Source: Massilia rubra
GTDB lineage: Bacteria; Pseudomonadota; Gammaproteobacteria; Burkholderiales; Burkholderiaceae_D
Assembly: GCF_011682065.1 (NCBI RefSeq)
Contig: NZ_VUYU01000002.1
Location: 186,001-250,000, forward strand
Reading direction: 5' to 3'
Length of the DNA stretch: 64,000 nt
The translations under genes and the position numbers were made by a program. The notes beneath the pieces were generated by a model. That model was not told the origin of the DNA. It saw only the letters and a list, made by a program, of their open reading frames with translations, and made no database searches. Positions 1-64,000 of the stretch are shown one piece after another; position 1 is the first letter of the stretch, and each line of letters begins with the position of its first letter.

Positions 1-1578
1 GACCTGGGCTCGACCTCGTCGTCGTGGACCCGCAACAGCACCAAGCAGGACTACGCCCAGGCCGACCTGACCTGGCATGCCGACAGCAACTGGCTCGACT
101 CGGTCCAGTTCGGTGCCAAGTACCGTGACGGCGGCACCAGCCGCAGCACCGGCAACAACTACTGGGCCTGCAAGGGGCTCGACGCCGGCCAGTACGACAA
201 CCGCTACCAGAACGGCTGCGATGCGACGGCCAACAAGTTCCGTCCCGAATTCCTGTACGGCGAGTCGCTGGGCAACCTGACGGGCGGCCTCAAGGCCAGC
301 GCCTTCCCAGCCATTAACTACCCGGCCTACATCTCGCACCTGAACCAGACCTATGGCCAGATGCAGACCCGTAACGAAGACAATTTCATCTACAACGTGA
401 ATGAAAAGATCATGTCGGCGTACCTGCAGGCGAACTTCAAGACCGATCGCCTGCGCGGCAACCTGGGCTTGCGCGTGGTGCGCACCCGGCAGCACGCCGA
501 TTCGACCGACAAGGTCGACTACTACAACGACTATTTCTTCGACGGTCCGGACGGCACGCCGGCACCTTGCCGCGCGGGTGGCCTGCCGGCCGCCGGCGCG
601 CCCGCCGGTTCGGGCTGCACCAGCGGCTTCACGGTCGTACCGGACAGCCAGACCAATCCGGCCACCGGCCACGTCTCGACCTATGTGGTCAGCTCGCTCG
701 AACGCAAGTACACCGACGTGCTGCCGAGCCTGAACGTCGCCTACGACCTCAGCGACACCCTGCTGCTGCGCGGAGCGGCCTCGAAGGTGGTGGCGCGTCC
801 GAGCTACAACGACATCGGTGCGCCAGGCGCGCTGAACTACTACGGCCAGGAATACGTCAACGACCGCCGCCTGATCGGCGGAGGCGACCGCCAGGGCTGG
901 TTCGGGGAGGGCAGCAACAAGGATCTCGAACCGTACCAGGCCACCCAGTACGACCTGGGCGTGGAGTGGTATTTCCACCGCGGCTCGGTGCTCGGCGCCG
1001 GCGTGTTCCGCAAGAACGTCCAGAACTTCGCGGTGCCTGTGGTGCGCGACGTCAACCTGAACATCGGCGGCGAATCGATCGCGGTGCAGAATTACGCCAC
1101 CAGCGCCGGCGGACGCGACGCGGTATCGAAAGGTGTCGAGCTGTACGCCCAGCACACCTTCCGCAACGGCGTCGGCTTCCAGGTCAACTACACGTACAAC
1201 AAGACCAACCAGGCCGCCATCACCCTGGCCGACGGCACCGAGATCGGCACCTCGCCGCTGGTGGGCAGCGCCAAGAACCAGGCCAACGTGACCCTGTTCT
1301 ACTCGACCGACAAGCTGATGCTGCGTGCGTCGTACAATCGCCGCGGCCAGGTGGTCAACGGCCTGATGAACGGCTTGAACGTGTATGAAGAGCCGTTCAG
1401 CCAGGTCGACCTGAATGCGGCGTATAACTTCACGCCGGAACTGAGCCTGACCGCGTCGATCCTGAACGCGACCGCGGAAGAATCGCGTTCCTACCTGGGC
1501 AGCGACACCAAGGCGCGCTTCTACGCCAACAGCTACGCCGGCCGCGTGGCGTATGTTGGCTTGAACTATAAGTTCTGA
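1..1578 (+). CDS. TonB-dependent receptor, C-terminal part (5' end outside window)
   Basis: The frame is open from base 1 and gives 525 residues ending in Tyr-Lys-Phe, the aromatic terminus typical of outer-membrane beta-barrels. The body has alternating aromatic/polar strands and Gly/Asn-rich loops as in TonB receptors; the plug domain must lie upstream of the window. Such receptors import oligosaccharides across the outer membrane. The GH92 mannosidases and the AGE epimerase directly downstream suggest a mannose-containing glycan as substrate (inference). A strong terminator follows the stop, so it is transcribed separately from them. Confidence 0.9.
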   Translation, partial: DLGSTSSSWTRNSTKQDYAQADLTWHADSNWLDSVQFGAKYRDGGTSRSTGNNYWACKGLDAGQYDNRYQNGCDATANKFRPEFLYGESLGNLTGGLKASAFPAINYPAYISHLNQTYGQMQTRNEDNFIYNVNEKIMSAYLQANFKTDRLRGNLGLRVVRTRQHADSTDKVDYYNDYFFDGPDGTPAPCRAGGLPAAGAPAGSGCTSGFTVVPDSQTNPATGHVSTYVVSSLERKYTDVLPSLNVAYDLSDTLLLRGAASKVVARPSYNDIGAPGALNYYGQEYVNDRRLIGGGDRQGWFGEGSNKDLEPYQATQYDLGVEWYFHRGSVLGAGVFRKNVQNFAVPVVRDVNLNIGGESIAVQNYATSAGGRDAVSKGVELYAQHTFRNGVGFQVNYTYNKTNQAAITLADGTEIGTSPLVGSAKNQANVTLFYSTDKLMLRASYNRRGQVVNGLMNGLNVYEEPFSQVDLNAAYNFTPELSLTASILNATAEESRSYLGSDTKARFYANSYAGRVAYVGLNYKF

Positions 1579-1587
1579 GTCCGCATC

Positions 1588-1629
1588 CACCCTCGCCGCG
1601 CCATCGGCGCGGCGAGGGTGTTCTTTTTT
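1588..1629 (+). terminator. Rho-independent terminator after the TonB receptor
   Basis: A perfect 15-bp GC-rich stem (1588-1602 with 1606-1620), a 3-nt loop, then a T-rich tail at 1621-1629. It ends the receptor transcript before the GH92 operon. Confidence 0.9.
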
Positions 1630-1713
1630 CGGGACCGGTGTCGACCCTGCCGCGCGCCGCCCTCGATCCGGGTTCGCTGGCCGCCGCCCCACTCCACAGG
1701 AGATCGTCCTCAC

Positions 1714-4700
1714 ATGAACAACACGCACACCATCGTATCGACCGTGGCCATGCTGCTGGCCGGCGCCGCTGCCGCCGGCGCGGCCGAACCGCGTTTCTCG
1801 ACCTCGTTCGAAGCGGGCCAGCCCGCGCCCGCCACCCTGGCCGCCGAGGGCGTCAGGGTCGAACCCGGCGACGGCCCGGAGCGCCCCTATGCGGCCAAGC
1901 CGAGGGCCGGCTACAGCGGCGCGCGCGCGCTGCGCTACCGTGCCGCCGGCAAGGGCGGACGGCTGCAGCTGTTCCCGGTCGATATCGCGATCGGGCGCGA
2001 TACCACCCTGTCGTGGAAGGTGCTGCCGGAGATCGTCGACGGCGACATCGACTCCTCCACCGGCGTGGCGCTGGACCTGGTGCTCGACGACGGCCGCCGC
2101 ATCTCCAGCCTGGACCTGCGCGACAACCACGGCGTGCGCGTCGATGCGGCCGCGCAGGCGCAGTCGCGCACGCTGTATCCGCAGCAGTGGGCGCACAAGG
2201 CGGTGCGGCTGGGTCAACTGGCGGGGCGGCGCATCAGGGTGATCGAACTGGTGCTGCAGCCGACATCCGGAGCCGGCTCCAGCGGCTGGCTCGACGACAT
2301 CGAGCTCACGCAGCAGGCGCGCAGCGCGGCAACGCGGCCGTCGGACCATGTCCTGACCACGCGCGGCACCCAGGCCAACGGCACTTTCTCGCGCGGTAAC
2401 AACATCCCGGCCACGGCGACGCCGCACGGCTTCAACTTCTGGACCCCGGCCACCGATGCCGGCACCCTGAACTGGCTGTACCGCTGGAACGAGCAGAACG
2501 ACGACAACAATCGCCCGCGCCTGCAGGCGCTCTCGCTGAGCCATCAGCCCAGTCCGTGGATGGGCGACCGCCAGAGCTTCCAGGTGATGCCGTCGAACGC
2601 CAGCGGCCAGCCCGACGCCGACCGCAAGCGCCGCGCGCTGTCGTTCTCGCACGAGAACGAAGTGGCGCGCGCCCACACCTACCGCGTCGACTTCGACAAC
2701 GGCATCCGCGCCGAAATCGCGCCGAGCGAGCGCGCCGCGATCTTCCGTTTCCATTTCCCGCAAGGGGGCGACGCCAACCTGCTGTTCGATAACGTCGACG
2801 AACGCGGCGGCTTGACCTTCGACGCCGCCACCCAGACCCTGCGCGGCTATACCGATACGCGCAGCGGGCTGTCGAACGGCGCCGCGCGCATGTTCGTGTT
2901 CGCGCGCTTCGACCAGTCCTGGCAGGACAGCGGCGCGATCGCCACCGGCCGTCCCACCGGCTACATCAAGTTCAAGGCCGACAAGGGCGAAGTGCGCATG
3001 CGCATCGCCACCTCGCTCATCTCGATCGAGCAGGCCGAACGCAACCTCGCGCTGGAAATCGGCGACGCCGCCTTCGACACCGTGCGCGAGCGCGCGCAGG
3101 CCGCCTGGGATGCGGAACTGGGCCGGGTCAAGGTCGAGGGCGCGAGCGATGACCAGCTCACCACCGTCTATTCCAATCTCTACCGCCTGTTCCTGTATCC
3201 GAACGTCGCCCACGAAAACGTCGGCACCGCGCAGCAGCCCGACTGGCGCCACGCCGACCAGAGCGGCTGGTCGACGGCCAACACCGGCGGCGACGCCGTG
3301 CGCACCTCGGCGTCCGTGGTGCCCGGCAAGGTGTATGTCAACAACGGCTTCTGGGACACCTTCCGCACCACCTGGCCGGCTTACACGCTGTTGGCGCCGA
3401 CGCGCGCCGGCGAGATGGTCGACGGCTTTCTGCAGCAATACCGCGACGGCGGCTGGGTGGCGCGCTGGTCCTCGCCGGGCTATGCCGACCTGATGGTCGG
3501 CACCAGTTCCGACGTGGCCTTCGCCGACGCCTGGCTCAAGGGCGTGCGCGGCTTCGATGCGCACCAGGCCTACGAGGCGGCGCTCAAGAACGCCACCGTC
3601 GTGCCGCCCGTGTCGAACGTCGGGCGCAAGGGCCTGGGACGCTCGATGTACCGCGGCTACGCCGACGCCAGCGTCCACGAAGGCATGTCGTGGACGCTGG
3701 AAGGCGCGCTCAACGACTTCGGCGTGGCGCAGATAGCCACCGCCCTGGCCTCGGCCGAGGGCGACACCGCGCGTGGCCGCCGCTACCGCGAGGAAGCCGC
3801 CTATTTCAAGGCGCGCGCCGCTGACTACGCGCACCTGTTCGATCCGGCCACAGGCTTTTTCCGCGGCCGCGACGCCAAGGGGCAATGGCGCGAGGCGGCC
3901 GGCGAGTTCGACGCGCGCCGCTGGGGCGGCGACTATACCGAAGCGAATGCCTGGAATTTCGCCTTCACCGTGCCGCACGACGCCGAAGGACTGGCGGGCC
4001 TGATGGGTGGCCGCGCCGCGCTGGCCAGGCGCCTCGACACCTTCTTCGCCACCCCCGAAACGGCCGATGCCAAATTCTCCGGCAGCTATGGCCAGGTGAT
4101 CCACGAGATGACCGAAGCGCGCGACGTGCGCATGGGGATGTACGCCCACAGCAACCAGCCATCGCATCACATCCCGTGGATGTATGTCGCCGCCGGCCAG
4201 CCCTGGAAGACGCAGAAGATCACCCGCGACATCGTGGCCCGCCTGTACCTGGGCAGCGAAATCGGCCAGGGCTATGCCGGCGACGAGGACAATGGCGAGA
4301 TGTCGGCCTGGTACACCTTCGCGATGATGGGACTGTATCCGCTGCGGATGGGGTCTCCCGAATACGTGATCGGTTCGCCCGCCTTTGCCCGCACCGACGT
4401 GCGTCTCGAAAATGGCCGCCTGCTATCGGTGATCGCGCACGGTAACAGCCCGGAGAACGTCTACGTGCAGTCGCTCAAGGTCAACGGGGCGCCCTGGAAC
4501 AAACCGTGGATCCGGCACGCCGACATTGCCGCCGGCGCCACCCTGGAATTCACGATGGGCGGCAAGCCGTCGGCGTGGGGCAGCGATGCCGGCGCCTTGC
4601 CCGCATCGATGACCAGCGCCGGACAACGCCCCGCAGGCCTGCGTGACCGCTCGCAAGACGCCGCCGTCACCGTCGACGGCAAGCGCGCCCCCGGGCCGCT

Positions 4701-5025
4701 GGTCGACGACGATGCGGCCACCACCGTGGCGCTGCCGGCCGGCGCGAACGTCGGCTTCACTTTGCCCAATGCCGCCACCATCGTTCACTACACCATCACC
4801 GGCGGCAAGGCGCCGGCGGGCACGCTGTCATGGACGCTGGAAGGGCGCGACGGCAGCGGCGCCTGGGTCGTGCTCGACACGCGCGAGAAGGAGCCGTTTG
4901 CGTGGGAGCGGCAACTGCGCCCGTTCGGCGTCGCCAGGCCGGGCGCCTACCGGCAATACCGGCTGCGCTTTGCGCAAGCCACACCGTTCGAGCTGGCGGA
5001 ACTGGAATTGCTCGAAGCGAGGTAA
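1714..5025 (+). CDS. Secreted GH92 family alpha-mannosidase
   Basis: 1103 aa. Start ATG 1714 is chosen because a Shine-Dalgarno (AGGAGA, 1698-1703) precedes it and a signal peptide ending ...AAAGAAEP follows. GH92 enzymes are Ca-dependent exo-acting inverting alpha-mannosidases. Visible family signatures are a segment with NNGFWDTFRTTWPAY, the motif SHHIPWMY, and GDEDNGEMSAWY near residue 856, which carries the conserved acidic pair. An N-terminal beta-sandwich and a C-terminal extension (about residues 985-1103), perhaps carbohydrate-binding, make it longer than the roughly 750-aa core. It probably works outside the inner membrane on mannosides, together with the epimerase and the second GH92 gene. 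Confidence 0.92.
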   Translation: MNNTHTIVSTVAMLLAGAAAAGAAEPRFSTSFEAGQPAPATLAAEGVRVEPGDGPERPYAAKPRAGYSGARALRYRAAGKGGRLQLFPVDIAIGRDTTLSWKVLPEIVDGDIDSSTGVALDLVLDDGRRISSLDLRDNHGVRVDAAAQAQSRTLYPQQWAHKAVRLGQLAGRRIRVIELVLQPTSGAGSSGWLDDIELTQQARSAATRPSDHVLTTRGTQANGTFSRGNNIPATATPHGFNFWTPATDAGTLNWLYRWNEQNDDNNRPRLQALSLSHQPSPWMGDRQSFQVMPSNASGQPDADRKRRALSFSHENEVARAHTYRVDFDNGIRAEIAPSERAAIFRFHFPQGGDANLLFDNVDERGGLTFDAATQTLRGYTDTRSGLSNGAARMFVFARFDQSWQDSGAIATGRPTGYIKFKADKGEVRMRIATSLISIEQAERNLALEIGDAAFDTVRERAQAAWDAELGRVKVEGASDDQLTTVYSNLYRLFLYPNVAHENVGTAQQPDWRHADQSGWSTANTGGDAVRTSASVVPGKVYVNNGFWDTFRTTWPAYTLLAPTRAGEMVDGFLQQYRDGGWVARWSSPGYADLMVGTSSDVAFADAWLKGVRGFDAHQAYEAALKNATVVPPVSNVGRKGLGRSMYRGYADASVHEGMSWTLEGALNDFGVAQIATALASAEGDTARGRRYREEAAYFKARAADYAHLFDPATGFFRGRDAKGQWREAAGEFDARRWGGDYTEANAWNFAFTVPHDAEGLAGLMGGRAALARRLDTFFATPETADAKFSGSYGQVIHEMTEARDVRMGMYAHSNQPSHHIPWMYVAAGQPWKTQKITRDIVARLYLGSEIGQGYAGDEDNGEMSAWYTFAMMGLYPLRMGSPEYVIGSPAFARTDVRLENGRLLSVIAHGNSPENVYVQSLKVNGAPWNKPWIRHADIAAGATLEFTMGGKPSAWGSDAGALPASMTSAGQRPAGLRDRSQDAAVTVDGKRAPGPLVDDDAATTVALPAGANVGFTLPNAATIVHYTITGGKAPAGTLSWTLEGRDGSGAWVVLDTREKEPFAWERQLRPFGVARPGAYRQYRLRFAQATPFELAELELLEAR

Positions 5026-5145
5026 AGGCATGTGCATGCGGCGTTGGCTACAACGCGCTAAACACACCCACATAACCCTGCCAGTCGAGACGAGCGTGCG
5101 CACGAGCGGCTACGACGACTGGCGTACACCCACCACCACATCACC

Positions 5146-6363
5146 ATGACTATTTTTCCGAACTTTCGCAGCCCGGACGTGCTGCTCGACCATGCGCGCC
5201 ACACGATGCGCTTCTACCACCCGCGGGCGATCGACCCCGCCGGCGGCCTGTTCCACTATTTCAAGGACGACGGCACGGTCTATGACCGGCAGCACCGGCA
5301 CCTGGTCAGCAGCACGCGCTTCGTGTTCACCTACGCGATGGCGTACCGCCAGTTCCAGGATCCGGCCTACCTCGATGGCCTGAAGCACGCGCTGCGCTTC
5401 CTGCGCGAGGCGCACCGCACCCCCGATGGCAGCGGCTATGCGTGGATGCTCGATGGCGGCAAGGTGGAAGACGGCACCCAGCACGCCTACGGCCAGGCCT
5501 TCGTGCTGCTGGCGTATTCGCATGCCACGATGGCCGGCCTGGACGAGGCGCGCGCCTGGATCGGCGAGACCTTCGACCTGATGGAAGCACGTTTCTGGGA
5601 CGCCGCGGCCGGCCTGTACGCCGATGAGGCGAGCCAGGACTGGAGCGTGCTGTCCACCTACCGCGGCCAGAACGCCAACATGCACGCGGTCGAGGCGCTG
5701 CTGGCCGCGTTTTCCGCGACCGGCGAGCGGCGCTACCTGGAGCGTGCCTACCTGGTTGCCTACAACATCACCCAGCGCCAGAGCGCGCGCTGCGGCGGCT
5801 TGATCTGGGAACATTATGACGCCGACTGGCAGCCCGACTGGTCCTTCAATATCGACGATCCGGAGAACCTGTTCCGCCCCTGGGGCTACCAGCCCGGCCA
5901 CTTCACCGAGTGGGCCAAGCTGCTGGTGCAGCTCGAAGCGCGCGCCAAGGGCGTCCTGAGCGAGGGCCTGGATTGGCTGGTGCCGAGCGCCGAGTGCCTG
6001 TTCAAGGTGGCGCTGGAAAAGGGCTGGGATGTGCGCAACGGTGGCCTGTGCTACTCGCTGGCGCCGGACCTGACGGCGTGTGACGCGCACAAGTATTTCT
6101 GGGTGCAGGCCGAGAGCGCGGCGGCGGCGGCCATGCTGGCCGCGCGCACCGGCAATGCGCAATACTGGGTCTGGTACGGGCGCTTGTGGGCCTACAGCTG
6201 GAGCCATTTCATCGACCATGAACACGGCGCCTGGTACCGCATCCTGGACCGCGAGAACCGCAAGCTCAGCGACGAGAAAAGCCCGGCCGGCAAGGTCGAT
6301 TACCACACCATGGGCGCCGTCTACGACATCGTGGCCGTGCTCAAGGGCGGCGAGCATGGTTGA
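5146..6363 (+). CDS. AGE/YihS-family epimerase, probable mannose isomerase
   Basis: 405 aa, no signal peptide, so cytoplasmic. The (alpha/alpha)6-barrel N-acylglucosamine 2-epimerase family is recognised from SSTRFVFTYAMAYR, NANMHAVEA (His about 180), YQPGHFTEW (His about 251) and DYHTMGAVYD (His about 387). These match the spacing of the catalytic histidines known in YihS-like aldose-ketose isomerases. The likely reaction is D-mannose to D-fructose, fitting its place between two mannosidase genes; epimerisation to glucose is an alternative. Its stop overlaps the start of the degraded sugar kinase, showing that the two once formed a translationally coupled pair. Confidence 0.85.
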   Translation: MTIFPNFRSPDVLLDHARHTMRFYHPRAIDPAGGLFHYFKDDGTVYDRQHRHLVSSTRFVFTYAMAYRQFQDPAYLDGLKHALRFLREAHRTPDGSGYAWMLDGGKVEDGTQHAYGQAFVLLAYSHATMAGLDEARAWIGETFDLMEARFWDAAAGLYADEASQDWSVLSTYRGQNANMHAVEALLAAFSATGERRYLERAYLVAYNITQRQSARCGGLIWEHYDADWQPDWSFNIDDPENLFRPWGYQPGHFTEWAKLLVQLEARAKGVLSEGLDWLVPSAECLFKVALEKGWDVRNGGLCYSLAPDLTACDAHKYFWVQAESAAAAAMLAARTGNAQYWVWYGRLWAYSWSHFIDHEHGAWYRILDRENRKLSDEKSPAGKVDYHTMGAVYDIVAVLKGGEHG

Positions 6364-6632
6364 CGCTCCCTTCATGCTGTGCGCCGGCGAGCAATGGGTC
6401 AGCCGGGTCGGCGGCTCGACGTGGAACGTGGCGCGTGGCCGTGGTGGACACGGTGGGCGCGGGCGACGCCGGCCTGCTGCACAATCTGCGCCACCCGGAT
6501 CGCCCGTTGCAGGCGCACCTGCATGCGGCCCTGGCGGCCGGTTCCGCCGCATGCCTGCAGGCCGGCGCCACCCCGCTGCCGCCCGCCGCCATGCATCAAT
6601 TGTTCGAACTGCTTGAAGGAGAAGTATCGTGA
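6356..6632 (+). pseudogene. Relic of a PfkB-family sugar kinase (fructokinase-like)
   Basis: The ATG at 6356 overlaps the epimerase stop. That frame gives a fructokinase-like beginning (CAGEQ..., then GGSTWNVARG, compare the family's GGSxxNVA). After a frame change, the third frame carries the PfkB anion-hole motif DTVGAGDA and the helical C-terminus ending at 6632. About 200-230 residues of the normal 300 are missing and the two halves lie in different frames, so no working kinase can be made. When intact it would have phosphorylated the fructose made by the epimerase. The relic's stop overlaps the next gene's ATG, keeping the operon spacing. Confidence 0.82.
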
Positions 6633-9067
6633 TGCGACATCCCCGTTTTACCTCGCTGCGGCCGGTCCTGCGTCTCGCGCTGCTGGCGTGCATGCCGCTG
6701 GCCGTGCACTACCCCGCGGCGGCCGCCGGCGATACCACGCCGGTCAACACCTTCATCGGCACCCAGGACGAAGGCAACACCTTCCCCGGCGCCTCGGCCC
6801 CGTTCGGCATGATCCAGGTCGGCCCGATCGCCGGGCACTATGCCGGTTACCGCTACAGCGACAAGCTCATTCGCGGCTTCGGCCATTCTTTCCTGTCGGG
6901 CGCCGGCTGCTGGGAGCAGGGCGGGCAGCTGTCGGTGCTGCCGGTCACCGGCACCATCGGCCCGGGCGGCGACTTCGACACCGCCAAGAAGGACACGTTC
7001 GACCACAAGCGCTACGCCGCCGGGTACACCCATGCCGACGAAGTCGGCCAGGCCGGCTACTACAAGGTCAAGCTCACCAGCTATGGCGGCATCACGGCCG
7101 AGGCCACCGCGCTGACCCGCGCCGCCGCCGAACGCTACACCTATGCGAGCGGCACCACGACCGGCCACGTGCTGCTCAACGTGGCCCAGGCCAACGAACG
7201 CCATTCCGTCATCGGCAGTGAAGTCAGGGTGGTCGACGATCGTAGCGTCGAAGGCAAGATCGTCACCAAGAGCTTCTGTGGCGGGGCCAAGTACACCACG
7301 TGGTTCCGCATGGTGTTCGACCAGCCGATCAAGGCCAGGGGCGTGTGGGACGATCGCGGCGGCTGGCCGGACGCCAGTGGCCCCAGCCAGCAGGGCGAGG
7401 CCAAGCCGCATGGCGTCTGGCTGACGTTCGACCTCAAGAACGGGCAGGCCGTCACCGCGGTCAGCGCGATCTCGCACGTGGACGCGCAAGGCGCGCGCAT
7501 CAACCTGAGCGCCGAAGGCATGGCGGACGGGCGCCTGATGACGTTCGACGCGATGAAGATCAAGGCGCAGGCCAACTGGCAGCGCGAATTGAAGAGCGTG
7601 CGCATTGAGGGCGGCAGCACCGACGACCGCACCGTGTTCTATACCGCGCTGTACCACGCGCTGCTGCAACCGCTGACCGGCAACGACGCCGACGGCCGCT
7701 ACCGCGGCTACGACGACGCGATCCACACTGCCAAGGACTGGACCTACTACGAGTTCTTCTCGCTGTGGGACACGTACCGCGCGCAGAACCAGCTGCTTGC
7801 GCTGCTGCGTCCGGAGCGCGCCAGCGATATCGCGACGTCGGTCCTGAAAATCCGCGAGCACGGCGGCTGGCTGCCGCGCTGGGGCTATGCAAACTTCGAA
7901 ACCAACATCATGACGGGCGACCCGGTCACCCCGTTCCTGGTCGACCTGTGGCGCTTCGGCGCGCTCAAGGGCCGCGAAGCCGAAGCCTACGCTGCGCTGC
8001 GCGAGAACGCCTTCGGCATCCCGGCGCACGGGATTCGCCCGCAAGGCCGTTCGGGCAACCCGAATTACCTGAAACAAGGCTTCGTGCAATACGACCGCAG
8101 CTTTGTCTCGAAAGGCATGGACACCGACCCGCACCACGGCGCCTCGGCGACCCTCGAGTACGCGCTGGCCGATGGCGCGCTGGCCGAGATGGCCAAGGCG
8201 CTCGGCCATGCGGACGACGCCCAGGTGCTGTCGCAGCGCGCCCTCAACTGGCGCAAGATCTGGGACGCCAATGCGGTGGACCAAGCGAGCGGCCAGCGCG
8301 GCTTCCCGCGTCCACGCCTGGGCGACGGCAGCTGGTTCGCCGACGTCGGCAGCGGGTTCGATCCGCGCGGCGACCACGGCTTCCACGAAGGCACGGCCTG
8401 GCAGTACCAGTGGCTGGCGCAGCAGGACGTGCCAGGCCTGGCGGCGGCGATGGGCGGGGCCCCGCAAGCCCTGGGCCGCCTCGACCAGTTCTTCGACTAC
8501 GAGGCGGTGCGGGCCGACCCGAACGCGGTGCGCAAGTCGTGGGTGGTGGGACCGTACAGCTACTATGCCCAGTTCCGCTACAACCCGAACAACGAGCCCG
8601 ACCTGCATGCTCCATGGATGTACACCTTGATGGGCCAGCCGTGGAAGACCACCACCGTGCTGCGCGGCGCGGAAACGCTGTTTACCAATGGCCCGGGCGG
8701 CGTGACCGGCAACGACGACTTGGGCACCATGTCGGCCTGGTACCTGTTCAGCGCCCTGGGCATCTATCCGGACATGCCGGGCAGCGGCCGCTTCCTGCTG
8801 CACGCGCCGCGCTTCGCCCATGCCGAGATCGACCTGCCGCAAGGCCGCACCCTGCGCATCGAGGCGCCAGGCGCCAAGCCGGGTCAGAGCCGCTTCGTCA
8901 AGTCGGTGCGCTACGGTGAGCGCGCGGTGGAGCGCGTGTGGCTCGACTGGGAACAACTGCAGTCGGGCGGCGCCCTGAAGTACCAGCTTGCGCCGCAGCC
9001 GGACACCAAGGGCTGGGGCACGCGTGCCCGCGACCTGCCGCGTCCACCGGCCGGCATCGCGCCATAA
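6632..9067 (+). CDS. Second secreted GH92 family alpha-mannosidase
   Basis: 811 aa from ATG 6632 (a GTG at 6629 is also in frame; GAAGGAGA at 6614-6621 suits either). A signal peptide ends about residue 30 (...YPAAAAGDT). GH92 signatures run VNTFIGTQDEGNTFPGAS near the N-terminus, WDTYRAQNQL, LHAPWMYTLMGQPWK and GNDDLGTMSAWY near residue 693. It has the usual core length, unlike its longer neighbour, so the two may differ in linkage preference. It is coupled to the kinase relic by an ATGA-type overlap. No clear terminator is seen in the 290 bases that follow. Confidence 0.92.
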   Translation: MRHPRFTSLRPVLRLALLACMPLAVHYPAAAAGDTTPVNTFIGTQDEGNTFPGASAPFGMIQVGPIAGHYAGYRYSDKLIRGFGHSFLSGAGCWEQGGQLSVLPVTGTIGPGGDFDTAKKDTFDHKRYAAGYTHADEVGQAGYYKVKLTSYGGITAEATALTRAAAERYTYASGTTTGHVLLNVAQANERHSVIGSEVRVVDDRSVEGKIVTKSFCGGAKYTTWFRMVFDQPIKARGVWDDRGGWPDASGPSQQGEAKPHGVWLTFDLKNGQAVTAVSAISHVDAQGARINLSAEGMADGRLMTFDAMKIKAQANWQRELKSVRIEGGSTDDRTVFYTALYHALLQPLTGNDADGRYRGYDDAIHTAKDWTYYEFFSLWDTYRAQNQLLALLRPERASDIATSVLKIREHGGWLPRWGYANFETNIMTGDPVTPFLVDLWRFGALKGREAEAYAALRENAFGIPAHGIRPQGRSGNPNYLKQGFVQYDRSFVSKGMDTDPHHGASATLEYALADGALAEMAKALGHADDAQVLSQRALNWRKIWDANAVDQASGQRGFPRPRLGDGSWFADVGSGFDPRGDHGFHEGTAWQYQWLAQQDVPGLAAAMGGAPQALGRLDQFFDYEAVRADPNAVRKSWVVGPYSYYAQFRYNPNNEPDLHAPWMYTLMGQPWKTTTVLRGAETLFTNGPGGVTGNDDLGTMSAWYLFSALGIYPDMPGSGRFLLHAPRFAHAEIDLPQGRTLRIEAPGAKPGQSRFVKSVRYGERAVERVWLDWEQLQSGGALKYQLAPQPDTKGWGTRARDLPRPPAGIAP

Positions 9068-9356
9068 GCGGCCGCAGCGCGGCACCAAGGCTCCCTGTGA
9101 CGTAAGCAGGCGGCGGCACGGGCACCAGCACGGGCCCGTCGCCGTCCTGTTCTTGATGGGGACCTGGCCGCGCCGCCTGCCGCGGATTCACCAATTTGAC
9201 GTTCCATCATGCAGATATTGCCGTTCGTCGTCTTGCGCGGACCGCATCGGTCCGGTCGATTAAGCTGCTTACATCCGATTACATCGGGTCTTCGCCAATA
9301 ATTTTCCATGTAAAGAACGACAATAACCGATATGGAACCTGACAACATCGAGTCAG

Positions 9357-9953
9357 TTGGGCAAGCTGCTGCCCGGCATATTGTTTACAGCGCTATTCGC
9401 CTCCTCCGCCGCCGCGTTGGCGCAAACGACGCCGACCGATGGCGAGGCCTTGCGCGCCGAACTGCACCAGCACTATCCGTCGCTCATCTGGGTCGAGCGG
9501 TATCCGTCGCTCATCTGGGTCGAGCGGTATCGTCAAGCCTACCCCGCCGAGGCGCAAGGCGATACGGCCTTATGGCGTGGCGACCCGGCGCCAGCGCTCG
9601 ATTCCAGCGCCAGGATCGTCGATGCCTTGGCCGCACTACAAGATCAGCACGTCGCGCTTGCGGGGCCGAAGGCTGGCAAGCAGGAAACCCTGGGCGTCTT
9701 GTTCCGAACCAGCGGCGATGCAGCGATGGTCGTCTGGCGTCATCTTGATCCTGACCCTTTGCGCGCCCTGTCCCTACTGAAGCACGCTGTGCAAGCCGAG
9801 CGCGGTATCGCGGCCCAATCCCTGCTCGCGCTTCCTCCCGGTGAATCAGGCGCTCCGCACGCCCGGCTTTCGATACGCGCTGCGGCACCACTGCAGATCG
9901 GCTCTGCGGACAAGCTACGCGACCAGTTTGCGGAAAGCGGTATTAGCGCATGA
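9357..9953 (+). CDS. Secreted hypothetical protein with an internal 9-residue duplication
   Basis: About 198 aa if translation starts at TTG 9357; no in-frame ATG or clear ribosome site lies upstream, so the start is uncertain. The first 24 residues look like a signal peptide (ending AAALAQT). The segment around ALQDQHVAL faintly recalls the N-terminal region of S41-type peptidases, but no catalytic serine domain follows. It may be a truncated protein ending before the ISL3 element. A 27-bp exact tandem copy adds nine residues (YPSLIWVER) in frame. I do not assign a function. Confidence 0.45.
   Translation: MGKLLPGILFTALFASSAAALAQTTPTDGEALRAELHQHYPSLIWVERYPSLIWVERYRQAYPAEAQGDTALWRGDPAPALDSSARIVDALAALQDQHVALAGPKAGKQETLGVLFRTSGDAAMVVWRHLDPDPLRALSLLKHAVQAERGIAAQSLLALPPGESGAPHARLSIRAAAPLQIGSADKLRDQFAESGISA
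9474..9527 (+). repeat. 27-bp exact tandem duplication inside a coding region
   Basis: Two identical 27-bp units (9474-9500, 9501-9527) keep the reading frame and duplicate nine residues of the secreted protein. It looks like a recent slippage or duplication event. Confidence 0.95.
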
Positions 9954-10285
9954 AGACCGCGCTCGAACCGTGGGACGATGCCGACATGCTGGCCCAGCGC
10001 CTGTGGTACGGGACGGCTGCTGTTCATTCTGATCTGGTGGCGCCCGCCAGCAGGCCGGGCGCCGCCGAGGAAAATCACTGCGCAATCAGTTTTGGATCGC
10101 CGTTGACATCTAACGCCAGATGCGACTCCAAAAGGTGCCGGGCGTGTCTGCTTTGCCCGGGGCTGGAGAAGAGGTAATCGGGAACTGAATCGGGATTGAC
10201 GTCGTCGGAACTCCGGGAATCTCCATTGTCGGGATCTGTGTGGCCTCGCGAATCTTGTCGCTCGCAATGCGGCATGCTTTTTCGG
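9954..10285. other. Intergenic stretch left of the ISL3 element
   Basis: About 330 bases with no gene I can support. A 66-codon minus-strand frame (10075-10275) ends in LALDVNGDPKLIAQ, which looks protein-like. It may be the tail of a gene cut off by the insertion, but I could not recognise a family. Confidence 0.4.
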
Positions 10286-11900
10286 GGCTCTATGCCGTTT
10301 TCAGTGGAAATGGACGTCCGGCGCGGTAGATGGTAGATCGGATCGGCGCGGCCGGTTGCATCGGATTGATGGGCAAGTTCTTTAGTTTGGACATGCGAAG
10401 GTAGGCGATGGCGACGAAGTTCTTCACGGTGCGAAATCCGCGCGCGGCCCGTTTGGTCTGCTGGAGCATGCCATTCATCGCCTCGACATAGGCGTTGCTG
10501 CGCCCATCGAGCATACCGCGCACGACGCCGGCCAGGCGCTCCTTGAGCGTGGTGGCGAGCTTCTTAAATGGATCGAGCCGGCTGCGCCGTGCCCACGAGA
10601 TCCATCTCTTCAAGGCGGCCTCGGCCTGCTGCGGGCAGTTGCTCGTCACGCCGGCGGCGTAAGTCGAGCGCAGCCCTTCCTTCAGGCGCCACGCGCGTGC
10701 GCTCTTGAGGTTCAAACGCTGCAGCCGGTACATCGTGTTGATCTGATCGACGCTCCAGTCAGCATGATCCTTGCGCATGCCCCAGAGCATGCCCTTGAGC
10801 GCCTTACGGTCCGTTCCCATCGCTGCCCGCACGACGCGCGGCTGGTCACGCATCTCGTCGCGCCTGACGGCATCCATCGCCTCGTTAGCCAGGGCGATCA
10901 CATGAAATCGGTCGAAGCTGATCTGGGCTTGGGGCAGCATCTCGGTCACGCCCTTGGTGTAGGCGGCGCTCATGTCCATGCAGACGTGTTTGATGTGGTC
11001 AGGATCGCCGCCGTGCGCGATCAAGTTGGCCTTGAAGTCGATGACGGTGCCGTGCTTGCGGCCTTCGGTCATGAACAGCAGGCGCTTCCCTTCCAGATCA
11101 TGGACCAGCGTCACATAGTCCTGACCACGCCTGAAACTCAAGTCGTCGATGCCGACCACGGCGACGCCGTTCATGTCCTCCTGGGCGCGTGCCATGCCGA
11201 CATAGTGTTCGATCCGGCGCCACAACTGCTTCGCGTTGACACGCAACAGGCTGGCGGCGTGCGCGACCGGCATGGATTGGCACAGCGTCAAGGCGAGCGC
11301 CTCGAACAGCAGCGTGAAGCCGCTGCCCGGCCGCGCCCACGGTGCCTCCACAGTCGTCGTCTTGCCGCAAGCGCCGCAATCGACGCGCGGCACGTCGGCG
11401 TGCAACCATGCCTCGTTCTGGAAGAAATCGAGATGGCGCCAGTCGCGCCGGACCCTGTCGTGAATGCCTTGCCCGTTCACGCCGCAGGCCGGGCAAGGCA
11501 GCTGCTTGGCGTTGCAGGCCACCTCGAAATCGATCCTCCGCTTAGCGGTGTCGAGCTCGACCTTGACCACCTCCCATGGCGACTTCAGCCCCAAGGCGGA
11601 CGTGAACAGAGCTTCGACACCAATACTCATTGCGGCTTCCTCGCATCAAAACAACGGTCATTGCTGTGGATGGGCACATCGTCGCCGGGCGTCTGCATGG
11701 CCATCGCCCCGGCATGCCAGGTCGACGGCCATGCCCCAGCGTATTGGCCCTGCACAGCGTCAAGGGTTCGCTTCGCCGAGCCGCGCTTCGCGCGGCCCGC
11801 CCTTGACCCTGTTCCGGGCCGATCACGACGACATCAGACATTCACAGCGGTAGCCGACATGGTAGCCGAAGTCAACTTCCACTCAAAACGACATTGGGCC
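10286..11900 (-). mobile_element. ISL3-family insertion sequence, complete
   Basis: About 1.6 kb bounded by imperfect 30-bp inverted repeats (10286-10315 and 11871-11900, roughly 23 of 30 positions matching, outermost bases GGC) and holding one transposase. No 8-bp target duplication is seen: flanks TTTTTCGG and CAATAGCT differ. One flank may therefore have been rearranged after insertion. Confidence 0.82.
10290..11630 (-). CDS. ISL3-family transposase
   Basis: 446 aa. The N-terminal zinc-finger region shows CPACG and CGACG (zf-ISL3), followed by a helix-turn-helix and a DDE domain with VVGIDDLSFRRG, VCMDMSAAYTKG and a C-terminal Glu in the helix around NAYVEAMN. The length is usual for the family and no frameshift is seen, so it may be active. 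Its stop lies only a few bases inside the left inverted repeat. Confidence 0.93.
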   Translation of the reverse strand: MSIGVEALFTSALGLKSPWEVVKVELDTAKRRIDFEVACNAKQLPCPACGVNGQGIHDRVRRDWRHLDFFQNEAWLHADVPRVDCGACGKTTTVEAPWARPGSGFTLLFEALALTLCQSMPVAHAASLLRVNAKQLWRRIEHYVGMARAQEDMNGVAVVGIDDLSFRRGQDYVTLVHDLEGKRLLFMTEGRKHGTVIDFKANLIAHGGDPDHIKHVCMDMSAAYTKGVTEMLPQAQISFDRFHVIALANEAMDAVRRDEMRDQPRVVRAAMGTDRKALKGMLWGMRKDHADWSVDQINTMYRLQRLNLKSARAWRLKEGLRSTYAAGVTSNCPQQAEAALKRWISWARRSRLDPFKKLATTLKERLAGVVRGMLDGRSNAYVEAMNGMLQQTKRAARGFRTVKNFVAIAYLRMSKLKNLPINPMQPAAPIRSTIYRAGRPFPLKTA

Positions 11901-11936
11901 CAATAGCTGGTGGTCCGTCTTCGTCAACGCGTTGAC
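11901..11936 (+). repeat. 36-bp direct repeat, left copy
   Basis: Identical to 56086-56121 in the same orientation. It abuts the right end of the ISL3 element exactly. The two copies enclose the whole secretion island. It could be a remnant of another mobile element or of the junction that brought the island in; no further homology extends beyond it on either side. Confidence 0.9.
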
Positions 11937-12313
11937 ACAGCCCCATGCGAGCAAAGCCAGATACGGCGCAGTTTCAACGCTGAGAGCTGGGTCTCCTTGT
12001 CATCGGCATTGTCCGCTTCGCGCGCGCAAGCTGCCGATGCTCCACAAAAGATTCGCGGGTAGCGCTGTCATTGCATGAGGGGCACATTCGAAACTTGCAC
12101 TTCCAACCAAAATTGTGTTTGAAATCAGTGGCTTGCAAATTGTGTTGCCGGCCCTTTTTGATCGAGTACGGAAAAAGTATGAAAAACGATTCTGGACGAT
12201 ATGGGACAAGGCCGGACGTTGAGTGCTTGTCGCCGTCGCAAAATAGGGGCAACTTTGCTTGATCATTCTGACATTGATTGGCCCCGATGGACAAGGGATG
12301 AATTCGCTACGGC
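11937..12313. other. AT-richer stretch without a supported gene
   Basis: About 375 bases between the ISL3 end and the IS66 relic. Base composition is clearly lower in GC than the surroundings, especially 12080-12200. Short open frames exist on both strands but none has a recognisable family or a good ribosome site. Confidence 0.5.
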
Positions 12314-13094
12314 ATGCATCTGAGCTCCCTTGCCGACGTCAGCTTCATCGCCGGCATGATCATCGACAAGTTCGCCTACCACCAGCCGTTGTACCGTCAG
12401 CACGTCAAACTGCAGGATTCCGGCATCAATGTCAGCCGCGCCTGGATCACGAAGCTGATGCCGGCAGCGGTATCGCTGATCGAGCCGATCTTCAATGCCC
12501 AGCTGGAGTCGGTGCGGCGCTCACGCGTAATCGCAATGGACGAAACGCCGATCAAGGCGGGGCGTGCTGGACCGGCCAAGATGAACGCCGCCTACTTGTG
12601 GCCGGTCGTGGGAGAACAGGATGAAATCTGCTTCCTGTACTACCCCAGCCGGGCGGCCAAGCACGTTGAGACCGCGCTTGGCCTGCAAGCGGGGATTCCT
12701 GCCGAGCAGTCCCTTCCTTGGTGCGCTGGCGTATATTCGCGAGCGCCGGGCCGGCCTGTCGGTCTACCTGGATGACCCGGAGGTATCGATCGACACGAAC
12801 CACCTCGAGCGCGCCCTGCGGGTCATCTCAATGGGTAAAAAGAACTGGCTGTTTAGCTGGACCGAGCTGGGCGCCAAACATATCGGCATTGTGCAAAGCC
12901 TGCTGGCGACCTGTCGGCTGCACGACATCAATCCGTACGGCGACTTCGTGGACGTGCTGCAGCGTGTCGGCCAGCATCCGGCGTCACTCGTGCATCAGCT
13001 CACGTCACGGATCTGGAAGGAGATGTTTTCCGCCAATCCGCTACGCTCGGACTTGCATGACCTTGGCGGCCGACTTACATGCGCCGCCGCGTGA
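12314..13094 (+). pseudogene. IS66-family TnpC transposase relic
   Basis: The first frame carries the DDE-domain start typical of IS66 TnpC (IIDKFAYHQPLYRQ, VIAMDETPIKAG, YLWPVVG, then an FLYYPSRAAKH segment). After about 12690 the homology jumps to the third frame with the C-terminal part (LDDPEVSIDTNHLERALR, GKKNWLFSWTE, LLATCRLHDINPYGDF). The N-terminal zinc-finger region and a middle segment of about 100 residues are gone and the halves are out of frame. It is a dead remnant, with no IS66 inverted repeats that I can see. Confidence 0.88.
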
Positions 13095-13114
13095 TCGCTT
13101 ACGCCGATAGCGCG

Positions 13115-13214
13115 TTACGGCGCCGCTTTGCGGCGGCGAGTCATACCCGCCAGGCCAAGCGCACCGATGGCAAACAGGGCCAGGCTTGCTGGCTCGGGTA
13201 CATTGTTAGCAAGT
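13115..13214 (-). pseudogene. C-terminal PEP-CTERM sorting-signal relic
   Basis: The minus strand encodes NNVPEPASLALFAIGAL followed by GLAGMTRRRK and a stop: a Val-Pro-Glu-Pro motif, a membrane helix and a basic tail, which is the PEP-CTERM exosortase sorting signal. Nothing recognisable lies upstream in frame, so this is only the tail of a lost exported protein. An intact PEP-CTERM gene lies at 57.5 kb. Confidence 0.8.
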
Positions 13215-13483
13215 CCGACAGCGCTCGCTCGTTGAAGAGAAATGGCTGTGGCTGGCAGGGCTTGATTGCAGTTCATCAGTGATGGAAAGGGCGTCTTGTA
13301 CCTATGCGCGTACGACGAGCTTCCAAGCGTAGGCGGCCCGCTTGACTTGTCGAACGCCGCACGCTTTTCGCGCGGTGGATTGCAAGGCAGGCGATTTCGG
13401 CATCGTGCAAATCCCACTTGCTCGCTCTGACATCGTGCCTGGCTTCGCGCATGGGTTTGGCGGCCGCTGCAATACCAAATGCG

Positions 13484-13583
13484 CTGTCGTGCGCGCTACC
13501 ACTTGTTTCCAGTCGCGCGTAAAGCGGTGGCTGGCGAGGTTCAGTCCCATGTCGATCAGGGCAAGTAATTGCATGACCGGCAT
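13484..13583 (-). pseudogene. 5' fragment of tatD
   Basis: From ATG 13583 the minus strand reads LIDMGLNLASHRFTRDWKQV, almost identical to the start of the intact TatD at 60314-61132. Bases 13501-13560 match 61059-61118 at 57 of 60 positions, and shorter similarity continues to 13484. After about 30 codons the similarity stops and the metal-binding residues are absent, so it cannot be active. Both copies point the same way and together bracket the secretion island. Confidence 0.88.
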
Positions 13584-13844
13584 TGTGGACGGATGGTTGA
13601 CAGTTTGTTAATGTCGTGCCCGCCACGATGTCGGCAGAATTTGGCTGGGGATGAAGCGGCATCGGCCGGCGCGATGGGCCGCCCGATGCTTTCCACGCTG
13701 TCAAACGACGCTCGCGGCTGCGCTGCGAACCGCTCACGTCTTGCGCAGCCGGCCAGAGGCCGGCGGTTCCGCATCGGTGGCGATGGTCCGACCCCCATGA
13801 CGATCGATGCCGCGCCGATCGTGACCACTGGCGGCGTCGATTAC
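13584..13844. other. Stretch between the tatD fragment and the first chaperone
   Basis: About 260 bases with no supported gene. The first 40 bases weakly resemble the tatD upstream region. Confidence 0.4.
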
Positions 13845-14345
13845 CTACGGAACGTGGCGGTCGAGCCGTCTGCGCAGTTGCGTCGCCATCGCCGGCTGCC
13901 GATGGCGTGGTTTCGCTGCTGATTGATCCGGCATGCCGCGACCCGCGGGCATGACGCCTTCCAGCAAGCTCTGCGTTTTGCCCAGCCTGTCGAGAAAGCG
14001 CGCGGGCAATGCGCTCAGATGGTCGGAAGGCAAGGTCAGCAGCGAAAACTCGCACCATAGAAGGACTTCTTCGGCACTTCCGCTGGCGCTATGGATCAAT
14101 ACCGGGGGCGGTTGGCCGAAGGTATTCTGATTCAATATCTGCCAGCCTGAATCGTCTTGCCCGTCCGTCCTGCTTCGCCTCAGCGGCACCACCAGCAGCG
14201 TCTGTCCAGTCGGCTCGACCGTGACGAACATCGTGTGCAAGCCGATCTTGAATTCGTAGCTTGGCGCCGCAGTGACGCATCGCGGGTTGATGCCGAAACC
14301 ATGAAGCAGCGGCGACAGTTTGAGGAAGAGTTTTTCCGGTTCCAT
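13845..14345 (-). CDS. CesT-type class I T3SS chaperone, copy 1
   Basis: 166 aa. The fold pattern of effector chaperones is visible: an N-terminal helix (LFLKLSPLLHGFGI), beta strands (YEFKIGLHTMFVTVEP, TLLVVPL), the ILNQNTFG segment matching the family's aspartate/asparagine-rich turn, then EEVLLWCEFSLLTLPSD and a closing helix. A basic Arg/Gln-rich tail of about 35 residues is extra. It sits 70 bases downstream of effector 1 and should bind that effector's N-terminus for delivery to the SctN ATPase. It is a clear paralogue of the chaperone at 16270-16770. Confidence 0.75.
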   Translation of the reverse strand: MEPEKLFLKLSPLLHGFGINPRCVTAAPSYEFKIGLHTMFVTVEPTGQTLLVVPLRRSRTDGQDDSGWQILNQNTFGQPPPVLIHSASGSAEEVLLWCEFSLLTLPSDHLSALPARFLDRLGKTQSLLEGVMPAGRGMPDQSAAKPRHRQPAMATQLRRRLDRHVP

Positions 14346-14416
14346 TGTTTGGTCCTGTCAGCAGGTTGGACTCACTGTCCGTAGCGGCTGGACAAGGATG
14401 AGTGTGACGACGCATT

Positions 14417-15598
14417 CTATGAGCTCGACGACGCATTCGATGAGCTCGAAGATACATTCGATGAAGAGCCCCACGAGCCGTCCGAGTCGTCACCTTCAAC
14501 GTCGGATGCATCCGACGAGTCCGACGAGTCCGACGAGACATCGTTCGCGGTCGGGCGCATGGACTCGATAGTTTCCGTCGGCGCGCCGAAGAATTGGTGG
14601 GGTACCAGAATCTGGGGCCGTAACAAGCCGTTCATCAGCGTATTGATGTCCCCGTTTTGCAGCAGGTCGTCGCGCAGCGCGTCGGGCAGAACCCGGCCGC
14701 GCTCGATAATCAACAGACCCAAACCCTTCATGAGGTGCGGGCCGTGCATCAGCGTGTTCGCGGCGTTAAGTGTCTTGCCATGGTTATCCAGATCATCCTG
14801 GATTTTCTCGCGTTCCGGTTTCGACAGTGCCTTGAATGCCGGAACGTCCTTGAGCCAGGGTTCTACAGGCGAGAACTCACCCGTTAACACGTCGTGCGGG
14901 TGTAGCAAGCCGTGCTGCTTGACGGCGGCTTGATCGAACGGAAACCTGTGTAATTTTCTGCCGAACCGGCTGTCATCCTTCTGGTTGGGTCCGGTGCCCA
15001 GGGAAAAGAAAACATTGTCATCCGTCGCGAGCTGGAGAATATCGTTAACATCGGTATTTGTATCGTCAAACTTTATTAGCGATTCCTCGGCCTCCCTTTT
15101 TTCTTCCGTACCGTCGTCCAGCAACGCGATTCGTTCTTCTATCTTCTCGTTGATAGACTCCAGTTTTTGGCGCGAAAAAAGCACAGCGTTTCCGTTGGCG
15201 TTCAGTCCATGATTCGTGGCATGTGTGATCTGCAAATCCGCTGCCTCAAAACGCTTCCTGAACTCGATCTCGGGCTCGGTCAGTTTCCCAACTCTGACGA
15301 TCAGATTCCTCAAATTGAGATGCGAGATCTGTTGCGTCGTGCGGTTTATGCCGTTTGCACCCCTGTGTTCCGTCCATCTCGCACCCTGGTCGATCATTTG
15401 ACTGTGAGCTTTGACAGCCTTGCCGGTGCGATATGCCCTCGCGATTGTGAGTGCTTCAACTTGCCCGCGGGGGCCGATCATGCCCATTTGCCACTTCCCC
15501 GACATGTCACCGATACTCTTGGCCGCAGCGGCCTGCTGTGTTGCTTGCGGCGCTGAACGGGGGCTGTGGACCGAGAGGGTGGAATTGCTTGACTTCAT
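14417..15598 (-). CDS. Putative T3SS effector, OspC-like, copy 1
   Basis: 393 aa from ATG 15598, preceded by GGAG. The N-terminus is Ser/Ala/Gln-rich as in secreted substrates. The core resembles the Shigella OspC family (arginine ADP-riboxanases) from memory-based comparison: an ITHATNHGL segment like an ADP-ribosyltransferase NAD-binding histidine motif, then VLFSRQKLE, DILQLATDDNVFFSLG, a following RFPFD, and a helix around GLGLLIIERGR near LRPQILVP. The ankyrin repeats of OspC are missing; the last 50 residues are instead Ser/Asp-rich. The gene is AT-richer than its neighbours, suggesting transfer. An Hrp-type promoter lies 200 bases upstream. Confidence 0.55.
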   Translation of the reverse strand: MKSSNSTLSVHSPRSAPQATQQAAAAKSIGDMSGKWQMGMIGPRGQVEALTIARAYRTGKAVKAHSQMIDQGARWTEHRGANGINRTTQQISHLNLRNLIVRVGKLTEPEIEFRKRFEAADLQITHATNHGLNANGNAVLFSRQKLESINEKIEERIALLDDGTEEKREAEESLIKFDDTNTDVNDILQLATDDNVFFSLGTGPNQKDDSRFGRKLHRFPFDQAAVKQHGLLHPHDVLTGEFSPVEPWLKDVPAFKALSKPEREKIQDDLDNHGKTLNAANTLMHGPHLMKGLGLLIIERGRVLPDALRDDLLQNGDINTLMNGLLRPQILVPHQFFGAPTETIESMRPTANDVSSDSSDSSDASDVEGDDSDGSWGSSSNVSSSSSNASSSS

Positions 15599-15801
15599 AA
15601 GATATTCTCCTGGTTGCTTCAGGCAGGCGGACCGGCCAGTCGCCCGGCATGGCCCGCACGGCCCAAACGCGCTTGTTGAGGTGCTGCTCGATTCCTGCTC
15701 GTTGCCTCTGGCGGCGGTGGGCCGCGCAGGGCACATGGAAACAACGCCGTGCAAAGGCTGTCAGCCTGGTTTGCCCCTGTCACGGCAGCCGTGTTCGGTA
15801 T

Positions 15802-15830
15802 TAGGTCGCTCGAAGGGGGCCGCCGGTTCC
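15802..15830 (-). promoter_or_regulatory. Hrp box upstream of effector 1
   Basis: Read on the minus strand: GGAACC, 16 bp, CGACCTA. One mismatch to the HrpL consensus GGAACC-N15/16-CCACNNA. The same element is kept in unit 2. Confidence 0.7.
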
Positions 15831-15982
15831 ATTGCCGCGCGTGGAGATGGCGGCCTGCAGCGAGGCCGGATCGAACGCGGCGCCGCGCGAACATCGCCGG
15901 CATCACCGCTTACTCAACAGGGAGAGCATGCCGAACGCCGGTGCGGATCAGTCCGCCGGAAGGAGGCGGGCGCAAGGACACG

Positions 15983-16126
15983 ATGGCACCGACACAATCA
16001 TCGCAAAGCTGTTTACCGATTACCGCATGTTCCATCCCGCAGCCTGACGGACCCTGCGCCGACGCCGCTGTGCGCCAGCGTCGCGGCCTGGGCGGCAAGG
16101 AAGACGCAGGGCGTTGGGCCCTGTAG
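15983..16126 (+). CDS. 47-codon conserved frame upstream of the sctW fragment, copy 1
   Basis: 47 aa with GGAGG about 15 bases before the ATG. It has exactly the same length and the same C-terminal pattern (DAAVR.RR.LG.K.DA.RW.L) as the frame at 18553-18696 in the duplicated unit, despite much DNA divergence. This conservation suggests a real small gene just before sctW. No family is recognised. In this copy the Hrp box for the plus strand has been lost. Confidence 0.35.
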   Translation: MAPTQSSQSCLPITACSIPQPDGPCADAAVRQRRGLGGKEDAGRWAL

Positions 16127-16133
16127 CTCCGGC

Positions 16134-16230
16134 ATGGCGACCCAATCGATTTCGTCCCGGCAAGCGGCGCTGCCCCTGCACACCGTCCACGCGGCGGGGC
16201 ACGACATCGCCTCGACCGGGCTGCCGATGG
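16134..16230 (+). pseudogene. 5' fragment of sctW
   Basis: Starts MATQSISSRQAALPLHTVHA, nearly the same as the true SctW start at 18704. Similarity ends after roughly 22 codons, and the tail of the second chaperone gene follows. It marks the junction of the tandem duplication. Confidence 0.85.
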
Positions 16231-16269
16231 CTGGCGCAGGACGGCGCATCGGCGGCCGCGGCTCAGTCT

Positions 16270-16770
16270 CTACGCGGCGTGCCGGTCGAGCCGTTCGCGC
16301 AGTTGCGTCGCCGTCGCCGGTTGCCGGCGCTGTGGTTTTGCCGCTGTTTGCTCCGCCATGCCGGGGCCGTTCGGTTCGACGCCCTCCAGCAAGGACTGGG
16401 TTTTGAGCAGCCTGGCGAGAAAACGCTCTGGCAGTGCCCTCAGCTGATCTGAGGGTAGCGTCAGCAGCGAAAACTCGCACCACAGCAGGACTTCTTCGGC
16501 ATTCCCGCTGGCGCTGTGGATCAGGATCGGCGCTGGCTGACCGAAGGTATTCTGATTCAGGATCCGCCAGCCAACATCGTCGTCCGCGCTTGTCGTGCCC
16601 CGGCTGAGCGGCGTCACCAGCAATACCTGCCCGCTCGACTCGACCGCGACGAACAGCGTGTGGCGGCCGATCTCGAATTCATAGTTTGGTGCCGGAGCGA
16701 GGCCTCGCGGGTTGATGCCGAAGCCATGAAGTAACGGCCACAGTGCCGGCAAGAGTTTATCTGGTCCCAT
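16270..16770 (-). CDS. CesT-type class I T3SS chaperone, copy 2
   Basis: 166 aa, the same length as its paralogue at 13845-14345. It shares LLHGFGINPR, ILNQNTFGQP, IHSASGNAEEVLLWCEFSLL and the basic Gln-rich tail. It lies 20 bases downstream of effector 2, so it is cotranscribed and is probably that protein's dedicated chaperone. Family assignment rests on fold pattern and gene pairing, not on a catalytic motif. Confidence 0.75.
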   Translation of the reverse strand: MGPDKLLPALWPLLHGFGINPRGLAPAPNYEFEIGRHTLFVAVESSGQVLLVTPLSRGTTSADDDVGWRILNQNTFGQPAPILIHSASGNAEEVLLWCEFSLLTLPSDQLRALPERFLARLLKTQSLLEGVEPNGPGMAEQTAAKPQRRQPATATQLRERLDRHAA

Positions 16771-16790
16771 TGTTTTCTCCTGGACTTACA

Positions 16791-18071
16791 CTAGACCCAT
16801 TCCCCACCCTCGCTGGAGGAAGAATGCGGCGACGTGAGCGGGGCTTGCGCCGCGCTGGTATAGAGTTCCTGTAGATTGAAAGAACCCTCCGAGTCGCTCA
16901 TAGATCCGTTGAAGTCGCTGAGAGCACCCTCCGAGTCGCCACTCTCGCTGGAGGCAGAATGCAACGATGGGAGGGAAGGTGGCGCCGCGCTGCCATGGAA
17001 TATGTGTTGATTGTAAAACGCCACGTCGCCACTAGAAACATCCGAGTCGCTAGAAGAGTCCGACGAATCGTCCAATTCGTTAAGGGCGTTCATGTCCAGC
17101 TGCTCGCTCGTTCTCGATTGCGTCGGGGTCCCATAAAATTGTCGTGGGACGAGAATCTGCGGCCGGAACAAGACATTCACGATCGTATTCAGCTCGCCAT
17201 TCTGCAGCAGGTCGTCGCGCAATGCCTGCGGCAAAGCGCGGCAGCGTTCGATAACCGACAGCGTCAATGCCTGCATGATGTGCGGGCCATGAAATAGCGT
17301 GTTCGTCGCTTTGAGCTTCTTTGCCTGCGCTGCCAGCCTGTCCACTACATCCGTACGCTGATCGTCCGACATTGCCTCAACCGCTGGAATGCTCTTGAAC
17401 TGCGACGCCAGTCTCGGAGGTTTGTCGATTAATGCGTCGAACAAGTGCATCATGCCCTGCTGCTTCACGGCGGGTTGATCGAACGGAAACCGATGGATGG
17501 TGCCGCCGAATCGGCTTGCGGGCTTCTGGCAATCACCCACTTCCAAGGCGAAAAAGACGTGGTCGTCCGTTGCAAGCTGGTCAATATCATTGCCATCGGT
17601 GTTCTCTGTAGGGAAGGCGACCCCTTCTTCTTGAAGCTTTATGCGGGAAAAGAGTACCGCCCTGTTATCGGTGAGTGCATGATTGGTTGCATGCGTGATA
17701 TGCAAGGTTTCGGTTTCAAGGCGGTTCTTGAAATTCATTTCGTGCGCGGTAAGGTCTCCCACTCTAAATTTAAGCAATGTCAGGTTGATATGGGAGATGT
17801 TTCTTGCCGACTGGCCTACTTGATGCTGAGGGCGCCATCTCGTCCCTGTTGCGATCATCGGACCTTGGGCTTTGCTGCCGAGGTTGCGGCGGAAGAGCGC
17901 CGTAATGGTCGCCGCTGCTGCCTGCCCGACACTCCTACCCGCGTCTTCGGTCCACACATTTGTTTTCCAATTATGGATGTCATCGGTCGTGGCTACCGGC
18001 ACTGGTGTGTATCGTTCCCCTGTCAATCTGGGTCGCTCCCGGAACGCGGCTGAGAGAGGGTTTATGGCCAT
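16791..18071 (-). CDS. Putative T3SS effector, OspC-like, copy 2
   Basis: 426 aa from ATG 18071, with AGGAG 8-12 bases upstream. It shares with copy 1 the ITHATNHAL and VLFSRIKLQE segments, DIDQLATDDHVFFALEVG, IHRFPFDQPAVKQ and a C-terminal helical block ending LRPQ/FRPQILVP. The DIxxLAxxDxVFFxxE stretch and the order of blocks recall OspC proteins, but there are no ankyrin repeats. The tail of about 100 residues is rich in Ser, Asp and Glu. If the ADP-ribosyltransferase-like fold is right, the His in THATN would bind NAD; the catalytic acid cannot be mapped from sequence alone. Confidence 0.55.
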   Translation of the reverse strand: MAINPLSAAFRERPRLTGERYTPVPVATTDDIHNWKTNVWTEDAGRSVGQAAAATITALFRRNLGSKAQGPMIATGTRWRPQHQVGQSARNISHINLTLLKFRVGDLTAHEMNFKNRLETETLHITHATNHALTDNRAVLFSRIKLQEEGVAFPTENTDGNDIDQLATDDHVFFALEVGDCQKPASRFGGTIHRFPFDQPAVKQQGMMHLFDALIDKPPRLASQFKSIPAVEAMSDDQRTDVVDRLAAQAKKLKATNTLFHGPHIMQALTLSVIERCRALPQALRDDLLQNGELNTIVNVLFRPQILVPRQFYGTPTQSRTSEQLDMNALNELDDSSDSSSDSDVSSGDVAFYNQHIFHGSAAPPSLPSLHSASSESGDSEGALSDFNGSMSDSEGSFNLQELYTSAAQAPLTSPHSSSSEGGEWV

Positions 18072-18271
18072 AAATATTCTCCTGGTGGCTTCAGGTAGCG
18101 GACCAGCCAGTCACCTGGCATCACCGCATTTACCCGAACGTGCTGGTTAAAGTGTGGTTGGCGTACTGTTCGTTACGTGTTCCCGCGATGACCCGCGTGG
18201 AGCGCTTGAAACCACGGCCGTGCAAGGGATCTTAATGTCGCCGCCCCTGTCGTAGCAGTAGTGTCCGGTAG

Positions 18272-18300
18272 TAGGTCGCTCAGATGCGGTCGATGGTTCC
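18272..18300 (-). promoter_or_regulatory. Hrp box upstream of effector 2
   Basis: Minus strand GGAACC, 16 bp, CGACCTA, identical in both boxes to the element before effector 1. It lies 200 bases before the effector start. Confidence 0.72.
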
Positions 18301-18336
18301 ATTGCCGCACGCAGACATTTCTTCTTACGGCGGAGC

Positions 18337-18348
18337 GGGGGGGGGGGG
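18337..18348 (+). repeat. 12-G homopolymer between divergent promoters
   Basis: An uninterrupted run of twelve G lies between the effector-2 Hrp box (18272-18300) and the sctW Hrp box (18407-18435). Tracts of this length are prone to slippage. It is absent from unit 1, which lacks about 100 bp here. Confidence 0.9.
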
Positions 18349-18406
18349 CGGCACCTCGCCCGTCTATCAATGGCGACAAGCGCTTCGGCTGGCACGCGCC
18401 ACTCAT

Positions 18407-18435
18407 GGAACCAATCGCCCCTCGTCGCGCACCCA
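18407..18435 (+). promoter_or_regulatory. Hrp box for the sctW-sctV operon
   Basis: Plus strand GGAACC, 16 bp, GCACCCA, one mismatch to the HrpL consensus. It precedes the 47-codon frame and sctW. Confidence 0.7.
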
Positions 18436-18552
18436 TGGCGGCAAGGGCGTCGTCACGCGGATGGCGCCGGCATCACCGCTTACTTACCAGGGAGGGCACG
18501 CCGAAAGCCGGTGCGGAACAGTCCGCAGGTGGGAGGCGTGCGCATCGACACC

Positions 18553-18696
18553 ATGCCACCAACACCACGCGTACTAAATAGTTCACCGATCCCCGCCAGC
18601 GTCATCCTGCAGCCGCACGAACCCGGCGCCGACGCCGCCGTGCGCCCGCGCCGCAGCCTGGGCCGCAAGGACGACGCCGTCCGCTGGCCGCTGTAG
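18553..18696 (+). CDS. 47-codon conserved frame before sctW, copy 2
   Basis: 47 aa, ending 7 bases before the sctW ATG. Length and C-terminal pattern match the frame at 15983-16126. It may be a small secretion-associated protein or a coupled leader for sctW. The distance from GGGAGG (about 17 bases) is long, so the start is uncertain. No family recognised. Confidence 0.4.
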   Translation: MPPTPRVLNSSPIPASVILQPHEPGADAAVRPRRSLGRKDDAVRWPL

Positions 18697-18703
18697 GTCC
18701 GCC

Positions 18704-19858
18704 ATGGCGACCCAATCGATTTCGTCTCTGCAAGCGGCACTGCCCGTGCACGGCGTCCACGCGCCGGCGCCAACGCCCCCTGCGGCTGCCAGCGAGGCCA
18801 TGGGCAAGGCCGGCTTCGACCAGCTGGCCGGCGCCGGCGCCTTGAAGGCGCACTTGCCCACGGCGCGCCTGCCGCTGGCACGGCGCCTGTCGCGTACGCT
18901 CGCCGGCCCGCTTCCTTCTGCCCAGGACGAGCCCGACACGCCCTTGAACACGGCCGCAACCCGGCTGGTTGCTTCGCTGGAAGGCAAGGCGGACGACGGC
19001 GGCGATCCCTGGCAGGGCCTTGACGATCCGCTTCAGCAACAAATGCTGCTGGACCAGGCGCGCCAGATGCTCGACCAAAAAGGCGGCGACGGCGGGCGGC
19101 GGGCGGCGGGCGCGGACCGGCTCGACGCCATGCAGGCCGAACTCGCTGCGTGCCACGGCGCCGCCATCGCCCAGGGCCAGCGCGCCGCCGATGCCCTCGA
19201 AGGCGCGCTGGCCACGCTCGATGCCGCTCCCGCCACGCTGTCCGCCTTGCGCCAGCAGTTCGGCGCCCCGGCCAGCGGCCGCCGCGATGCCCCGATGGCG
19301 CCCGCCGCGCTGCTCGACATCCTGCTCGCCCAAGCCGGCCCGTCCGGCGAGGTGCTCGGCCGTCCGCCGGCGCAACTGCACGCGGAACTGCGCCGCCGCG
19401 GCCGTTCCGGTCCGCGCCTGTGGCTGTCCATGCAGGATGCCGCCTGCTTCCAGCTGGTCAACACCAGCGTTGCGCTGGCCGGCGAGCTGCGCCGCGAACT
19501 GTCGGAGCAGGCGCACACCACGCCGCTGGCCGGGCAGGGCGCGCTGGCCCGGCTGTTGCTGGGCCTGGGCGATCCGAACGCCGGCCAGGCCGGCCCCTTG
19601 CTGCGCCAGCTGGTCGATGTCGAGCGCCTGGGTCCACGCCAGCGCGGCGCCGCCTGCCGCGCCCTGCGCGCCACCCTCGCGCGCTGCCCGGACGCCATGT
19701 GGAATGGTGCGCCGCCATCCCAGCGCACCGGCCTGCTCGACCAGCTGCAAGAGATGACCATCGAACAGCATGCCGCCTTGCCGGCGCTGGCGGCCGCGCC
19801 CGCCGACCTGCTGCAGGCGCGGCTGCGCCAGGACCACCACAGCACCAGAAACAATTGA
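18704..19858 (+). CDS. sctW: T3SS gatekeeper SctW (YopN/HrpJ family)
   Basis: 384 aa. Gatekeepers sit at the export gate and switch secretion from translocators to effectors on host contact. The protein has a Ser/Ala-rich N-terminal secretion signal, a chaperone-binding region, and an alpha-helical HrpJ-like body (DRLDAMQAELAACHGAAI, later MQDAACFQLVNTSVALAGEL). The C-terminal helices (CRALRATLARCPDAMW onward) correspond to the TyeA part, so it appears to be a YopN-TyeA fusion. It heads sctW, a small gene, sctX, sctY and sctV, the Ysc order. Its stop overlaps the next ATG. Confidence 0.85.
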   Translation: MATQSISSLQAALPVHGVHAPAPTPPAAASEAMGKAGFDQLAGAGALKAHLPTARLPLARRLSRTLAGPLPSAQDEPDTPLNTAATRLVASLEGKADDGGDPWQGLDDPLQQQMLLDQARQMLDQKGGDGGRRAAGADRLDAMQAELAACHGAAIAQGQRAADALEGALATLDAAPATLSALRQQFGAPASGRRDAPMAPAALLDILLAQAGPSGEVLGRPPAQLHAELRRRGRSGPRLWLSMQDAACFQLVNTSVALAGELRRELSEQAHTTPLAGQGALARLLLGLGDPNAGQAGPLLRQLVDVERLGPRQRGAACRALRATLARCPDAMWNGAPPSQRTGLLDQLQEMTIEQHAALPALAAAPADLLQARLRQDHHSTRNN

Positions 19859-20229
19859 TGGAGAAGGCCATGGAAAGCACCCCCGACAACACAATCGAGA
19901 ACATCGCCGCACGCCTGCTGCGCCAGGCCCGCGACGAGCAGGTAGTGATGCAGCAGCCGCATGCCGACGGCTTGCAGCTGCTGGCCTATCCTTTGGCCGA
20001 CGGCGCGCTGGTCGCGCTCGGCTTCGGGCGCGACAGCGCGCGCCGCGTGCAGCCCGACAGCGTCCTGCGGCGCCGCGCGCTGCAACCGGCGCGCTACGCC
20101 GGCTGGCTGCCGGCCATGCTGGGCGACGGCAGCTGGTATGTGGTGCGGCGCCTGCGCCTCGATGCCGGCGGCCTGCCATGCCTGCCCGACAGTGCCGCAT
20201 GGCTGGCCGCGCGCGAGCTGCTGGCATGA
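19858..20229 (+). CDS. Small T3SS protein at the SycN position
   Basis: 123 aa from ATG 19858 (overlapping the sctW stop; ATG 19870 is an alternative with GGAGAAGG before it). Soluble, with strand-rich and helix-closed composition (LQLLAYPLADGALVALGFG, WYVVRRLRLDAGG) compatible with a class I-type chaperone. In Ysc-type operons the gene between the gatekeeper and sctX is SycN, the gatekeeper's co-chaperone. I infer the role from position and size only; sequence similarity to SycN is not evident. Confidence 0.5.
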   Translation: MEKAMESTPDNTIENIAARLLRQARDEQVVMQQPHADGLQLLAYPLADGALVALGFGRDSARRVQPDSVLRRRALQPARYAGWLPAMLGDGSWYVVRRLRLDAGGLPCLPDSAAWLAARELLA

Positions 20230-20675
20230 GCGGCATCGCCTCCGTCGGTGGCATCGGCGCCGGCCGCGCCGGTGGCGCTGGCGGCGACGCCCACTTCGGC
20301 ATCGCCGGACCGGCGGCGCCGCAGCAGACCGTCCCGGTCCAGCGTGCCGACCTGACGCCTTGGGAAGAATCGGCCTCGCTGGCGCCGGACTCAGCGGCCG
20401 CCCAGGCAACGCTGGCCCCGCTGACGCGCTTTCTGGGCGCCGCGCTGACGGTCGCCAATCCTGCCTGGTCGCGCGATCCCTTGCCGGGCCTGCGCGCACT
20501 GCAAAAGCGCCTGGTCGACCATGCGCTGGCGCTCGACCTTGCAGAACGCGCCGACAGCATGGCCGCCATCCTGGTGGTCGAGGAGGCGGTGCGCCTGCGC
20601 CTGCGCCTGCAGCAAATGGAGCTGCTGGCGCGCGCGGGCGCCGACCCGGCCACGCCGGCGCGGGCGGCGGCATGA
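20226..20675 (+). CDS. sctX: SctX (YscX-like) export protein
   Basis: 149 aa, coupled by ATGA overlaps to both neighbours. The N-terminus is Gly/Ala-rich and looks like a secretion signal. The C-terminal 80 residues form amphipathic helices (LRALQKRLVDHALALDLAER, then a leucine/arginine-rich helix), as in YscX. YscX is an early secreted protein that binds YscY and the SctV cytoplasmic domain. The call relies on the gene order (before sctY and sctV) and this helical pattern. Confidence 0.65.
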   Translation: MSGIASVGGIGAGRAGGAGGDAHFGIAGPAAPQQTVPVQRADLTPWEESASLAPDSAAAQATLAPLTRFLGAALTVANPAWSRDPLPGLRALQKRLVDHALALDLAERADSMAAILVVEEAVRLRLRLQQMELLARAGADPATPARAAA

Positions 20676-20953
20676 AGCTGCGCCCGCGCCACGCCCCCAT
20701 CGCGCTCGATCTTGCGGTGGCCATCGGCCTGCTGTGGGGCCTGCTCAATACCGGCCAGTTCGACCAGGCCTACCGGCTCGGCCGCGCGTGCCGGCAGATC
20801 TGGCCGGACGAGGAGCGCGTCGCGCTGCTGCTCGCTTTTGCCCAGGTCGAGCTGTTCGACGGCCCCGATCCCGACACCGCCGCCGTGCTGGCGCGCAGCA
20901 GCGCCTGCCCTTCCTGGAACGCGCTGCTGGCGCGCCGCAGCGGCGCCGCCTGA
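20672..20953 (+). CDS. sctY: SctY (YscY-like) chaperone of SctX
   Basis: 93 aa. A TPR-like helical hairpin is visible: LLNTGQFDQAYRLGRACRQI, then WPDEERVALLLAFAQVELFD. YscY proteins are small TPR chaperones that bind SctX and SctV. The protein is shorter than the usual 110-115 aa. Position between sctX and sctV supports the call. It overlaps sctX by four bases; 44 bases separate it from sctV. Confidence 0.68.
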   Translation: MKLRPRHAPIALDLAVAIGLLWGLLNTGQFDQAYRLGRACRQIWPDEERVALLLAFAQVELFDGPDPDTAAVLARSSACPSWNALLARRSGAA

Positions 20954-20997
20954 TTCCTCCGTCCGTTCCACTTTCGTCACCGCGCAAGGAAACCCGC

Positions 20998-23091
20998 ATG
21001 CTGAACAATATTGTCATGGCCGTCAACACGCTCGCCGCCCGCATGGCGAAGCGCGCCGAACTGGGCGCCGCCGGGCTGGTCATTGCCATCGTCTTCATGC
21101 TGGTGCTGCCGATGCCGGTCTGGCTACTCGACATCCTGATCGCGATCAACCTGTGCGCCGCCGGCCTGATGGTGGTGGTGTCGATGTATATGGCCGGCCC
21201 GACCGCATTCTCCACCTTTCCCACCGTGCTGCTCCTGACGACCTTGTTCCGCCTGGCGCTGGAAGTCGCCACCACCCGCTTGATCCTGCTCGAAGGCAAT
21301 GCCGGCCACATTGTCGAGACCTTCGGCAATTTCGTGGTCGGCGGTAACCTGGTGGTGGGCCTGGTCATCTTCCTGATCCTGACCGTGGTGCAGTTCCTCG
21401 TCATCACCAAGGGCTCCGAGCGTGTCTCCGAAGTCTCTGCGCGCTTTTCCCTCGATGCCATGCCGGGCAAGCAGATGTCGATCGACAGCGACCTGCGCTC
21501 TGGCCTCTTGACTGCCGACGAGGCCAAGAAGAAGCGCGCCCTGCTGGGCCAGGAGAGCCAGCTGCACGGCGCCATGGACGGCGCCATGAAGTTCGTCAAG
21601 GGCGATTCGATCGCCGGCATCTTTATCGTGGTGGTCAACCTGGTGGGCGGCATCGCGATCGGCATGTTGCAGCACAACCTGGCGGCGGGCGACGCGGTGC
21701 GCCTGTACGCCATCCTGTCGATCGGCGACGCCCTGATCGCGCAGATTCCGGCGCTGCTCATTTCGCTGGCGGCCGGCATGATCACCACGCGCGTGCCGGC
21801 CGGCGACGAGAAGCCGGGCGAGGCGGCGAGCAATATCGGCCAGGACATCGCCAGGCAGCTGTTCGGCGAGCCGCGCGCCTTGCTCACGGCGGCCGCCATC
21901 ATGCTGCTGTTCGGCCTGATTCCCGGCATGCCGACGGCGGTGTTCCTGATCCTGGCCTTGCTGCTCGGCGGCGGCGGCGCTGCCGGCCTGCTCAAGCCGC
22001 GCGCGCTGGCCGCCAGCGCGCGCCAGAGCGCCGAGGCGGAACGCCAGAACGCCGGCATCGTCGACCTGACCACGTTTACCGCCACCCGGCCGTTCGCGGT
22101 GCGCATGCCGTCCGCGCTGGCGGGCACGGCGGCGGCCGAGAGCGTGATCCGCGCGGTGCGCATCATGCGCAACAATGTGCTCGACCAGAAGGGTATTCCC
22201 GACCTGCAGCCGATCGATTTCGAGTTCCAGGCCAGCGTGCCGCCCGGACGCATCCACTTCCTGATGGCCGAGATTCCCCTGATCGACGTCGAGATGCGCA
22301 GCGGCTGGGGCGCCAGCACCGAATCGGCCGAGCGGCTGGAGGAACTCGGTTTTACGGCGCAGGAAGATGGCGTGGCCGGCACCCGCCGGCGCCGCGTCTG
22401 GGTCGAGCTGGCCGGCGAGGATGGCTTGCGCGAGGCCGGGGTCACCTACCTGGCCTGGGAGCAGGTGTTCGCGGCCGACGTCCAGGTCGAGATGCTGCGC
22501 AACTGCCAGATGTTCATCGGGGTGCACGAGGTGCAGCGTTTCACCGCCTGGGCCGACCGCCGCTTCCCGGAACTGGGCAAGGAACTGGCCAGGAGCGTGA
22601 CCTTGCCGCGCCTGACCGAGGTAATCCAGCGCCTGGCGCGCGAGGGCATCTCGCTGCGCAATGCGCGCCTGCTGCTGGAAACCACCCTCGAATGGGCGCC
22701 CAAGGAACGCGATCCGGACGTCATCGCCGACTATGTGCGGCTGGCCTTCAAGCGCCAGCTGTGCCACGAGGTGGCACGCGACGGCCTGATCGAAGTGGTC
22801 CTGCTCTCGCCCGAACTGGAAGACCAGCTGCGCGGCGCGCTGCGCCAGACCAGCCAGGGCGCCTACCTGGAGCTGGAACCCGAACTGGAGCAGGGCATCC
22901 TCGACCGCCTGGGACAGTTGGCCGGCACCGGCGGCACCCCGGCCGCGCCGCCGGTGCTGGTGACGGCGGCCGACATCCGGCGTGCCGTGCGCAACCTGAT
23001 CGAGGAAGAGTTCTTTTCGGTGCCCGTGTTCGCCTTCGCCGAACTGACCCAGCACAGCCGGGTGCAGCCGGTCGGCATGATCGAGCTGTAG
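20998..23091 (+). CDS. sctV: T3SS export gate protein SctV (LcrD/FlhA family)
   Basis: 697 aa, ATG 20998 with AAGGA 8-13 bases upstream. The first 320 residues hold the multi-pass membrane domain with the family signature FPTVLLLTTLFRLALEVATT, then KGSERVSEVSARFSLDAMPG and the FHIPEP-region equivalents. The remainder is the cytoplasmic domain that forms the nonameric ring receiving chaperone-substrate complexes. It ends the sctW operon; a bidirectional terminator follows. Confidence 0.97.
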   Translation: MLNNIVMAVNTLAARMAKRAELGAAGLVIAIVFMLVLPMPVWLLDILIAINLCAAGLMVVVSMYMAGPTAFSTFPTVLLLTTLFRLALEVATTRLILLEGNAGHIVETFGNFVVGGNLVVGLVIFLILTVVQFLVITKGSERVSEVSARFSLDAMPGKQMSIDSDLRSGLLTADEAKKKRALLGQESQLHGAMDGAMKFVKGDSIAGIFIVVVNLVGGIAIGMLQHNLAAGDAVRLYAILSIGDALIAQIPALLISLAAGMITTRVPAGDEKPGEAASNIGQDIARQLFGEPRALLTAAAIMLLFGLIPGMPTAVFLILALLLGGGGAAGLLKPRALAASARQSAEAERQNAGIVDLTTFTATRPFAVRMPSALAGTAAAESVIRAVRIMRNNVLDQKGIPDLQPIDFEFQASVPPGRIHFLMAEIPLIDVEMRSGWGASTESAERLEELGFTAQEDGVAGTRRRRVWVELAGEDGLREAGVTYLAWEQVFAADVQVEMLRNCQMFIGVHEVQRFTAWADRRFPELGKELARSVTLPRLTEVIQRLAREGISLRNARLLLETTLEWAPKERDPDVIADYVRLAFKRQLCHEVARDGLIEVVLLSPELEDQLRGALRQTSQGAYLELEPELEQGILDRLGQLAGTGGTPAAPPVLVTAADIRRAVRNLIEEEFFSVPVFAFAELTQHSRVQPVGMIEL

Positions 23092-23114
23092 GCCCGGACT
23101 GCGACGGCTGAACG

Positions 23115-23142
23115 AAAAAGAGCGGCCCCCGGGCCGCTTTTG
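23115..23142. terminator. Bidirectional terminator between sctV and the convergent sctI-L operon
   Basis: A-run (five A), stem AGCGGCCC/GGGCCGCT with a very short loop, then TTTT. It serves the convergent transcripts ending at 23091 (plus) and 23161 (minus). Confidence 0.85.
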
Positions 23143-23160
23143 CGTTGCTGCGCCGGCGCG

Positions 23161-23808
23161 TCAGATGGCGGCGACGGCGATCTGGTTGGCGCGATTGTGC
23201 AGTTCGGCGATGGTTTTCAACAATGTCGTGATCTCTTCGAGGACGGCCATGCGCTTCTCGATTTCACTGGCCCTGAGCTTGGCCGCCGGGCTGTCCATGT
23301 CGGCGCCGCTGGCGACGGCGTCGGCGTGCTCCTTTTCGAGCGCTGCCAGTTCGTGCAGTTGCTGTTCGATGCTTGCCACAGGCTGGCCCGCGCCGCTGCG
23401 ATGCTGGTCGATCTGCGCACGGGCCGGGTCCGGCAGCGATCCGAGGAAGCGGGCAAGCGCGCGGTGCAGCGCGTGCTGGCCGGCGGCATCCGGCGCGTGG
23501 TGCTGCCCGTGCTGGCCGGGGGCATTGGGCGCGTGGTGCTGCTCGAGCTGACCCAGCAGCCACTGCGCCTGTTGTTGCTGCACCGCGGCGATGTGCTTCT
23601 CGACCCAGCCGGACAGGCGGCCGTTGATTTGGGCATGCAGCCGGCTTGAGAGGCGCGTGCCGCGCGCTTGCATCGCTGCCCGCGGCGGCCCCGCATCGCG
23701 GGTGGCCGGTGGCGGCGCGGGCCGGGATGCCTCATTCGTTTGCTGCGGTTCGGTGGGTGCGACGTGGCTTGTGCGCGTGGTGGATGTGATGTTGCCTGTT
23801 GTGGCCAT
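23161..23808 (-). CDS. Unrecognised T3SS-associated protein, probable secreted substrate
   Basis: 215 aa from ATG 23808 (GGAG 7-10 bases upstream), 40 bases after sctL. The N-terminal 60 residues are Ser/Thr/Pro-rich and disordered, as in secreted substrates. A His/Gln-rich double repeat (QHHAPNAPGQHG, then QHHAPDAAGQHA) follows. The C-terminal third is a strong coiled coil (IEQQLHELAALEKEHADAV ... KRMAVLEEITTLLKTI). Position downstream of sctL and this architecture suggest a translocator, tip or regulator, but no family is recognised. Confidence 0.5.
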   Translation of the reverse strand: MATTGNITSTTRTSHVAPTEPQQTNEASRPAPPPATRDAGPPRAAMQARGTRLSSRLHAQINGRLSGWVEKHIAAVQQQQAQWLLGQLEQHHAPNAPGQHGQHHAPDAAGQHALHRALARFLGSLPDPARAQIDQHRSGAGQPVASIEQQLHELAALEKEHADAVASGADMDSPAAKLRASEIEKRMAVLEEITTLLKTIAELHNRANQIAVAAI

Positions 23809-23848
23809 GCTGACTCCAGCGAGTGGGTAAGGGTAAGTGGGGGGCGAT

Positions 23849-24472
23849 TCAGTCGTGCGGCGGCGCGGCGGTTCCATCGGGCGCCTGCGCGGCTGCTTCG
23901 GCGAAGGCGGTCCTGAGCGCGCAGGCGCCGGCTGCGAAGTCGGCGCGCCATTCGCCGCCGCCCGCTTCCAGGCGGCAGGCGCCGCGCGCCAGGGTGGCGT
24001 CGCTGCGCAGCTCCCACGCCGCGCCGGGCGGGGCCAGGCCGCTGTCGTCGGGATGCAGGTACAGCACCGGCTGCGCCAGGGTGCGCGGGGCCTCCCGCAG
24101 CAGGAGGCGGCAGCTCGCCTCCAGCCGTTCGCGCGGCGTGGTCCCGGCCAGCGCGCGCTCGAACAGGGCCAGCGCCAGGTCGACGGCCAGCGCCTGGGCG
24201 CCGTCCAGCAGTTGCGCATGGCACTGTTCGAGCTGGCGCAGCAGCACGGCGCCGCGTTCCAGCGCACCGCGTTCGGCCTCGGCCACCGCCTCGCGCGCCG
24301 CGTCCGTGGCGCGCAACTGCAGTTGTTCGGCCTCGACGCGCGCCTGGTCGACGATATGCGCGGCGGCGGCGCGGGCGTCATGGGTCAGCGCCAGCGCCTG
24401 GGCGCGCCATACGCCATGCTCGGCGCGCAGCAGGGAATCGATGGGGATGGTGGCGACACAGAAGTCGTTCAT
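23849..24472 (-). CDS. sctL: T3SS stator protein SctL (YscL/HrpE, FliH-like)
   Basis: 207 aa from ATG 24472. SctL links the SctN ATPase to the SctQ pods on the cytoplasmic side. The long N-terminal helix (DARAAAAHIVDQARVEAEQL onward) is Ala/Glu/Gln-rich, as in FliH-type stators. The C-terminal globular part includes LALALFERALAGTTPRERLE and LYLHPDD. Gene order sctI-J-K-L confirms the call. Confidence 0.85.
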   Translation of the reverse strand: MNDFCVATIPIDSLLRAEHGVWRAQALALTHDARAAAAHIVDQARVEAEQLQLRATDAAREAVAEAERGALERGAVLLRQLEQCHAQLLDGAQALAVDLALALFERALAGTTPRERLEASCRLLLREAPRTLAQPVLYLHPDDSGLAPPGAAWELRSDATLARGACRLEAGGGEWRADFAAGACALRTAFAEAAAQAPDGTAAPPHD

Positions 24473-24518
24473 GGAAGTGCCTTTCAAACTTGGAAAATCG
24501 GGCGGCGCTGTATGCTTC

Positions 24519-25112
24519 TCATGCGCCTTGCATGGCGCGCGCGCGGCAGCGCAGCCAGCAGCGTCGCGCGCGCGCGGCGGCGACGGCATCCAAGGCGTGC
24601 GGCATGGCAGCGAGCAGGGTGGCGATGCGCGCGCCGCTGGCCGCGTCGATGCCGCCGCGCAGGCGCGGCCACAGGCCGGGAAAGCCCGCCTGCAGATGGC
24701 AGGCCAGTTCGCACAGGCCGCGCAGTGCGAGGCTGTCGCCGGGCAGATAAGCGTCGCCGCCATGGCTGTGCAGCGGCTGGGTGGCGGCCAGGCGCAGGCA
24801 CCAGTCGCGCTGGGCGGTGGACAGGGTGGCCAGCGCCGCCGTATCCTGCGCGCGCGCCGCCAGCAGGCCGCCGTACAGCTGCGCGGTGGGGCCGAGCGCG
24901 GAGCCATCGGTGCCGCTTGCCTCGGCCCAGGCGGGATCGAAGCTGGGCGGCAGCCCCGGCGCCAGCTGCGCGTGCGCGCACCAGACATGGTAGCCGTCGC
25001 GCAGCGCGAGCACGCCCGCCATGGCGGCGTGCGGGGCCGGCTGCGCGGCCGCGTCCCACGGCGCGAACCACCAGTCCAGGAAGGCATCGGGCAGGGAAGT
25101 GGCGCAGTTCAC
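24519..25112 (-). CDS. sctK: T3SS sorting-platform protein SctK
   Basis: 197 aa, start GTG 25112 three bases after the sctJ stop. SctK proteins join the cytoplasmic pods to the inner-membrane ring and are poorly conserved. The match is in length, Ala/Leu/Trp-rich helical character (FLDWWFAPWD, LCELACHLQAGFPGLWPRL) and its fixed place between sctJ and sctL. No catalytic motif exists for this family, so the call is mainly positional. Confidence 0.72.
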   Translation of the reverse strand: MNCATSLPDAFLDWWFAPWDAAAQPAPHAAMAGVLALRDGYHVWCAHAQLAPGLPPSFDPAWAEASGTDGSALGPTAQLYGGLLAARAQDTAALATLSTAQRDWCLRLAATQPLHSHGGDAYLPGDSLALRGLCELACHLQAGFPGLWPRLRGGIDAASGARIATLLAAMPHALDAVAAARARRCWLRCRARAMQGA

Positions 25113-25115
25113 GCC

Positions 25116-25949
25116 TTATTCCCGCGCGGGGGCGCCATCGGCGCTGAAGGCCGGCGGCTTGCCGAAGTGGCTCCTGAACCAGGCCGCCAGGCCGGGATGG
25201 TAGCGGCCCAGCGCGAACAGCATGCCGACCAGCATCACGCCGCACAGGAGCGACATGCCGAGCAGGGTCAGCCCGAGCGCCATGGCCGACCCGGCCTGCA
25301 CCCGGAACGGTCCCACATTGGTCCATTCGATGACCGGCGCGGTGTACACGCTTGCCGTCATCACCACCGACACCTTGGCCCGTCCGCCTTCGCCCGACAG
25401 GCCGGGGATGCTGGAGGCGACCAGCTGGCGGATGCGCGGCAGCAGCGTGTCTTCGTCGACGGTGCCGTGGTACTTAACCAGCACGGCGGCCGAGGATGGC
25501 TGGATCGGCTCGCCCGGCGCAATCCGCTCGGGCAGCACCACGTGCACGCGCGCCGCAATCACGTTATCGAATTGCTGCAAGGTCGATTCGAGTTCGGCCG
25601 ACAGCGCATGGATGTAGCGCGCGCGCTCTTCCAGCGGGGTCGAAATCATGCTGTCCTTCTTGAATACCTGGCCCAGGTCGGACAGCGCGCGGCGCGGCAG
25701 GCCGGCCGCCTGCATGGCGGTGGTGGCGCGCGCGATGTCGGCGGCGTCGACGGTCAGGGTCACGCCCTCCTTGGTGGGGGCCTTGTGCGCCTCGATTCCG
25801 TAGCGGCTGAGGAGGGTGACGATCTCGTTGGCGTCGGCGTCGTTCAGGCCGACCTGCAGATTGGCGCGGTTGCCGCAGCCGGCCAGCAGCGCGCACAGGG
25901 CCACCGCCAGGAGCGGCGCCAGCAGGCGCTTCGGGGACAGATTGTTCAT
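25116..25949 (-). CDS. sctJ: T3SS inner-ring lipoprotein SctJ (YscJ/PrgK)
   Basis: 277 aa. A lipoprotein signal ends in LLAGC (Cys about 25). Two ring-building motifs follow: the domain with LNDADANEIVTLLSRYGIEA and the second with ARVHVVLPE. A transmembrane helix (ALGLTLLGMSLLCGVMLVGM) near residue 230 is followed by a short cytoplasmic tail. This is the full family architecture. Confidence 0.96.
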   Translation of the reverse strand: MNNLSPKRLLAPLLAVALCALLAGCGNRANLQVGLNDADANEIVTLLSRYGIEAHKAPTKEGVTLTVDAADIARATTAMQAAGLPRRALSDLGQVFKKDSMISTPLEERARYIHALSAELESTLQQFDNVIAARVHVVLPERIAPGEPIQPSSAAVLVKYHGTVDEDTLLPRIRQLVASSIPGLSGEGGRAKVSVVMTASVYTAPVIEWTNVGPFRVQAGSAMALGLTLLGMSLLCGVMLVGMLFALGRYHPGLAAWFRSHFGKPPAFSADGAPARE

Positions 25950-26368
25950 TGAAGCTTGGTCAGCTGGTCGAGCGCCGAGGCGGCCTTGGCGGCGGCCTTG
26001 GACACGAACTGTACCCGGGTCTGGTAGTCGCTCAGGGCCAGCGTGGCTTTCATCAGCTGCATCGAGTCGCCCGAGCGGGCCGCCTGCTCGAGGTTGCGCG
26101 AGATGAATTGCTGGTCCTTTTGCAGCTCGCCCGACAGGGCGCTGGCGCGCTGCATCACGCGTTCGCCGAGCGAGCCGTGGCTGGCGCCCGGGACGGCGGC
26201 GGCTGTCGCGGGTACGGCGCCACCGCCGTGGGCGTCGTGGCGCGCCATGATGTCGCGGAATTCGGCGTCGCTGACGGGACTAAGGTGCAGCGCGTCCTTG
26301 CCGGCGCCGCCTGCCGCATCGGCGCCGGAAGCTGCCATGTTGCCGTTGACAATATTCGAGATCTGCAT
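25946..26368 (-). CDS. sctI: T3SS inner rod protein SctI
   Basis: 140 aa. The conserved C-terminal helical pair is visible (GLSG-like SGELQKDQQFISRNLEQAAR, then LMKATLALSDYQTRVQF and a final helix). SctI anchors the needle in the basal body and is secreted early. The ATG lies 65 bases after the preceding gene. It overlaps sctJ by four bases. Confidence 0.82.
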   Translation of the reverse strand: MQISNIVNGNMAASGADAAGGAGKDALHLSPVSDAEFRDIMARHDAHGGGAVPATAAAVPGASHGSLGERVMQRASALSGELQKDQQFISRNLEQAARSGDSMQLMKATLALSDYQTRVQFVSKAAAKAASALDQLTKLQ

Positions 26369-26433
26369 GTCTGTACTCGCATTGGGTGGAGGATGGGGAG
26401 GCGCGCCCGAGCGCTGCCGGACGCGCCGGCCGT

Positions 26434-27450
26434 TTACTTGCTTGCGGGTTTTGTTGCGCTTGCCAGCACGGCCGCGTAGGCTTCCGGATTGATTTCCTTG
26501 AGGATGACCTTGCGATACCCATCCTTGGTTTCGTAGGCGACGACGCCGGCGTCTTCCATCTCCGGCGTAGAGAAGGCGCGTTGAACAACTGGCACTTTCT
26601 TGTCGCGGTATATACTGTAGTTGCCGTCGCCGTTGTCGTCCGCACCAGGTTTGGCGACTGCCTTGTCACTGTCGACGCGCTTGTCGCCCACCGGCCCCCA
26701 CTTGTCGGCCTGTTTGTCATCGAGCTTCCATGTGCTGGAGTCGTTGGCCACGTCCCAGGTGTGCTTGCTCATCATGGTGGCTTTGAAACCTGCCTCATTT
26801 TCGTGGGCGCTGATGACTTTGTTGCCGACCCGGATGACGGTATTGTTTGTGCCCGGGACAAAGCCGTAAGTTCCGCCCTGGAAATCCTTGACCGGGATGC
26901 CGGCGGCACTCTTTACCTCGGGATCGTAGCCGCGCTTGTTCTTATTGTCTTTTTTGCAATCCTTTATTTCTTCTTTGTATTTCAAGTCGGCATAGTGCTC
27001 TGTGTCCTTGTCGGTTGCGGGTTCTGGTGGTGCGTACGGAACATATGCCGGTTTGGTGTCAGCTGGTTTTGGGGTAGCTGGTTTGGTATCGGCTGGTTTG
27101 GTGTCGGCTGGCTTGGTATCCGCTGGTTTGGTGTCAACCGGTTTAGGGTCGGCCTGTTTAGCGGCCGGCGCCATGCCGGCCCATTTCATGAAGGCCGCGT
27201 ACAGTCCCCGTTCACGCCCCTTCTCTGCGCTACTGGGGTCGGAATATTGTGAGCTGGTCATGTCCTCGGTCGCCAGTGCCTCCTGCGCCGCGCCAATCAC
27301 GTTGTTGCCTTTTTGCTGGTAAGAACCGATGCTGTTGCCGTCCTGGATCAGCGTCTCGGTCGTCACGTCGAGGTCCTTGTCATAGGTGATGCTGAGCTGG
27401 ACGTTGTTGTTGGCGCCAGCAGACAGCGTCATCTGGTTGGAAATGGCCAT
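26434..27450 (-). CDS. Unrecognised first gene of the sctI-L operon, PADTK-repeat protein
   Basis: 338 aa. The N-terminal 90 residues are polar with a beta-like start (MTLSAGANNNVQLSITYDKD). Then comes a run of five-residue PADTK units (residues about 105-130), a Pro/Tyr linker and a C-terminal globular domain of about 180 residues rich in Lys, Asp and Trp (GTYGFVPGTNNTVIRVGNKV, KHTWDVANDSSTWKLDD). Base composition is lower in GC than neighbouring sct genes. It lies directly under a near-perfect Hrp box, in the place where Ysc operons keep the secreted YscH/YopR. I infer a secreted or effector-like protein; no family is recognised. Confidence 0.5.
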   Translation of the reverse strand: MAISNQMTLSAGANNNVQLSITYDKDLDVTTETLIQDGNSIGSYQQKGNNVIGAAQEALATEDMTSSQYSDPSSAEKGRERGLYAAFMKWAGMAPAAKQADPKPVDTKPADTKPADTKPADTKPATPKPADTKPAYVPYAPPEPATDKDTEHYADLKYKEEIKDCKKDNKNKRGYDPEVKSAAGIPVKDFQGGTYGFVPGTNNTVIRVGNKVISAHENEAGFKATMMSKHTWDVANDSSTWKLDDKQADKWGPVGDKRVDSDKAVAKPGADDNGDGNYSIYRDKKVPVVQRAFSTPEMEDAGVVAYETKDGYRKVILKEINPEAYAAVLASATKPASK

Positions 27451-27501
27451 AGTCGTTCTTTCATGAATAGGGTTGAGCTGGAAATGTTCGAACTGCACCG
27501 A

Positions 27502-27529
27502 TAGGTGTTGCCGCCGCCACGAAGGTTCC
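27502..27529 (-). promoter_or_regulatory. Hrp box for the sctI-L operon
   Basis: Minus strand GGAACC, 15 bp, ACACCTA, one mismatch to the HrpL consensus, 52 bases before the ATG at 27450. Confidence 0.78.
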
Positions 27530-27564
27530 GCTGGCGCCGTCGGGAAATATATTTCCGTTTCGGG

Positions 27565-27593
27565 CGAACTAAATCGGAACGGGCTGCCACTCA
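27565..27593 (+). promoter_or_regulatory. Hrp-type box for the sctC operon
   Basis: Plus strand CGAACT, 16 bp, CCACTCA. The downstream box is perfect, the upstream one has two mismatches. It is back-to-back with the minus-strand box at 27502-27529 and 58 bases before the ATG at 27652. Confidence 0.55.
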
Positions 27594-27651
27594 CCAGCAT
27601 TGCCGGGCTGTCGCCGCGACCGTTCATCATCCGCCATGAGGAAGAAACAGC

Positions 27652-27885
27652 ATGTCCCACGATAACAATCCGATTACCCGGGCGCTGCGGCGCCTCGAAA
27701 CCCGCTTCGACGACAGCGACCTGCGCATGCGCGATTTCCTGGCCGCCGACGCGGCCGGCGAGAAGCCCGACCCGGACAGCTTCCTGCGCATGCTGGAGCA
27801 GCGTTCGGTGACGCGGCGCGCCATGGAGTCGCAAGCGAAGCTGCACGAAAAGCCGCTCAAGACCGTTCTCAGCGAGGCCAAATAG
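27652..27885 (+). CDS. Small helical protein, candidate needle-related subunit
   Basis: 77 aa, first gene of the sctC operon. It is almost wholly helical, with a PDPD turn in the middle (DSDLRMRDFLAADAAG before it, SFLRMLEQRSVTRRAMES after it). That helix-turn-helix plan resembles needle subunits (SctF) or their SctE partner, and the size suits either. There is no clear sequence match, so the role is open. Its stop lies three bases before the next ATG. Confidence 0.45.
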   Translation: MSHDNNPITRALRRLETRFDDSDLRMRDFLAADAAGEKPDPDSFLRMLEQRSVTRRAMESQAKLHEKPLKTVLSEAK

Positions 27886-27888
27886 ATC

Positions 27889-28308
27889 ATGGACGATCAC
27901 GATCAATTGACCGCCTGGCTGCGCGCGCAGCCGCTCGGGGCACGTGTCGCCATCGACGGCGAATCGGTCTGGCTGCGCCCGGGCGAGGGCGGCGCGGAAC
28001 TGTCGGCCTGCCTGTGGCCCGATCCCAGCGGCGAGCAGGTGCAGGCGGCCCTGCGTCAGGGTTTTGCCGGTGCGCTCGCGTTCGACGCCGGCCTGGGCTT
28101 GTCCGGCGACGGCCTGGTCCTGAGCTGCTGGCTGCCTTCCTGCGCCGGCTGGCGCGATGCCGCGCCCGCGCTGGAACAACTGCTCGACCAGCTGGCCGCC
28201 TGGCGCGCCGCGCTGGCCCCGCCGTCTGCGAAGCCGCGCCTGGCCGCCGGCGGCGCCGCGCGCCACGAACAGCGCATGCGCCAGATGCTCGGCGGAGCGC
28301 GGCCATGA
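27889..28308 (+). CDS. YscB-like chaperone upstream of the secretin
   Basis: 139 aa. A class I chaperone-like layout is visible: helix (LTAWLRAQPL), strands (GARVAIDGESVWLRPG, AELSACLWP), LVLSCWLPS and a long closing helix. YscB-type chaperones bind the gatekeeper and are encoded just before yscC, exactly as here. It overlaps sctC by four bases. Sequence similarity itself is weak; position carries much of the call. Confidence 0.6.
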   Translation: MDDHDQLTAWLRAQPLGARVAIDGESVWLRPGEGGAELSACLWPDPSGEQVQAALRQGFAGALAFDAGLGLSGDGLVLSCWLPSCAGWRDAAPALEQLLDQLAAWRAALAPPSAKPRLAAGGAARHEQRMRQMLGGARP

Positions 28309-30191
28309 TGCGCCTTGCATTACATGCTACGCGGGTGGCGCGCGGCGTGCTGATGGCCGCCTGCCTGGCGCAGGCGGCACCGGCCGCCGCCGTGGCTCCC
28401 GCCAGCTGGAACGAGACAGGTTTCGCCGTCGACGCCAGGGGCTTGCGCCTGGCGCGCGTGCTGGAGCAGTTCGGCGCGGCCTACGGGGTCCAGGTCGATA
28501 GCCGCGTGCCCGACGCGCTGCTGGCGCCGACCCGGATCAAGGCCGCCAGCGGCACCGAGTTCCTCGACCGCCTGGCCGCGAGCGCCGGCTTTCGCTGGTT
28601 CGTCTACAACGAGACTGTCTATATAGTCCCGCGCGGCGAACAGATCTCGGTACGTCTGCAGATCGGCGAAGACGCGGTGCAGGACGCCAAGGCCGCCCTC
28701 ACCGGCGTGGGCCTGTTCGACGCCCGCTTCGGCTGGGGCGAACTGCCCGACGAGGGCGTGATCATCGTCAGCGGCCCGCGCGTCTATGTCGACCTGGTGC
28801 GCTCGCTGCTGCTGCCCGACCGCAAACCGGAAGAGACCCCCGCCAGCGGCAGGCAGGTGATGGTGTTCCGGCTCAAGTACGCCAGCGCAGCCGACCGCAC
28901 CATCACCACGCGCGGCCAGAAGGAGCTGGTGCCCGGCATCAAAAGCATCCTGAGCCGCCTGCTCGACAGCGACCCGGCGCCCAGGTCCGGCGCGCCGTCG
29001 TCCGGCGAATTCGATGTCGCCAGCAGCAAGCCGTCGCGCCGCGGACCGCTCGGCAAGGGAGGCGACACGCCCGCCGAGGCGCCCGAGGACAAACGCGGCG
29101 CCCGCGCGGCCAGCGCCACCAGCGCCACGCGCGCCGAGCGGGTGCGCATCGACGCCGATCCCTCGCTCAACGCCATCATCATCTACGACGATGTCGCCAG
29201 GCGTGCCACCTACCAGTCCCTGATCGCGCAGCTGGACGTGGAACCGCGCCAGGTCGAGATCGAGGCGCTGATCGTCGACATCGACCGCAGCAAATTGAGC
29301 GAACTGGGAGTGGAGTGGGGCGTACGCAGCGGCAGCACCAGCGCCACCATCAACGCCGGCGGCGCCGAGTCGCACGGCATCGAGCTGCCTTTGCCCGGCT
29401 CCACCCTGCTAATCAATAATGCCGGGCGCTTCTACGCACGCCTGAAGGCCATGGAAGGCAGCGGCGACGCGCGCGTGCTGGCCAAGCCGACCGTGCTCAC
29501 GCTCGACAACGTGGCGGCGGTGCTGGACCTGAGCCAGACCGCGTATGTGCCGCTGGTGGGCGAGCGGGTGGCCGACCTGGCCGACATCACCGTCGGCACC
29601 ATGCTGCGGGTGGTGCCGCGCATCGTGCAGGAGGGCGCGTCGCTGCGGGTACGCCTGGAGATCGATATCGAAGACGGCGCCATGGACAAAAACACCGGCA
29701 AGGATGGCGGCAGGAGCAGCGTGACCCGTTCCACCATCAGCAGCCAGGCGATCGTCGATGCCCAGCAGACGCTGATGATCGGCGGCTACCACGCCGAGTC
29801 GGTGTCGCGCCAGAACCAGAAGGTGCCCGTGCTGGGCGACGTGCCGCTGCTCGGCGGCTTGTTCCGCAGTGCCAGCGAAACCCACAGCACGCGCGAGCGC
29901 CTGTTCCTGATCACGCCGCGCATCATGAGCAGCGCCGGCATGCTGGCGGCCGAACAGTCGAAGGCCAACAAGGCGGCGCGACGGCTGGCGGCGGCCGAAC
30001 AGCGGCAGCAGGCGCGCAGCGTCGAGACGCCTGCGCCTGCGCTTGCAGCGCCGGCTGCCGCGCCGGCAGCAGCCGCACCCACGGTCGCCGCAGTTGCGTC
30101 ACCGCTGCGCCGTAGCGCGCTGGCCGATGTCATGTGGCCGAAAAAACCACGTTCGGTGCTGTGCAGACGGCAGGTGCCGCCATGGCGCTGA
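28305..30191 (+). CDS. sctC: T3SS outer-membrane secretin SctC
   Basis: 628 aa from ATG 28305, with a Sec signal ending AAPAAAVAP. N-terminal ring-building domains cover residues 30-180 (VLEQFGAAYGVQVDSRVPDA, GFRWFVYNETVYIVP) and a second N domain near 290-330 (LNAIIIYDDVARRATYQ). The secretin core shows QVEIEALIVDIDRSKLSELG and VPVLGDVPLLGGLFRS near the end. About 60 low-complexity Ala/Pro residues form the C-terminus. It makes the outer-membrane channel of the injectisome. Confidence 0.97.
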   Translation: MMRLALHATRVARGVLMAACLAQAAPAAAVAPASWNETGFAVDARGLRLARVLEQFGAAYGVQVDSRVPDALLAPTRIKAASGTEFLDRLAASAGFRWFVYNETVYIVPRGEQISVRLQIGEDAVQDAKAALTGVGLFDARFGWGELPDEGVIIVSGPRVYVDLVRSLLLPDRKPEETPASGRQVMVFRLKYASAADRTITTRGQKELVPGIKSILSRLLDSDPAPRSGAPSSGEFDVASSKPSRRGPLGKGGDTPAEAPEDKRGARAASATSATRAERVRIDADPSLNAIIIYDDVARRATYQSLIAQLDVEPRQVEIEALIVDIDRSKLSELGVEWGVRSGSTSATINAGGAESHGIELPLPGSTLLINNAGRFYARLKAMEGSGDARVLAKPTVLTLDNVAAVLDLSQTAYVPLVGERVADLADITVGTMLRVVPRIVQEGASLRVRLEIDIEDGAMDKNTGKDGGRSSVTRSTISSQAIVDAQQTLMIGGYHAESVSRQNQKVPVLGDVPLLGGLFRSASETHSTRERLFLITPRIMSSAGMLAAEQSKANKAARRLAAAEQRQQARSVETPAPALAAPAAAPAAAAPTVAAVASPLRRSALADVMWPKKPRSVLCRRQVPPWR

Positions 30192-30634
30192 GCGGCGCCG
30201 TGTTGCGCCTCGCCCGTCTGGGCTGCCTGCTGCTGGCCGGCGCCGTGCCGGCGGCGCAGGCGGCGCTGTTCAAGTACGTCGATCCCGAGACGCACATTGC
30301 CAGCTACACCAACTACCGGCCCGCCCAGCCGGGCGCGCGCGAACTGGCGCTGCGGCTCGATCCTCCGCGCCGCCGCCCGGCTACCGCCCGCGCGCCCGCC
30401 ATGGCCGTCGCGGCGGTGGGCAGGGCGACACTCGGGCCGGCCGATTTTCCGCGCATCGATGCGGCGCGCCAGCACGAACTCGATCGCGGCCGGCGCCACA
30501 TCATCGGCACCGAACTGCAAACGGCGGAGGCGGAACTGGCGCAGCTGCTGGCCGCAGGCGGCGCACCGGCGCACATCGGGCGGCGGCGCGGCGACGTGGC
30601 CGCGCTGCGGCGCGAACTCGAACGGCTTGAGTGA
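30182..30634 (+). CDS. Periplasmic DUF4124-like protein
   Basis: 150 aa from ATG 30182, overlapping the sctC end by ten bases, so probably cotranscribed. A signal peptide ends AAQAALF and is followed by KYVDPETHIASYTNYRP, the beginning of the DUF4124 module found in many betaproteobacterial periplasmic proteins. The rest is Arg-rich helix. Role in the secretion system is unknown; it could assist the secretin. The minus-strand regulator ends four bases away. Confidence 0.6.
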   Translation: MALSGAVLRLARLGCLLLAGAVPAAQAALFKYVDPETHIASYTNYRPAQPGARELALRLDPPRRRPATARAPAMAVAAVGRATLGPADFPRIDAARQHELDRGRRHIIGTELQTAEAELAQLLAAGGAPAHIGRRRGDVAALRRELERLE

Positions 30635-30637
30635 GCG

Positions 30638-31339
30638 TCAGGGTTCCGGCGTGTATTCGAGCCGGTAGCCCTGGCTGTACGAGGTGCGGATGATGACGCG
30701 CCGCTCCGGCCCGAACTGGAGCTTCTTGCGCAGCTTGTAGACGTGCTGCTCGATGGTGCGTCCCGCCACGTCGCTGTCGGCGCTCCAGATCGACGCGCCG
30801 ATGGTCCCGCGCGAAATGAACACCCCTGGCGACGAAAAGAACAGCCAGGCCATGGTGAACTCGCGCGGCGTCAATTCGACCGTCACGCCATCGTAGGCGG
30901 CGCTGGCCGCCTCGCGGTCGAGCGCGAATTTGCCCAGGGCGATGGTGCGGCGCATGCTGTTCGGATGATGGCGCCGGATCACGGCCCGGATCCGCGCGAT
31001 CGCCTCCACCGCCTCGAAATGCGCGCCGATGAAGTCGTCGGCGCCGGCGTTGAGCGCCAGCGCCGCCATCTCGGGCGTGCCCTGCGACAGGGCGATCACC
31101 GGCGTGCTGTTGCCGGTGCGGCAGTTAAGCCAGGAGACGAAATCCTCGCTGTCGTCGCGGTGGTTGCCGATGTCGATCATCAGCAGCGCAAAGCCGCGCC
31201 GGCTCAGCATGCGCGAGAGACTGTTCTCCGTCGCAAAGCGTTCGCAGCCGAAACCGGACTGCTGCAGCAAAGCCTGCAGCCTGGCGAACAGGCTGTCGCT
31301 ACGCACGTAGCAGCCGATGTTCTCGGAATTATTCAGCAT
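30638..31339 (-). CDS. OmpR-type transcriptional regulator with atypical receiver (HrpG-like)
   Basis: 233 aa from ATG 31339. The C-terminal winged-helix domain is clear (VELTPREFTMAWLFFSSPG, TIEQHVYKLRKKL, IRTSYSQGYRLE). The N-terminal half has receiver-like order with LLMIDIG in place of the phosphorylated Asp strand, but lacks the acidic pair after strand 1 and the conserved lysine region reads GADDFIGAHFE. Phosphorylation control is therefore doubtful. Regulators of this type (HrpG) sit above hrp regulons in plant pathogens. It lies between sctC and the pilus operon and probably controls one or both (inference). Confidence 0.72.
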   Translation of the reverse strand: MLNNSENIGCYVRSDSLFARLQALLQQSGFGCERFATENSLSRMLSRRGFALLMIDIGNHRDDSEDFVSWLNCRTGNSTPVIALSQGTPEMAALALNAGADDFIGAHFEAVEAIARIRAVIRRHHPNSMRRTIALGKFALDREAASAAYDGVTVELTPREFTMAWLFFSSPGVFISRGTIGASIWSADSDVAGRTIEQHVYKLRKKLQFGPERRVIIRTSYSQGYRLEYTPEP

Positions 31340-31489
31340 GCTGTCGGTCCCCGGAAAAAGCCTTGATGTAGTGGTAAATGGTGCGACCGCAGTTGTATCA
31401 GCAAATCCCATTGCGCTGCAAGGAATTTTTGCGTGGAGCCAATAACGGCGGCCTGTCTGCCACATTCGAAAGAATATTTTCAGAATTAT

Positions 31490-31517
31490 GGAACCGCTTC
31501 GATCCCGGCGACACTCA
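31490..31517 (+). promoter_or_regulatory. Hrp box for the type IVb pilus operon
   Basis: Plus strand GGAACC, 15 bp, ACACTCA, one mismatch to the HrpL consensus, 93 bases before the first pil ATG. It ties pilus expression to the T3SS regulon. Confidence 0.75.
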
Positions 31518-31609
31518 TCGTCACTGGAGGCGCGCAAGCTACGCTTTCACGTTGGCGAGGCCGGGTTCATTTTTTCGGGTTCAATTTTTTCATCGGATGC
31601 TTCTGATTG

Positions 31610-32155
31610 ATGCCGCTTATGCTCAAGTCCCTGTTTTCTCCTCCCCGTGCCGGCCTGCTGTTGTGGGTGTGCGCCGGCCTGCCGCTCGCTGCTGCCGCTG
31701 CGCCGGCGCCATTGCCGCAGCCCTTGCTGGTGCCGTCCTACGGCTACTGGATCGACGACGCCGACTGCGTGGAAGAGGCGCCCGCCGTGCGCCCACCGCC
31801 GTCAGTGCTGGCGATGATGGCGCCAGCGCCGGCCGCGCCGCCGGCCCAGATGGCGATGACGCCGCCGGCACCGCCTCCACCTCCGCCTCCGCCTCCGCCG
31901 GCCTGGCAGCTCAAGGCCGCCGACCAGACCCTGAAGACGGCGCTGGCGCGCTGGGCCTCCAGCGAAGGCTGGCAGCTGGTGTGGGAAGCGCCGGTCGACT
32001 ACGCGGTCGAACGCGACACCAGCGTCGGCGGCAGTTTCGAACAGGCGATCGAAGCGGTCGCGCACAGCATGGCGGGCGCCGAAACGCCGCTGCAGGCGAT
32101 TTTCTACAAGAGTAACCGTGTCATCCGCATCGTCGCCAAGGGAGCGCAATCATGA
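31610..32155 (+). CDS. pilL: PilL/TcpQ-domain protein, type IVb pilus
   Basis: 181 aa from ATG 31610 (ATG 31619 possible). A signal peptide ends about residue 28, followed by a Pro/Ala-rich linker with a long proline run and a TcpQ-like C-terminal domain (WQLKAADQTLKTALARWASS, WQLVWEAPVDYAVE). TcpQ-type proteins help place the secretin in the outer membrane. First gene of an operon in the IncI pil order; overlaps pilN by four bases. Confidence 0.75.
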   Translation: MPLMLKSLFSPPRAGLLLWVCAGLPLAAAAAPAPLPQPLLVPSYGYWIDDADCVEEAPAVRPPPSVLAMMAPAPAAPPAQMAMTPPAPPPPPPPPPPAWQLKAADQTLKTALARWASSEGWQLVWEAPVDYAVERDTSVGGSFEQAIEAVAHSMAGAETPLQAIFYKSNRVIRIVAKGAQS

Positions 32156-33837
32156 AGGCAAGCCCGATGACCAAGCCGGTCCTGATCGCCCTGTGCGCCA
32201 GCCTGGCGGCGTGCTCCGACATCGCACAGCGCGACCCGCGCACCTTCGGCGACCCGGGCGACAAGATCGCCGGCATGGCGCGCCAGGTCGGCACGGCCAA
32301 GCCATTGCCGACGCCCGCCGTGGTGCATGCCGAAGGCATCTGGCTCGGCCACAAGGCGATCAAGGTGGCCAGCGCGCCGGTGCTGCCGCCGGTGTTCCGC
32401 GAGCCGGCCAATTTCGACCGCACTGTCTCGTCGCTCGCGGAACTGGCCGAACGCATCACCATGCGCTCGGGGATTCCGACCAAGGTCAGTCCCGGCGCGC
32501 TGGCCGTGGCCAGCGGTGCGCCCGCGCCGTCGGCCGCCGCTGCCATCGCCAGCACGGCGGGCGTGGGCACGGTCAACCCGATCGTGCCGCCGCTGAACCC
32601 CGCACCGGCAAAAAGTGCGACGCCGAAAGCGGAACCGGTGCACATCTCCTACCGCAACGGCAGCTTCCAGAACTTCCTCGACACCGTGGCCGCGCGCTAC
32701 GGCGTCTACTGGAAGTACGCCAACGGCGCCATCCAGTTCTTCCATACCGAAGCGCGTTCGTTCCAGATCAATGCGCTGCCGGGCGACGCCACCTTCAGCG
32801 CCACCGTCAGCAGCGGCGCGACTTCCAGCGGCGGCGTATCTGGCGGCGGCAGCGGTGGCGGCAGCGGCAGTGGCAACAACGGCGTCAGCGCCAGCAATAA
32901 CCAGAACACCGCCGTCAGCTCGCAGCTGTCGGTCTACTCGAACCTGCAAAAATCGATCGGCGCCATGCTCTCCGCATACGGCCAGGTGGTGGCATCGCCG
33001 GCCACCGGCAGCATCACCGTGGTCGATACGCCCGACGCCCTGGAACGCATTACCGCTTTTGTCGAAAGCGAAAACCGGGCCATGGCGCGCCAGATCGCGA
33101 TCAATGTGACGGTGCTGTCGGTCACGCTCAGCGACGCCGACGAATACGGCATCAACTGGAACCTTGTATACAGCAACCTGCTCAACACCTACGGCATCCG
33201 CAACACCATCGCCGGCACGCCCGGCAGCAGCCCGGCGGCATTTTCAGCCGGCGTGCTGGCCTCCTCGAACAGTAAATTTGCCGGCAGTTCGCTGATGATC
33301 CAGGCGCTGTCGCAGCAGGGCAAGGTGCGGCGCCAGACCAGTGCCAGCGTGGTGACCCTGAACAACCAGCCGGTCCCGGTGCAGGTGGCCAAGCAGACCA
33401 GCTACCTCAAGTCGTCGGAAACCACCGTCTCGCCGCTGGCCGGGTCGACCACCTCGCTCACGCCCGGCGTGGTCACCTCGGGCTTTAACATGAGCATCCT
33501 GCCGCACCTGCTCGACGACGGCACGGTGATGCTGCAGTTCTCGACCGATATCTCGGCCCTGCGCCAGATCCGCCGCGTCAACAGCGGCAGCGCCGGCAGC
33601 AGCACCAACACCAGCATCGAGTCGCCCGAACTCGACACCCGCAACTTCCTGCAGCGGGTGTCGATGAAGTCGAACGAGACCCTGATCATCAGCGGTTTCG
33701 AGCAGACCGACGACGACATCGACCGCCAGGGCGTGGGCCATCCATCGAACTTCCTGCTGGGCGGCGCACTGGCGCGCAAGGCCAACAAGGAAGTGATCGT
33801 GATCCTGGTGACGCCGACCACCATGGCCGGCAGTTGA
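32152..33837 (+). CDS. pilN: Type IVb pilus secretin PilN
   Basis: 561 aa. Lipoprotein signal with Cys in LAACSD (residue about 22). An N-terminal domain (GIPTKVSPGALAVASG) and a Gly/Ser-rich linker around residues 220-245 precede the secretin core (NVTVLSVTLSDADEYGINWN, RRQTSASVVTLNNQPVPVQV, NETLIISGFEQTDDD). It forms the outer-membrane pore of the pilus and is distinct from SctC. Confidence 0.93.
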   Translation: MKASPMTKPVLIALCASLAACSDIAQRDPRTFGDPGDKIAGMARQVGTAKPLPTPAVVHAEGIWLGHKAIKVASAPVLPPVFREPANFDRTVSSLAELAERITMRSGIPTKVSPGALAVASGAPAPSAAAAIASTAGVGTVNPIVPPLNPAPAKSATPKAEPVHISYRNGSFQNFLDTVAARYGVYWKYANGAIQFFHTEARSFQINALPGDATFSATVSSGATSSGGVSGGGSGGGSGSGNNGVSASNNQNTAVSSQLSVYSNLQKSIGAMLSAYGQVVASPATGSITVVDTPDALERITAFVESENRAMARQIAINVTVLSVTLSDADEYGINWNLVYSNLLNTYGIRNTIAGTPGSSPAAFSAGVLASSNSKFAGSSLMIQALSQQGKVRRQTSASVVTLNNQPVPVQVAKQTSYLKSSETTVSPLAGSTTSLTPGVVTSGFNMSILPHLLDDGTVMLQFSTDISALRQIRRVNSGSAGSSTNTSIESPELDTRNFLQRVSMKSNETLIISGFEQTDDDIDRQGVGHPSNFLLGGALARKANKEVIVILVTPTTMAGS

Positions 33838-33847
33838 GGCGCGCGCG

Positions 33848-35137
33848 ATGAGTAATCCCGTCATCCAGCTGGGGCGCCACAAGTTCGTCTGCGGGCTGTT
33901 CTGGCAATCGCTGTCGCGCCCGCGCGAGCTGGCGCGCGAGGCGGCCGACCTGGCGCGCAAGATCGATTGCGACCTGGCCGTGCTGCGGCGCGAGTATTCG
34001 ACCGCGCAGGCGGGCTTCGCGCACAGCGGCGCCGGTCCGCGCCAGGCCCTGTATTCGCTGGCTGCTGCGGTGGCCAGCCGCCTGGCGCGCGACGGCGCCC
34101 ACTACGATGGCGAAAATCAGCCGGTGCACAACTGGCTGGCGGCGTTCCGCCTGCCGGACGGCCATTGGGCCTACTTCGCCGTGCGCGACGCGAACTTCCT
34201 GCCCAACGGCGACTTCGCCGGCACGCGCGAGGAAGTGTTCGAGCGCCTGCACGGCGACTATGGCCTCGGTGGCTGGAACCTGGTCATCGGCGACGCCGAA
34301 CTGGAACACTACGGCTTTCACAATTTTCGCGAGCGCAGTATCGAGGAAGTGCTGGGCGACGCGGGGGATGGGCGCATCAAGGTCAGCAAGAGCTGGCTGC
34401 TGCGCCCGACCACGCCGCGCATCGCGCCGCGCCTGCTGGCGGCCGGCGTGGCCGTGTGCGCCTTGCTGGTGCTCGGCGCCGCGTTGGGATGGCGCCAGTA
34501 CCAGGCGCGCCAGCAGGCGCAGCGCGCCGCCGCCGACGCTGCGCTGGCCGCGCGTGCAGGCTTGGCGCCTCCCAAGGCGGCGCTGATGCCGGCGCCGCAT
34601 CCATGGATCAACAGCGCGGCCCCGAGCAGCGTGGCGCGTGCCTGCGTAGCGGGGCTGGGGCAGCTCACGCCCGGCGGCTGGGCCTTGTCCGAATACAGCT
34701 GCGGCGCACCGGAGCAGCGCTTCACCTGGATGCGCCAGGAATCGACCATCGACCTGCTGCTGGCGCAGGTGCCGGACGCCCAGGTCGACATCGGCGGCGA
34801 CACCGCGACCCTGGCGCGCCCGTTCGCGCCCGCTCCCGGCGCCGACGATGTGCTGCTGCCGCGCCAGCCGCTGGTGGCGGGCATCCAGTCGCGCCTGCAG
34901 CTGATGAACCTGGGCCTGCATTTGGCCCTGCGGCCACCGCCGCCGGCGCCGCCGGCGGGTAGCAAACCGGATGGAACCATGCCGCCCGATTGGCACACGT
35001 ATACATATGCGATCGGCCCGGTCGCCGTGTCGCCGCTGGAAGTGGCCGCGATGCTCGACATGCCGGGCATCCGGATCGAAAGAATGCGCTACCGCGCCGG
35101 CATCTGGTCTTTTGAAGGAGTCATTTATGCGAAATAG
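33848..35137 (+). CDS. pilO: Type IVb pilus assembly protein PilO
   Basis: 429 aa. The N-terminal cytoplasmic region has the PilO2 pattern (FVCGLFWQSLSRPRELAREA, HWAYFAVRDANFLPNGDF). A single membrane helix (LLAAGVAVCALLVLGAALGW) lies near residue 205, followed by a periplasmic half. This matches PilO of IncI-type pili, an inner-membrane platform subunit. It overlaps pilP by eleven bases. Confidence 0.88.
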   Translation: MSNPVIQLGRHKFVCGLFWQSLSRPRELAREAADLARKIDCDLAVLRREYSTAQAGFAHSGAGPRQALYSLAAAVASRLARDGAHYDGENQPVHNWLAAFRLPDGHWAYFAVRDANFLPNGDFAGTREEVFERLHGDYGLGGWNLVIGDAELEHYGFHNFRERSIEEVLGDAGDGRIKVSKSWLLRPTTPRIAPRLLAAGVAVCALLVLGAALGWRQYQARQQAQRAAADAALAARAGLAPPKAALMPAPHPWINSAAPSSVARACVAGLGQLTPGGWALSEYSCGAPEQRFTWMRQESTIDLLLAQVPDAQVDIGGDTATLARPFAPAPGADDVLLPRQPLVAGIQSRLQLMNLGLHLALRPPPPAPPAGSKPDGTMPPDWHTYTYAIGPVAVSPLEVAAMLDMPGIRIERMRYRAGIWSFEGVIYAK

Positions 35138-35702
35138 CCTGAGCCTGTTGTTCCTGGTGGCGGTGGCGGCCGGTCCGTCTGCCGCCGCCACCGCTGCCAC
35201 CGCCGCTGCCGCCGTTCCGGTGCCGGCCGCCGCCAGCGCCTCCGACACGCTCACCCGCATCGAGTCCGAGACGTTGGTGCTGAAAGCGCGCGAGCGCCAG
35301 CTTGCGGTAAGGGCGGCAATCGCGCAGCGCCAGAACGAGATCGCCGGACGCCAGGACGAGGCGGCGCGACTGGGCAGCCCGGCGCCGGCGGCCAGCCCGG
35401 TGGTGCAGTCGCTCGAAGGGATCGGCCAGCACCAGTATGCGACCCTGCGCTTCGACAGCGGCGCCGTGGTCGAGGTGCGCGCCGGCGATATGCTGGCCGG
35501 TGGCCTGCGCGTGCTGAGCGTGGAGTCGAATGGCGTGATCGTCGAAACGGCGCGCAAAAAGCGCGTGCGCCTGCCGCTGGCCGGCAACGCGGCCGTATCG
35601 GCTCCCGCACCGGCCCCAGTGCCCGCGTTTGCACCTGCGCCGGCGCGCGCGGCAGTCGCCCTGCCGCCGCTGTTCCCCGGCGCCACCGGGAGCGAGCGAT
35701 GA
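35127..35702 (+). CDS. pilP: Type IVb pilus biogenesis protein PilP
   Basis: 191 aa from ATG 35127, with GAAGGAG at 35114-35120. A signal peptide is followed by a short coiled coil and a C-terminal HQ-domain-like part (FDSGAVVEVRAGDMLAGGLR, VLSVESNGVIVETARKK), typical of periplasmic PilP proteins that bridge platform and secretin. Ala/Pro-rich tail. Confidence 0.82.
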   Translation: MRNSLSLLFLVAVAAGPSAAATAATAAAAVPVPAAASASDTLTRIESETLVLKARERQLAVRAAIAQRQNEIAGRQDEAARLGSPAPAASPVVQSLEGIGQHQYATLRFDSGAVVEVRAGDMLAGGLRVLSVESNGVIVETARKKRVRLPLAGNAAVSAPAPAPVPAFAPAPARAAVALPPLFPGATGSER

Positions 35703-37303
35703 TCCCCTTCGCCAGCTTGCGCGGCACGACGCCGGCCAAGGCCGCGCCGCCGGCAGCGCGCAGCGGTGGCGCGCCACAGGTACTGAGCAGCGCCGGCGAC
35801 TTCGAGGGCAGCGCCGAAGAACGCAAGCTGCTTTGCCTGCTGTCGGACGGGCGCTTGCTGATCGCCCAAGGCCAGGAATCGAATCCGCACGTGCTGTCGT
35901 ACCGCGCGCGCCTGCAGAAGATGGCGCGCCAGTGCACCGTTGAGGTGGTCGACATCGAAACCATCGCCGCCCTGTATAACAATGGCGCGGGCGAGCAGGG
36001 CGGACGCCGCCACGAGCACTCGATGATGCAGGTGACGGCCAAGGAGTTGCTTAACCGCGCCTGCCGCGAACGCGCCTCGGACATCCACATCCGCGTGCGC
36101 CGCTGCAGCACCGAGACCTATTTCCGCATCCATAACGACCTGCTGCGGGTCGGCAGCCAGACCTCGGAATACGGCGAGCGCCTGCTGGCCACCCTGTACG
36201 GCGCCATGACGTCGGTGTCGGACAGCTCGTACAAGCCGACCGAACGCCAGGACGCCAGCATAGCGGACCGCGACAAGCTGCCGCCGCAGCTGTACGGCGT
36301 GCGCATCGCCACCGCGCCCACCAGCGAAGGCACGCTGATGGTGCTGCGGCTCCTGTACAACGACGCCGGCGACACGGTCGACCTGCGTCCGCTCGGCTTC
36401 TCCGAGCTGCATGCGTGCCAGATGCAGCGCCTCAAGGAGCAGCCGACCGGGATGAACATCATCAGCGGCCCGACCGGCTCGGGCAAGTCGACCACCCTGC
36501 AGCGGGTGCTGAGCGGCGCCCTCCAGGAAGCCGGCAACAAGCTGCACGTGCTGACCGTGGAAGACCCGGTCGAGTATCCGATCGACGGCGCGGTGCAGAC
36601 CTCGGTCACCAATGCCGGCAGCGAGGAAGAGCGTTCGCGCCTGTTTTCGGCGGCAATCAGCAACGCCATGCGGCTCGATCCGGACACCATCATGATCGGC
36701 GAAATGCGCGACAAGGCCTCGGCCCAGAGCGCGTTGCGGGCCTCCATGACCGGGCACCAGGTCTGGACCACGGTGCACGCCAACAGCGCCATCGCGATCG
36801 TCGACCGCCTGCTCGACCTGGGGCTGCCGATGAATATGGTGGCCGACCACCTGGTGGTGACCGGCTTGATCAGCCAGCGCCTGGTCAAGCTGCTGTGCCC
36901 CCATTGCAAGGTGAGGCTGGGCGCCGCGCCCGACACGCTGGCCGCGCCGCTGCTGGCGCGCGTGCGCCAGGCTTGCGGGGCCGCCTTCGACCAGGTGTGC
37001 GTGGCGGGACCGGGCTGCCCCGAGTGCCGCGAGCAGGGCACGGCGGGGCGCAGCGTGGTGGCCGAAGTCATCACGCCCGACGCACGCTTTTTCGATCTGG
37101 TCCGCAGCGGCGCCAAGGGGCAGGCACTGGACTACTGGCGGCGCGAGCTGGGCGGCCAGACCCTGCTCGAACACGCGCTGGCCAAGGTGGCCGCCGGCCT
37201 GGTCGATCCGCGCATGGCCGAAAAAGTGGTCGGGCACCTGGCGTTCGAGGCGTCGCGCGCCGAGCGCCACCTGAACGTGGTGGAGGCGCTGCATGCAGGT
37301 TGA
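35699..37303 (+). CDS. pilQ: Type IVb pilus assembly ATPase PilQ (GspE family)
   Basis: 534 aa. Walker A is GPTGSGKST near residue 260, with an Asp box and Walker B (DPDTIMIGEMRD) and a His box (HQVWTTVHANSAIAI). Near the C-terminus a cysteine cluster (CPHCK ... CPEC) marks the zinc-binding module of extension ATPases. It powers pilin assembly. Overlaps pilR by eleven bases. Confidence 0.95.
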   Translation: MIPFASLRGTTPAKAAPPAARSGGAPQVLSSAGDFEGSAEERKLLCLLSDGRLLIAQGQESNPHVLSYRARLQKMARQCTVEVVDIETIAALYNNGAGEQGGRRHEHSMMQVTAKELLNRACRERASDIHIRVRRCSTETYFRIHNDLLRVGSQTSEYGERLLATLYGAMTSVSDSSYKPTERQDASIADRDKLPPQLYGVRIATAPTSEGTLMVLRLLYNDAGDTVDLRPLGFSELHACQMQRLKEQPTGMNIISGPTGSGKSTTLQRVLSGALQEAGNKLHVLTVEDPVEYPIDGAVQTSVTNAGSEEERSRLFSAAISNAMRLDPDTIMIGEMRDKASAQSALRASMTGHQVWTTVHANSAIAIVDRLLDLGLPMNMVADHLVVTGLISQRLVKLLCPHCKVRLGAAPDTLAAPLLARVRQACGAAFDQVCVAGPGCPECREQGTAGRSVVAEVITPDARFFDLVRSGAKGQALDYWRRELGGQTLLEHALAKVAAGLVDPRMAEKVVGHLAFEASRAERHLNVVEALHAG

Positions 37304-38369
37304 CCTGCAGCGCTGGTGGGCGCGTACCCAGTTCGGCGAGGCCGTGCGCCTGCGTGTGTACCGCAAGATCGCGGCGATGCTGGGCAACGGCGTGCCGCTG
37401 CTGAAAATCCTCGACGAGCTGTGGGAGCGCGCCTCCGCCCAGGGACGCAAGCCGAACGAACCGCTCGCCATCGTGCTGGCCGACTGCCGCCGCACGGTGC
37501 AGAACGGGCGCTTCCTGGGCGATGGGCTGGAATGGTGGGTCCCGAGCACCGAACGCATGATCATCCTGGCCGGCGAGCAGTCCGGGCGCCTGGAAGTGAC
37601 CCTGCAGGTGCTGGCCGGCGTGGTCAAGTCGCAAAAGGAAATCAAGCGCGTGATCGTCGGCGGGCTGTCCTATCCGCTGGCCATCCTGGCGATGGTGCTG
37701 GCCTATCTGTATGTGTTCGGGGTGACCGTGGTGCCGCAGTTCGCGCGCATGGTCGACCCGGAAAAATGGCGCGGGTCGGCGCGCTCGCTGTATGTCATGT
37801 CGCAGCTGGTGCAGCAGTGGATGCTGCCGATCGTCGGCGCGCTGCTGGTGGTGCTGGTGGCGATTGCCGTGTCCTTGCCGCGCTGGCGCGGCAACCTGCG
37901 CGTGGTGCTGGACCGCTACGCGCCCTATTCGATCTACCGGCTGCAGGTCGGCAGTGGCTTCCTGATGGCGTTTTCGGCCTTGCAGTTCGCCGGCATCACG
38001 GTCGAAAAGTCGCTCCAGCGCCTCTCGGGCCAAGCCCCGCCGTGGCTGCGCGAACGGCTCGACGGCGCGCTGCTGGGGGTCAAGTCCGGCCTCAATTGCG
38101 GTGAAGCGCTGCGCAACGCCGGCTACGGCTTTCCGTCGCCCGAGGTGGTCGACGACCTGTGCGTGTATGCCGAATACAAGGGCTTTGCCGACGCGCTCAA
38201 GATCCTGGCCGACGAATGGATGGCCGATGGCGTGGAAACGGTGAGCGCCCAGATGAAGGTGCTCAACGGCTTTTCCGTGATTGCGCTGGCCGTGGTGATC
38301 GCCTGGCTGGTGACCGGCTTTTTCGGCATCCAGCAGGAGATCGCCAGCATGACGCGCAGCATGCGCTGA
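37293..38369 (+). CDS. pilR: Type IVb pilus inner-membrane platform protein PilR (GspF family)
   Basis: 358 aa. It has the GspF-type fold, with helices around LSYPLAILAMVLAYLYVFGV, MLPIVGALLVVLVAIAVSL and a last helix (IALAVVIAWLVTGFFG). IAAMLGNGVPLLKIL and LQFAGITVEKSL show the two GspF repeats. It couples the ATPase to the pseudopilus base. About 60 bases separate it from pilS. Confidence 0.93.
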   Translation: MQVDLQRWWARTQFGEAVRLRVYRKIAAMLGNGVPLLKILDELWERASAQGRKPNEPLAIVLADCRRTVQNGRFLGDGLEWWVPSTERMIILAGEQSGRLEVTLQVLAGVVKSQKEIKRVIVGGLSYPLAILAMVLAYLYVFGVTVVPQFARMVDPEKWRGSARSLYVMSQLVQQWMLPIVGALLVVLVAIAVSLPRWRGNLRVVLDRYAPYSIYRLQVGSGFLMAFSALQFAGITVEKSLQRLSGQAPPWLRERLDGALLGVKSGLNCGEALRNAGYGFPSPEVVDDLCVYAEYKGFADALKILADEWMADGVETVSAQMKVLNGFSVIALAVVIAWLVTGFFGIQQEIASMTRSMR

Positions 38370-38429
38370 ACCCACTACCTCATTTCTTAACCTGTAGTTT
38401 TTTCACTTTCCCACCGACTGGAGAACACC

Positions 38430-38954
38430 ATGAAACAAGCCCGCTACCCACGCCGCCAAGCCGGCGCCTCGCTGCTCGAAGCCATCGCCTACCTCGGGAT
38501 CGCCGCCATCGTCATCCTGGGCGCGGTGTCGCTGCTGACCGGCGCCTTCAGCAGCGCCCAATCGAACCAGGCCGGCGAGGAAGTCACCGCCATCCGCACC
38601 GCCGTGCGCAAGCTGTACATGGGGCAGGGCTACGGCACCGGTGCGCTCAATGCGACGCTGAGGACCGCGGGCGCCTTTCCCGGCACGCTGTCGGTCACGG
38701 CCGACGGCACCGCGACCAATGTCTGGGGCGGCAACGTGGTGGTCACCGGCGCCACTGGCAGCTTTACCATCGCCTACCCGGCCCTGCCGCAGGACGTCTG
38801 CCTGGCCACCCTGGTGGCGGCCAGCGGCTGGCAGTCGATCGCCGCGCCGGGCACGGCCTCGATCACGACCTTCCCGATCACGCCGGCCGCCGCCGCCACC
38901 GCCTGCAGCGTGACCGCTGCCGCCGGCAACGCGCTGACCTTCACCTCCAACTGA
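38430..38954 (+). CDS. pilS: Type IVb major pilin PilS
   Basis: 174 aa, GGAG 10 bases before the ATG. A short basic leader ends Arg-Arg-Gln-Ala-Gly, followed by ASLLEAIAYLGIAAIVILGA: a class III signal with cleavage after Gly and Glu at position +5. The body is Ala/Thr/Gly-rich with a Cys pair (VCLATL, TACSV) that could form the C-terminal disulfide loop. No prepilin peptidase gene is present in this window. Confidence 0.92.
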   Translation: MKQARYPRRQAGASLLEAIAYLGIAAIVILGAVSLLTGAFSSAQSNQAGEEVTAIRTAVRKLYMGQGYGTGALNATLRTAGAFPGTLSVTADGTATNVWGGNVVVTGATGSFTIAYPALPQDVCLATLVAASGWQSIAAPGTASITTFPITPAAAATACSVTAAAGNALTFTSN

Positions 38955-38976
38955 ACCCGACCCGATTGACCTTCGT

Positions 38977-39948
38977 ATGCTCGACGCTACCGCAGTCCGC
39001 CAGCTGGTGTTTTCCGACCTTTACCTTGGCCATCCGACCCTGGAGGACCGCTTTTGCGACGTCCCCGGCGCCAGTGCCAATCCGCTGCGCGCGAGCGCCG
39101 CGCTGCGCGGCGACCTCGATCTGCTGATCGATGTCTGCAAGGCGGCGCTGGCCGGGCCGCGCGCGCCGGCGCGCTGCAAGGTGGCGCACGACGGCGTCGA
39201 TTACCACATGACGACCATGCTGACGGCCGGCGGCCAGGTGTTCGTGCTGCGCCGCATCGCCGCCGCCATCCGCTCGCTGGCCGAACTCGGGATGCCGAAT
39301 GCGTTCATCCCGGCGCTGCTGGCGCGCGGCCTGTCCGGCCTGTTCCTGGTGGCCGGCCCGGCCAAGTCGGGCAAGACCAGCACCGCCTGCGCCATGGTCA
39401 AGGAACGGCTGGCGGCGCATGGCGGCGTAGCCGTTACCGGCGAAGCGCTGATCGAACTGCCGCTCGAAGGCAGCTACGGCGACGGCGTCTGCTACCAGAC
39501 CGGCACCGGCGCCGATTCCAGCTTCGCCGAGGCGCTGCGGCGGGTGCTGGGGACCGGCGCGCACATCATCCTGCTCGACGAGATCCGCGACCAGGAAGCC
39601 GCCGTGGCCGCGCTGCGCGCCAGCATCGACGGCTACCTCCTGATCAGCACCATGCGCGCCGACAGCGCGACCCAGGCCATCGGCAAGCTTGAATCGCTGG
39701 CGGCCGAACGCCTCGGCGCCGAACACGCGCGCGCGCTGATGGCCGAAGGCGTGACCGGGGTGCTGTACCAGCAGCTCGGCACCAGCGCCAAGATAACGCT
39801 CAAGGCCGACATGCTGCTGCTGAAAGACGCTCCGTCGGCGCGCAGCCATGTGCGCAACGGCCAGTACGATCTGCTGGCGGGCATCGCCAGGCAGCAGATG
39901 GCGGCCCTGATCGCCTCCAACGCGGCGCATCCTCTGGCGCAGCGCTAG
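38977..39948 (+). CDS. Second, shortened secretion ATPase in the pil operon
   Basis: 323 aa. It belongs to the PilT/GspE ATPases: Walker A-like GPAKSGKTST near residue 120 and Walker B region IILLDEIRD, then a His-less LISTMRADSATQAI. The zinc module and much of the N-terminal domain are absent, and the sensor segments are degenerate compared with PilQ and with the PilT at 44731. It may be a retraction-type or regulatory paralogue, or is losing ATPase function. Confidence 0.72.
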   Translation: MLDATAVRQLVFSDLYLGHPTLEDRFCDVPGASANPLRASAALRGDLDLLIDVCKAALAGPRAPARCKVAHDGVDYHMTTMLTAGGQVFVLRRIAAAIRSLAELGMPNAFIPALLARGLSGLFLVAGPAKSGKTSTACAMVKERLAAHGGVAVTGEALIELPLEGSYGDGVCYQTGTGADSSFAEALRRVLGTGAHIILLDEIRDQEAAVAALRASIDGYLLISTMRADSATQAIGKLESLAAERLGAEHARALMAEGVTGVLYQQLGTSAKITLKADMLLLKDAPSARSHVRNGQYDLLAGIARQQMAALIASNAAHPLAQR

Positions 39949-39950
39949 CC

Positions 39951-40376
39951 ATGTTCAACGCCATGATCGTCGCCGTTCTGCTGGCGCTCACCACCTGGTA
40001 TTGCGCCGGCCAGGGCGACCCCGGGGTGCTGGCGGCGCGCACCGCGCAGCGCGGCCAGGCCAGCGCGATGGCCCAGTACCGCCAGGCGGTGGTGGGGTAC
40101 TTTACCGCCCATCCGGAGCAGTTCCAGGCCGCCCCCGTGAACCGGGCCGGCTTTGCCAACTACCGCCTCGCCGACGGCACTATTTTGGTGTATGCGCTGG
40201 CGCCGCAGCCGGGGCTGACCGCCGAATTGCTGGCACTGTCGCAGCGCTCGCACATGGTCGGACGCTTCAGCGACGGCTTTTTCTGGCCGGCGCTCGGCGC
40301 CGCGCCGAGTTCCATCGCCACCCCGGCGCTGGCGATTCCGGACGGCGGCCCGGTGTGGCTGGCCGCCGCCAACTGA
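39951..40376 (+). CDS. pilM: PilM-like type IVb pilus protein
   Basis: 141 aa. A single N-terminal membrane helix (AMIVAVLLALTTWYC) and a small periplasmic domain (VVGYFTAHPEQF, ILVYALAPQPGLTAELLALS). Size and plan fit PilM of IncI-type pili. It has been moved downstream of pilS relative to the plasmid order. Confidence 0.72.
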   Translation: MFNAMIVAVLLALTTWYCAGQGDPGVLAARTAQRGQASAMAQYRQAVVGYFTAHPEQFQAAPVNRAGFANYRLADGTILVYALAPQPGLTAELLALSQRSHMVGRFSDGFFWPALGAAPSSIATPALAIPDGGPVWLAAAN

Positions 40377-40384
40377 GGACAAGC

Positions 40385-41698
40385 ATGCACTACAAACAGC
40401 ACGGCATCGCCATGATCGAAATCCTCGGCGCGCTCCTGATCGCCGCGATGCTGGTGGCGGGCCTGGCGTCGATGATCGACACCGGTCTCGAAGACGCCAA
40501 GGCGCAGCGCAGCGCGCAATACCAGTCGGCCATGACGGCAGCCGCCAGCACCTACCTGGCCGACCAGTACGGCGCGCTGGCGCAGCCGGCCAAGGTCGGC
40601 CAGACCCTGGTCATCACGCCGGACATGCTGCGCGCGGCCGGCATGCTGCCGCCCGGGATGGCCGCGACCAACCCCTACGGCCAGGGCGCCTGCCTGCTGG
40701 TGCGCCCGCGCGTCAAGTCGGCGGCGGCCCCAGGCACCATCGTGCTCGATGCGCTGTTGGTGAACGAAGGCGCGCCGATCCCGGACCGGGTGCTGGCCTT
40801 TGCCGCCGCCAGCGCCGGCGCGGGCTTCATCAGCAGCCGCGAGCCGGGGCGGGCCCGCAGCGCGGCCGGCGCCTGGGCGCTCGACGCGACCACCGCGCCA
40901 ACCCTGGCCAGCTTCATCGGCGCCAGTTGCAGCGGCACGGCGGCCGGCGGCGGCAGCCTGGTGTCGGCCCTGCTATTCGACGGCGCCGGCCAGTCGGCCG
41001 ATTTTTTGTACCGCAACAAGGTGCCGGGCATGCCCGAGCTGAACCAGATGAACGCGCCGCTCGGCATGGGCGCGGCGGCGGTGGTCACGCTCGACGCGCC
41101 GTGTAGCGGCGCCGCCATCGCGGTCGACGCCGCGCGCAACCTGATGCACTGCAGCGGCGAGAACCGCTGGACCAGGGTCGCCAGCACCTCGTCCTGGAAG
41201 GAGCCGGTGGCCGGCTACGCCGACCTGGCGCTGCAGGCGGACAGCAAGGATGGCGACGTGCGCCTGGTCGCTACGCTCGGCCTGGCCTTCAGCTACCACC
41301 AGGCCAACGGCGCATGGCGGCCGCTGGCGGCCGACCAGGACGGCAACCTGGCGATTGCGGGCAGCCTGACGGCCGGCGCCGACATCAAGGCCGGGCGCGA
41401 CCTCGTCGCCGCCAGGAACGGCGAGATCAAGGGCGACCTGGACGTGTACGACCACGTGCACGCGTACACCATCACCGCCGACGACTACATCTGGGCGGCG
41501 ACCTATTCGATCGGCAGCCACTACGGGCCGGGGTGGGGATGCAACAAGTGGCTGGAAGGCGCCAACCCGCCGGTGCGCGTCAATATCATCGGCACCATCG
41601 TGCTCGATTCGGACTCGCCGCCGCTGCCGCTGATCTGCACCGGCACCGACCCGGACAATGCCGTGTGGCGCTACATGAATGGCTCGCTGACGCGATGA
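40385..41698 (+). CDS. pilV: PilV-type minor pilin/tip adhesin
   Basis: 437 aa. The leader is only seven residues, ending in Gly, followed by IAMIEILGALLIAAMLVAGL with Glu at +5, so it is a prepilin. The shufflon-type N-terminal domain is recognisable, followed by a variable C-terminal domain containing beta-helix-like repeats (ADIKAGRDLVAARNGEIKGD). In IncI plasmids the C-terminus is switched by a recombinase (Rci). No recombinase or inverted sfx repeats are seen, so this adhesin is fixed. Confidence 0.88.
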   Translation: MHYKQHGIAMIEILGALLIAAMLVAGLASMIDTGLEDAKAQRSAQYQSAMTAAASTYLADQYGALAQPAKVGQTLVITPDMLRAAGMLPPGMAATNPYGQGACLLVRPRVKSAAAPGTIVLDALLVNEGAPIPDRVLAFAAASAGAGFISSREPGRARSAAGAWALDATTAPTLASFIGASCSGTAAGGGSLVSALLFDGAGQSADFLYRNKVPGMPELNQMNAPLGMGAAAVVTLDAPCSGAAIAVDAARNLMHCSGENRWTRVASTSSWKEPVAGYADLALQADSKDGDVRLVATLGLAFSYHQANGAWRPLAADQDGNLAIAGSLTAGADIKAGRDLVAARNGEIKGDLDVYDHVHAYTITADDYIWAATYSIGSHYGPGWGCNKWLEGANPPVRVNIIGTIVLDSDSPPLPLICTGTDPDNAVWRYMNGSLTR

Positions 41699-42117
41699 GG
41701 GCGGCATGCGCACTGGCGCTGGCACTGCTGTGCGGGCGCGCCGGCGCCTGCTGGCAGGATGCCGCCGAGCGCCATGGTGTCAACGCCAGCCTGCTGTACG
41801 CCATCGCGCGCACCGAATCCGGGCTCAATCCGCTGGCGCGCGGCCGGCCCAACGCCAACGGTTCCTACGATATCGGCCTGATGCAGATCAACAGCAGCTG
41901 GCTGCCGGCATTGCGCCGCCATGGGCTGGAGGAACGCCAGCTGTATGACGCCTGCACCAGCATCCACGTCGGTGCGTGGATACTGGCGCAGAACATGCGC
42001 CGGCTCGGCAATTCCTGGGATGCGGTGGGGGCCTACAATGCCGCCGATCCGAAAAAACGGCTGGCGTATGCGCTCAAGGTCTACCGCAACCTGCCGCGCG
42101 AAGCGGCAGGGGGTTAG
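41695..42117 (+). CDS. Lytic transglycosylase of the pilus operon
   Basis: 140 aa, coupled to pilV by an ATGA overlap. A signal peptide is followed by an SLT domain: catalytic Glu in ARTESGLNP, then GSYDIGLMQINSSWLPAL and CTSIHVGAWILAQNM, AVGAYNAA. It opens peptidoglycan for the pilus, or possibly also for the injectisome (compare IpgF/PilT of virulence clusters). Confidence 0.94.
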   Translation: MRAACALALALLCGRAGACWQDAAERHGVNASLLYAIARTESGLNPLARGRPNANGSYDIGLMQINSSWLPALRRHGLEERQLYDACTSIHVGAWILAQNMRRLGNSWDAVGAYNAADPKKRLAYALKVYRNLPREAAGG

Positions 42118-42545
42118 CGCGCGCGGCGGCGCCGGAACACGTGCGGCGTGGTGCTGCTGAGCAGATAGGTGATGTATTGATGGTCTTCGGCGACGCGCTC
42201 CCAGCCGCCGCTGTCCATGAAGCGGATGCAGCGCGCGTTATCTTGTTCGATGCGCACCCGCACCGGATCGCATAGCGCGAACAGCCAGTCCAAGGTGGGT
42301 TTCAGCAGCCACGCCCAGCGCCCGTGGAATTGTGGCAGCACCGCCAGGTGCAGTTCGCGGCCGTCGAACACGGCGCCGCCGGCCGCGACGCCATCGATCT
42401 CGTAGCCGACCGAGGGACAGCCGAGGTAGTGGGCAACGGTGCGCTCGCGCGTGGCAACGGCGGTCTGCGCGCTGGGGTAGCGGCTTTGTTCGATGTCGTA
42501 CATGAGACCGACATCGGCGCAGTCGGTAAGGCGCAGCTCGGCCAT
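42114..42545 (-). CDS. GNAT-like acetyltransferase family protein
   Basis: 143 aa, no signal. The pattern VGYEIDGVAAGGAVFDGREL, LHLAVLPQFHGRWAW and a late FMDSGGWERV recalls small GNAT-fold proteins of phage and island origin. Its stop overlaps the transglycosylase stop on the opposite strand. It may be the end of the transcript begun at the Hrp box at 42976-43003, but a MITE-like element separates them. Confidence 0.5.
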   Translation of the reverse strand: MAELRLTDCADVGLMYDIEQSRYPSAQTAVATRERTVAHYLGCPSVGYEIDGVAAGGAVFDGRELHLAVLPQFHGRWAWLLKPTLDWLFALCDPVRVRIEQDNARCIRFMDSGGWERVAEDHQYITYLLSSTTPHVFRRRRAR

Positions 42546-42666
42546 GGGGACTCCGTGCGGATAGGGTGGGTAAGGTGGGAATGAAGCAGGGGAAGCTGCG
42601 CAGGCATCACTGCGCGGGCAACCAAGGTACGGGACCGCATCGGCAGCCCCGCACCGGGAACGCGCT

Positions 42667-42827
42667 TAAGTACTCGCCCGGAAATAGATGTGTTTTTGGC
42701 TGCCAGAACCGGCGCGTTGCTGCGTTGGCTCCTGCTTGCAGTGCTCGCACTGCCGCGCACTCGCCGCCTTGCACCGCATCCGGTTCCGTTCGCCAAAACT
42801 CACATTCTTTTCCGGTCAAGTACTTAG
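42667..42827. mobile_element. MITE-like element with long inverted repeats (161 bp)
   Basis: The left end (42667-42684, TAAGTACTCGCCCGGAAA) and the inverted right end (42827 leftward, TAAGTACTTGACCGGAAA) match in 16 of 18 bases. Similarity continues, more weakly, for about 45 bases on each side. The centre has no coding capacity. The right end supplies the stop codon of the 34-codon gene at 42824. Confidence 0.75.
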
Positions 42828-42928
42828 ACGATGGCGGCGCTGTCAGGTTTTGGCGCAGGTGGTGGCGGTGGCGGCACCATTGCGGCGAGGGTGGAGGCGG
42901 CGCTCAGGACAGGGGCGAGGACTGGCAT
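42824..42928 (-). CDS. 34-residue Hrp-regulated peptide, possibly truncated
   Basis: ATG 42928 with AAAGGA 8-13 bases before it; a perfect Hrp box lies 48 bases upstream. The product has an Ala/Val/Leu helix (VLAPVLSAASTLAAMV) and a proline run. Its TAA lies inside the terminal repeat of the MITE-like element, so the original gene may have been longer and was cut by the insertion. Function unknown; similar in kind to the small proteins at 44.1-44.5 kb. Confidence 0.5.
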   Translation of the reverse strand: MPVLAPVLSAASTLAAMVPPPPPPAPKPDSAAIV

Positions 42929-42975
42929 GGTAATTCCTTTCAAAGTGTCGGTTGCAACTCCGGTTGGAGTACGTA

Positions 42976-43003
42976 TGAGTGGCGCGCGGGCGGCCATGGT
43001 TCC
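42976..43003 (-). promoter_or_regulatory. Perfect Hrp box
   Basis: Minus strand GGAACC, 15 bp, CCACTCA: a full match to the HrpL consensus. It lies upstream of the 34-residue peptide gene. Confidence 0.85.
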
Positions 43004-43050
43004 ATCGGCGCGCGCCAATGCCGCATTGTCGATCGGGGCCGGAGCGCGGC

Positions 43051-43464
43051 CTATGACACCGAGAGCAGCCAGGCGCCGGCCTTGTCCCTGGCGTCCATGA
43101 TCGCGTCGAGCAGGCTGGTCTCGTCGGCCAGCTGCCCGATGCCGATGTTGTGCAGGATGATGTAACGCCCTTCGCTGGCGTCCCACAGCCATTCGCCGCC
43201 GGGATAGCCGGGGCTGGCCAATGGCGGGGCCGCCGCTGCCGCCAGCGTACGGCGCGGCAAGTATACCGACACGCACAGGAAAGGCTGCGCCGCGTCGGCC
43301 GCCAGCGAGGTCAGCGTGACGATCTCGTCGAACTGCAGCTCCAGCACCGGTGGGCCGCCGGTGCTCTGCTGGCCTGTCAGCTCGACCAGCTCGCGCAGGC
43401 AGCGCAGGACGGCAGCGGCCGAGCCACCGAACTCCTCTGGTGGGACATAGTCGTGTTGCTGCAT
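43051..43464 (-). CDS. Small T3SS chaperone-like protein
   Basis: 137 aa, AAGG before ATG 43464. The order of elements (helix AAAVLRCLRELVELT, strands VLELQFDEIVTLTSL and FLCVSVYLPRRTLA, WLWDASEGRYIILHNIGIG, closing helix) suits a class I chaperone fold. The gene sits among small Hrp-regulated genes. No sequence family is firmly recognised; it could also be an unrelated acidic protein. Confidence 0.42.
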   Translation of the reverse strand: MQQHDYVPPEEFGGSAAAVLRCLRELVELTGQQSTGGPPVLELQFDEIVTLTSLAADAAQPFLCVSVYLPRRTLAAAAAPPLASPGYPGGEWLWDASEGRYIILHNIGIGQLADETSLLDAIMDARDKAGAWLLSVS

Positions 43465-44070
43465 AGAACCTTATAGGAAAAGTAAGCGGTCGGAGCAATG
43501 CAAAATGGGTAAGTGCATGCTACGCGTTCCGGTGCGCAACGCCAAGATCAAACAATGCGCACGAGCCTGCCGCGATCCGCCCCAGGTGTTCGATCATACT
43601 GATTTTCCGCGCCGGCTTCAGTGGTCCAAAAGTGTTGCGCCGTTCCCTGTCGTTCGGGTGTTGTATGACCATCGATTTCATGCCAGGCCGCGCGGGTCGG
43701 GCAGGTGCGGCCGGTGGAACCGGGGCTGGCGGCGCTGCCACGCAGAGTCCGGCTTCTCCACGTCCCCGGAGCCCCCCCATCAAGCAATCAGAGGGGGCGA
43801 AGGAATGTCGTTCGTTTAGTTTCCAGTAGCAGAGCAGGGGGGGCAGGCGCCCGGGTCGATCCGGCCCGGCGCTGCGCCGGGCTGCGAGCGCAGAAAACGC
43901 GCGGACATAGAGGGAAGAAGGGAGGAAGGGAAGACGGGAAGAAGGGAAGACGGGAAGAAGGGGGCGAACGCGGGGAGCGGGAGAACCTCGGGAGCGAGCG
44001 CAGAGAGCGGGACCGTTACGCGCCGCTGCCGGGCCGAAAAAGACAGCGCCGCCCGATGGCGGCGCCGCAT
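43465..44070. other. 600-base non-coding stretch with a purine-rich tract
   Basis: No supported gene. Bases about 43909-43980 are almost pure A/G on the plus strand, built of GGGAAGAA/GGGAAGAC/GGAGGAA-type units, which could form triplex or other unusual DNA. The rest is GC-rich and featureless. Confidence 0.6.
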
Positions 44071-44253
44071 CTACTGCTGCTCGTTGACCTGTTTGGCCAT
44101 GGTACTGAAGATCTGCAGCTTGGACAGGGCCTGGCCCTGCGCCGCCGCCCAGCGGATCAAGTCGGCGTCGCCGCCCGCGGCGCTGGACCATTCGCCGGCG
44201 CCGCTGCGGGGCGGTGCCGGCAAATGCTGGCTACGGTTGTTCAGATAGGTCAT
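44071..44253 (-). CDS. 60-residue T3SS-associated protein
   Basis: ATG 44253 with a strong AGGAGG six bases upstream. A polar, Ser/Gly-rich N-terminus is followed by a helix (LIRWAAAQGQALSKLQIFST, then MAKQVNEQQ). Size and helix pattern are within the range of needle or tip-associated subunits, but no family match is seen. It follows the 49-residue gene by 88 bases and shares its Hrp promoter. Confidence 0.55.
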   Translation of the reverse strand: MTYLNNRSQHLPAPPRSGAGEWSSAAGGDADLIRWAAAQGQALSKLQIFSTMAKQVNEQQ

Positions 44254-44341
44254 CGCTGCCTCCTGTCGTGGTATGTCTGTTGAGGATGGGATGCGGAAAA
44301 AGCCGCGCGCCGCAGCACGCCGGAGCGCGGCCATGCGTGCA

Positions 44342-44491
44342 TCAGATGGCGTTCACCGCAGCGGTGTTCGCCTTCTTCTGGATCGCCGCCGCCATCTCGG
44401 CTGCGGTCAGCGCCTCGTTGGCCGCCATACCTGCTGCGATGTTTGCCTGACCTGCTACCGTACTGAGTGCCGTTGTAGCGATACCAAACAT
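44342..44491 (-). CDS. 49-residue helical T3SS-associated protein
   Basis: ATG 44491 with AAGGAG 6-11 bases upstream. Almost all Ala, Ile, Thr, Asn and Glu: an N-terminal hydrophobic helix (TALSTVAGQANIAAGMAANE) and a second helix with AEMAAAIQKKAN. First gene under the Hrp box at 44558-44586. It resembles in composition small pilin or needle-like subunits and might be an extracellular filament component; this is inference only. Confidence 0.55.
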   Translation of the reverse strand: MFGIATTALSTVAGQANIAAGMAANEALTAAEMAAAIQKKANTAAVNAI

Positions 44492-44557
44492 GATGTTCTC
44501 CTTAAATGGTTGATTGAAAGTGCCGCCTTGGCCATCGTCTGCCGCAGCGGTCCAACA

Positions 44558-44586
44558 TGAGTAGCTGCGCGCAGGGCATTGGTTCC
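44558..44586 (-). promoter_or_regulatory. Hrp box for the 49/60-residue gene pair
   Basis: Minus strand GGAACC, 16 bp, CTACTCA, one mismatch to consensus, 67 bases before ATG 44491. Confidence 0.74.
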
Positions 44587-44730
44587 GCCGCCGCCGCGCA
44601 CTTTTTCGCCGCCGGCGCGCCGCTGAGATTTGTTGAGAAATCGCCGGCCCGGGCCAAGTATCATTTGACTTGCATACGCCACAGGGCAAGAGGCAGCGGC
44701 GCCGCCTGGGCGCCATTTTCCGGGATACAT

Positions 44731-45825
44731 ATGAGCGATGAATTTTTGGCGGAACGCGATTTGCTGTCCGAGCTGATTGCACTGGTCAACCAGGGCGAGG
44801 TGTTCTCGGACATCCATATCGAGCAGGACGCGCGCATCATGATCAAGACGCCGCGCGGCTGGACCGCAGCGGGCGACGAAGCGGTGACCCTGGCCGACAT
44901 GAAGCCGCTGCTGGCCGCCATCGACGAGGATTGGGAAGACAAGATCCTCAGCGCCGCCATCGACCGTTCCTTCGTGCTCACCAACTGCCGTTTGCGCTGC
45001 AATCTGTACCGCATGTCGGGCGGACGCACCATCGGCATCGCGATCCGGCGCCTGCCGATGGAGCCGCTGCCGATCGAGAAAACCGGCCTGCCGGCCTACG
45101 TGCGCACCATGCTGGAAGCGACCAAGGGCGTGATCCTGGTGACCGGCCCGACCGGTTCCGGCAAGACCACCACCATGGCCGCGCTGCTGGAGCACATCAA
45201 CCACACCCGCAGCGCCCACATCGTGACCATCGAAGAACCGATCGAATACTACCTGCGGCGCGACCAGGCCATCATTTCGCAAAAGGAGGTGCCGACCGAC
45301 ACGGCCAGCTTCTCGAGCGGCCTGCGCGAGGCGATGCGGCAAAAGCCGGATGTGCTGATGGTGGGCGAGATCCGCGACTTCGATACCGCCGACACGGTGC
45401 TGCATGCGGGGGAATCGGGCCACCTGGTGCTGGCCACCATGCACACCAACAGCGCGCTGGGCGCGATCGGCAAGCTGCTCGGCTATTTTCCGGCCGAGCA
45501 GCAGGCGCAGCGCGCCGCCGCCCTGGCCAACTCGCTGGTCGGCGTGATCTACCAGAACCTGCTGCCGAGCGAGGACGGCCAGAGCTTCGTGCTGGCCAGC
45601 GAGATGATCTTCAACCACAACCAGCAGGTGGCGCCCTTGATCAGCGATCCGTCCAAGACGCACCTGATCGCCGATTTCCTCAAGCGCAAGGAAGACAATA
45701 TGTCGCGCAGCCTGAACGACGTGCTGGCGCAGCTGGTCGCTAAAAAGATGATCGGCACCAAGGATGCGATGCGTTCGGCCTACAACCGGCTCGAACTGCA
45801 TGAAATGCTGAGCAACAAGCGCTAG
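44731..45825 (+). CDS. pilT: PilT-family pilus retraction ATPase
   Basis: 364 aa. ATG 44731 is preferred; the 58 upstream in-frame codons do not look like protein. PilT hallmarks are GPTGSGKTTTMAALLEHIN (Walker A), IVTIEEPIEYY (Asp box), KPDVLMVGEIRD (Walker B) and GHLVLATMHTNSA (His box). It retracts pili. It lies apart from the pil operon, and no Hrp box is seen before it. It is followed directly by a MITE-like element. Confidence 0.92.
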   Translation: MSDEFLAERDLLSELIALVNQGEVFSDIHIEQDARIMIKTPRGWTAAGDEAVTLADMKPLLAAIDEDWEDKILSAAIDRSFVLTNCRLRCNLYRMSGGRTIGIAIRRLPMEPLPIEKTGLPAYVRTMLEATKGVILVTGPTGSGKTTTMAALLEHINHTRSAHIVTIEEPIEYYLRRDQAIISQKEVPTDTASFSSGLREAMRQKPDVLMVGEIRDFDTADTVLHAGESGHLVLATMHTNSALGAIGKLLGYFPAEQQAQRAAALANSLVGVIYQNLLPSEDGQSFVLASEMIFNHNQQVAPLISDPSKTHLIADFLKRKEDNMSRSLNDVLAQLVAKKMIGTKDAMRSAYNRLELHEMLSNKR

Positions 45826-45830
45826 TGTCA

Positions 45831-45972
45831 TGAGTTGGAAATTCGTTGATTAAATATGGCGAGATCGTGCCGAGGCAAGGAACAAAGCGCAGACAGGAAA
45901 ACGCCTGGCGAGCATTTGTGACGCGGTATCGGCGCGATTATCGCTGTATTAAATCAACGAATTTCTGACTCA
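45831..45972. mobile_element. MITE-like element with inverted repeats (142 bp)
   Basis: The left end begins TGAGTTGGAAATTCGTTGAT and the inverted right end begins TGAGTCAGAAATTCGTTGAT, with similarity going on for about 37 bases. The core is non-coding. It fills the space between the pilT stop and the convergent sctU-side gene; no clean target duplication is visible. Confidence 0.75.
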
Positions 45973-45977
45973 GGACG

Positions 45978-46394
45978 CTAGACCTGGTCGCGGCCGGCGA
46001 GGCAGTATTCGCCGCCGCAGCCGCTGGCGCTGGACGGATCGCAAAAGCCGTCGCTGCCGCAGCGGCGCATGCAGTCGATGCGGCTGGCCGGACGGACCGG
46101 CGCCGGTGTGCGTGGGCGTCCGGGGACGGCCATGCGCGGCGGCGGCACGGGGCTGCCGGCGACCATCGCCAGGTGGTGCATTCGGTCCTCGCCGCCGCCG
46201 ACCAGGTAGTCGGTACGGGTGGCGCGGCTTGCCGGCAGCAGGTCCCGCCCTGGCGGCGGCAGCGCAGCTGGCGCCATGGGCGCCAGCGGCTGCGCGGCCA
46301 GCGCCGGCGCTGCCGGCAGCCCGGCCGCCGCATCCTGCGGCACCGGCGCAGCCTGGGCGGGCTCAGGGCGCATGGCTCGGGGGTGGTTCGCCAC
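45978..46394 (-). CDS. Unrecognised protein with a Cys-rich C-terminus after sctU
   Basis: Up to 138 aa (GTG 46394, or ATG 46373), overlapping the sctU end. The first 100 residues are Pro/Ala/Arg-rich and disordered. The last 35 hold six cysteines in close spacing (CMRRCGSDGFC, then SGCGGEYC), like a small disulfide-knotted or metal-binding module. Last gene of the sctD-U operon. It may be a secreted product; no family recognised. Confidence 0.5.
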   Translation of the reverse strand: MANHPRAMRPEPAQAAPVPQDAAAGLPAAPALAAQPLAPMAPAALPPPGRDLLPASRATRTDYLVGGGEDRMHHLAMVAGSPVPPPRMAVPGRPRTPAPVRPASRIDCMRRCGSDGFCDPSSASGCGGEYCLAGRDQV

Positions 46395-47469
46395 GGCTTT
46401 CCAGTTCGACCTCGCGGCCGCTATCGTCCTGCTCCATCAGTTCCTGCACCACCGCGTAGACCTGGGCTACCGATTCGTAGCTGGCGCGCGGCACGTAGTG
46501 GTCGGCCTTGCCGGTGGCGTACAGGGTACGCGCCAGCCAGACGTGGCGGATCACCGGAATGGCATGCGCGCGCGCTTCGCGGATCATGGCCTGGGCCACC
46601 TCGTCCTTGCCCTTGGCCAGCAGCAGCGGCGCCGGGGTCTGGCCCGGGTCGTAGAACAGCGCCACCGCGAAGTGGGTCGGATTGACCACCACCGCGTTGG
46701 CGCCGGCGGTCCTGGCCGGCGCCGATTCGGACGCCCACTGCTGCGCCAGGCCCTTGCGCGCCTGCTTGACGTGCGGGTCGCCTTCGGATTCCTTGTATTC
46801 GCGCTTGATCTCTTCCATGTCCATCATCAGCGACTTGACGTGGAAGTATTTTTGCAGCGCGAAGTCGATCACTGCCAGCACCAGGCACATGCCCACCACC
46901 GGATGGAGCACCATGCGCAGCAGCGCGATGAAGCCGAAGTAGATATCCTTCGGCTCGCCGCTGGCCATCTGCAGGATCGATGGCAGCTGCTTGCGCACCA
47001 TGGCCCAGATCATCAGGGCCAGGCCGATGGCCTTGGCCAGCGCCATCAGCAGCTCGCCCAGCTTCTTCTTGGCGAACAGCTGCTTGACGCCGTTGACGGG
47101 GTTGAGCTTGTCGATCGAGGGCGTGAGCGATCCGGGCGCGATCAGCACCCCGAACTGGCCCCAGTGGGCGCAAAAGGCCACCACCGGGCAGAGCACGAAG
47201 AACACGGCGAATACGCCAAGCAGCAGCGTGCCGGCGGCGCCCAGCATGGCCGGCACGGCGTCGTGGAAGGGCCGGCCGACCTGGCGCAGGGCCAGCTCGA
47301 ACAGGGCGTCGAGCGCGGCGTGCCATTGCGGTTCGGTGGCCAGCGCCAGTTCGGCCACGACGATCAGCATGGACACGCGCGCCAGGTCGCGGCTCATCGC
47401 GACCTGGCCCTTGTCGCGGGCGTCGCTCAGCTTCTTGTCGGTGGGCTGTTCGGTTTTGTCGTCGCTCAT
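46363..47469 (-). CDS. sctU: T3SS substrate-specificity switch SctU (YscU/FlhB)
   Basis: 368 aa from ATG 47469. Four membrane helices lie in the first 210 residues. The cytoplasmic domain has the self-cleavage motif Asn-Pro-Thr-His at residues 263-266 (VVVNPTHFAVALFYDP), so autoproteolysis should work. It changes export from early to later substrates. It overlaps sctT by four bases. Confidence 0.97.
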   Translation of the reverse strand: MSDDKTEQPTDKKLSDARDKGQVAMSRDLARVSMLIVVAELALATEPQWHAALDALFELALRQVGRPFHDAVPAMLGAAGTLLLGVFAVFFVLCPVVAFCAHWGQFGVLIAPGSLTPSIDKLNPVNGVKQLFAKKKLGELLMALAKAIGLALMIWAMVRKQLPSILQMASGEPKDIYFGFIALLRMVLHPVVGMCLVLAVIDFALQKYFHVKSLMMDMEEIKREYKESEGDPHVKQARKGLAQQWASESAPARTAGANAVVVNPTHFAVALFYDPGQTPAPLLLAKGKDEVAQAMIREARAHAIPVIRHVWLARTLYATGKADHYVPRASYESVAQVYAVVQELMEQDDSGREVELESRGEPPPSHAP

Positions 47470-48251
47470 CGTCTGCCGTAGTCCAGCATCTGGGGAATCA
47501 GCTCGAGCATGCGGGCGAAGTCGCCGGCCACGTAATGCGAGAAGATCGGCCAGTAGACCAGCAGGATGAACAGCCCGGCCACGCATTTGAGCGGGGCCGA
47601 GATGAACGAGACCTGCAGGTTGCCGGCGAAAATGCCGATGATGGCGACGCCGAAGTCGATCATCAGCAGCGGCATGATCACCGGGCCGCCGTAGACCGCG
47701 ACATGCCAGAAGAATTCGCCGAAGCGCTTGAGCAGCAGGTCCAGGTGGCCCGGTTCGAACGGCGGCGCCAGGTTCAGCGCCGGCCACAGGCCGTAGCTGT
47801 CGACCAGGATGCGCACCAGCGCCAGGAACAGCCCGGCCTCGATCATCATCACCACGGTCGCCTGCAGCAGCATGGCGCCGAGCGCGCTGGCATCCTGGTC
47901 GAGGTTGGACTGGATCTGGATCGGCGAGCGCTGGGTGTCGAGGATCGAGCCGATCGACTGCGCCACCCAGAGCGGGATCGCCATCATCACCCCGAGCAGC
48001 AGGCCGATCCCGGCTTCCTTGAGCGCCAGCATGGCGGCCACCAGCAGGCCGGGCGTGGACTGCTGGAGCGACAGGAAGGTCGGGGCCAGCGCCGGCAAGG
48101 CGATGGCGAAGGCCACCGCGTTGCGCATCATGCCTTGCAAGGTGCGGGTGCCGAAGCCGGGCAGGATCGCCAGGCAGACGGCGCTGCGCGGCAGCGTCAG
48201 CGCCATTGCGACCAGGAAGGTCTGCAGGTCGACCAGCAGCGATGTCGTCAT
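47466..48251 (-). CDS. sctT: T3SS export apparatus protein SctT
   Basis: 261 aa, with multiple membrane helices throughout. Family segments FGTRTLQGMMRNAVAFAIA, LLLGVMMAIPLWVAQSIG and DTQRSPIQIQSNLD are clear. Part of the R-S-T export gate core. It lies three bases after the sctS stop. Confidence 0.95.
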   Translation of the reverse strand: MTTSLLVDLQTFLVAMALTLPRSAVCLAILPGFGTRTLQGMMRNAVAFAIALPALAPTFLSLQQSTPGLLVAAMLALKEAGIGLLLGVMMAIPLWVAQSIGSILDTQRSPIQIQSNLDQDASALGAMLLQATVVMMIEAGLFLALVRILVDSYGLWPALNLAPPFEPGHLDLLLKRFGEFFWHVAVYGGPVIMPLLMIDFGVAIIGIFAGNLQVSFISAPLKCVAGLFILLVYWPIFSHYVAGDFARMLELIPQMLDYGRR

Positions 48252-48254
48252 GGG

Positions 48255-48518
48255 CTAGCGTCCGATGGTCGGAATCAGCACGAAGGCGCGTTCGGCCAGT
48301 TGCATGATCTCGGCGCCGAACCAGCGTCCCAGCATGGCGACAGTGAGCGCCACCGAGAGCAGCTTGACCACGTAGGGCAGGGTCTGGTCCTGCACCTGCG
48401 TGACCGCCTGCACCAGCGAGACCAGCACGCCGAACAGGGTCGCAATCAAGAGCGGCGGCGCCGAGATGACAATGGCCAGCCACAAGCCCTGCTGGAAGAA
48501 TTGGAGTGTGTCGCCCAT
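48255..48518 (-). CDS. sctS: T3SS export apparatus protein SctS
   Basis: 87 aa from ATG 48518. Two membrane helices: GLWLAIVISAPPLLIATLFG and LLSVALTVAMLGRWFG, joined by VSLVQAVTQVQDQTLPYVVK, the conserved loop. Standard family length. Confidence 0.95.
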   Translation of the reverse strand: MGDTLQFFQQGLWLAIVISAPPLLIATLFGVLVSLVQAVTQVQDQTLPYVVKLLSVALTVAMLGRWFGAEIMQLAERAFVLIPTIGR

Positions 48519-48540
48519 GGCGTGCCTCGCGGTTGGTGGA

Positions 48541-49200
48541 TCAGAGATACGACATGGCCAGGGCATTGAGCAGCTTGCCCCAGCCCCCAACCATCGCGAA
48601 CAGCAGCAGCTTGAGCGGAATCGTGATGGTTTGCGGACTGACCTGCTGCATGCCGAGCGCCATCAGCAGGTTCGACAACAGCAGGTCGATGACGACGAAG
48701 GGAATGTAGATCAGGAAGCCGATCTGGTAGCCGGTCTGCAGTTCCGAGACCACGAAGGCCGGCACCAGCACCAGCAGGTCGCTCGACGTGGCCGCTTGCG
48801 CCATCTCTTTCGGCCACAGTTTCCTGGCCGAGTCGAGGAACAGCTCGCGCTGGTCCGGGTGGGAAAAGCGCAGCATGAAGGCGCGCAGCGGTTCGACCGC
48901 TTCGCGCGCCTGGGTCAGCAGCTGGCCGCTCTGGGCGGCCCCGCCGCGCGTCTCGATGGCAAGCGCCCGGGTGCCGACCTGCTGCGCGGTCGGCGCCATG
49001 ATGAAGATGCTCACGGCCAGGGCGATGCCGTAGATGGCCAGGGTCGGCGGCACCTGCTGCACGCCGATGGCGTTGCGCAGCACCAGCAGCACGAGCGAGA
49101 TTTTCAGGAAGGAGGTGGTGACGACGACGATCAGCGGGATCAGCGACATCATCCCGAGCAGGATGGCAAACGAGACGACGTCGTACTGGCTGCCCATCAT
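48541..49200 (-). CDS. sctR: T3SS export apparatus protein SctR
   Basis: 219 aa from ATG 49200 (a second ATG follows at once). Conserved blocks are IPLIVVVTTSFLKISLVLLV, LRNAIGVQQVPPT and LVPAFVVSELQTGYQIGFL near VVIDLLLSNLLMALGMQQVS. SctR forms the pentameric core of the export gate. Overlaps sctQ by four bases. Confidence 0.96.
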   Translation of the reverse strand: MMGSQYDVVSFAILLGMMSLIPLIVVVTTSFLKISLVLLVLRNAIGVQQVPPTLAIYGIALAVSIFIMAPTAQQVGTRALAIETRGGAAQSGQLLTQAREAVEPLRAFMLRFSHPDQRELFLDSARKLWPKEMAQAATSSDLLVLVPAFVVSELQTGYQIGFLIYIPFVVIDLLLSNLLMALGMQQVSPQTITIPLKLLLFAMVGGWGKLLNALAMSYL

Positions 49201-50273
49201 GCCGCGCTCCATTCGGTGATGCGCACGCCCAGGGCGCCGTCGATGTCGACCGCCTCGGCGCGGCCCAGCAGGTGCCCGGCGCAACGGATGTCGAGGGCCG
49301 CCGGGTTGGCGCCGGCCAGTTGCAGGACGCTGCCGACGGCCAGGCTGCGCAGGGCGCCGAGCGTGAGCGTGAGCTTGCCCAGTTCGATGTCGAGCGTGGC
49401 AGGCAGCTGGTCGAGCGCGGCGGCGTGCGGCTCGGGCGCCGGCGCATCCCGGGGCAAGGCGTCGTCGTTGTCGATGTCGTTGTCGTTATGGTTGTCGATG
49501 TCGATGTCGTTGTCGTTGTCGTGTATCGGTTCCATGCGTTTCTCCAAAGCTAAAATGATCAAGGTGCCCGGCGCCTGGTAGCGCACCGTGGCGCGCAGTG
49601 CGCCCAGGCCGACGTAGCCGCAGCCCTTGCAATCGAAGGCGCCGGCGTCGGGCAGCAGGATGTCGCCGGGACGCAGGCTGGCCAGCATGGCGTGCGGCAG
49701 GCGGTGCCGGGCCAGCCGCACCGGCAGCCGTAGCGGCAGGGCGGCAAAGGCATCTTGCGGAGCTTGCAGCGGCAGCCAGCCGGGGCCGGCCAGCAGGCGC
49801 AGCCAGTCGGCGGCGCTGGCGCGTGCGTGCGTCGCGACCAGGTGGCCGCCGCTGCGCAGGGTCAGGCGCAGGGTTGCCAGCGGCGCCGCCGGGGCGTCGG
49901 CGACGCCTGGCGCCAGGCTGTCGGCGCCGGCCAGTGGCGTGCCGGCCAGGCGAGCGCACACGGCGCCCTGCAGCCATTCCCAATGCGGTCCGTGCTGGTG
50001 TTCGCCCAGGTCGATGCCGGTGAGGGCGCGCAGCAGGCGCGCGCCACGGTCCAGCGCGATGCTGCCGAAGCTGCCGTGCACGGTCAGCGGATCGATCCAC
50101 GCCGGCGCGCTGTCGACGGCCATGTGCAGCGCCAGGACGGCGTCCGGGGCCAGCGCCGGCAGTGCTGCCTGGCGGCCCAGGCCCAGCCGGCGCGAAAGTC
50201 CGGCCTGGACGCGGCCGATGCTGGCCACGGCCAGCGGCCTTGGGTTGATGATGGGGGAGCTCGGCATGGTCAT
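49197..50273 (-). CDS. sctQ: T3SS cytoplasmic sorting platform protein SctQ
   Basis: 358 aa from ATG 50273 (ATG 50267 possible). A variable N-terminal region and first SPOA-like part precede a linker made of Asp/Asn/Ile repeats (about residues 250-270). The C-terminal SPOA domain (LGKLTLTLGALRSLAVGSVL, GRAEAVDIDGALGVRITEW) is typical. SctQ builds the pods under the export gate. The acidic repeat linker is unusual. An internal ribosome site just before it suggests a separate SctQ-C product. Confidence 0.9.
   Translation of the reverse strand: MTMPSSPIINPRPLAVASIGRVQAGLSRRLGLGRQAALPALAPDAVLALHMAVDSAPAWIDPLTVHGSFGSIALDRGARLLRALTGIDLGEHQHGPHWEWLQGAVCARLAGTPLAGADSLAPGVADAPAAPLATLRLTLRSGGHLVATHARASAADWLRLLAGPGWLPLQAPQDAFAALPLRLPVRLARHRLPHAMLASLRPGDILLPDAGAFDCKGCGYVGLGALRATVRYQAPGTLIILALEKRMEPIHDNDNDIDIDNHNDNDIDNDDALPRDAPAPEPHAAALDQLPATLDIELGKLTLTLGALRSLAVGSVLQLAGANPAALDIRCAGHLLGRAEAVDIDGALGVRITEWSAA
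49533..49545 (-). promoter_or_regulatory. Internal ribosome site for SctQ-C
   Basis: On the minus strand GGAG (49545-49542) lies six bases before an in-frame ATG at 49535. Initiation here would give a 112-residue SctQ-C (49197-49535) with only the acidic linker and the SPOA domain. Such internal products are known for YscQ and SpaO. Confidence 0.65.
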
Positions 50274-50334
50274 GAATCCGGGTAGGCCCGCGGCGACGCA
50301 ATGGCGGCGCCCGCATGGCGGATGGGATCGGGCG

Positions 50335-50916
50335 CTACAGCACGGCGATCCGCACATCCTTTTGCATACGTTGCTGCAAACGCCGTTCCAGTTCCATTTT
50401 GTTTTGACGCAGGCGTTGTTCGAGCACGCCGCCGCCGGCGCTGAGCATGAAATGCACGCCGCCCGCCACCGGCTGGACCACCACCCCGAGCGTCTGGCCG
50501 CCAGGCAGCAGCAGTTCGAAGATGCCTTGCTGCTGGCGCAGTCCGAGCAGGGCCTCTTCGACGCCGGCGTCGCCGCTGGCGGCAGCGCTGCCGACGCCGG
50601 CCACGGCGCCGTTGCCGCCATCGGGCTCGCCACCCTGGCAGCGTTCGCGCAGTGGAGCGAAGGCGTCGATGCATGGTGCGTGCGGGTCGGCGTCGGCCAG
50701 GTCCGTGGCGGCGCGCTCGCGGCGCGCGTCGGCCTGGCGCGCGGCCTGGGCATCGCGCATCCTGGCGCGCGCTGCCGGGGGCGTGGTAGTGGCGCCCGGC
50801 GCGGCCCTGGGGGCAGAGTGGGGCGCATAGCGCGGCGGTGCAGGCCGGCGTACCGGTGGCGGCGGATCGTCGTCGCGCGCCGGGGCGGGAATGCGGGCTC
50901 GTAGCTCAATCGTCAT
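50335..50916 (-). CDS. sctP: T3SS needle-length/switch protein SctP, short form
   Basis: 193 aa. The N-terminal two-thirds are Pro/Ala/Arg-rich and disordered. The C-terminal globular part (IFELLLPGGQTLGVVVQPVA, VHFMLSAGG ... QRLRQNKMELERRLQQRM) fits the T3S4-type domain. Position between sctO and sctQ supports the call. It is much shorter than YscP, closer to HrpP. Confidence 0.75.
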   Translation of the reverse strand: MTIELRARIPAPARDDDPPPPVRRPAPPRYAPHSAPRAAPGATTTPPAARARMRDAQAARQADARRERAATDLADADPHAPCIDAFAPLRERCQGGEPDGGNGAVAGVGSAAASGDAGVEEALLGLRQQQGIFELLLPGGQTLGVVVQPVAGGVHFMLSAGGGVLEQRLRQNKMELERRLQQRMQKDVRIAVL

Positions 50917-51394
50917 GGCGGCGCTCCGTTTCCTTGATGTGCTGGCGCAGGATGTCGAGCTTTTCCTGCTGGCGGCGGGCCTCGGCGAGCCGGTGGTGGG
51001 CGGCGAAAAACGCGCTGCCGGCCGCGCGGCTCTCGCCGGCGCGCTCGCGCCATGCCAGGAGGCGCTGTGCGGTGTCGCGCGTCATGCGTTCGTAGCCACC
51101 CTGGGCGGCGCGAAACTGGCGGCTGTCGGTTTCCATTGCAAAGAAGCGGGCGCGCGCCTGGCGCCAGTGCTCGGCGGCGCCCTCGCGCGCGTTGCGCCAC
51201 GCCAGTTTGGCCAGGCGCTGTGCGGCGCGCCGGCCGCGCCAGTGCTCACGCACCTCGCGCCGCTCGCGTTCGAAGCGTTCAAGGCGCTGCTTGCGCACGC
51301 CGAGCAGGCGCTCGATGGTGCGGTCGGGAACGCGCGGCTCGGCCACCTCGGGCGCTTCGCGCCGCGTCCCCGCACCAGCGCGGCGCAGCCTCAC
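50906..51394 (-). CDS. sctO: T3SS central stalk protein SctO
   Basis: 162 aa, GTG start at 51394 overlapping the sctN stop. It is an Arg/Glu/Ala-rich antiparallel coiled coil (VRKQRLERFERERREVREH, ARRQQEKLDILRQHIKETER), as in YscO/FliJ stalks that turn in the ATPase ring. Place after sctN confirms it. Confidence 0.85.
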   Translation of the reverse strand: MRLRRAGAGTRREAPEVAEPRVPDRTIERLLGVRKQRLERFERERREVREHWRGRRAAQRLAKLAWRNAREGAAEHWRQARARFFAMETDSRQFRAAQGGYERMTRDTAQRLLAWRERAGESRAAGSAFFAAHHRLAEARRQQEKLDILRQHIKETERRHDD

Positions 51395-52755
51395 GCCGCC
51401 AGCGCCGCGAGGCGTTCAAGGGTCTGCGCAAACGGGGTCTGGCCGCTGGTGTCCTGGCGCAGGAAGTCGGTCTGGGCCTGGCGCAGCGCCACCGCCTGGT
51501 CGGCCAGCGGATCGCCGCCGCTGCGGTATTCGCCGAGCCGGATCAGCAATTCCATCTCCTGGTAGCGCGATTGCAGCGCGCGAAAGCGCAATGCCGCCTT
51601 GCGGTGCGCGCCGTCGGTCACGTTGCCCATGGTGCGGCTGATGCTGGCGAGGATGTCGATGGCCGGGTAGTGGCCCTGTTCCGCCAGTTTTTTGCTGAGC
51701 AGGATATGCCCGTCCAGCAGCGACTTGGCTTCGTCGCCGATCGGGTCGGACGCCGATTCGCCGTCGACCAGCACCGTGTACATGGCCGTGATGGCGCCTT
51801 CGGCGGTGGCGCCGGCGCGCTCCACCAGGCGTGGCAGCATGGTGTAGACCGAGGGCGTGAAGCCGCCGCGCGCGGGCGGCTCGCCGGCGGCCAGGCCGAT
51901 CTCGCGCTGGGCGCGCGCGAAGCGGGTCAGCGAATCGACCAGCAGCAGCACCTGCTTGCCGCGCGCGCGGAAGCCTTCGGCGATGGCGGTGGCGGTAAAC
52001 GCGGCGCGCGAGCGCTCCATCGAGGTGCGGTCCGAGGTGGCGCAGACGATGATGGTCTTGGCGACCAGTTCGGGGTCGAGTTCATGGTCGAGGAATTCGT
52101 TCAGTTCGCGGCCACGTTCGCCGATCAGGCCGAACACGATGGCGTCGGCCTGGCAGCCGCGCGCTACCGCCGCCATCAAGGTGGTCTTGCCGCAGCCCGG
52201 TCCGGCGAAGACGCCGACGCGCTGGCCGCGGCCGAGCGTGAGCAAGCCGTCGATGGCGCGCACGCCGGTCGGCAGCGCGGTGGCGATGCGCGGGCGGTCG
52301 ACGGCGGCGGGCGCCTCGCGCACCACCGGCACGGTTTCGCGCCAGGCCCCCGGGCGCAGGGGCGGGGCGTGCGGGGAGCGGAACAGCACGCGCCCGAAGC
52401 CGTCCAGCACGCTGCCGAACAGGTGCTCGCCGCTGTCGACGGTGTGCACGCCTCCCAGCGGCTCGATCAGGGTGCTGCGCGAGACGCCTTCGAGCGGGCT
52501 CAGTCCCGACAGCAGGGTGGCCTGTTCCGAGAAGCCGATGACTTCGGCCAGCATGGGTTGGGCGCCCGGACTGTGCAGGTGGCACAGTTCGCCGATGCGG
52601 GCCGGCGGCATGTGGGCCTCGATCAGGGTGCCCAGCACCTGTGCCACGCGGCCGAAGCGCTGCAGCCCGGGCGCAGCCGGCAGGGCGGCCAGCCAGGACG
52701 GCGCCTGGGCCGCCAGCTGCGCCAGGCGCCGGGTGGCGCCAGCATCGCGCGTCAC
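51391..52755 (-). CDS. sctN: T3SS ATPase SctN
   Basis: 454 aa from GTG 52755, which overlaps the sctD stop. Walker A GPGCGKTT is at about residues 185-192, followed by VFGLIGERGRELNEF, QVLLLVDSLTRFARAQREI (Walker B) and GGFTPSVYTMLPRLVERAG. It is an F1-like hexameric ATPase that unfolds substrates and strips chaperones. All catalytic motifs are intact. Confidence 0.98.
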   Translation of the reverse strand: MTRDAGATRRLAQLAAQAPSWLAALPAAPGLQRFGRVAQVLGTLIEAHMPPARIGELCHLHSPGAQPMLAEVIGFSEQATLLSGLSPLEGVSRSTLIEPLGGVHTVDSGEHLFGSVLDGFGRVLFRSPHAPPLRPGAWRETVPVVREAPAAVDRPRIATALPTGVRAIDGLLTLGRGQRVGVFAGPGCGKTTLMAAVARGCQADAIVFGLIGERGRELNEFLDHELDPELVAKTIIVCATSDRTSMERSRAAFTATAIAEGFRARGKQVLLLVDSLTRFARAQREIGLAAGEPPARGGFTPSVYTMLPRLVERAGATAEGAITAMYTVLVDGESASDPIGDEAKSLLDGHILLSKKLAEQGHYPAIDILASISRTMGNVTDGAHRKAALRFRALQSRYQEMELLIRLGEYRSGGDPLADQAVALRQAQTDFLRQDTSGQTPFAQTLERLAALAA

Positions 52756-53720
52756 CAGATCACCTCGATCTTGCGCTTGCCGAAAAAGGTCGCGCGGCTG
52801 GGCTGGATCGCCACCAGGCGCACGCCCTTGTAGTCGTCGCCAACGTACAGGCGGGCGCCGTCCTGCGTCACCACGCTGGCGTTGGCGCCCGAGATCACCT
52901 GGCCGATGCGGAACGGCAGCATCGCTTCGGCCGTCACCGCCTTGGCATGGATCGGGAAGGTGATGTTGTGTTCCTTGATGAAGCTGCCCAGGATGCGCTC
53001 GACGCGCGCGCTTTCTTCGTCGTCGAGATGGGCTTGCATGGTCCAGGACCGTTCGCCGAGCGCCAGGTCGAAGCGGTTCAGCAGCTCGGCGTCGGCCAGG
53101 CGCTTGCGGAACAGCGCGGCCAGGTCCGGCGCGGCGGGGGGCGCGCCAAGCAGGCCGGCCTGGGCGGGCGCGGGGGGCGGCGCAGGGGCGGCTGGCATGT
53201 TCAGCGGGGAGGACGCGACGGCCGATGGCGGCGGCGGGCGCGTGGTCAGCGCGTAGGCGGTGGCGGCCAGCATCGCTGCGAGCATGGCCAGCAGCGCGCC
53301 GATCCCGCGCCGGCGCCAGCGACTGCGGCTGCGGCTGGGGAGCGGCGGCGTGGCGGCGGGTTCGTCGTCGGCTTCGCGCCCATCGAATTCGGGCTCGGGA
53401 GCGGGCAGCGGCGGTGGCGCTTCCCATGGCGCGTCCGGCCAGGCGATGGCGAGCCAGATGTCGCCCACGCGCGCGCAGTCGCCGGCGCGCAGCTCGACCA
53501 GTTGTTGCGCTTCGCCGCGACCGGCGCCGTAGATGGCGCCGCCGCAGGCGGTCAGCAGCCAGGCGTCGCCGTCGGGCGAGAGCAGCGCGTGCTCGCTTTC
53601 GATGCCGTGGTCGGCCATGACGATGTCGGCCGCGTCGCCGGCGCCGAGGGTGACGCACTGCCCGTCGAGCGGCAGGGTGGCGCCGCGGTGCAGGCCGTTG
53701 AGGATGCGTAGTTCAAGCAT
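52752..53720 (-). CDS. sctD: T3SS inner-membrane ring protein SctD
   Basis: 322 aa from ATG 53720. A cytoplasmic FHA-like domain covers residues 1-100 (VTLGAGDAADIVMADHGIES). A basic stretch and one membrane helix (GIGALLAMLAAMLAATAYAL) lie near residue 155. The periplasmic part ends in a ring domain (FPIHAKAVTAEAMLPFRIGQ, VRLVAIQPSRATFFGKRKIE). First gene of sctD-N-O-P-Q-R-S-T-U. Confidence 0.88.
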   Translation of the reverse strand: MLELRILNGLHRGATLPLDGQCVTLGAGDAADIVMADHGIESEHALLSPDGDAWLLTACGGAIYGAGRGEAQQLVELRAGDCARVGDIWLAIAWPDAPWEAPPPLPAPEPEFDGREADDEPAATPPLPSRSRSRWRRRGIGALLAMLAAMLAATAYALTTRPPPPSAVASSPLNMPAAPAPPPAPAQAGLLGAPPAAPDLAALFRKRLADAELLNRFDLALGERSWTMQAHLDDEESARVERILGSFIKEHNITFPIHAKAVTAEAMLPFRIGQVISGANASVVTQDGARLYVGDDYKGVRLVAIQPSRATFFGKRKIEVIW

Positions 53721-53751
53721 GGTGTGGTCTCTGTGACTGGTTCGATACCGG

Positions 53752-53779
53752 TGAGTACCCGCAGCTGCGCTTTGGTTCC
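53752..53779 (-). promoter_or_regulatory. Probable Hrp box for the sctD-U operon
   Basis: Minus strand GGAACC, 15 bp, GTACTCA. The upstream box is perfect; the downstream box has two mismatches. It is 32 bases before ATG 53720. Confidence 0.5.
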
Positions 53780-54033
53780 GGCCTCGCATGGCTGCGCCGC
53801 GGCGCGCCACGGACAAGGTGATGCGACGCGCGTTGTGGGCGCCGGCGCTCTCGCGGTTCCGTCGCGGCGGCGGCGCGGGCGGGCGATTTCCTCAACGTTT
53901 TTCAAAGTCTCACGAATGCTCATGGTTCAGCGAAAACGCGTTTTATCGCTGCTATCTTGGCGTCCATGGTGCTGCGACACCGGCACGGCCGATACGCACA
54001 GCACGCCCCCTTCCCGCCATTTTGGAGAACCGC

Positions 54034-54579
54034 ATGATGACTATCGACTACGCCGCCACCCAGGCCGCCGCCAACCCCGCCATCGACGTGCGCCGCCTGT
54101 TCATGGCGCACCGCCAGCATCTGGTGCGTTTCGTGCAGCGCTACACGCGCAGCCTGGAAGACGCCGAGGACGTGGTGCAGAACACCTTCATCGAAGCGAT
54201 GCGCTGCGCCGACCGTTTTTCGGGCTTGTCGAAGCCGTCGACCTGGCTGTTCGGCATTGCGCTGAACCTGGCGCGCAACCAGGTGCGCCGCAACAGCGCC
54301 GATCTGTACGAGACGGTGGAGGAGGGTTTCATGGAGCAGATCGCGGACCAGTTTGCCAATCCGGCCGACCGCTTCGAGTCGCGCCAGATCACCCTGCAGG
54401 TCGACTCGCTGCTGCGCAGCCTGCCGCCGAAGATCCGCGAAACCTTCGACGTGGTGGTCAACGGCGATGCCACCTACGAGCAGGCGGCCGAGTACTTGTC
54501 GATCCCGGTGGGCACGGTGCGTTCGCGCGTCTCGCGGGTGCGCGCCGCGGTGCGCGAGCAGTTCGGCAGCATGGCGTAG
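54034..54579 (+). CDS. ECF sigma factor 1, HrpL-like role
   Basis: 181 aa, GGAG six bases before ATG 54034. Region 2 is visible as FVQRYTRSLEDAEDVVQNTF and STWLFGIALNLARNQVRR; region 4 as LPPKIRETFDVVVNGDATY and LSIPVGTVRSRVSRVRAAV. No anti-sigma gene is adjacent. The linked Hrp boxes and the position at the end of the injectisome cluster suggest it, its paralogue, or both, direct their use, like HrpL or BtrS (inference). Confidence 0.85.
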   Translation: MMTIDYAATQAAANPAIDVRRLFMAHRQHLVRFVQRYTRSLEDAEDVVQNTFIEAMRCADRFSGLSKPSTWLFGIALNLARNQVRRNSADLYETVEEGFMEQIADQFANPADRFESRQITLQVDSLLRSLPPKIRETFDVVVNGDATYEQAAEYLSIPVGTVRSRVSRVRAAVREQFGSMA

Positions 54580-54796
54580 AAATGCCATTTCTGCATGCCA
54601 TTTCGGCATGCCGTTGTCGCCGCATTATCGTTTTTTGCAGGGGCGGTGGCCGAACTTCTCAACGATGCTCAAAACCGCAGGAAGATGCGCGGCAAAGGCC
54701 CGAAGACGGTGTTTTTCCTGATACATTGTTAAATGAAAATTTGAAGTTCTTAAAGTTATTCATTCGCCACTGCTATCACTCCATGGAGGAATTGTC

Positions 54797-55345
54797 ATGA
54801 TGTCCGCGCCTGTTTCCAGCACCGTGTCGTTGCCCGCCGCACCGGCCGTCGACGTCCAGCGCCTGTTCATCGAACACCGCCAGCACCTGGTGCGTTTCGT
54901 GCAGCGCTACACGCGTAACCTGGAGGATGCCGAGGACGTGGTGCAGAGTACCTTCATCGAAGCGATGCGCTGTGCGGGCAGCTTTGCCGGCATGTCGAAG
55001 CCGTCGACCTGGCTGTTCGGCATTGCGCTGAACCTGGCGCGCAACCAGGTGCGCCGCAACAGCGCCGACCTGTACGAGGCGGTGGAGGAGGGCTACTTCG
55101 AACAGATCAAGGACCAGGGCGCCAATCCGGCCGAGCTGTGCGAATCGCGCCAGATCAGCTCCAGGGTGGACGCGTTGCTGCGCAGCTTTCCGCCCAAGAT
55201 CCGCGAGACCTTCGACGTGGTTGTCAGCCGCGACATCACCTACGAAGAGGCCGCCGAGTACCTGGAGGTGCCGGTGGGTACCGTGCGTTCGCGCGTTTCG
55301 CGCGTGCGCGCTGCCGTGCGCGAGCGCTTCGGCGCGGGCGCCTGA
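54797..55345 (+). CDS. ECF sigma factor 2, paralogue of sigma factor 1
   Basis: 182 aa, GGAGG 8 bases before ATG 54797. It shares FVQRYTR, LEDAEDVVQ, KPSTWLFGIALNLARNQVRR and VPVGTVRSRVSRVRAAVRE with the upstream gene, 217 bases away, so this is a tandem duplication. The region between the conserved domains and the N-terminus differ most. The helix-turn-helix recognition part is nearly identical, so the two may read the same -35 element. Confidence 0.85.
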   Translation: MMSAPVSSTVSLPAAPAVDVQRLFIEHRQHLVRFVQRYTRNLEDAEDVVQSTFIEAMRCAGSFAGMSKPSTWLFGIALNLARNQVRRNSADLYEAVEEGYFEQIKDQGANPAELCESRQISSRVDALLRSFPPKIRETFDVVVSRDITYEEAAEYLEVPVGTVRSRVSRVRAAVRERFGAGA

Positions 55346-55417
55346 GTGTGTCTTTCCGATACGTTGTGATGCCGGCGTTGGCGTTGACGGACCCTATCTG
55401 TCGTAATCGCGACTAAG

Positions 55418-55654
55418 AGCCTATCTCAGTAGATCGGAGTCGCTGCTGGCGCGCCTGGCAAGCGAGTGCGGCCTCGGTATTCCTTCGGAATACCCTCGTC
55501 GTTGCATGGCTAGCCATGCGGCCTCGGTATTCCTTCGGAATACCCTCGTCGTTGCATGGCTAGCCATGCGGCCTCCTCGCGCCTTGCCCTCGCTTGCCAT
55601 GCATCGCCTACGCGCATGTCGCCATCAGCTTCCCCCGATCTACTGAGATAGGCT
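55418..55654. mobile_element. MITE-like element with perfect 20-bp inverted repeats and target duplication
   Basis: Perfect inverted ends at 55418-55437 (AGCCTATCTCAGTAGATCGG) and 55635-55654. The direct repeat CTAAG flanks both sides (55413-55417, 55655-55659). The 237-bp element is non-coding and contains a palindrome-rich 50-bp tandem repeat. Confidence 0.88.
55468..55567 (+). repeat. 50-bp tandem repeat (two units) inside the MITE-like element
   Basis: Units 55468-55517 and 55518-55567 are identical; a third begins at 55568 and breaks off after eight bases. Each unit holds the hairpin GTATTCC-TTC-GGAATAC and, across the unit border, the 16-bp palindrome GCATGGCTAGCCATGC. Confidence 0.95.
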
Positions 55655-55752
55655 CTAAGCAGATGCATACTCTTTCATTTTCCAGCTAATCAACACGCCC
55701 GGTAACTTGGACTGCGATGGTCTGATTTGCCAGGGCGCATTAAGGTCGAAAC

Positions 55753-56064
55753 ATGTTGTTTACCGTCTCCGCTACGTTTTCCGACTTCAGCATGGGGTAC
55801 GAACAGTACGAAGCCGATGGCCCGGCAGCGGCGCTGATCATGTTCTTATCACGTGCCGAATCGCTCAGCCGATATGAGCCAGCACTACGCCAGCTTGCGT
55901 GCCGAAGCGATGGGCACGACCTCCTACATGTGGCAGATGGAATCCGCGGTCTCTGGATCTGGCATCTGATGACGCCATTGGAGCCCGACGACATCGCGCT
56001 GTACGGAGGCACCGTCATTCAAACCGATGCCGACGGCCCGCTATGTGCGGCACCGGTTGCCTGA
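55753..56064 (+). CDS. Hypothetical protein
   Basis: 103 aa, no clear ribosome site before ATG 55753. Mixed composition with no signal or membrane segment (ALIMFLSRAESLSRYEPALR, GLWIWHLMTPLEPDDIALYG). No family recognised. It may be real, as its composition is protein-like, or a fragment left at the island edge. Confidence 0.35.
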   Translation: MLFTVSATFSDFSMGYEQYEADGPAAALIMFLSRAESLSRYEPALRQLACRSDGHDLLHVADGIRGLWIWHLMTPLEPDDIALYGGTVIQTDADGPLCAAPVA

Positions 56065-56085
56065 CGGGCGTGTACGCCCGATGCA

Positions 56086-56121
56086 CAATAGCTGGTGGTC
56101 CGTCTTCGTCAACGCGTTGAC
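56086..56121 (+). repeat. 36-bp direct repeat, right copy
   Basis: Identical to 11901-11936 in the same orientation. It falls within a 29-codon frame (56081-56170) reading NSWWSVFVNALT, possibly the tail of a lost gene. Confidence 0.9.
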
Positions 56122-56229
56122 TGCATCTGGTTGCTCGGTGGCACTTGGGCCGGAAGCGTTTGACTGGTAGCGCGCGGCGCTTGCGATTTGCCTCACTTGA
56201 TCTATACTATGGTCTCAAAGGAGACAATC

Positions 56230-56781
56230 ATGTCGGCTTCCAAAGCGGTGGCAAAGCCAGCAGTACCGGCCAGAGGCACCGCTGGCAAGGCGGCACGATC
56301 AGCTGCCACCGGTACCTTTGCCGGAGTGAAAGCAACGCACGGGCGATCAAGTACGATGGAGGGCACACAGCTTTACCGTCTTGACCCTCAGGAACGAATT
56401 AGGGTGATCCGGCAGGGCATTGACGCGTCTGTGATTGGCAATCTGTCGTCGCGCATGGGCATGAGCAAGGAATATCTGCTGTCGAGCCTTGGCCTGTCCC
56501 GCGCCACGATCAGTCGCAAGGAAAAGGACGCGACGATGCTTTCCAAGGACGAGTCGGAACGGGTGCTCGGCGTTGAAACACTAATCGGTATGGTGCAGAC
56601 CATGGTTGAACAGTCTGGCGACCCCTCCGGCTTCGACGCCGCGCGCTGGGTGTCGAACTGGCTGTCCAAGCCACTGCCGGCGCTGGCCGGCGCGACCCCG
56701 GCCAGCTATATGGACACGTTCGAGGGCCAGAAGCTTGTGGCCGAATTACTTTCGATGAGCCAGAGCGGGGCATATGCATGA
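56230..56781 (+). CDS. Xre/MbcA/ParS-type antitoxin (DUF2384)
   Basis: 183 aa from ATG 56230, AAGGAG 8-13 bases upstream. The C-terminal two-thirds carry the Xre-like helices (ISRKEKDATMLSKDESERV, LGVETLIGMVQTMVEQ) and the DUF2384 end (DAARWVSNWLSKPLPALAG). The N-terminal 60 residues are basic and disordered. Antitoxins of this kind bind the RES toxin and repress their own promoter. It overlaps the toxin by four bases. Confidence 0.88.
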   Translation: MSASKAVAKPAVPARGTAGKAARSAATGTFAGVKATHGRSSTMEGTQLYRLDPQERIRVIRQGIDASVIGNLSSRMGMSKEYLLSSLGLSRATISRKEKDATMLSKDESERVLGVETLIGMVQTMVEQSGDPSGFDAARWVSNWLSKPLPALAGATPASYMDTFEGQKLVAELLSMSQSGAYA

Positions 56782-57251
56782 CCGTGGCTGTCTGGCGTAT
56801 CGCGGTCGAGGCGCCCACCTACACCGCCGATGACCTGAGCGGTACCGGCGCGAAAATATCGGGCGGACGCTGGAACAGCAAAGGTACGCGTCTGGTCTAC
56901 AGTGCCTCCAATATCGCCTTGGCTACACTTGAAACGGTGCATTACCTGAGCAACGGGGGGCTGCCGTTCAATCGCTATCTTGTGCGGATCGACATACCTG
57001 AAATTGTATGGGAAGCGCGCCAAGTATTCGCCCCTCTGCCAGTGGGGTGGGACGCCATTCCGGCCGGCCTGAGCGCCAGGAATGCGGGAGACCGGTGGGT
57101 CGCGTCCGGCACCACCGCCTTGCTGCTAGTGCCTTCCGTGCTTGTGCCTGACGAATACAATGTGCTGATCAATCCTCGGCACAGCGACGCGGCAGCGATT
57201 ACCGCCACCACAATACGGCGTTGGATTTACGATCCTCGATTCTTCCCGTAA
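56778..57251 (+). CDS. RES-domain toxin
   Basis: 157 aa. RES features: Arg in GGRWNSKGTRLVYSASNIAL, Glu in LATLETVHYL, and the end segment LLLVPSVLVPDEYNVLINP. RES toxins degrade NAD or ADP-ribosylate targets. With the upstream antitoxin it forms a typical type II pair at the island border, where it may stabilise the region. Confidence 0.9.
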   Translation: MTVAVWRIAVEAPTYTADDLSGTGAKISGGRWNSKGTRLVYSASNIALATLETVHYLSNGGLPFNRYLVRIDIPEIVWEARQVFAPLPVGWDAIPAGLSARNAGDRWVASGTTALLLVPSVLVPDEYNVLINPRHSDAAAITATTIRRWIYDPRFFP

Positions 57252-57524
57252 ACCAGCCCCCACGCGCTGAGAGCCCCCGCGACGAGGGCGCGGCCAAGTA
57301 TGGTTGTCTGGCAAGGCAGGCCATCGCCTGTCACTGGTACGTGGATCACGCATCTTCAATGAGCTTGAGTTCCCATAAAACGGGCGGGAATTGGCTGGGC
57401 CTGATATCAAAAACCACAGCAGTCGGCATCGCGACCGGCGCTAACGCGGAATTTACCGCTAGTTCGAGGTTCCCGCGGGGCGGCCTGCTATCATTGCTTT
57501 CTTGCTAAAATTTATGGATGAGCA

Positions 57525-58193
57525 ATGAAAAATTGGACTGCCGCCGCAGTGCTTGCCACAGCGTTTTTCTCCCAGTCGGCGTATGCGGCCCTGCACGTCT
57601 ACGAATTCTCCGCCACTGTCGGATCAATGCGGCCGGTGTACGACGATGCCCCGATTCCGTCCCAATACAATGGCTGGGACCCGGCGCAGACACGCATCAT
57701 CAATGTGGGCGATAAGATCGTCGGCCGCTTCACGTTCGAGGACTCCCGCGCTCCCTGGGCCAACGCCGGGTCGACCAAGAATTTTGCGGAAACCTCGCTC
57801 TACCTGAACTCGTTTTCGTTCAGCCTTCCGGACAGCGGATTGTCGGTGGGCGATCAGCAGGCGACGATGATAGGCCGCCGTAGCGACAGCCGGCACGAGC
57901 TTGAAATGTGGTTCAGGGACTCGACCGATTTTGTGTTCGGGACGATCGACGTACGTGCCTCGGCGACGGCGGACCAACCCTATGCGATCCGGTTTGACCC
58001 GGCGCAGAGCGGCATCGGTATCGGATGGTGGACCGAGACGACCCAATACAGGCTGGGAGCGTATATGACCAGCTTTGCCGAGGTCACGGCGGTGCCGGAA
58101 CCGTCCACCTACGCCATGCTCATCGCGGGGATGGGGCTGGTCGCCGGGGCAGCGCGGCGTCGACGCCAGCGGCCTGCGGCGCTGGCAGGCTGA
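57525..58193 (+). CDS. PEP-CTERM sorted exported protein
   Basis: 222 aa. A signal peptide ends SAYAALHVYEF. The body is beta-rich with no catalytic motif. The C-terminus shows VPEPSTYAMLIAGMGLVAGA and a basic tail, the exosortase sorting signal. Such proteins are exported and tied to exopolysaccharide or biofilm. Single gene, with about 270 empty bases before it. Confidence 0.88.
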   Translation: MKNWTAAAVLATAFFSQSAYAALHVYEFSATVGSMRPVYDDAPIPSQYNGWDPAQTRIINVGDKIVGRFTFEDSRAPWANAGSTKNFAETSLYLNSFSFSLPDSGLSVGDQQATMIGRRSDSRHELEMWFRDSTDFVFGTIDVRASATADQPYAIRFDPAQSGIGIGWWTETTQYRLGAYMTSFAEVTAVPEPSTYAMLIAGMGLVAGAARRRRQRPAALAG

Positions 58194-58278
58194 CACCGCC
58201 CGCCGGACAGGTCAGCGGGACCGTCGCCGGCCGGTTCCGGCGGCCTGCTGCGCACGCGTCGACGCCTGCCGGGTACGC

Positions 58279-60111
58279 TTAACGCTGATAAAGCCGTTCG
58301 ATATCCGTCGCGAAGTGGTTCGCCAGGTTCAGGCGCTTGAGCTTCAGGGTGGGCGTGAGCAAGCTGTTTTCGCTGGTCCACGGCGTGCGCGTGAGGGCCA
58401 CCGCGCGCGGCTGCGCATAATGCGGGAAGCCTTTGGTCAGTTCGCGAATGCGCTTCAAGGCCAGCGCCGCGGCGGCCGGCGCGTGCAGGCTGTCTGCGGC
58501 CTCGGGGTCGAGCTTGAGTTCAGCGGCCATCGCAGCCCATCCGGCCTGGCTCAGTACCACCACGCAGGCGATGAATGGCCGATTGTCGCCGAACGCGTAG
58601 GCTTGCTCGAACACCGGGCTGGCGGTGATGGCCTGCTCCAGGTCCGACGGCGCGATCTTCTCGCCGGTGGAGGTGACGATGATTTCCTTGATGCGTCCCA
58701 GAATGCGCAGGCGCCCGTTCTCGATCACCGCCTGGTCGCCGGTGCGCAGCCAGCCGTCGACGAAGGCGGCCGCCGTGTCGGCCTCGCGCTTCCAGTAGCC
58801 GCGCATCACGCTGCGGCCGCGCACCTGTAGTTCCTGCATCTCGCCAATGCGTACCTCGACCCCGGCCAGCGCCCGGCCGATCGTGGCCGGGTCGTTGTCG
58901 TCGAGCCCATTGGCCGCGACCACGGGCGAGGTTTCGGTCATGCCGTAGCCCTGCAGCACCGGCACCCCAAGGGCCAGGAAACAGCGCGCGATCGCCTGCG
59001 GCAGTGCTGCGCCGCCGCTTACGGCCAGGCGCAATCGTCCGCCGAACTGGGCCCGGATATTGGACGCCACCAGCTTGTCGAGCAAAGGCCACAGCAGCTC
59101 GTCCAGCCAGGCCGGCGCGCCGTCCGGCACGGCGAGCTGCTGCGCGCGGCAAAAGCGGCGCCAGCCTACGCTTTGCGCCATCGCGAACAGGCGCAGTTTC
59201 AGGGCCGAAGCGGCCAGTTTCGCTTCGATCGCGCCATGCACGCGCTCATAAATGCGCGGCACCGAAATGAGGATGGTGGGTCGCACCGCCTTCATCTCCA
59301 CGGCCAGCCGCGACGCCGAGCGCGAGTGCGCCACGCACGAGCCGGACGCGATCGGCAGGTAATAGCCGGCCGTGCGCTCGAAGGTGTGCGACAGGGGCAG
59401 GAACGACAGGAACACGTCGTCCGCGCGCGGCGCCACCCGCTGCATGGTCGCCTTCACGTTTTCGAGCACATTGTCGTGGGTGAGCATGACGCCCTTGGGT
59501 TTACCCGTCGTGCCCGAGGTGTAGACCAGCGCGGCCAGGTCGTCGTGGCGGGGCGCTTCGCGCAGGCCCGCTTGGCCGTCCGCGCGCGCGATCAGCCAGT
59601 CCTGGAAGGCCAGCACCGGGCATTCGGCGCCAACTGCCGGGGCCAGTCCGGCGGCGTCCATGATGACGACCTGGCGCAAGGCCGGCAGCGCCATGCCGAC
59701 GGCGGCGATCGCCTGCCACTGCGCGTACGACTGGGCCACCAATACCGATGCCTCGCTGTCGGCCAGGATGTAGGCGATGCTGGCCGGGTTGTCGAGCGCA
59801 TGCATCGGTACCGGCACGCACGCCAGCGCCAGCGCGGCCTGGTCGACAGCGACCGCATCGATTCCGTTCGGCAGCAAGATGGCGACGCGGGCGCCGCGCC
59901 CCAGGCGCAGCCCCGCAAGGGCGTGGACGATGCGCTCGACCTGGTCGCCGATGGCCTGCCAGGAAATCGGCATCCAGCGCTCGCCGGTATCGTCGTAGCG
60001 TAAGTATGCGTTGGCGAGGGGCGTGTGCTTGACGCGCCAGGAAAACAGTTCCGCCAGGGTGCGCAGGGCGGTTAACGGGTCGGCCGGGTTGGTATCGATC
60101 AAAGAAGTCAT
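58279..60111 (-). CDS. AMP-forming long-chain acyl-CoA synthetase
   Basis: 610 aa from ATG 60111. The adenylation motif is LVYTSGTTGKPKGVMLTH, followed by LSFLPLSHTFERT, the YGMTETSPV motif, and GWLRTGDQAVIENGRLRILG with KEIIVTSTGEKIAPSDLEQA. It activates fatty acids with ATP and CoA. Soluble; not related to the secretion island. Confidence 0.95.
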   Translation of the reverse strand: MTSLIDTNPADPLTALRTLAELFSWRVKHTPLANAYLRYDDTGERWMPISWQAIGDQVERIVHALAGLRLGRGARVAILLPNGIDAVAVDQAALALACVPVPMHALDNPASIAYILADSEASVLVAQSYAQWQAIAAVGMALPALRQVVIMDAAGLAPAVGAECPVLAFQDWLIARADGQAGLREAPRHDDLAALVYTSGTTGKPKGVMLTHDNVLENVKATMQRVAPRADDVFLSFLPLSHTFERTAGYYLPIASGSCVAHSRSASRLAVEMKAVRPTILISVPRIYERVHGAIEAKLAASALKLRLFAMAQSVGWRRFCRAQQLAVPDGAPAWLDELLWPLLDKLVASNIRAQFGGRLRLAVSGGAALPQAIARCFLALGVPVLQGYGMTETSPVVAANGLDDNDPATIGRALAGVEVRIGEMQELQVRGRSVMRGYWKREADTAAAFVDGWLRTGDQAVIENGRLRILGRIKEIIVTSTGEKIAPSDLEQAITASPVFEQAYAFGDNRPFIACVVVLSQAGWAAMAAELKLDPEAADSLHAPAAAALALKRIRELTKGFPHYAQPRAVALTRTPWTSENSLLTPTLKLKRLNLANHFATDIERLYQR

Positions 60112-60313
60112 AAATGGTGCGAAATGGCACAAGGCCGGGCAAAGTGAGAGGCGGATGATACCGGGAGAATGCGATAACGCACCTGAAACACATGGTTCCC
60201 AGATAAAAATCAGGCATTCACCGCGCCTGGCCACGTCAATGTGTGCCGGGTGCCGGGACAAGGCGCACGGCGGACTGCTTCAGGAAATCGCCGCGCATCC
60301 GCCTTGAACAGCG

Positions 60314-61132
60314 TCAGCCGAGCGCCGGGGGCAGCGGCTCCAGCCCGAAGAACGCCATGGTCGCCGCATGGACATCGGCCCGGACCTGCTCGACCGGCAC
60401 GCCGCGCGCAATGGCCAGCAGTTCGGCAACGCGCGCCAGCGCAGCCGGTTCGTTTCTGCCCGCAATGGAGGGCGAGTAGCCGGGCGGCGTCAGGTAGGGC
60501 GCGTCGGTTTCGAGCATCGTGCGCCCGGGCGGGATGACTTGCAGCGCGCCCAGAAGGTCTTGGTTGCGGTTTTTCTGTCCGACCCAGCCGGTGATGCCGA
60601 GATAAAAGCCCCGGTCGATATACTGCCGCGCGACCGCCTCGCTACCGGTGAAGCAGTGCACCACGCATTTCGGCAAACGGTCCCTGAAGTTATCCAGGAT
60701 TGCCAGCAGGTCGTCCGCGGCCTCGCGCTCATGCAGGAACAAGGGTTTTCCGACCGTGCAGGCCAGTTCGACCTGCGCCTCGAGCGCGGCGCGCTGCACA
60801 TTGCGCGGCGACAGGTCACGGTTGTAGTCGAGCCCTGTTTCGCCCACCGCCACGGCATTCGGATGCGACAGCAACGCGCGCAGCCGGACCAGTGCGTCGG
60901 CGTTGAGCTCGGACGCGTAATGGGGATGAATGCCTGCGGTGAAGTAGGCAGTGCCCGGGGTCATTTTTTCGGTCAGCAGCGCCACTTCCTGGGAAATCTT
61001 GAGCGATGTGCCAGTCAAAATGAAGCGCTCGACACCGGCGTCGTGCGCGCGTGCGATGACTTGTTTCCAGTCGCGCGTGAAGCGGTGGCTGGCGAGGTTC
61101 AGTCCAATGTCGATGAGGGGAGATGTGTGCAT
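60314..61132 (-). CDS. tatD: TatD-family metal-dependent hydrolase/DNase
   Basis: 272 aa. Metal ligands are visible: the first His site is at the N-terminus (DIGLNLASHRF); then Glu in AVGETGLDYN, His in LFLHEREAADD and VVHCFTGSEA, and Asp in LETDAPYLTP. TatD proteins are TIM-barrel nucleases. Intact; its 5' end is duplicated at 13484-13583. Confidence 0.95.
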   Translation of the reverse strand: MHTSPLIDIGLNLASHRFTRDWKQVIARAHDAGVERFILTGTSLKISQEVALLTEKMTPGTAYFTAGIHPHYASELNADALVRLRALLSHPNAVAVGETGLDYNRDLSPRNVQRAALEAQVELACTVGKPLFLHEREAADDLLAILDNFRDRLPKCVVHCFTGSEAVARQYIDRGFYLGITGWVGQKNRNQDLLGALQVIPPGRTMLETDAPYLTPPGYSPSIAGRNEPAALARVAELLAIARGVPVEQVRADVHAATMAFFGLEPLPPALG

Positions 61133-61401
61133 GAGCGGTATTGTCGGTTGTGGCTTAAGAGTTTGTCAATATGGCTCGGGTGGGCAGTATTGGACGGATC
61201 GGGTGCAGCGGTCAATGCCCGTTCCAAGCCAACGGCGAAAGGCGGAAATTTATGTCCGCCGCCCCCTCAGGATTTTGTATTTCCGGTCGTTATAACCTTA
61301 TATCAATGTTGCTTCAACGCTCAGACCGTCCTGAAGTGTCCAATTGATAAGCAACTAGTTGTATCAGTTAACGTGCCATCGACCTCTTACGCATCGCGAT
61401 C

Positions 61402-62946
61402 ATGAATCCTATCTCCGCCACGCCTTCCTGGAATGCCGCTACGGCGCGCAGTTCCCCTCCCACGTCGAGCCGAAGTGAGCCGCCAGCATTGCGGGCGGCG
61501 GCGCCGTCGACCATCGTCAAGCTCAGCCCGCAGAGTCTGTCCGCCTCCGCCTCGGGCCGCCCCGGCCTCAGCTGGGAATCCACGGCGCAGGACGGCGTCA
61601 GCGCGTTAATGGCGGCCAATGTCGGCGCGCGCTCGGCAGCTGGCCGTTTCAGCGGCCTGGGCGCCGCCTTGCTGAGCCAGTTCCGGGGCGAAGGCGGCAA
61701 CGTTTCCCAATCGGTCCAGATGGCCCCGGCCGCAATGCCGGCCTCGCCCTACGGCGTGGCGGCCGCAGCACCGGCGTTGCACGGGCTGGGGAACGACAAG
61801 ATTTCGCTCAGCATCAGCACCAAAAGCGGGGTGGAGGTCACCTTGTCGCTCGATAACACCGACGATGGCCTGGCGGTGCGCATGAGCAGTAGCGCGGACC
61901 TGAGCGATGCCGAGCGTAGCGCGCTGGCCGGCCTGGCCGACGGCTTCCAGGAGGCCATCGACGGCATGACGCAGGACCCGCCCTCGGTCCGGCTTCAGGG
62001 CTTGACGCAATTCGACCCGGCCGTGCTGGCCTCGGTCGACCTGCGCGCCACGATCAAACTGGCCAGCGACCCGGAAGCGACCCAGTCGCTCGCCTTTCAT
62101 GCCGACGGCGCGCAACGCAAGGTCAGCCTGAGTGGACCATCCGGCACGGCCTCGGTCAGTGTCGATACCGGCAATCTGTCGGGACTGGGCAGCCCGGAGC
62201 AGCAGGCCAGGGCGCTTGCCAGCCATCTCAAGCAGTTCGACCAGGCGGCCAGCCGGGGCCGGGCCGATGCCGGCCTGATGACGATGTTCAAGGAAGCTTT
62301 TACCGGCCTCAATACCAATGTCGGCGCCGCGCAGACGCGCGGCGGCGTGGCCACGGGCGGCAAGTGGGAGCTGGCGGCCGCCGACCATGCCGCGCTGAGC
62401 GGGCTGGCCGACTTCAGCGCCTCGGTCAGCCAGGCGTCGACTGCGATCAATCCGATGCGTCCGAGCGAACAGGACAGCTTTGCTTACGAGTTGTCGCAAA
62501 GCACCAGCGTCGGCGGGCCGAGCCGGGGCGAGCGCACCGTCTCGCAGCAGCAGAAGTCCGAGCTGAACGCAAGCTTCCACACGCCGAGCACGCCCGGCGC
62601 CGTGTTGAGGCTCGATCACACCGAAGCATCGCAGAACTATGATTACCATCAGATCAAGGACGCGGCCAGCAGCGATGTGGACCTGGCCTACAGCGACGGA
62701 CACTTGGTCAAGGCCACGCTCAATCAGTCCGCCAGCCAGTCAGCCCGGGTGCTGAGCTATGTGATGGGCAAGCTGGTGTCCGATATGGTCACGCCCGGCC
62801 AGCAATCGCTCCAGCGCGACTTGCTGGCGGCGCTGTCGCCCTACCTGACTGGTCAAACACGCTTGTCGGACGACCAAAAGGACGAGCAGCGCCAGCAATC
62901 GTTGAGCAGTTTGAGCGAGCAGGTCTTGCTCAAGAGCTACCCTTAG
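61402..62946 (+). CDS. Large hypothetical protein
   Basis: 514 aa. The N-terminal 120 residues are Ser/Ala/Pro-rich and disordered. The middle is beta-rich with acidic helices (KISLSISTKSGVEVTLSLDN, AERSALAGLADGFQEAIDGM), and the C-terminal part is Gln/Ser-rich. No signal peptide. The N-terminal composition resembles secreted substrates, but no Hrp box is found before it. Conserved-protein-like codon use; function unknown. Confidence 0.6.
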   Translation: MNPISATPSWNAATARSSPPTSSRSEPPALRAAAPSTIVKLSPQSLSASASGRPGLSWESTAQDGVSALMAANVGARSAAGRFSGLGAALLSQFRGEGGNVSQSVQMAPAAMPASPYGVAAAAPALHGLGNDKISLSISTKSGVEVTLSLDNTDDGLAVRMSSSADLSDAERSALAGLADGFQEAIDGMTQDPPSVRLQGLTQFDPAVLASVDLRATIKLASDPEATQSLAFHADGAQRKVSLSGPSGTASVSVDTGNLSGLGSPEQQARALASHLKQFDQAASRGRADAGLMTMFKEAFTGLNTNVGAAQTRGGVATGGKWELAAADHAALSGLADFSASVSQASTAINPMRPSEQDSFAYELSQSTSVGGPSRGERTVSQQQKSELNASFHTPSTPGAVLRLDHTEASQNYDYHQIKDAASSDVDLAYSDGHLVKATLNQSASQSARVLSYVMGKLVSDMVTPGQQSLQRDLLAALSPYLTGQTRLSDDQKDEQRQQSLSSLSEQVLLKSYP

Positions 62947-63164
62947 CCCAGGCGCCGGCCGGCGCCGCACGCCGACAATGCGCTTAGTTGCGCTAGTTGC
63001 GCATTGTCGAGCGAACTCTTCCCCAAAACCGTTGATTTAACGGCATACTTAACTCGTCAGCATCGTTGTTGCGCCGCCGATGGCCCCATCGCGCGCGCGT
63101 TCGCTGGCCGCATCGAGCAATCTTCGTATCACGTTTCCCCACCTTACCCGGACTGGAGTGACTC

Positions 63165-64000
63165 ATGAACGCGAACACCGCAGGCGCGCCCGCGCTCAAG
63201 CAAGCATTAAGCACCTTTCAATTGTGGGGGATCGGCGTCGGCTTGGTTATTTCCGGCGAGTATTTCGGCTGGAGCTACGGCTGGGCCTCGGCCGGCACCT
63301 TGGGCTTTGCCGTCACGGCCATCTTCATCGCCGCCATGTACACCACCTTCATCTTCAGCTTTACCGAGCTGACCACGTCGATTCCCCATGCCGGCGGCCC
63401 GTTCGCCTACAGCAAGCGCGCCTTCGGCCCGGTGGGCGGCTATATTGCCGGGGCCGCAACGCTGATCGAATTCGTGTTCGCCCCGCCCGCCATCGCCCTG
63501 GCCATCGGCGCCTACCTGAACGTGCAGTTTCCCGCGCTCGACCCCAAGCTTGTGGCGGTCGGCGCCTATCTGGTTTTCATGACCATGAACATGCTCGGCG
63601 TGCAGGTGGCGGCCACCCTGGAGCTGATGCTGGCGCTGCTGGCGATCTTCGAATTGCTGGTGTTTATGGGCGTGGTGGCGCCGGGGTTTTCGCTGGACAA
63701 CTTCACCAAGGGCGGCTGGGCCGGGCAGGATAGCTTCAGCATGGCGGCCGTTCCCGGCATGTTCGCCGCCATTCCGTTCGCGATCTGGTTTTTCCTCGCC
63801 ATCGAGGGGGTGGCGATGGCCGCCGAAGAGGCCAAGGACCCGCGCCGCTCGATTCCGATCGCATATGTGAGCGGCATCCTGACCCTGGTGGCGCTGGCCT
63901 TGGGCGTGATGCTGTTCGCGGGCGGGGCGGGGGACTGGACCAAGCTGTCGAACATCAACGATCCGCTGCCGCAGGCGATGAAGATGATCGTCGGCGGCAG
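63165..64000 (+). CDS. eat: APC-family permease, ethanolamine-type, N-terminal part (3' end outside window)
   Basis: ATG 63165 with GGAG 7-10 bases before; open to the window end, 278 residues seen. The start (LSTFQLWGIGVGLVISGEYF, then GWSYGWASAGTLGF) is the hallmark of ethanolamine permeases, with at least seven membrane helices visible and the segment IEGVAMAAEEAKDPRRSIP typical of the APC superfamily. It probably imports ethanolamine; amino acids are an alternative. Confidence 0.88.
   Translation, partial: MNANTAGAPALKQALSTFQLWGIGVGLVISGEYFGWSYGWASAGTLGFAVTAIFIAAMYTTFIFSFTELTTSIPHAGGPFAYSKRAFGPVGGYIAGAATLIEFVFAPPAIALAIGAYLNVQFPALDPKLVAVGAYLVFMTMNMLGVQVAATLELMLALLAIFELLVFMGVVAPGFSLDNFTKGGWAGQDSFSMAAVPGMFAAIPFAIWFFLAIEGVAMAAEEAKDPRRSIPIAYVSGILTLVALALGVMLFAGGAGDWTKLSNINDPLPQAMKMIVGG

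Follow-up and report, generated by a model that had tools for sequence, protein, structure and literature searches.

It is an open question how bacteria time attachment relative to injection; HrpL is commonly viewed as a switch for the type III secretion system (T3SS) and its effectors. In a stretch of 64,000 nucleotides from Massilia rubra (the window), a type IVb pilus operon (pil) lies among injectisome genes, which raises the question whether both are under one HrpL-type sigma factor. Judging from the DNA, we consider it likely, with a probability of roughly 0.78, that the pil operon belongs to this genome's HrpL-type regulon and that injectisome and pilus are made together. The following features of the window are relevant; genes called effectors or sctW carry the names given in the initial annotation.

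15802 to 15830, minus strand: hrp-type box preceding the ORF 14417-15754, called an effector (no Pfam match)
18272 to 18300, minus strand: hrp-type box preceding the gene 16791-18071, called an effector (no Pfam match)
18407 to 18435, plus strand: hrp-type box preceding the gene called sctW (ATG 18704; no Pfam match)
20521 to 30191, no single strand assigned: injectisome genes sctV, sctL (by position), sctJ, sctI and sctC, from family matches
27502 to 27529, minus strand: hrp-type box preceding a 339 aa ORF (start 27450), upstream of sctI-J-L
27565 to 27594, plus strand: weak hrp-type box ahead of sctC, CGAACT-N17-CACTCAC, from reading the sequence
30638 to 31339, minus strand: OmpR-family regulator gene divergent from pil (Trans_reg_C, 2.2e-17; HrpG-like by position only)
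31490 to 31518, plus strand: putative hrp-type promoter of pil, GGAACC-N16-CACTCAT, from pattern search and relatives
31610 to 41698, plus strand: type IVb pilus operon, from family matches, with pilL (TcpQ), pilN secretin, pilO, pilP, pilQ ATPase, pilR, pilS pilin, a second T2SSE-type ATPase and pilV (Shufflon_N); adjacent ORFs overlap or are at most ~61 bp apart
42976 to 43003, minus strand: hrp-type box, exact GGAACC-N15-CCACTCA, preceding a 34 aa ORF (start 42928)
44558 to 44586, minus strand: hrp-type box, from pattern search, upstream of a group of small ORFs (49 aa from 44491; 60 aa, end 44071)
44622 to 44664, plus strand: second conserved element, CTGAGATTTGTTGAGAA...TATCAT, ahead of pilT2, from comparison of loci
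44731 to 45825, plus strand: pilT2, PilT/PilU-type ATPase (TIGR01420, 2.8e-88; start inferred)
47466 to 53720, minus strand: injectisome genes sctT, sctR, sctQ, sctN and sctD, from family matches
53752 to 53779, minus strand: hrp-type box upstream of sctD (ATG 53720), from pattern search
54034 to 54579, plus strand: ECF sigma factor 1, from Pfam and NCBIfam, putatively HrpL-type
54797 to 55345, plus strand: ECF sigma factor 2, putatively HrpL-type, 79% identical to sigma factor 1

The pilus genes match the families TcpQ, secretin, PAP_PilO, PilP, T2SSE, T2SSF, PilS/bundlin and Shufflon_N; with TcpQ, PAP_PilO, PilP, PilS and Shufflon_N next to a secretin, an ATPase and T2SSF, the operon falls into the type IVb PilL-V class. 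The thin pilus of R64/IncI has the same PilL-V gene order, sharing PilL/TcpQ-, PilN-, PilO-, PilP-, PilQ-, PilR-, PilS- and PilV-type genes with the window. The earlier term "IncI-like" fits the core genes, but in contrast to R64/IncI neither an integrase-type recombinase nor a conjugation gene was found among the 40 Pfam-scanned ORFs. PilT2, scored on a longer ORF, reached 296.4 bits against TIGR01420, below the cutoff of 319.1. The injectisome is represented by the families FHIPEP, YscJ, T3SS_basalb_I, secretin, FliP, export family 1, FliN, T3SS ATPase and YscD, and SctC, SctI, SctJ, SctN, SctQ, SctR, SctT, SctV and SctD family genes occur together, as in Hrp-type systems. The location of pil within the injectisome cluster was confirmed but is not new, as the pil-hrp linkage was published in 2011 for Herbaspirillum seropedicae; the hrp/hrc-pilNOP...SVT region of strain SmR1 likewise joins such a pilus to an HrpL/HrpG-type T3SS (PMC3093359). 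A scan of positions 10000-58000 with Rfam at gathering thresholds gave zero matches.

The two ECF sigma factors are close paralogues beside the cluster and of a type linked to T3SS elsewhere. Sigma70_r2 was matched at 6.3e-18 and 3.7e-16 and Sigma70_r4_2 at 9.6e-9 and 9e-7, while in NCBIfam only the superfamily TIGR02937 was above cutoff among the families listed (25 of 82 and 25 of 83). Compared with the sigma factors of family genomes carrying this pilus, their identity is 50-65% in most cases and 46% in one, and a second group stands at 38-44%; identities to the T3SS-linked sigma factors of Brenneria and Marinomonas are 33-36%. In a tree with weak deep forks and long outgroup branches, the pair is separate from four other ECF factors of its own genome.

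All nine promoter-like elements described in the initial annotation were located, and a search of the window with GGAACC-N16/17-BACYYA returned exactly the eight with a perfect GGAACC, including the sctD site, which had been called weak. The general form proposed for them, GGAACC-N15/16-CCACNNA, is fully matched by the box at 42976 but not by the other eight, and the -10 part is better written YACYYA(T). At the place corresponding to the weak sctC box, two related loci (L032 and L033) have CGAACC and TGAACC variants. The pil box lies ~90 bp upstream of pilL in coding orientation and agrees with GGAACC-N15-CCACTCA at 12 of 13 positions, the first -10 base being A instead of C. No sigma-70-like site was detected upstream of pil in a simple scan, and the leader contains two weak terminator-like matches (31552-31578).

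To evaluate conservation of the pil box, we scored the sctC-to-pilL region, with hand-set bounds, against the consensus GGAACC-N15/16-CCACTCA, which was taken from the literature and not fitted to these loci. Thirteen of 16 loci, the window included, scored 11-12 of 13 (per-locus shuffle p 0.0025 to 0.015); in the remaining three (L038, L040 and L086), all below 11/13, the box is absent. In a larger set, a box of at least 12/13 was present upstream of pil in 11 of 35 T3SS-linked operons, compared to 0.05 in shuffled sequences and 1 on the opposite strand; as this set overlaps with the 16 loci, the samples behind the two tests are not independent of each other, and neither are the related genomes within them. 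None of the 21 unlinked operons had a box at this level, and 3 of 21 had one at 11/13 (0.53 expected), but they are an imperfect control, as two (G360 and G357) have an SctC-like match 3.4-3.6 kb from PilO and five (G313, G105, G086, G064 and G088) carry SctI on another contig. From 36 linked and 24 unlinked regions, 35 and 21 entered these counts; the others had too short an upstream sequence or no pilL match. At 11/13, 15 linked operons have a box, which in one of them (G129) falls inside the secretin gene, and 20 of the 35 have none. In four Massilia-type intergenic regions the box halves are invariant at 13/13 positions, compared to 8/16 in the spacer and 136/235 in the remainder.

HrpL promoters in the literature have a GGAAC-N16/17-CCACNNA-like consensus ahead of T3SS genes, as given in PMC4149516 and PMC3487950. 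The group I hrp regulons of Pseudomonas syringae, Erwinia and Herbaspirillum resemble the window in combining an ECF sigma factor, a hrp-type T3SS and GGAAC-type promoters, while the window differs in its duplicated sigma gene, its looser -10 (YACYYAT) and the box on a whole type IVb pilus operon. No published report of a hrp box upstream of pil was found. In the sections available, hrp boxes are named for H. seropedicae SmR1 ahead of the hrp/hrc operons but not of pil (PMC3093359), and pil is not among the six HrpL operons listed for H. rubrisubalbicans (PMC3487950). For a hrp-like site ahead of a type IV pilus gene in P. syringae, a published report describes a 10.9-fold induction of a promoter fusion, no HrpL dependence by qRT-PCR and no significant enrichment in ChIP-qPCR (PMC4149516).

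Enteropathogenic E. coli (EPEC) offers a parallel to the window, in that its bundle-forming pilus, also of type IVb, and the LEE T3SS are controlled by linked regulators. It differs in that PerA, an activator of the AraC type, acts on bfp. Both bfp and per are located on the EAF plasmid, and LEE is chromosomal. An ECF promoter shared by bfp and LEE is not known.

The position of pil inside the needle cluster, the same kind of promoter and the many relatives keeping both systems suggest that the cell turns on holding and injecting together. One or both of the adjacent sigma factors (54034-55345) would start transcription at the pil box, and the same factor or factors would act at the promoters of the injectisome and of the genes called effectors; as part of the HrpL-type regulon, the pilus would be made when the injectisome is made. 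Its most likely role is that of a retractile pilus which, with its PilV-type protein and a PilT-type ATPase, would draw cells onto a eukaryotic partner and so allow the needle to work. The single "attachment-plus-injection machine" proposed earlier concerns function and is a guess; what the sequence documents is shared elements and co-inheritance only. The shared HrpL-type regulon proposed with it agrees with the same element preceding the injectisome, the genes called effectors and pil; a single element does not account for the regulon, however, because 20 of the 35 linked operons are boxless even at 11/13 and 24 have a different half-site, T(G/T)TTGAGA.

This half-site, which in relatives often takes the form TGAGNTTTGTTGAGAA or GGTCATATTTGTTGAGAA, raises the strongest alternative, namely that pil is mainly controlled by the OmpR-type regulator via the TTGAGA element, or by another promoter, with the hrp box minor or lineage-specific. 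We regard this as rather unlikely. Within 1 kb upstream of pilL, the half-site is present in 24 of 35 linked operons (mononucleotide shuffles 0.42, opposite strand 1; 35 linked and 20 unlinked regions used), a count that is partly circular because the half-site was discovered in the same loci. Fifteen of the 24 have no hrp box at 11/13, and Herbaspirillum sp. RV1423 has retained the half-site and lost the hrp box. All of ten additional regions downstream of pil contain pilT2, with an OmpR-like gene divergent beside it in seven, 4.7-8.7 kb away in two and not found in one. In 10 of the 36 linked loci, a 10-bp repeat stands ahead of a -10-like hexamer (TAYCAT), a layout that may correspond to OmpR-family sites, which have tandem half-sites at a 10-11 bp period upstream of a -10. 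Against main control by OmpR, four operons (G170, G148, G192 and G111) have a hrp box but no half-site, and the window has the element nowhere upstream of pil but only ahead of pilT2, where the sole exact copy of TGAGNTTTGTTGAGAA in this genome is located. The linked OmpR-type regulator may bind the half-site, which in relatives would give pil a second input; in the window this site lies ahead of pilT2. In view of the half-site in these 24 operons, pil probably has two inputs, HrpL-type control being one of them.

Across the family, with T3SS presence scored by the SctI family PF17001, 43 of 392 genomes contain both PilO and SctI, compared to 9 expected. In the genus of the window, both are present in five sampled genomes, and the 12 remaining ones listed contain neither PilO nor SctI. 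PilO lies within 60 kb of SctI at 37 of 63 places, the window's counted; 60 of the 62 outside the window were retrieved, the remaining two being below the family cutoff. A sigma match of at most 1e-25 was found in 46 of the 57 other PilO-bearing genomes searched (57 of 59; G064 and G086 left out). Eight of the nine genomes whose sole PilO match is weak have no sigma match, and none was found in three with a strong PilO match (G046, G105 and G137). In relatives, a recurrent genomic module comprises pil, PilT2, the T3SS, the sigma factor and the OmpR-type regulator.

Such co-occurrence could also stem from a genomic island that moves as a block, with the pilus as a passenger whose hrp box arrived without joint function. 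The H. seropedicae genome paper proposes a hrp/hrc-pilus island adjoining a tRNA gene (PMC3093359), and ISL3- and IS66-type transposase genes are located at 10290-12775 of the window. A mere passenger is nevertheless improbable: the linkage occurs in several gene orders, the box halves are invariant while half of the spacer changes, and three genomes (G146, G375 and G323), in which SctI and SctJ were not found, keep a related sigma gene ~8 kb from pilO. These three also have a weaker hrp box ~1.1-1.4 kb upstream of pilL.

Returning to membership of pil in the HrpL-type regulon, shared control would help explain the frequent pairing of pilus and T3SS. Tentatively, pilus, OmpR-type regulator, PilT-type motor, HrpL-type sigma factor and injectisome may constitute one dual-controlled, co-inherited contact-and-injection module in many genomes of the family, in which the sigma-pilus pairing can outlive the injectisome. 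If so, the HrpL-type sigma factors of this family would be regulators of a contact program rather than of the T3SS only. With an HrpL-type promoter conserved ahead of a complete type IVb pilus operon, and with the second conserved element that an OmpR-type regulator may bind, the timing of attachment and injection becomes directly testable.

The frequency of the box was judged by pattern searches across the 7.57 Mb genome with reversed patterns as control. The relaxed pattern GGAACC-N16/17-BACYYA is not enriched genome-wide, as it gave 13 matches compared to 20 for its reversed control. Its unusual feature is clustering, with eight of the 13 being window sites, in 0.85% of the genome, a count that is partly circular because the pattern was written to cover these eight. 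The strict pattern GGAACCN{15,17}CACTCA gave three matches (reversed control 1), two of them in the window (pil and 42976); the third (C23:98774) was dropped as a promoter because it lies inside an inverted repeat, as judged by eye. Random matches across the genome, named in the initial annotation as evidence against a shared regulon, were not what the pattern search returned. That the boxes are chance matches in GC-rich sequence is highly improbable: the window shows no enrichment of GGAACC by itself (31 observed, 25.2 expected) and the relaxed pattern, fitted to the sites, is no commoner than its control, but the genome has hardly any other match to the strict pattern, and the published consensus at 12/13 exceeds shuffles ~200-fold. 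GGAACC-N14-17-CCAC, with 66 genome matches and 107 for the reversed control, was uninformative; nine of these 66 start with GGAACCCAAG.

The genome carrying the window measures 7.57 Mb, with the window at C41:186001-250000, and the nearest named T3SS locus is that of Massilia mucilaginosa (SctC identity 92%). Family searches recovered the injectisome set SctV, SctJ, SctI, SctC, SctT, SctR, SctQ, SctN and SctD as well as the type IVb pilus (pil) operon. The names SctW, SctL, SctO and 'effector' derive from position or from the initial annotation, and the proteins so labelled had no Pfam match at 0.01. The features relevant to the control of pil are:

30638-31339, OmpR-family regulator, divergent from the pil operon
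31490-31518 (+), hrp box, the promoter element ascribed to HrpL-type ECF sigma factors, before the pil operon
about 31610-41698, type IVb pilus operon
44622-44664 (+), second element, TGAGNTTTGTTGAGAA with a downstream TAYCAT, before pilT2
44731-45825, PilT/PilU-type ATPase (pilT2)
54034-55345, two adjacent ECF sigma factors, mutual identity 79%

The initial annotation had placed pil and the T3SS under one HrpL-type regulon, and its underlying observation of the sites proved correct. Judged by the box and the comparative evidence, which extends past the original basis for the proposal, such control of pil is likely in the window's genome (probability roughly 0.78); the proposal has to be qualified in that pil in relatives has a second, commoner element. 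The linkage of pil and T3SS is already known and not new, while the pilus and needle as one functional unit are putative.

All eight of the annotated GGAACC sites were recovered at their stated positions by a whole-genome search with the relaxed pattern GGAACC-N16/17-BACYYA, which gave 13 matches. As the reversed control gave 20, the pattern itself shows no enrichment, and what stands out is where its matches lie; GGAACC alone showed no enrichment within the window. Because the relaxed pattern was composed to cover the known sites, the strict form GGAACC-N15-17-CACTCA is the fairer test. It matched three times, at pil, at the 42976 site and at C23:98774, with one match in the reversed control. 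The C23:98774 match sits within a GGGAACC...GGTTCCC inverted repeat, GGGAACCTAAGTT...AACTTGGGTTCCC, which resembles the -35 half of an hrp box. Nine other genome matches to GGAACC-N14-17-CCAC start with GGAACCCAAG and are perhaps further copies of this repeat.

A SctC search gave 64 loci. By tblastn with the window genes, 17 of the 21 loci from Massilia, Duganella, Rugamonas, Herbaspirillum and other Burkholderiales-type records also contain pil genes (two with pilV alone inside the stretch examined), and the other 43 were without pil-type matches save ATPase ones in L060; this tally was made by hand on loci extending at most 10 kb per side. When the sctC-pilL regions, with bounds set by hand, were scored against the published consensus GGAACC-N15/16-CCACTCA, 13 of 16, window included, reached 11 or 12 of 13 core positions (shuffle p 0.0025 to 0.015), while L038, L040 and L086 did not. 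The pil leader is ~90 bp in the window compared with about 330-530 bp in L041, L042 and L044. ORFs were listed for seven loci: these three have no same-strand gene-like ORF from box to pilL, and in L039 one ORF overlaps both sctC and the box.

Among 392 family genomes, PilO (PF06864) was found in 60 and SctI (PF17001) in 59, both at E 0.001; they occur together in 43 (expected 9), although the Fisher value overstates significance because the genomes are related. Within 60 kb of SctI lie 37 of 63 PilO places (termed linked), with differing gene order around the module. In the 1.5 kb preceding pilL (or pilN), 11 of the 35 linked regions carried an hrp box of at least 12/13, compared with 0.05 in shuffles and 1 on the opposite strand; four of these 11 come from Massilia-type genomes, the window's genus. 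Of the unlinked regions, 0 of 21 carried one (shuffles 0.03). At 11/13 the counts were 15/35 (shuffles 0.57, opposite strand 2), including one match inside a secretin gene (G129), and 3/21 (0.53).

The second element was present as GGTCATATTTKTTGAGAA in all ten aligned Herbaspirillum-type leaders, including that of a locus without an hrp box, with TGAGNTTTGTTGAGAA-like forms in related loci. TTGAGA followed by TAYNAT 18-21 nt on precedes pil in 10/36 linked and 0/24 unlinked regions (opposite strand 0). The half-site T(G/T)TTGAGA occurs at most 1 kb upstream of pilL in 24/35 linked regions, where mononucleotide shuffles predict 0.42 and the opposite strand gives 1, a count that is partly circular since the half-site was discovered in the same loci, and in 2/20 unlinked ones. 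Nine of 35 linked regions have both elements, 15 the half-site only, six the hrp box (11/13) only and five neither. In the window, the full element occurs once, before pilT2, as the sole exact TGAGNTTTGTTGAGAA in the genome; allowing two mismatches gave six (reversed control 3). The element may be a response-regulator site, judging by its 10-bp repeat with a -10-like hexamer alongside and by the OmpR-type gene in the neighbourhood.

A search of 57 PilO genomes with sigma 2 gave a match at 1e-25 or better in 46, with identities of 98-38% among the matches listed, outside the genus mostly 50-65%. No match at 1e-25 was found in 11 (eight plus G046, G105 and G137); of nine genomes with a weak PilO match only, eight had no sigma match. 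Two copies occur in the genus's four other module-bearing genomes (G170, G192, G111, G148), and two matches each in G100, G162, G033 and G224 outside it. In a 28-sigma tree the window pair clusters with family-genome sigmas, the branching relative to T3SS-linked sigmas of Brenneria and Marinomonas being poorly resolved; the pair is here termed HrpL-type rather than HrpL. Separately, in L177, L178 and L179 (G146, G375, G323) a sigma 42-44% identical to the window pair lies ~8 kb from pilO, and GGAACT...TACTTAA stands 1.1-1.4 kb ahead of pilL; searches for SctI and SctJ found neither in these genomes.

H. seropedicae is reported to have pil genes linked with hrp/hrc, hrp boxes preceding hrp/hrc operons, and HrpL plus HrpG (PMC3093359), and the six HrpL operons listed for H. 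rubrisubalbicans do not include pil (PMC3487950). In P. syringae, an hrp-like site upstream of a type IV pilus gene was deemed equivocal: ChIP-qPCR enrichment was not significant, qRT-PCR revealed no dependence, and a promoter fusion was induced 10.9-fold (PMC4149516), and surface attachment needs HrpL in part (PMC10062345). Passages of PMC3695564 and PMC4440368 contain nothing on an hrp box before a type IVb pilus operon, and no report of one was recognised among the top-ranked openly licensed literature.

At the cluster edge, ISL3- and IS66-type transposase genes lie at 10290-12775. The two 'effector' genes have alike promoters (15802-15830 and 18272-18300, variant -10 GACCTAATACC / GACCTACTACC) and alike leaders, and together these look like a duplicated cassette.
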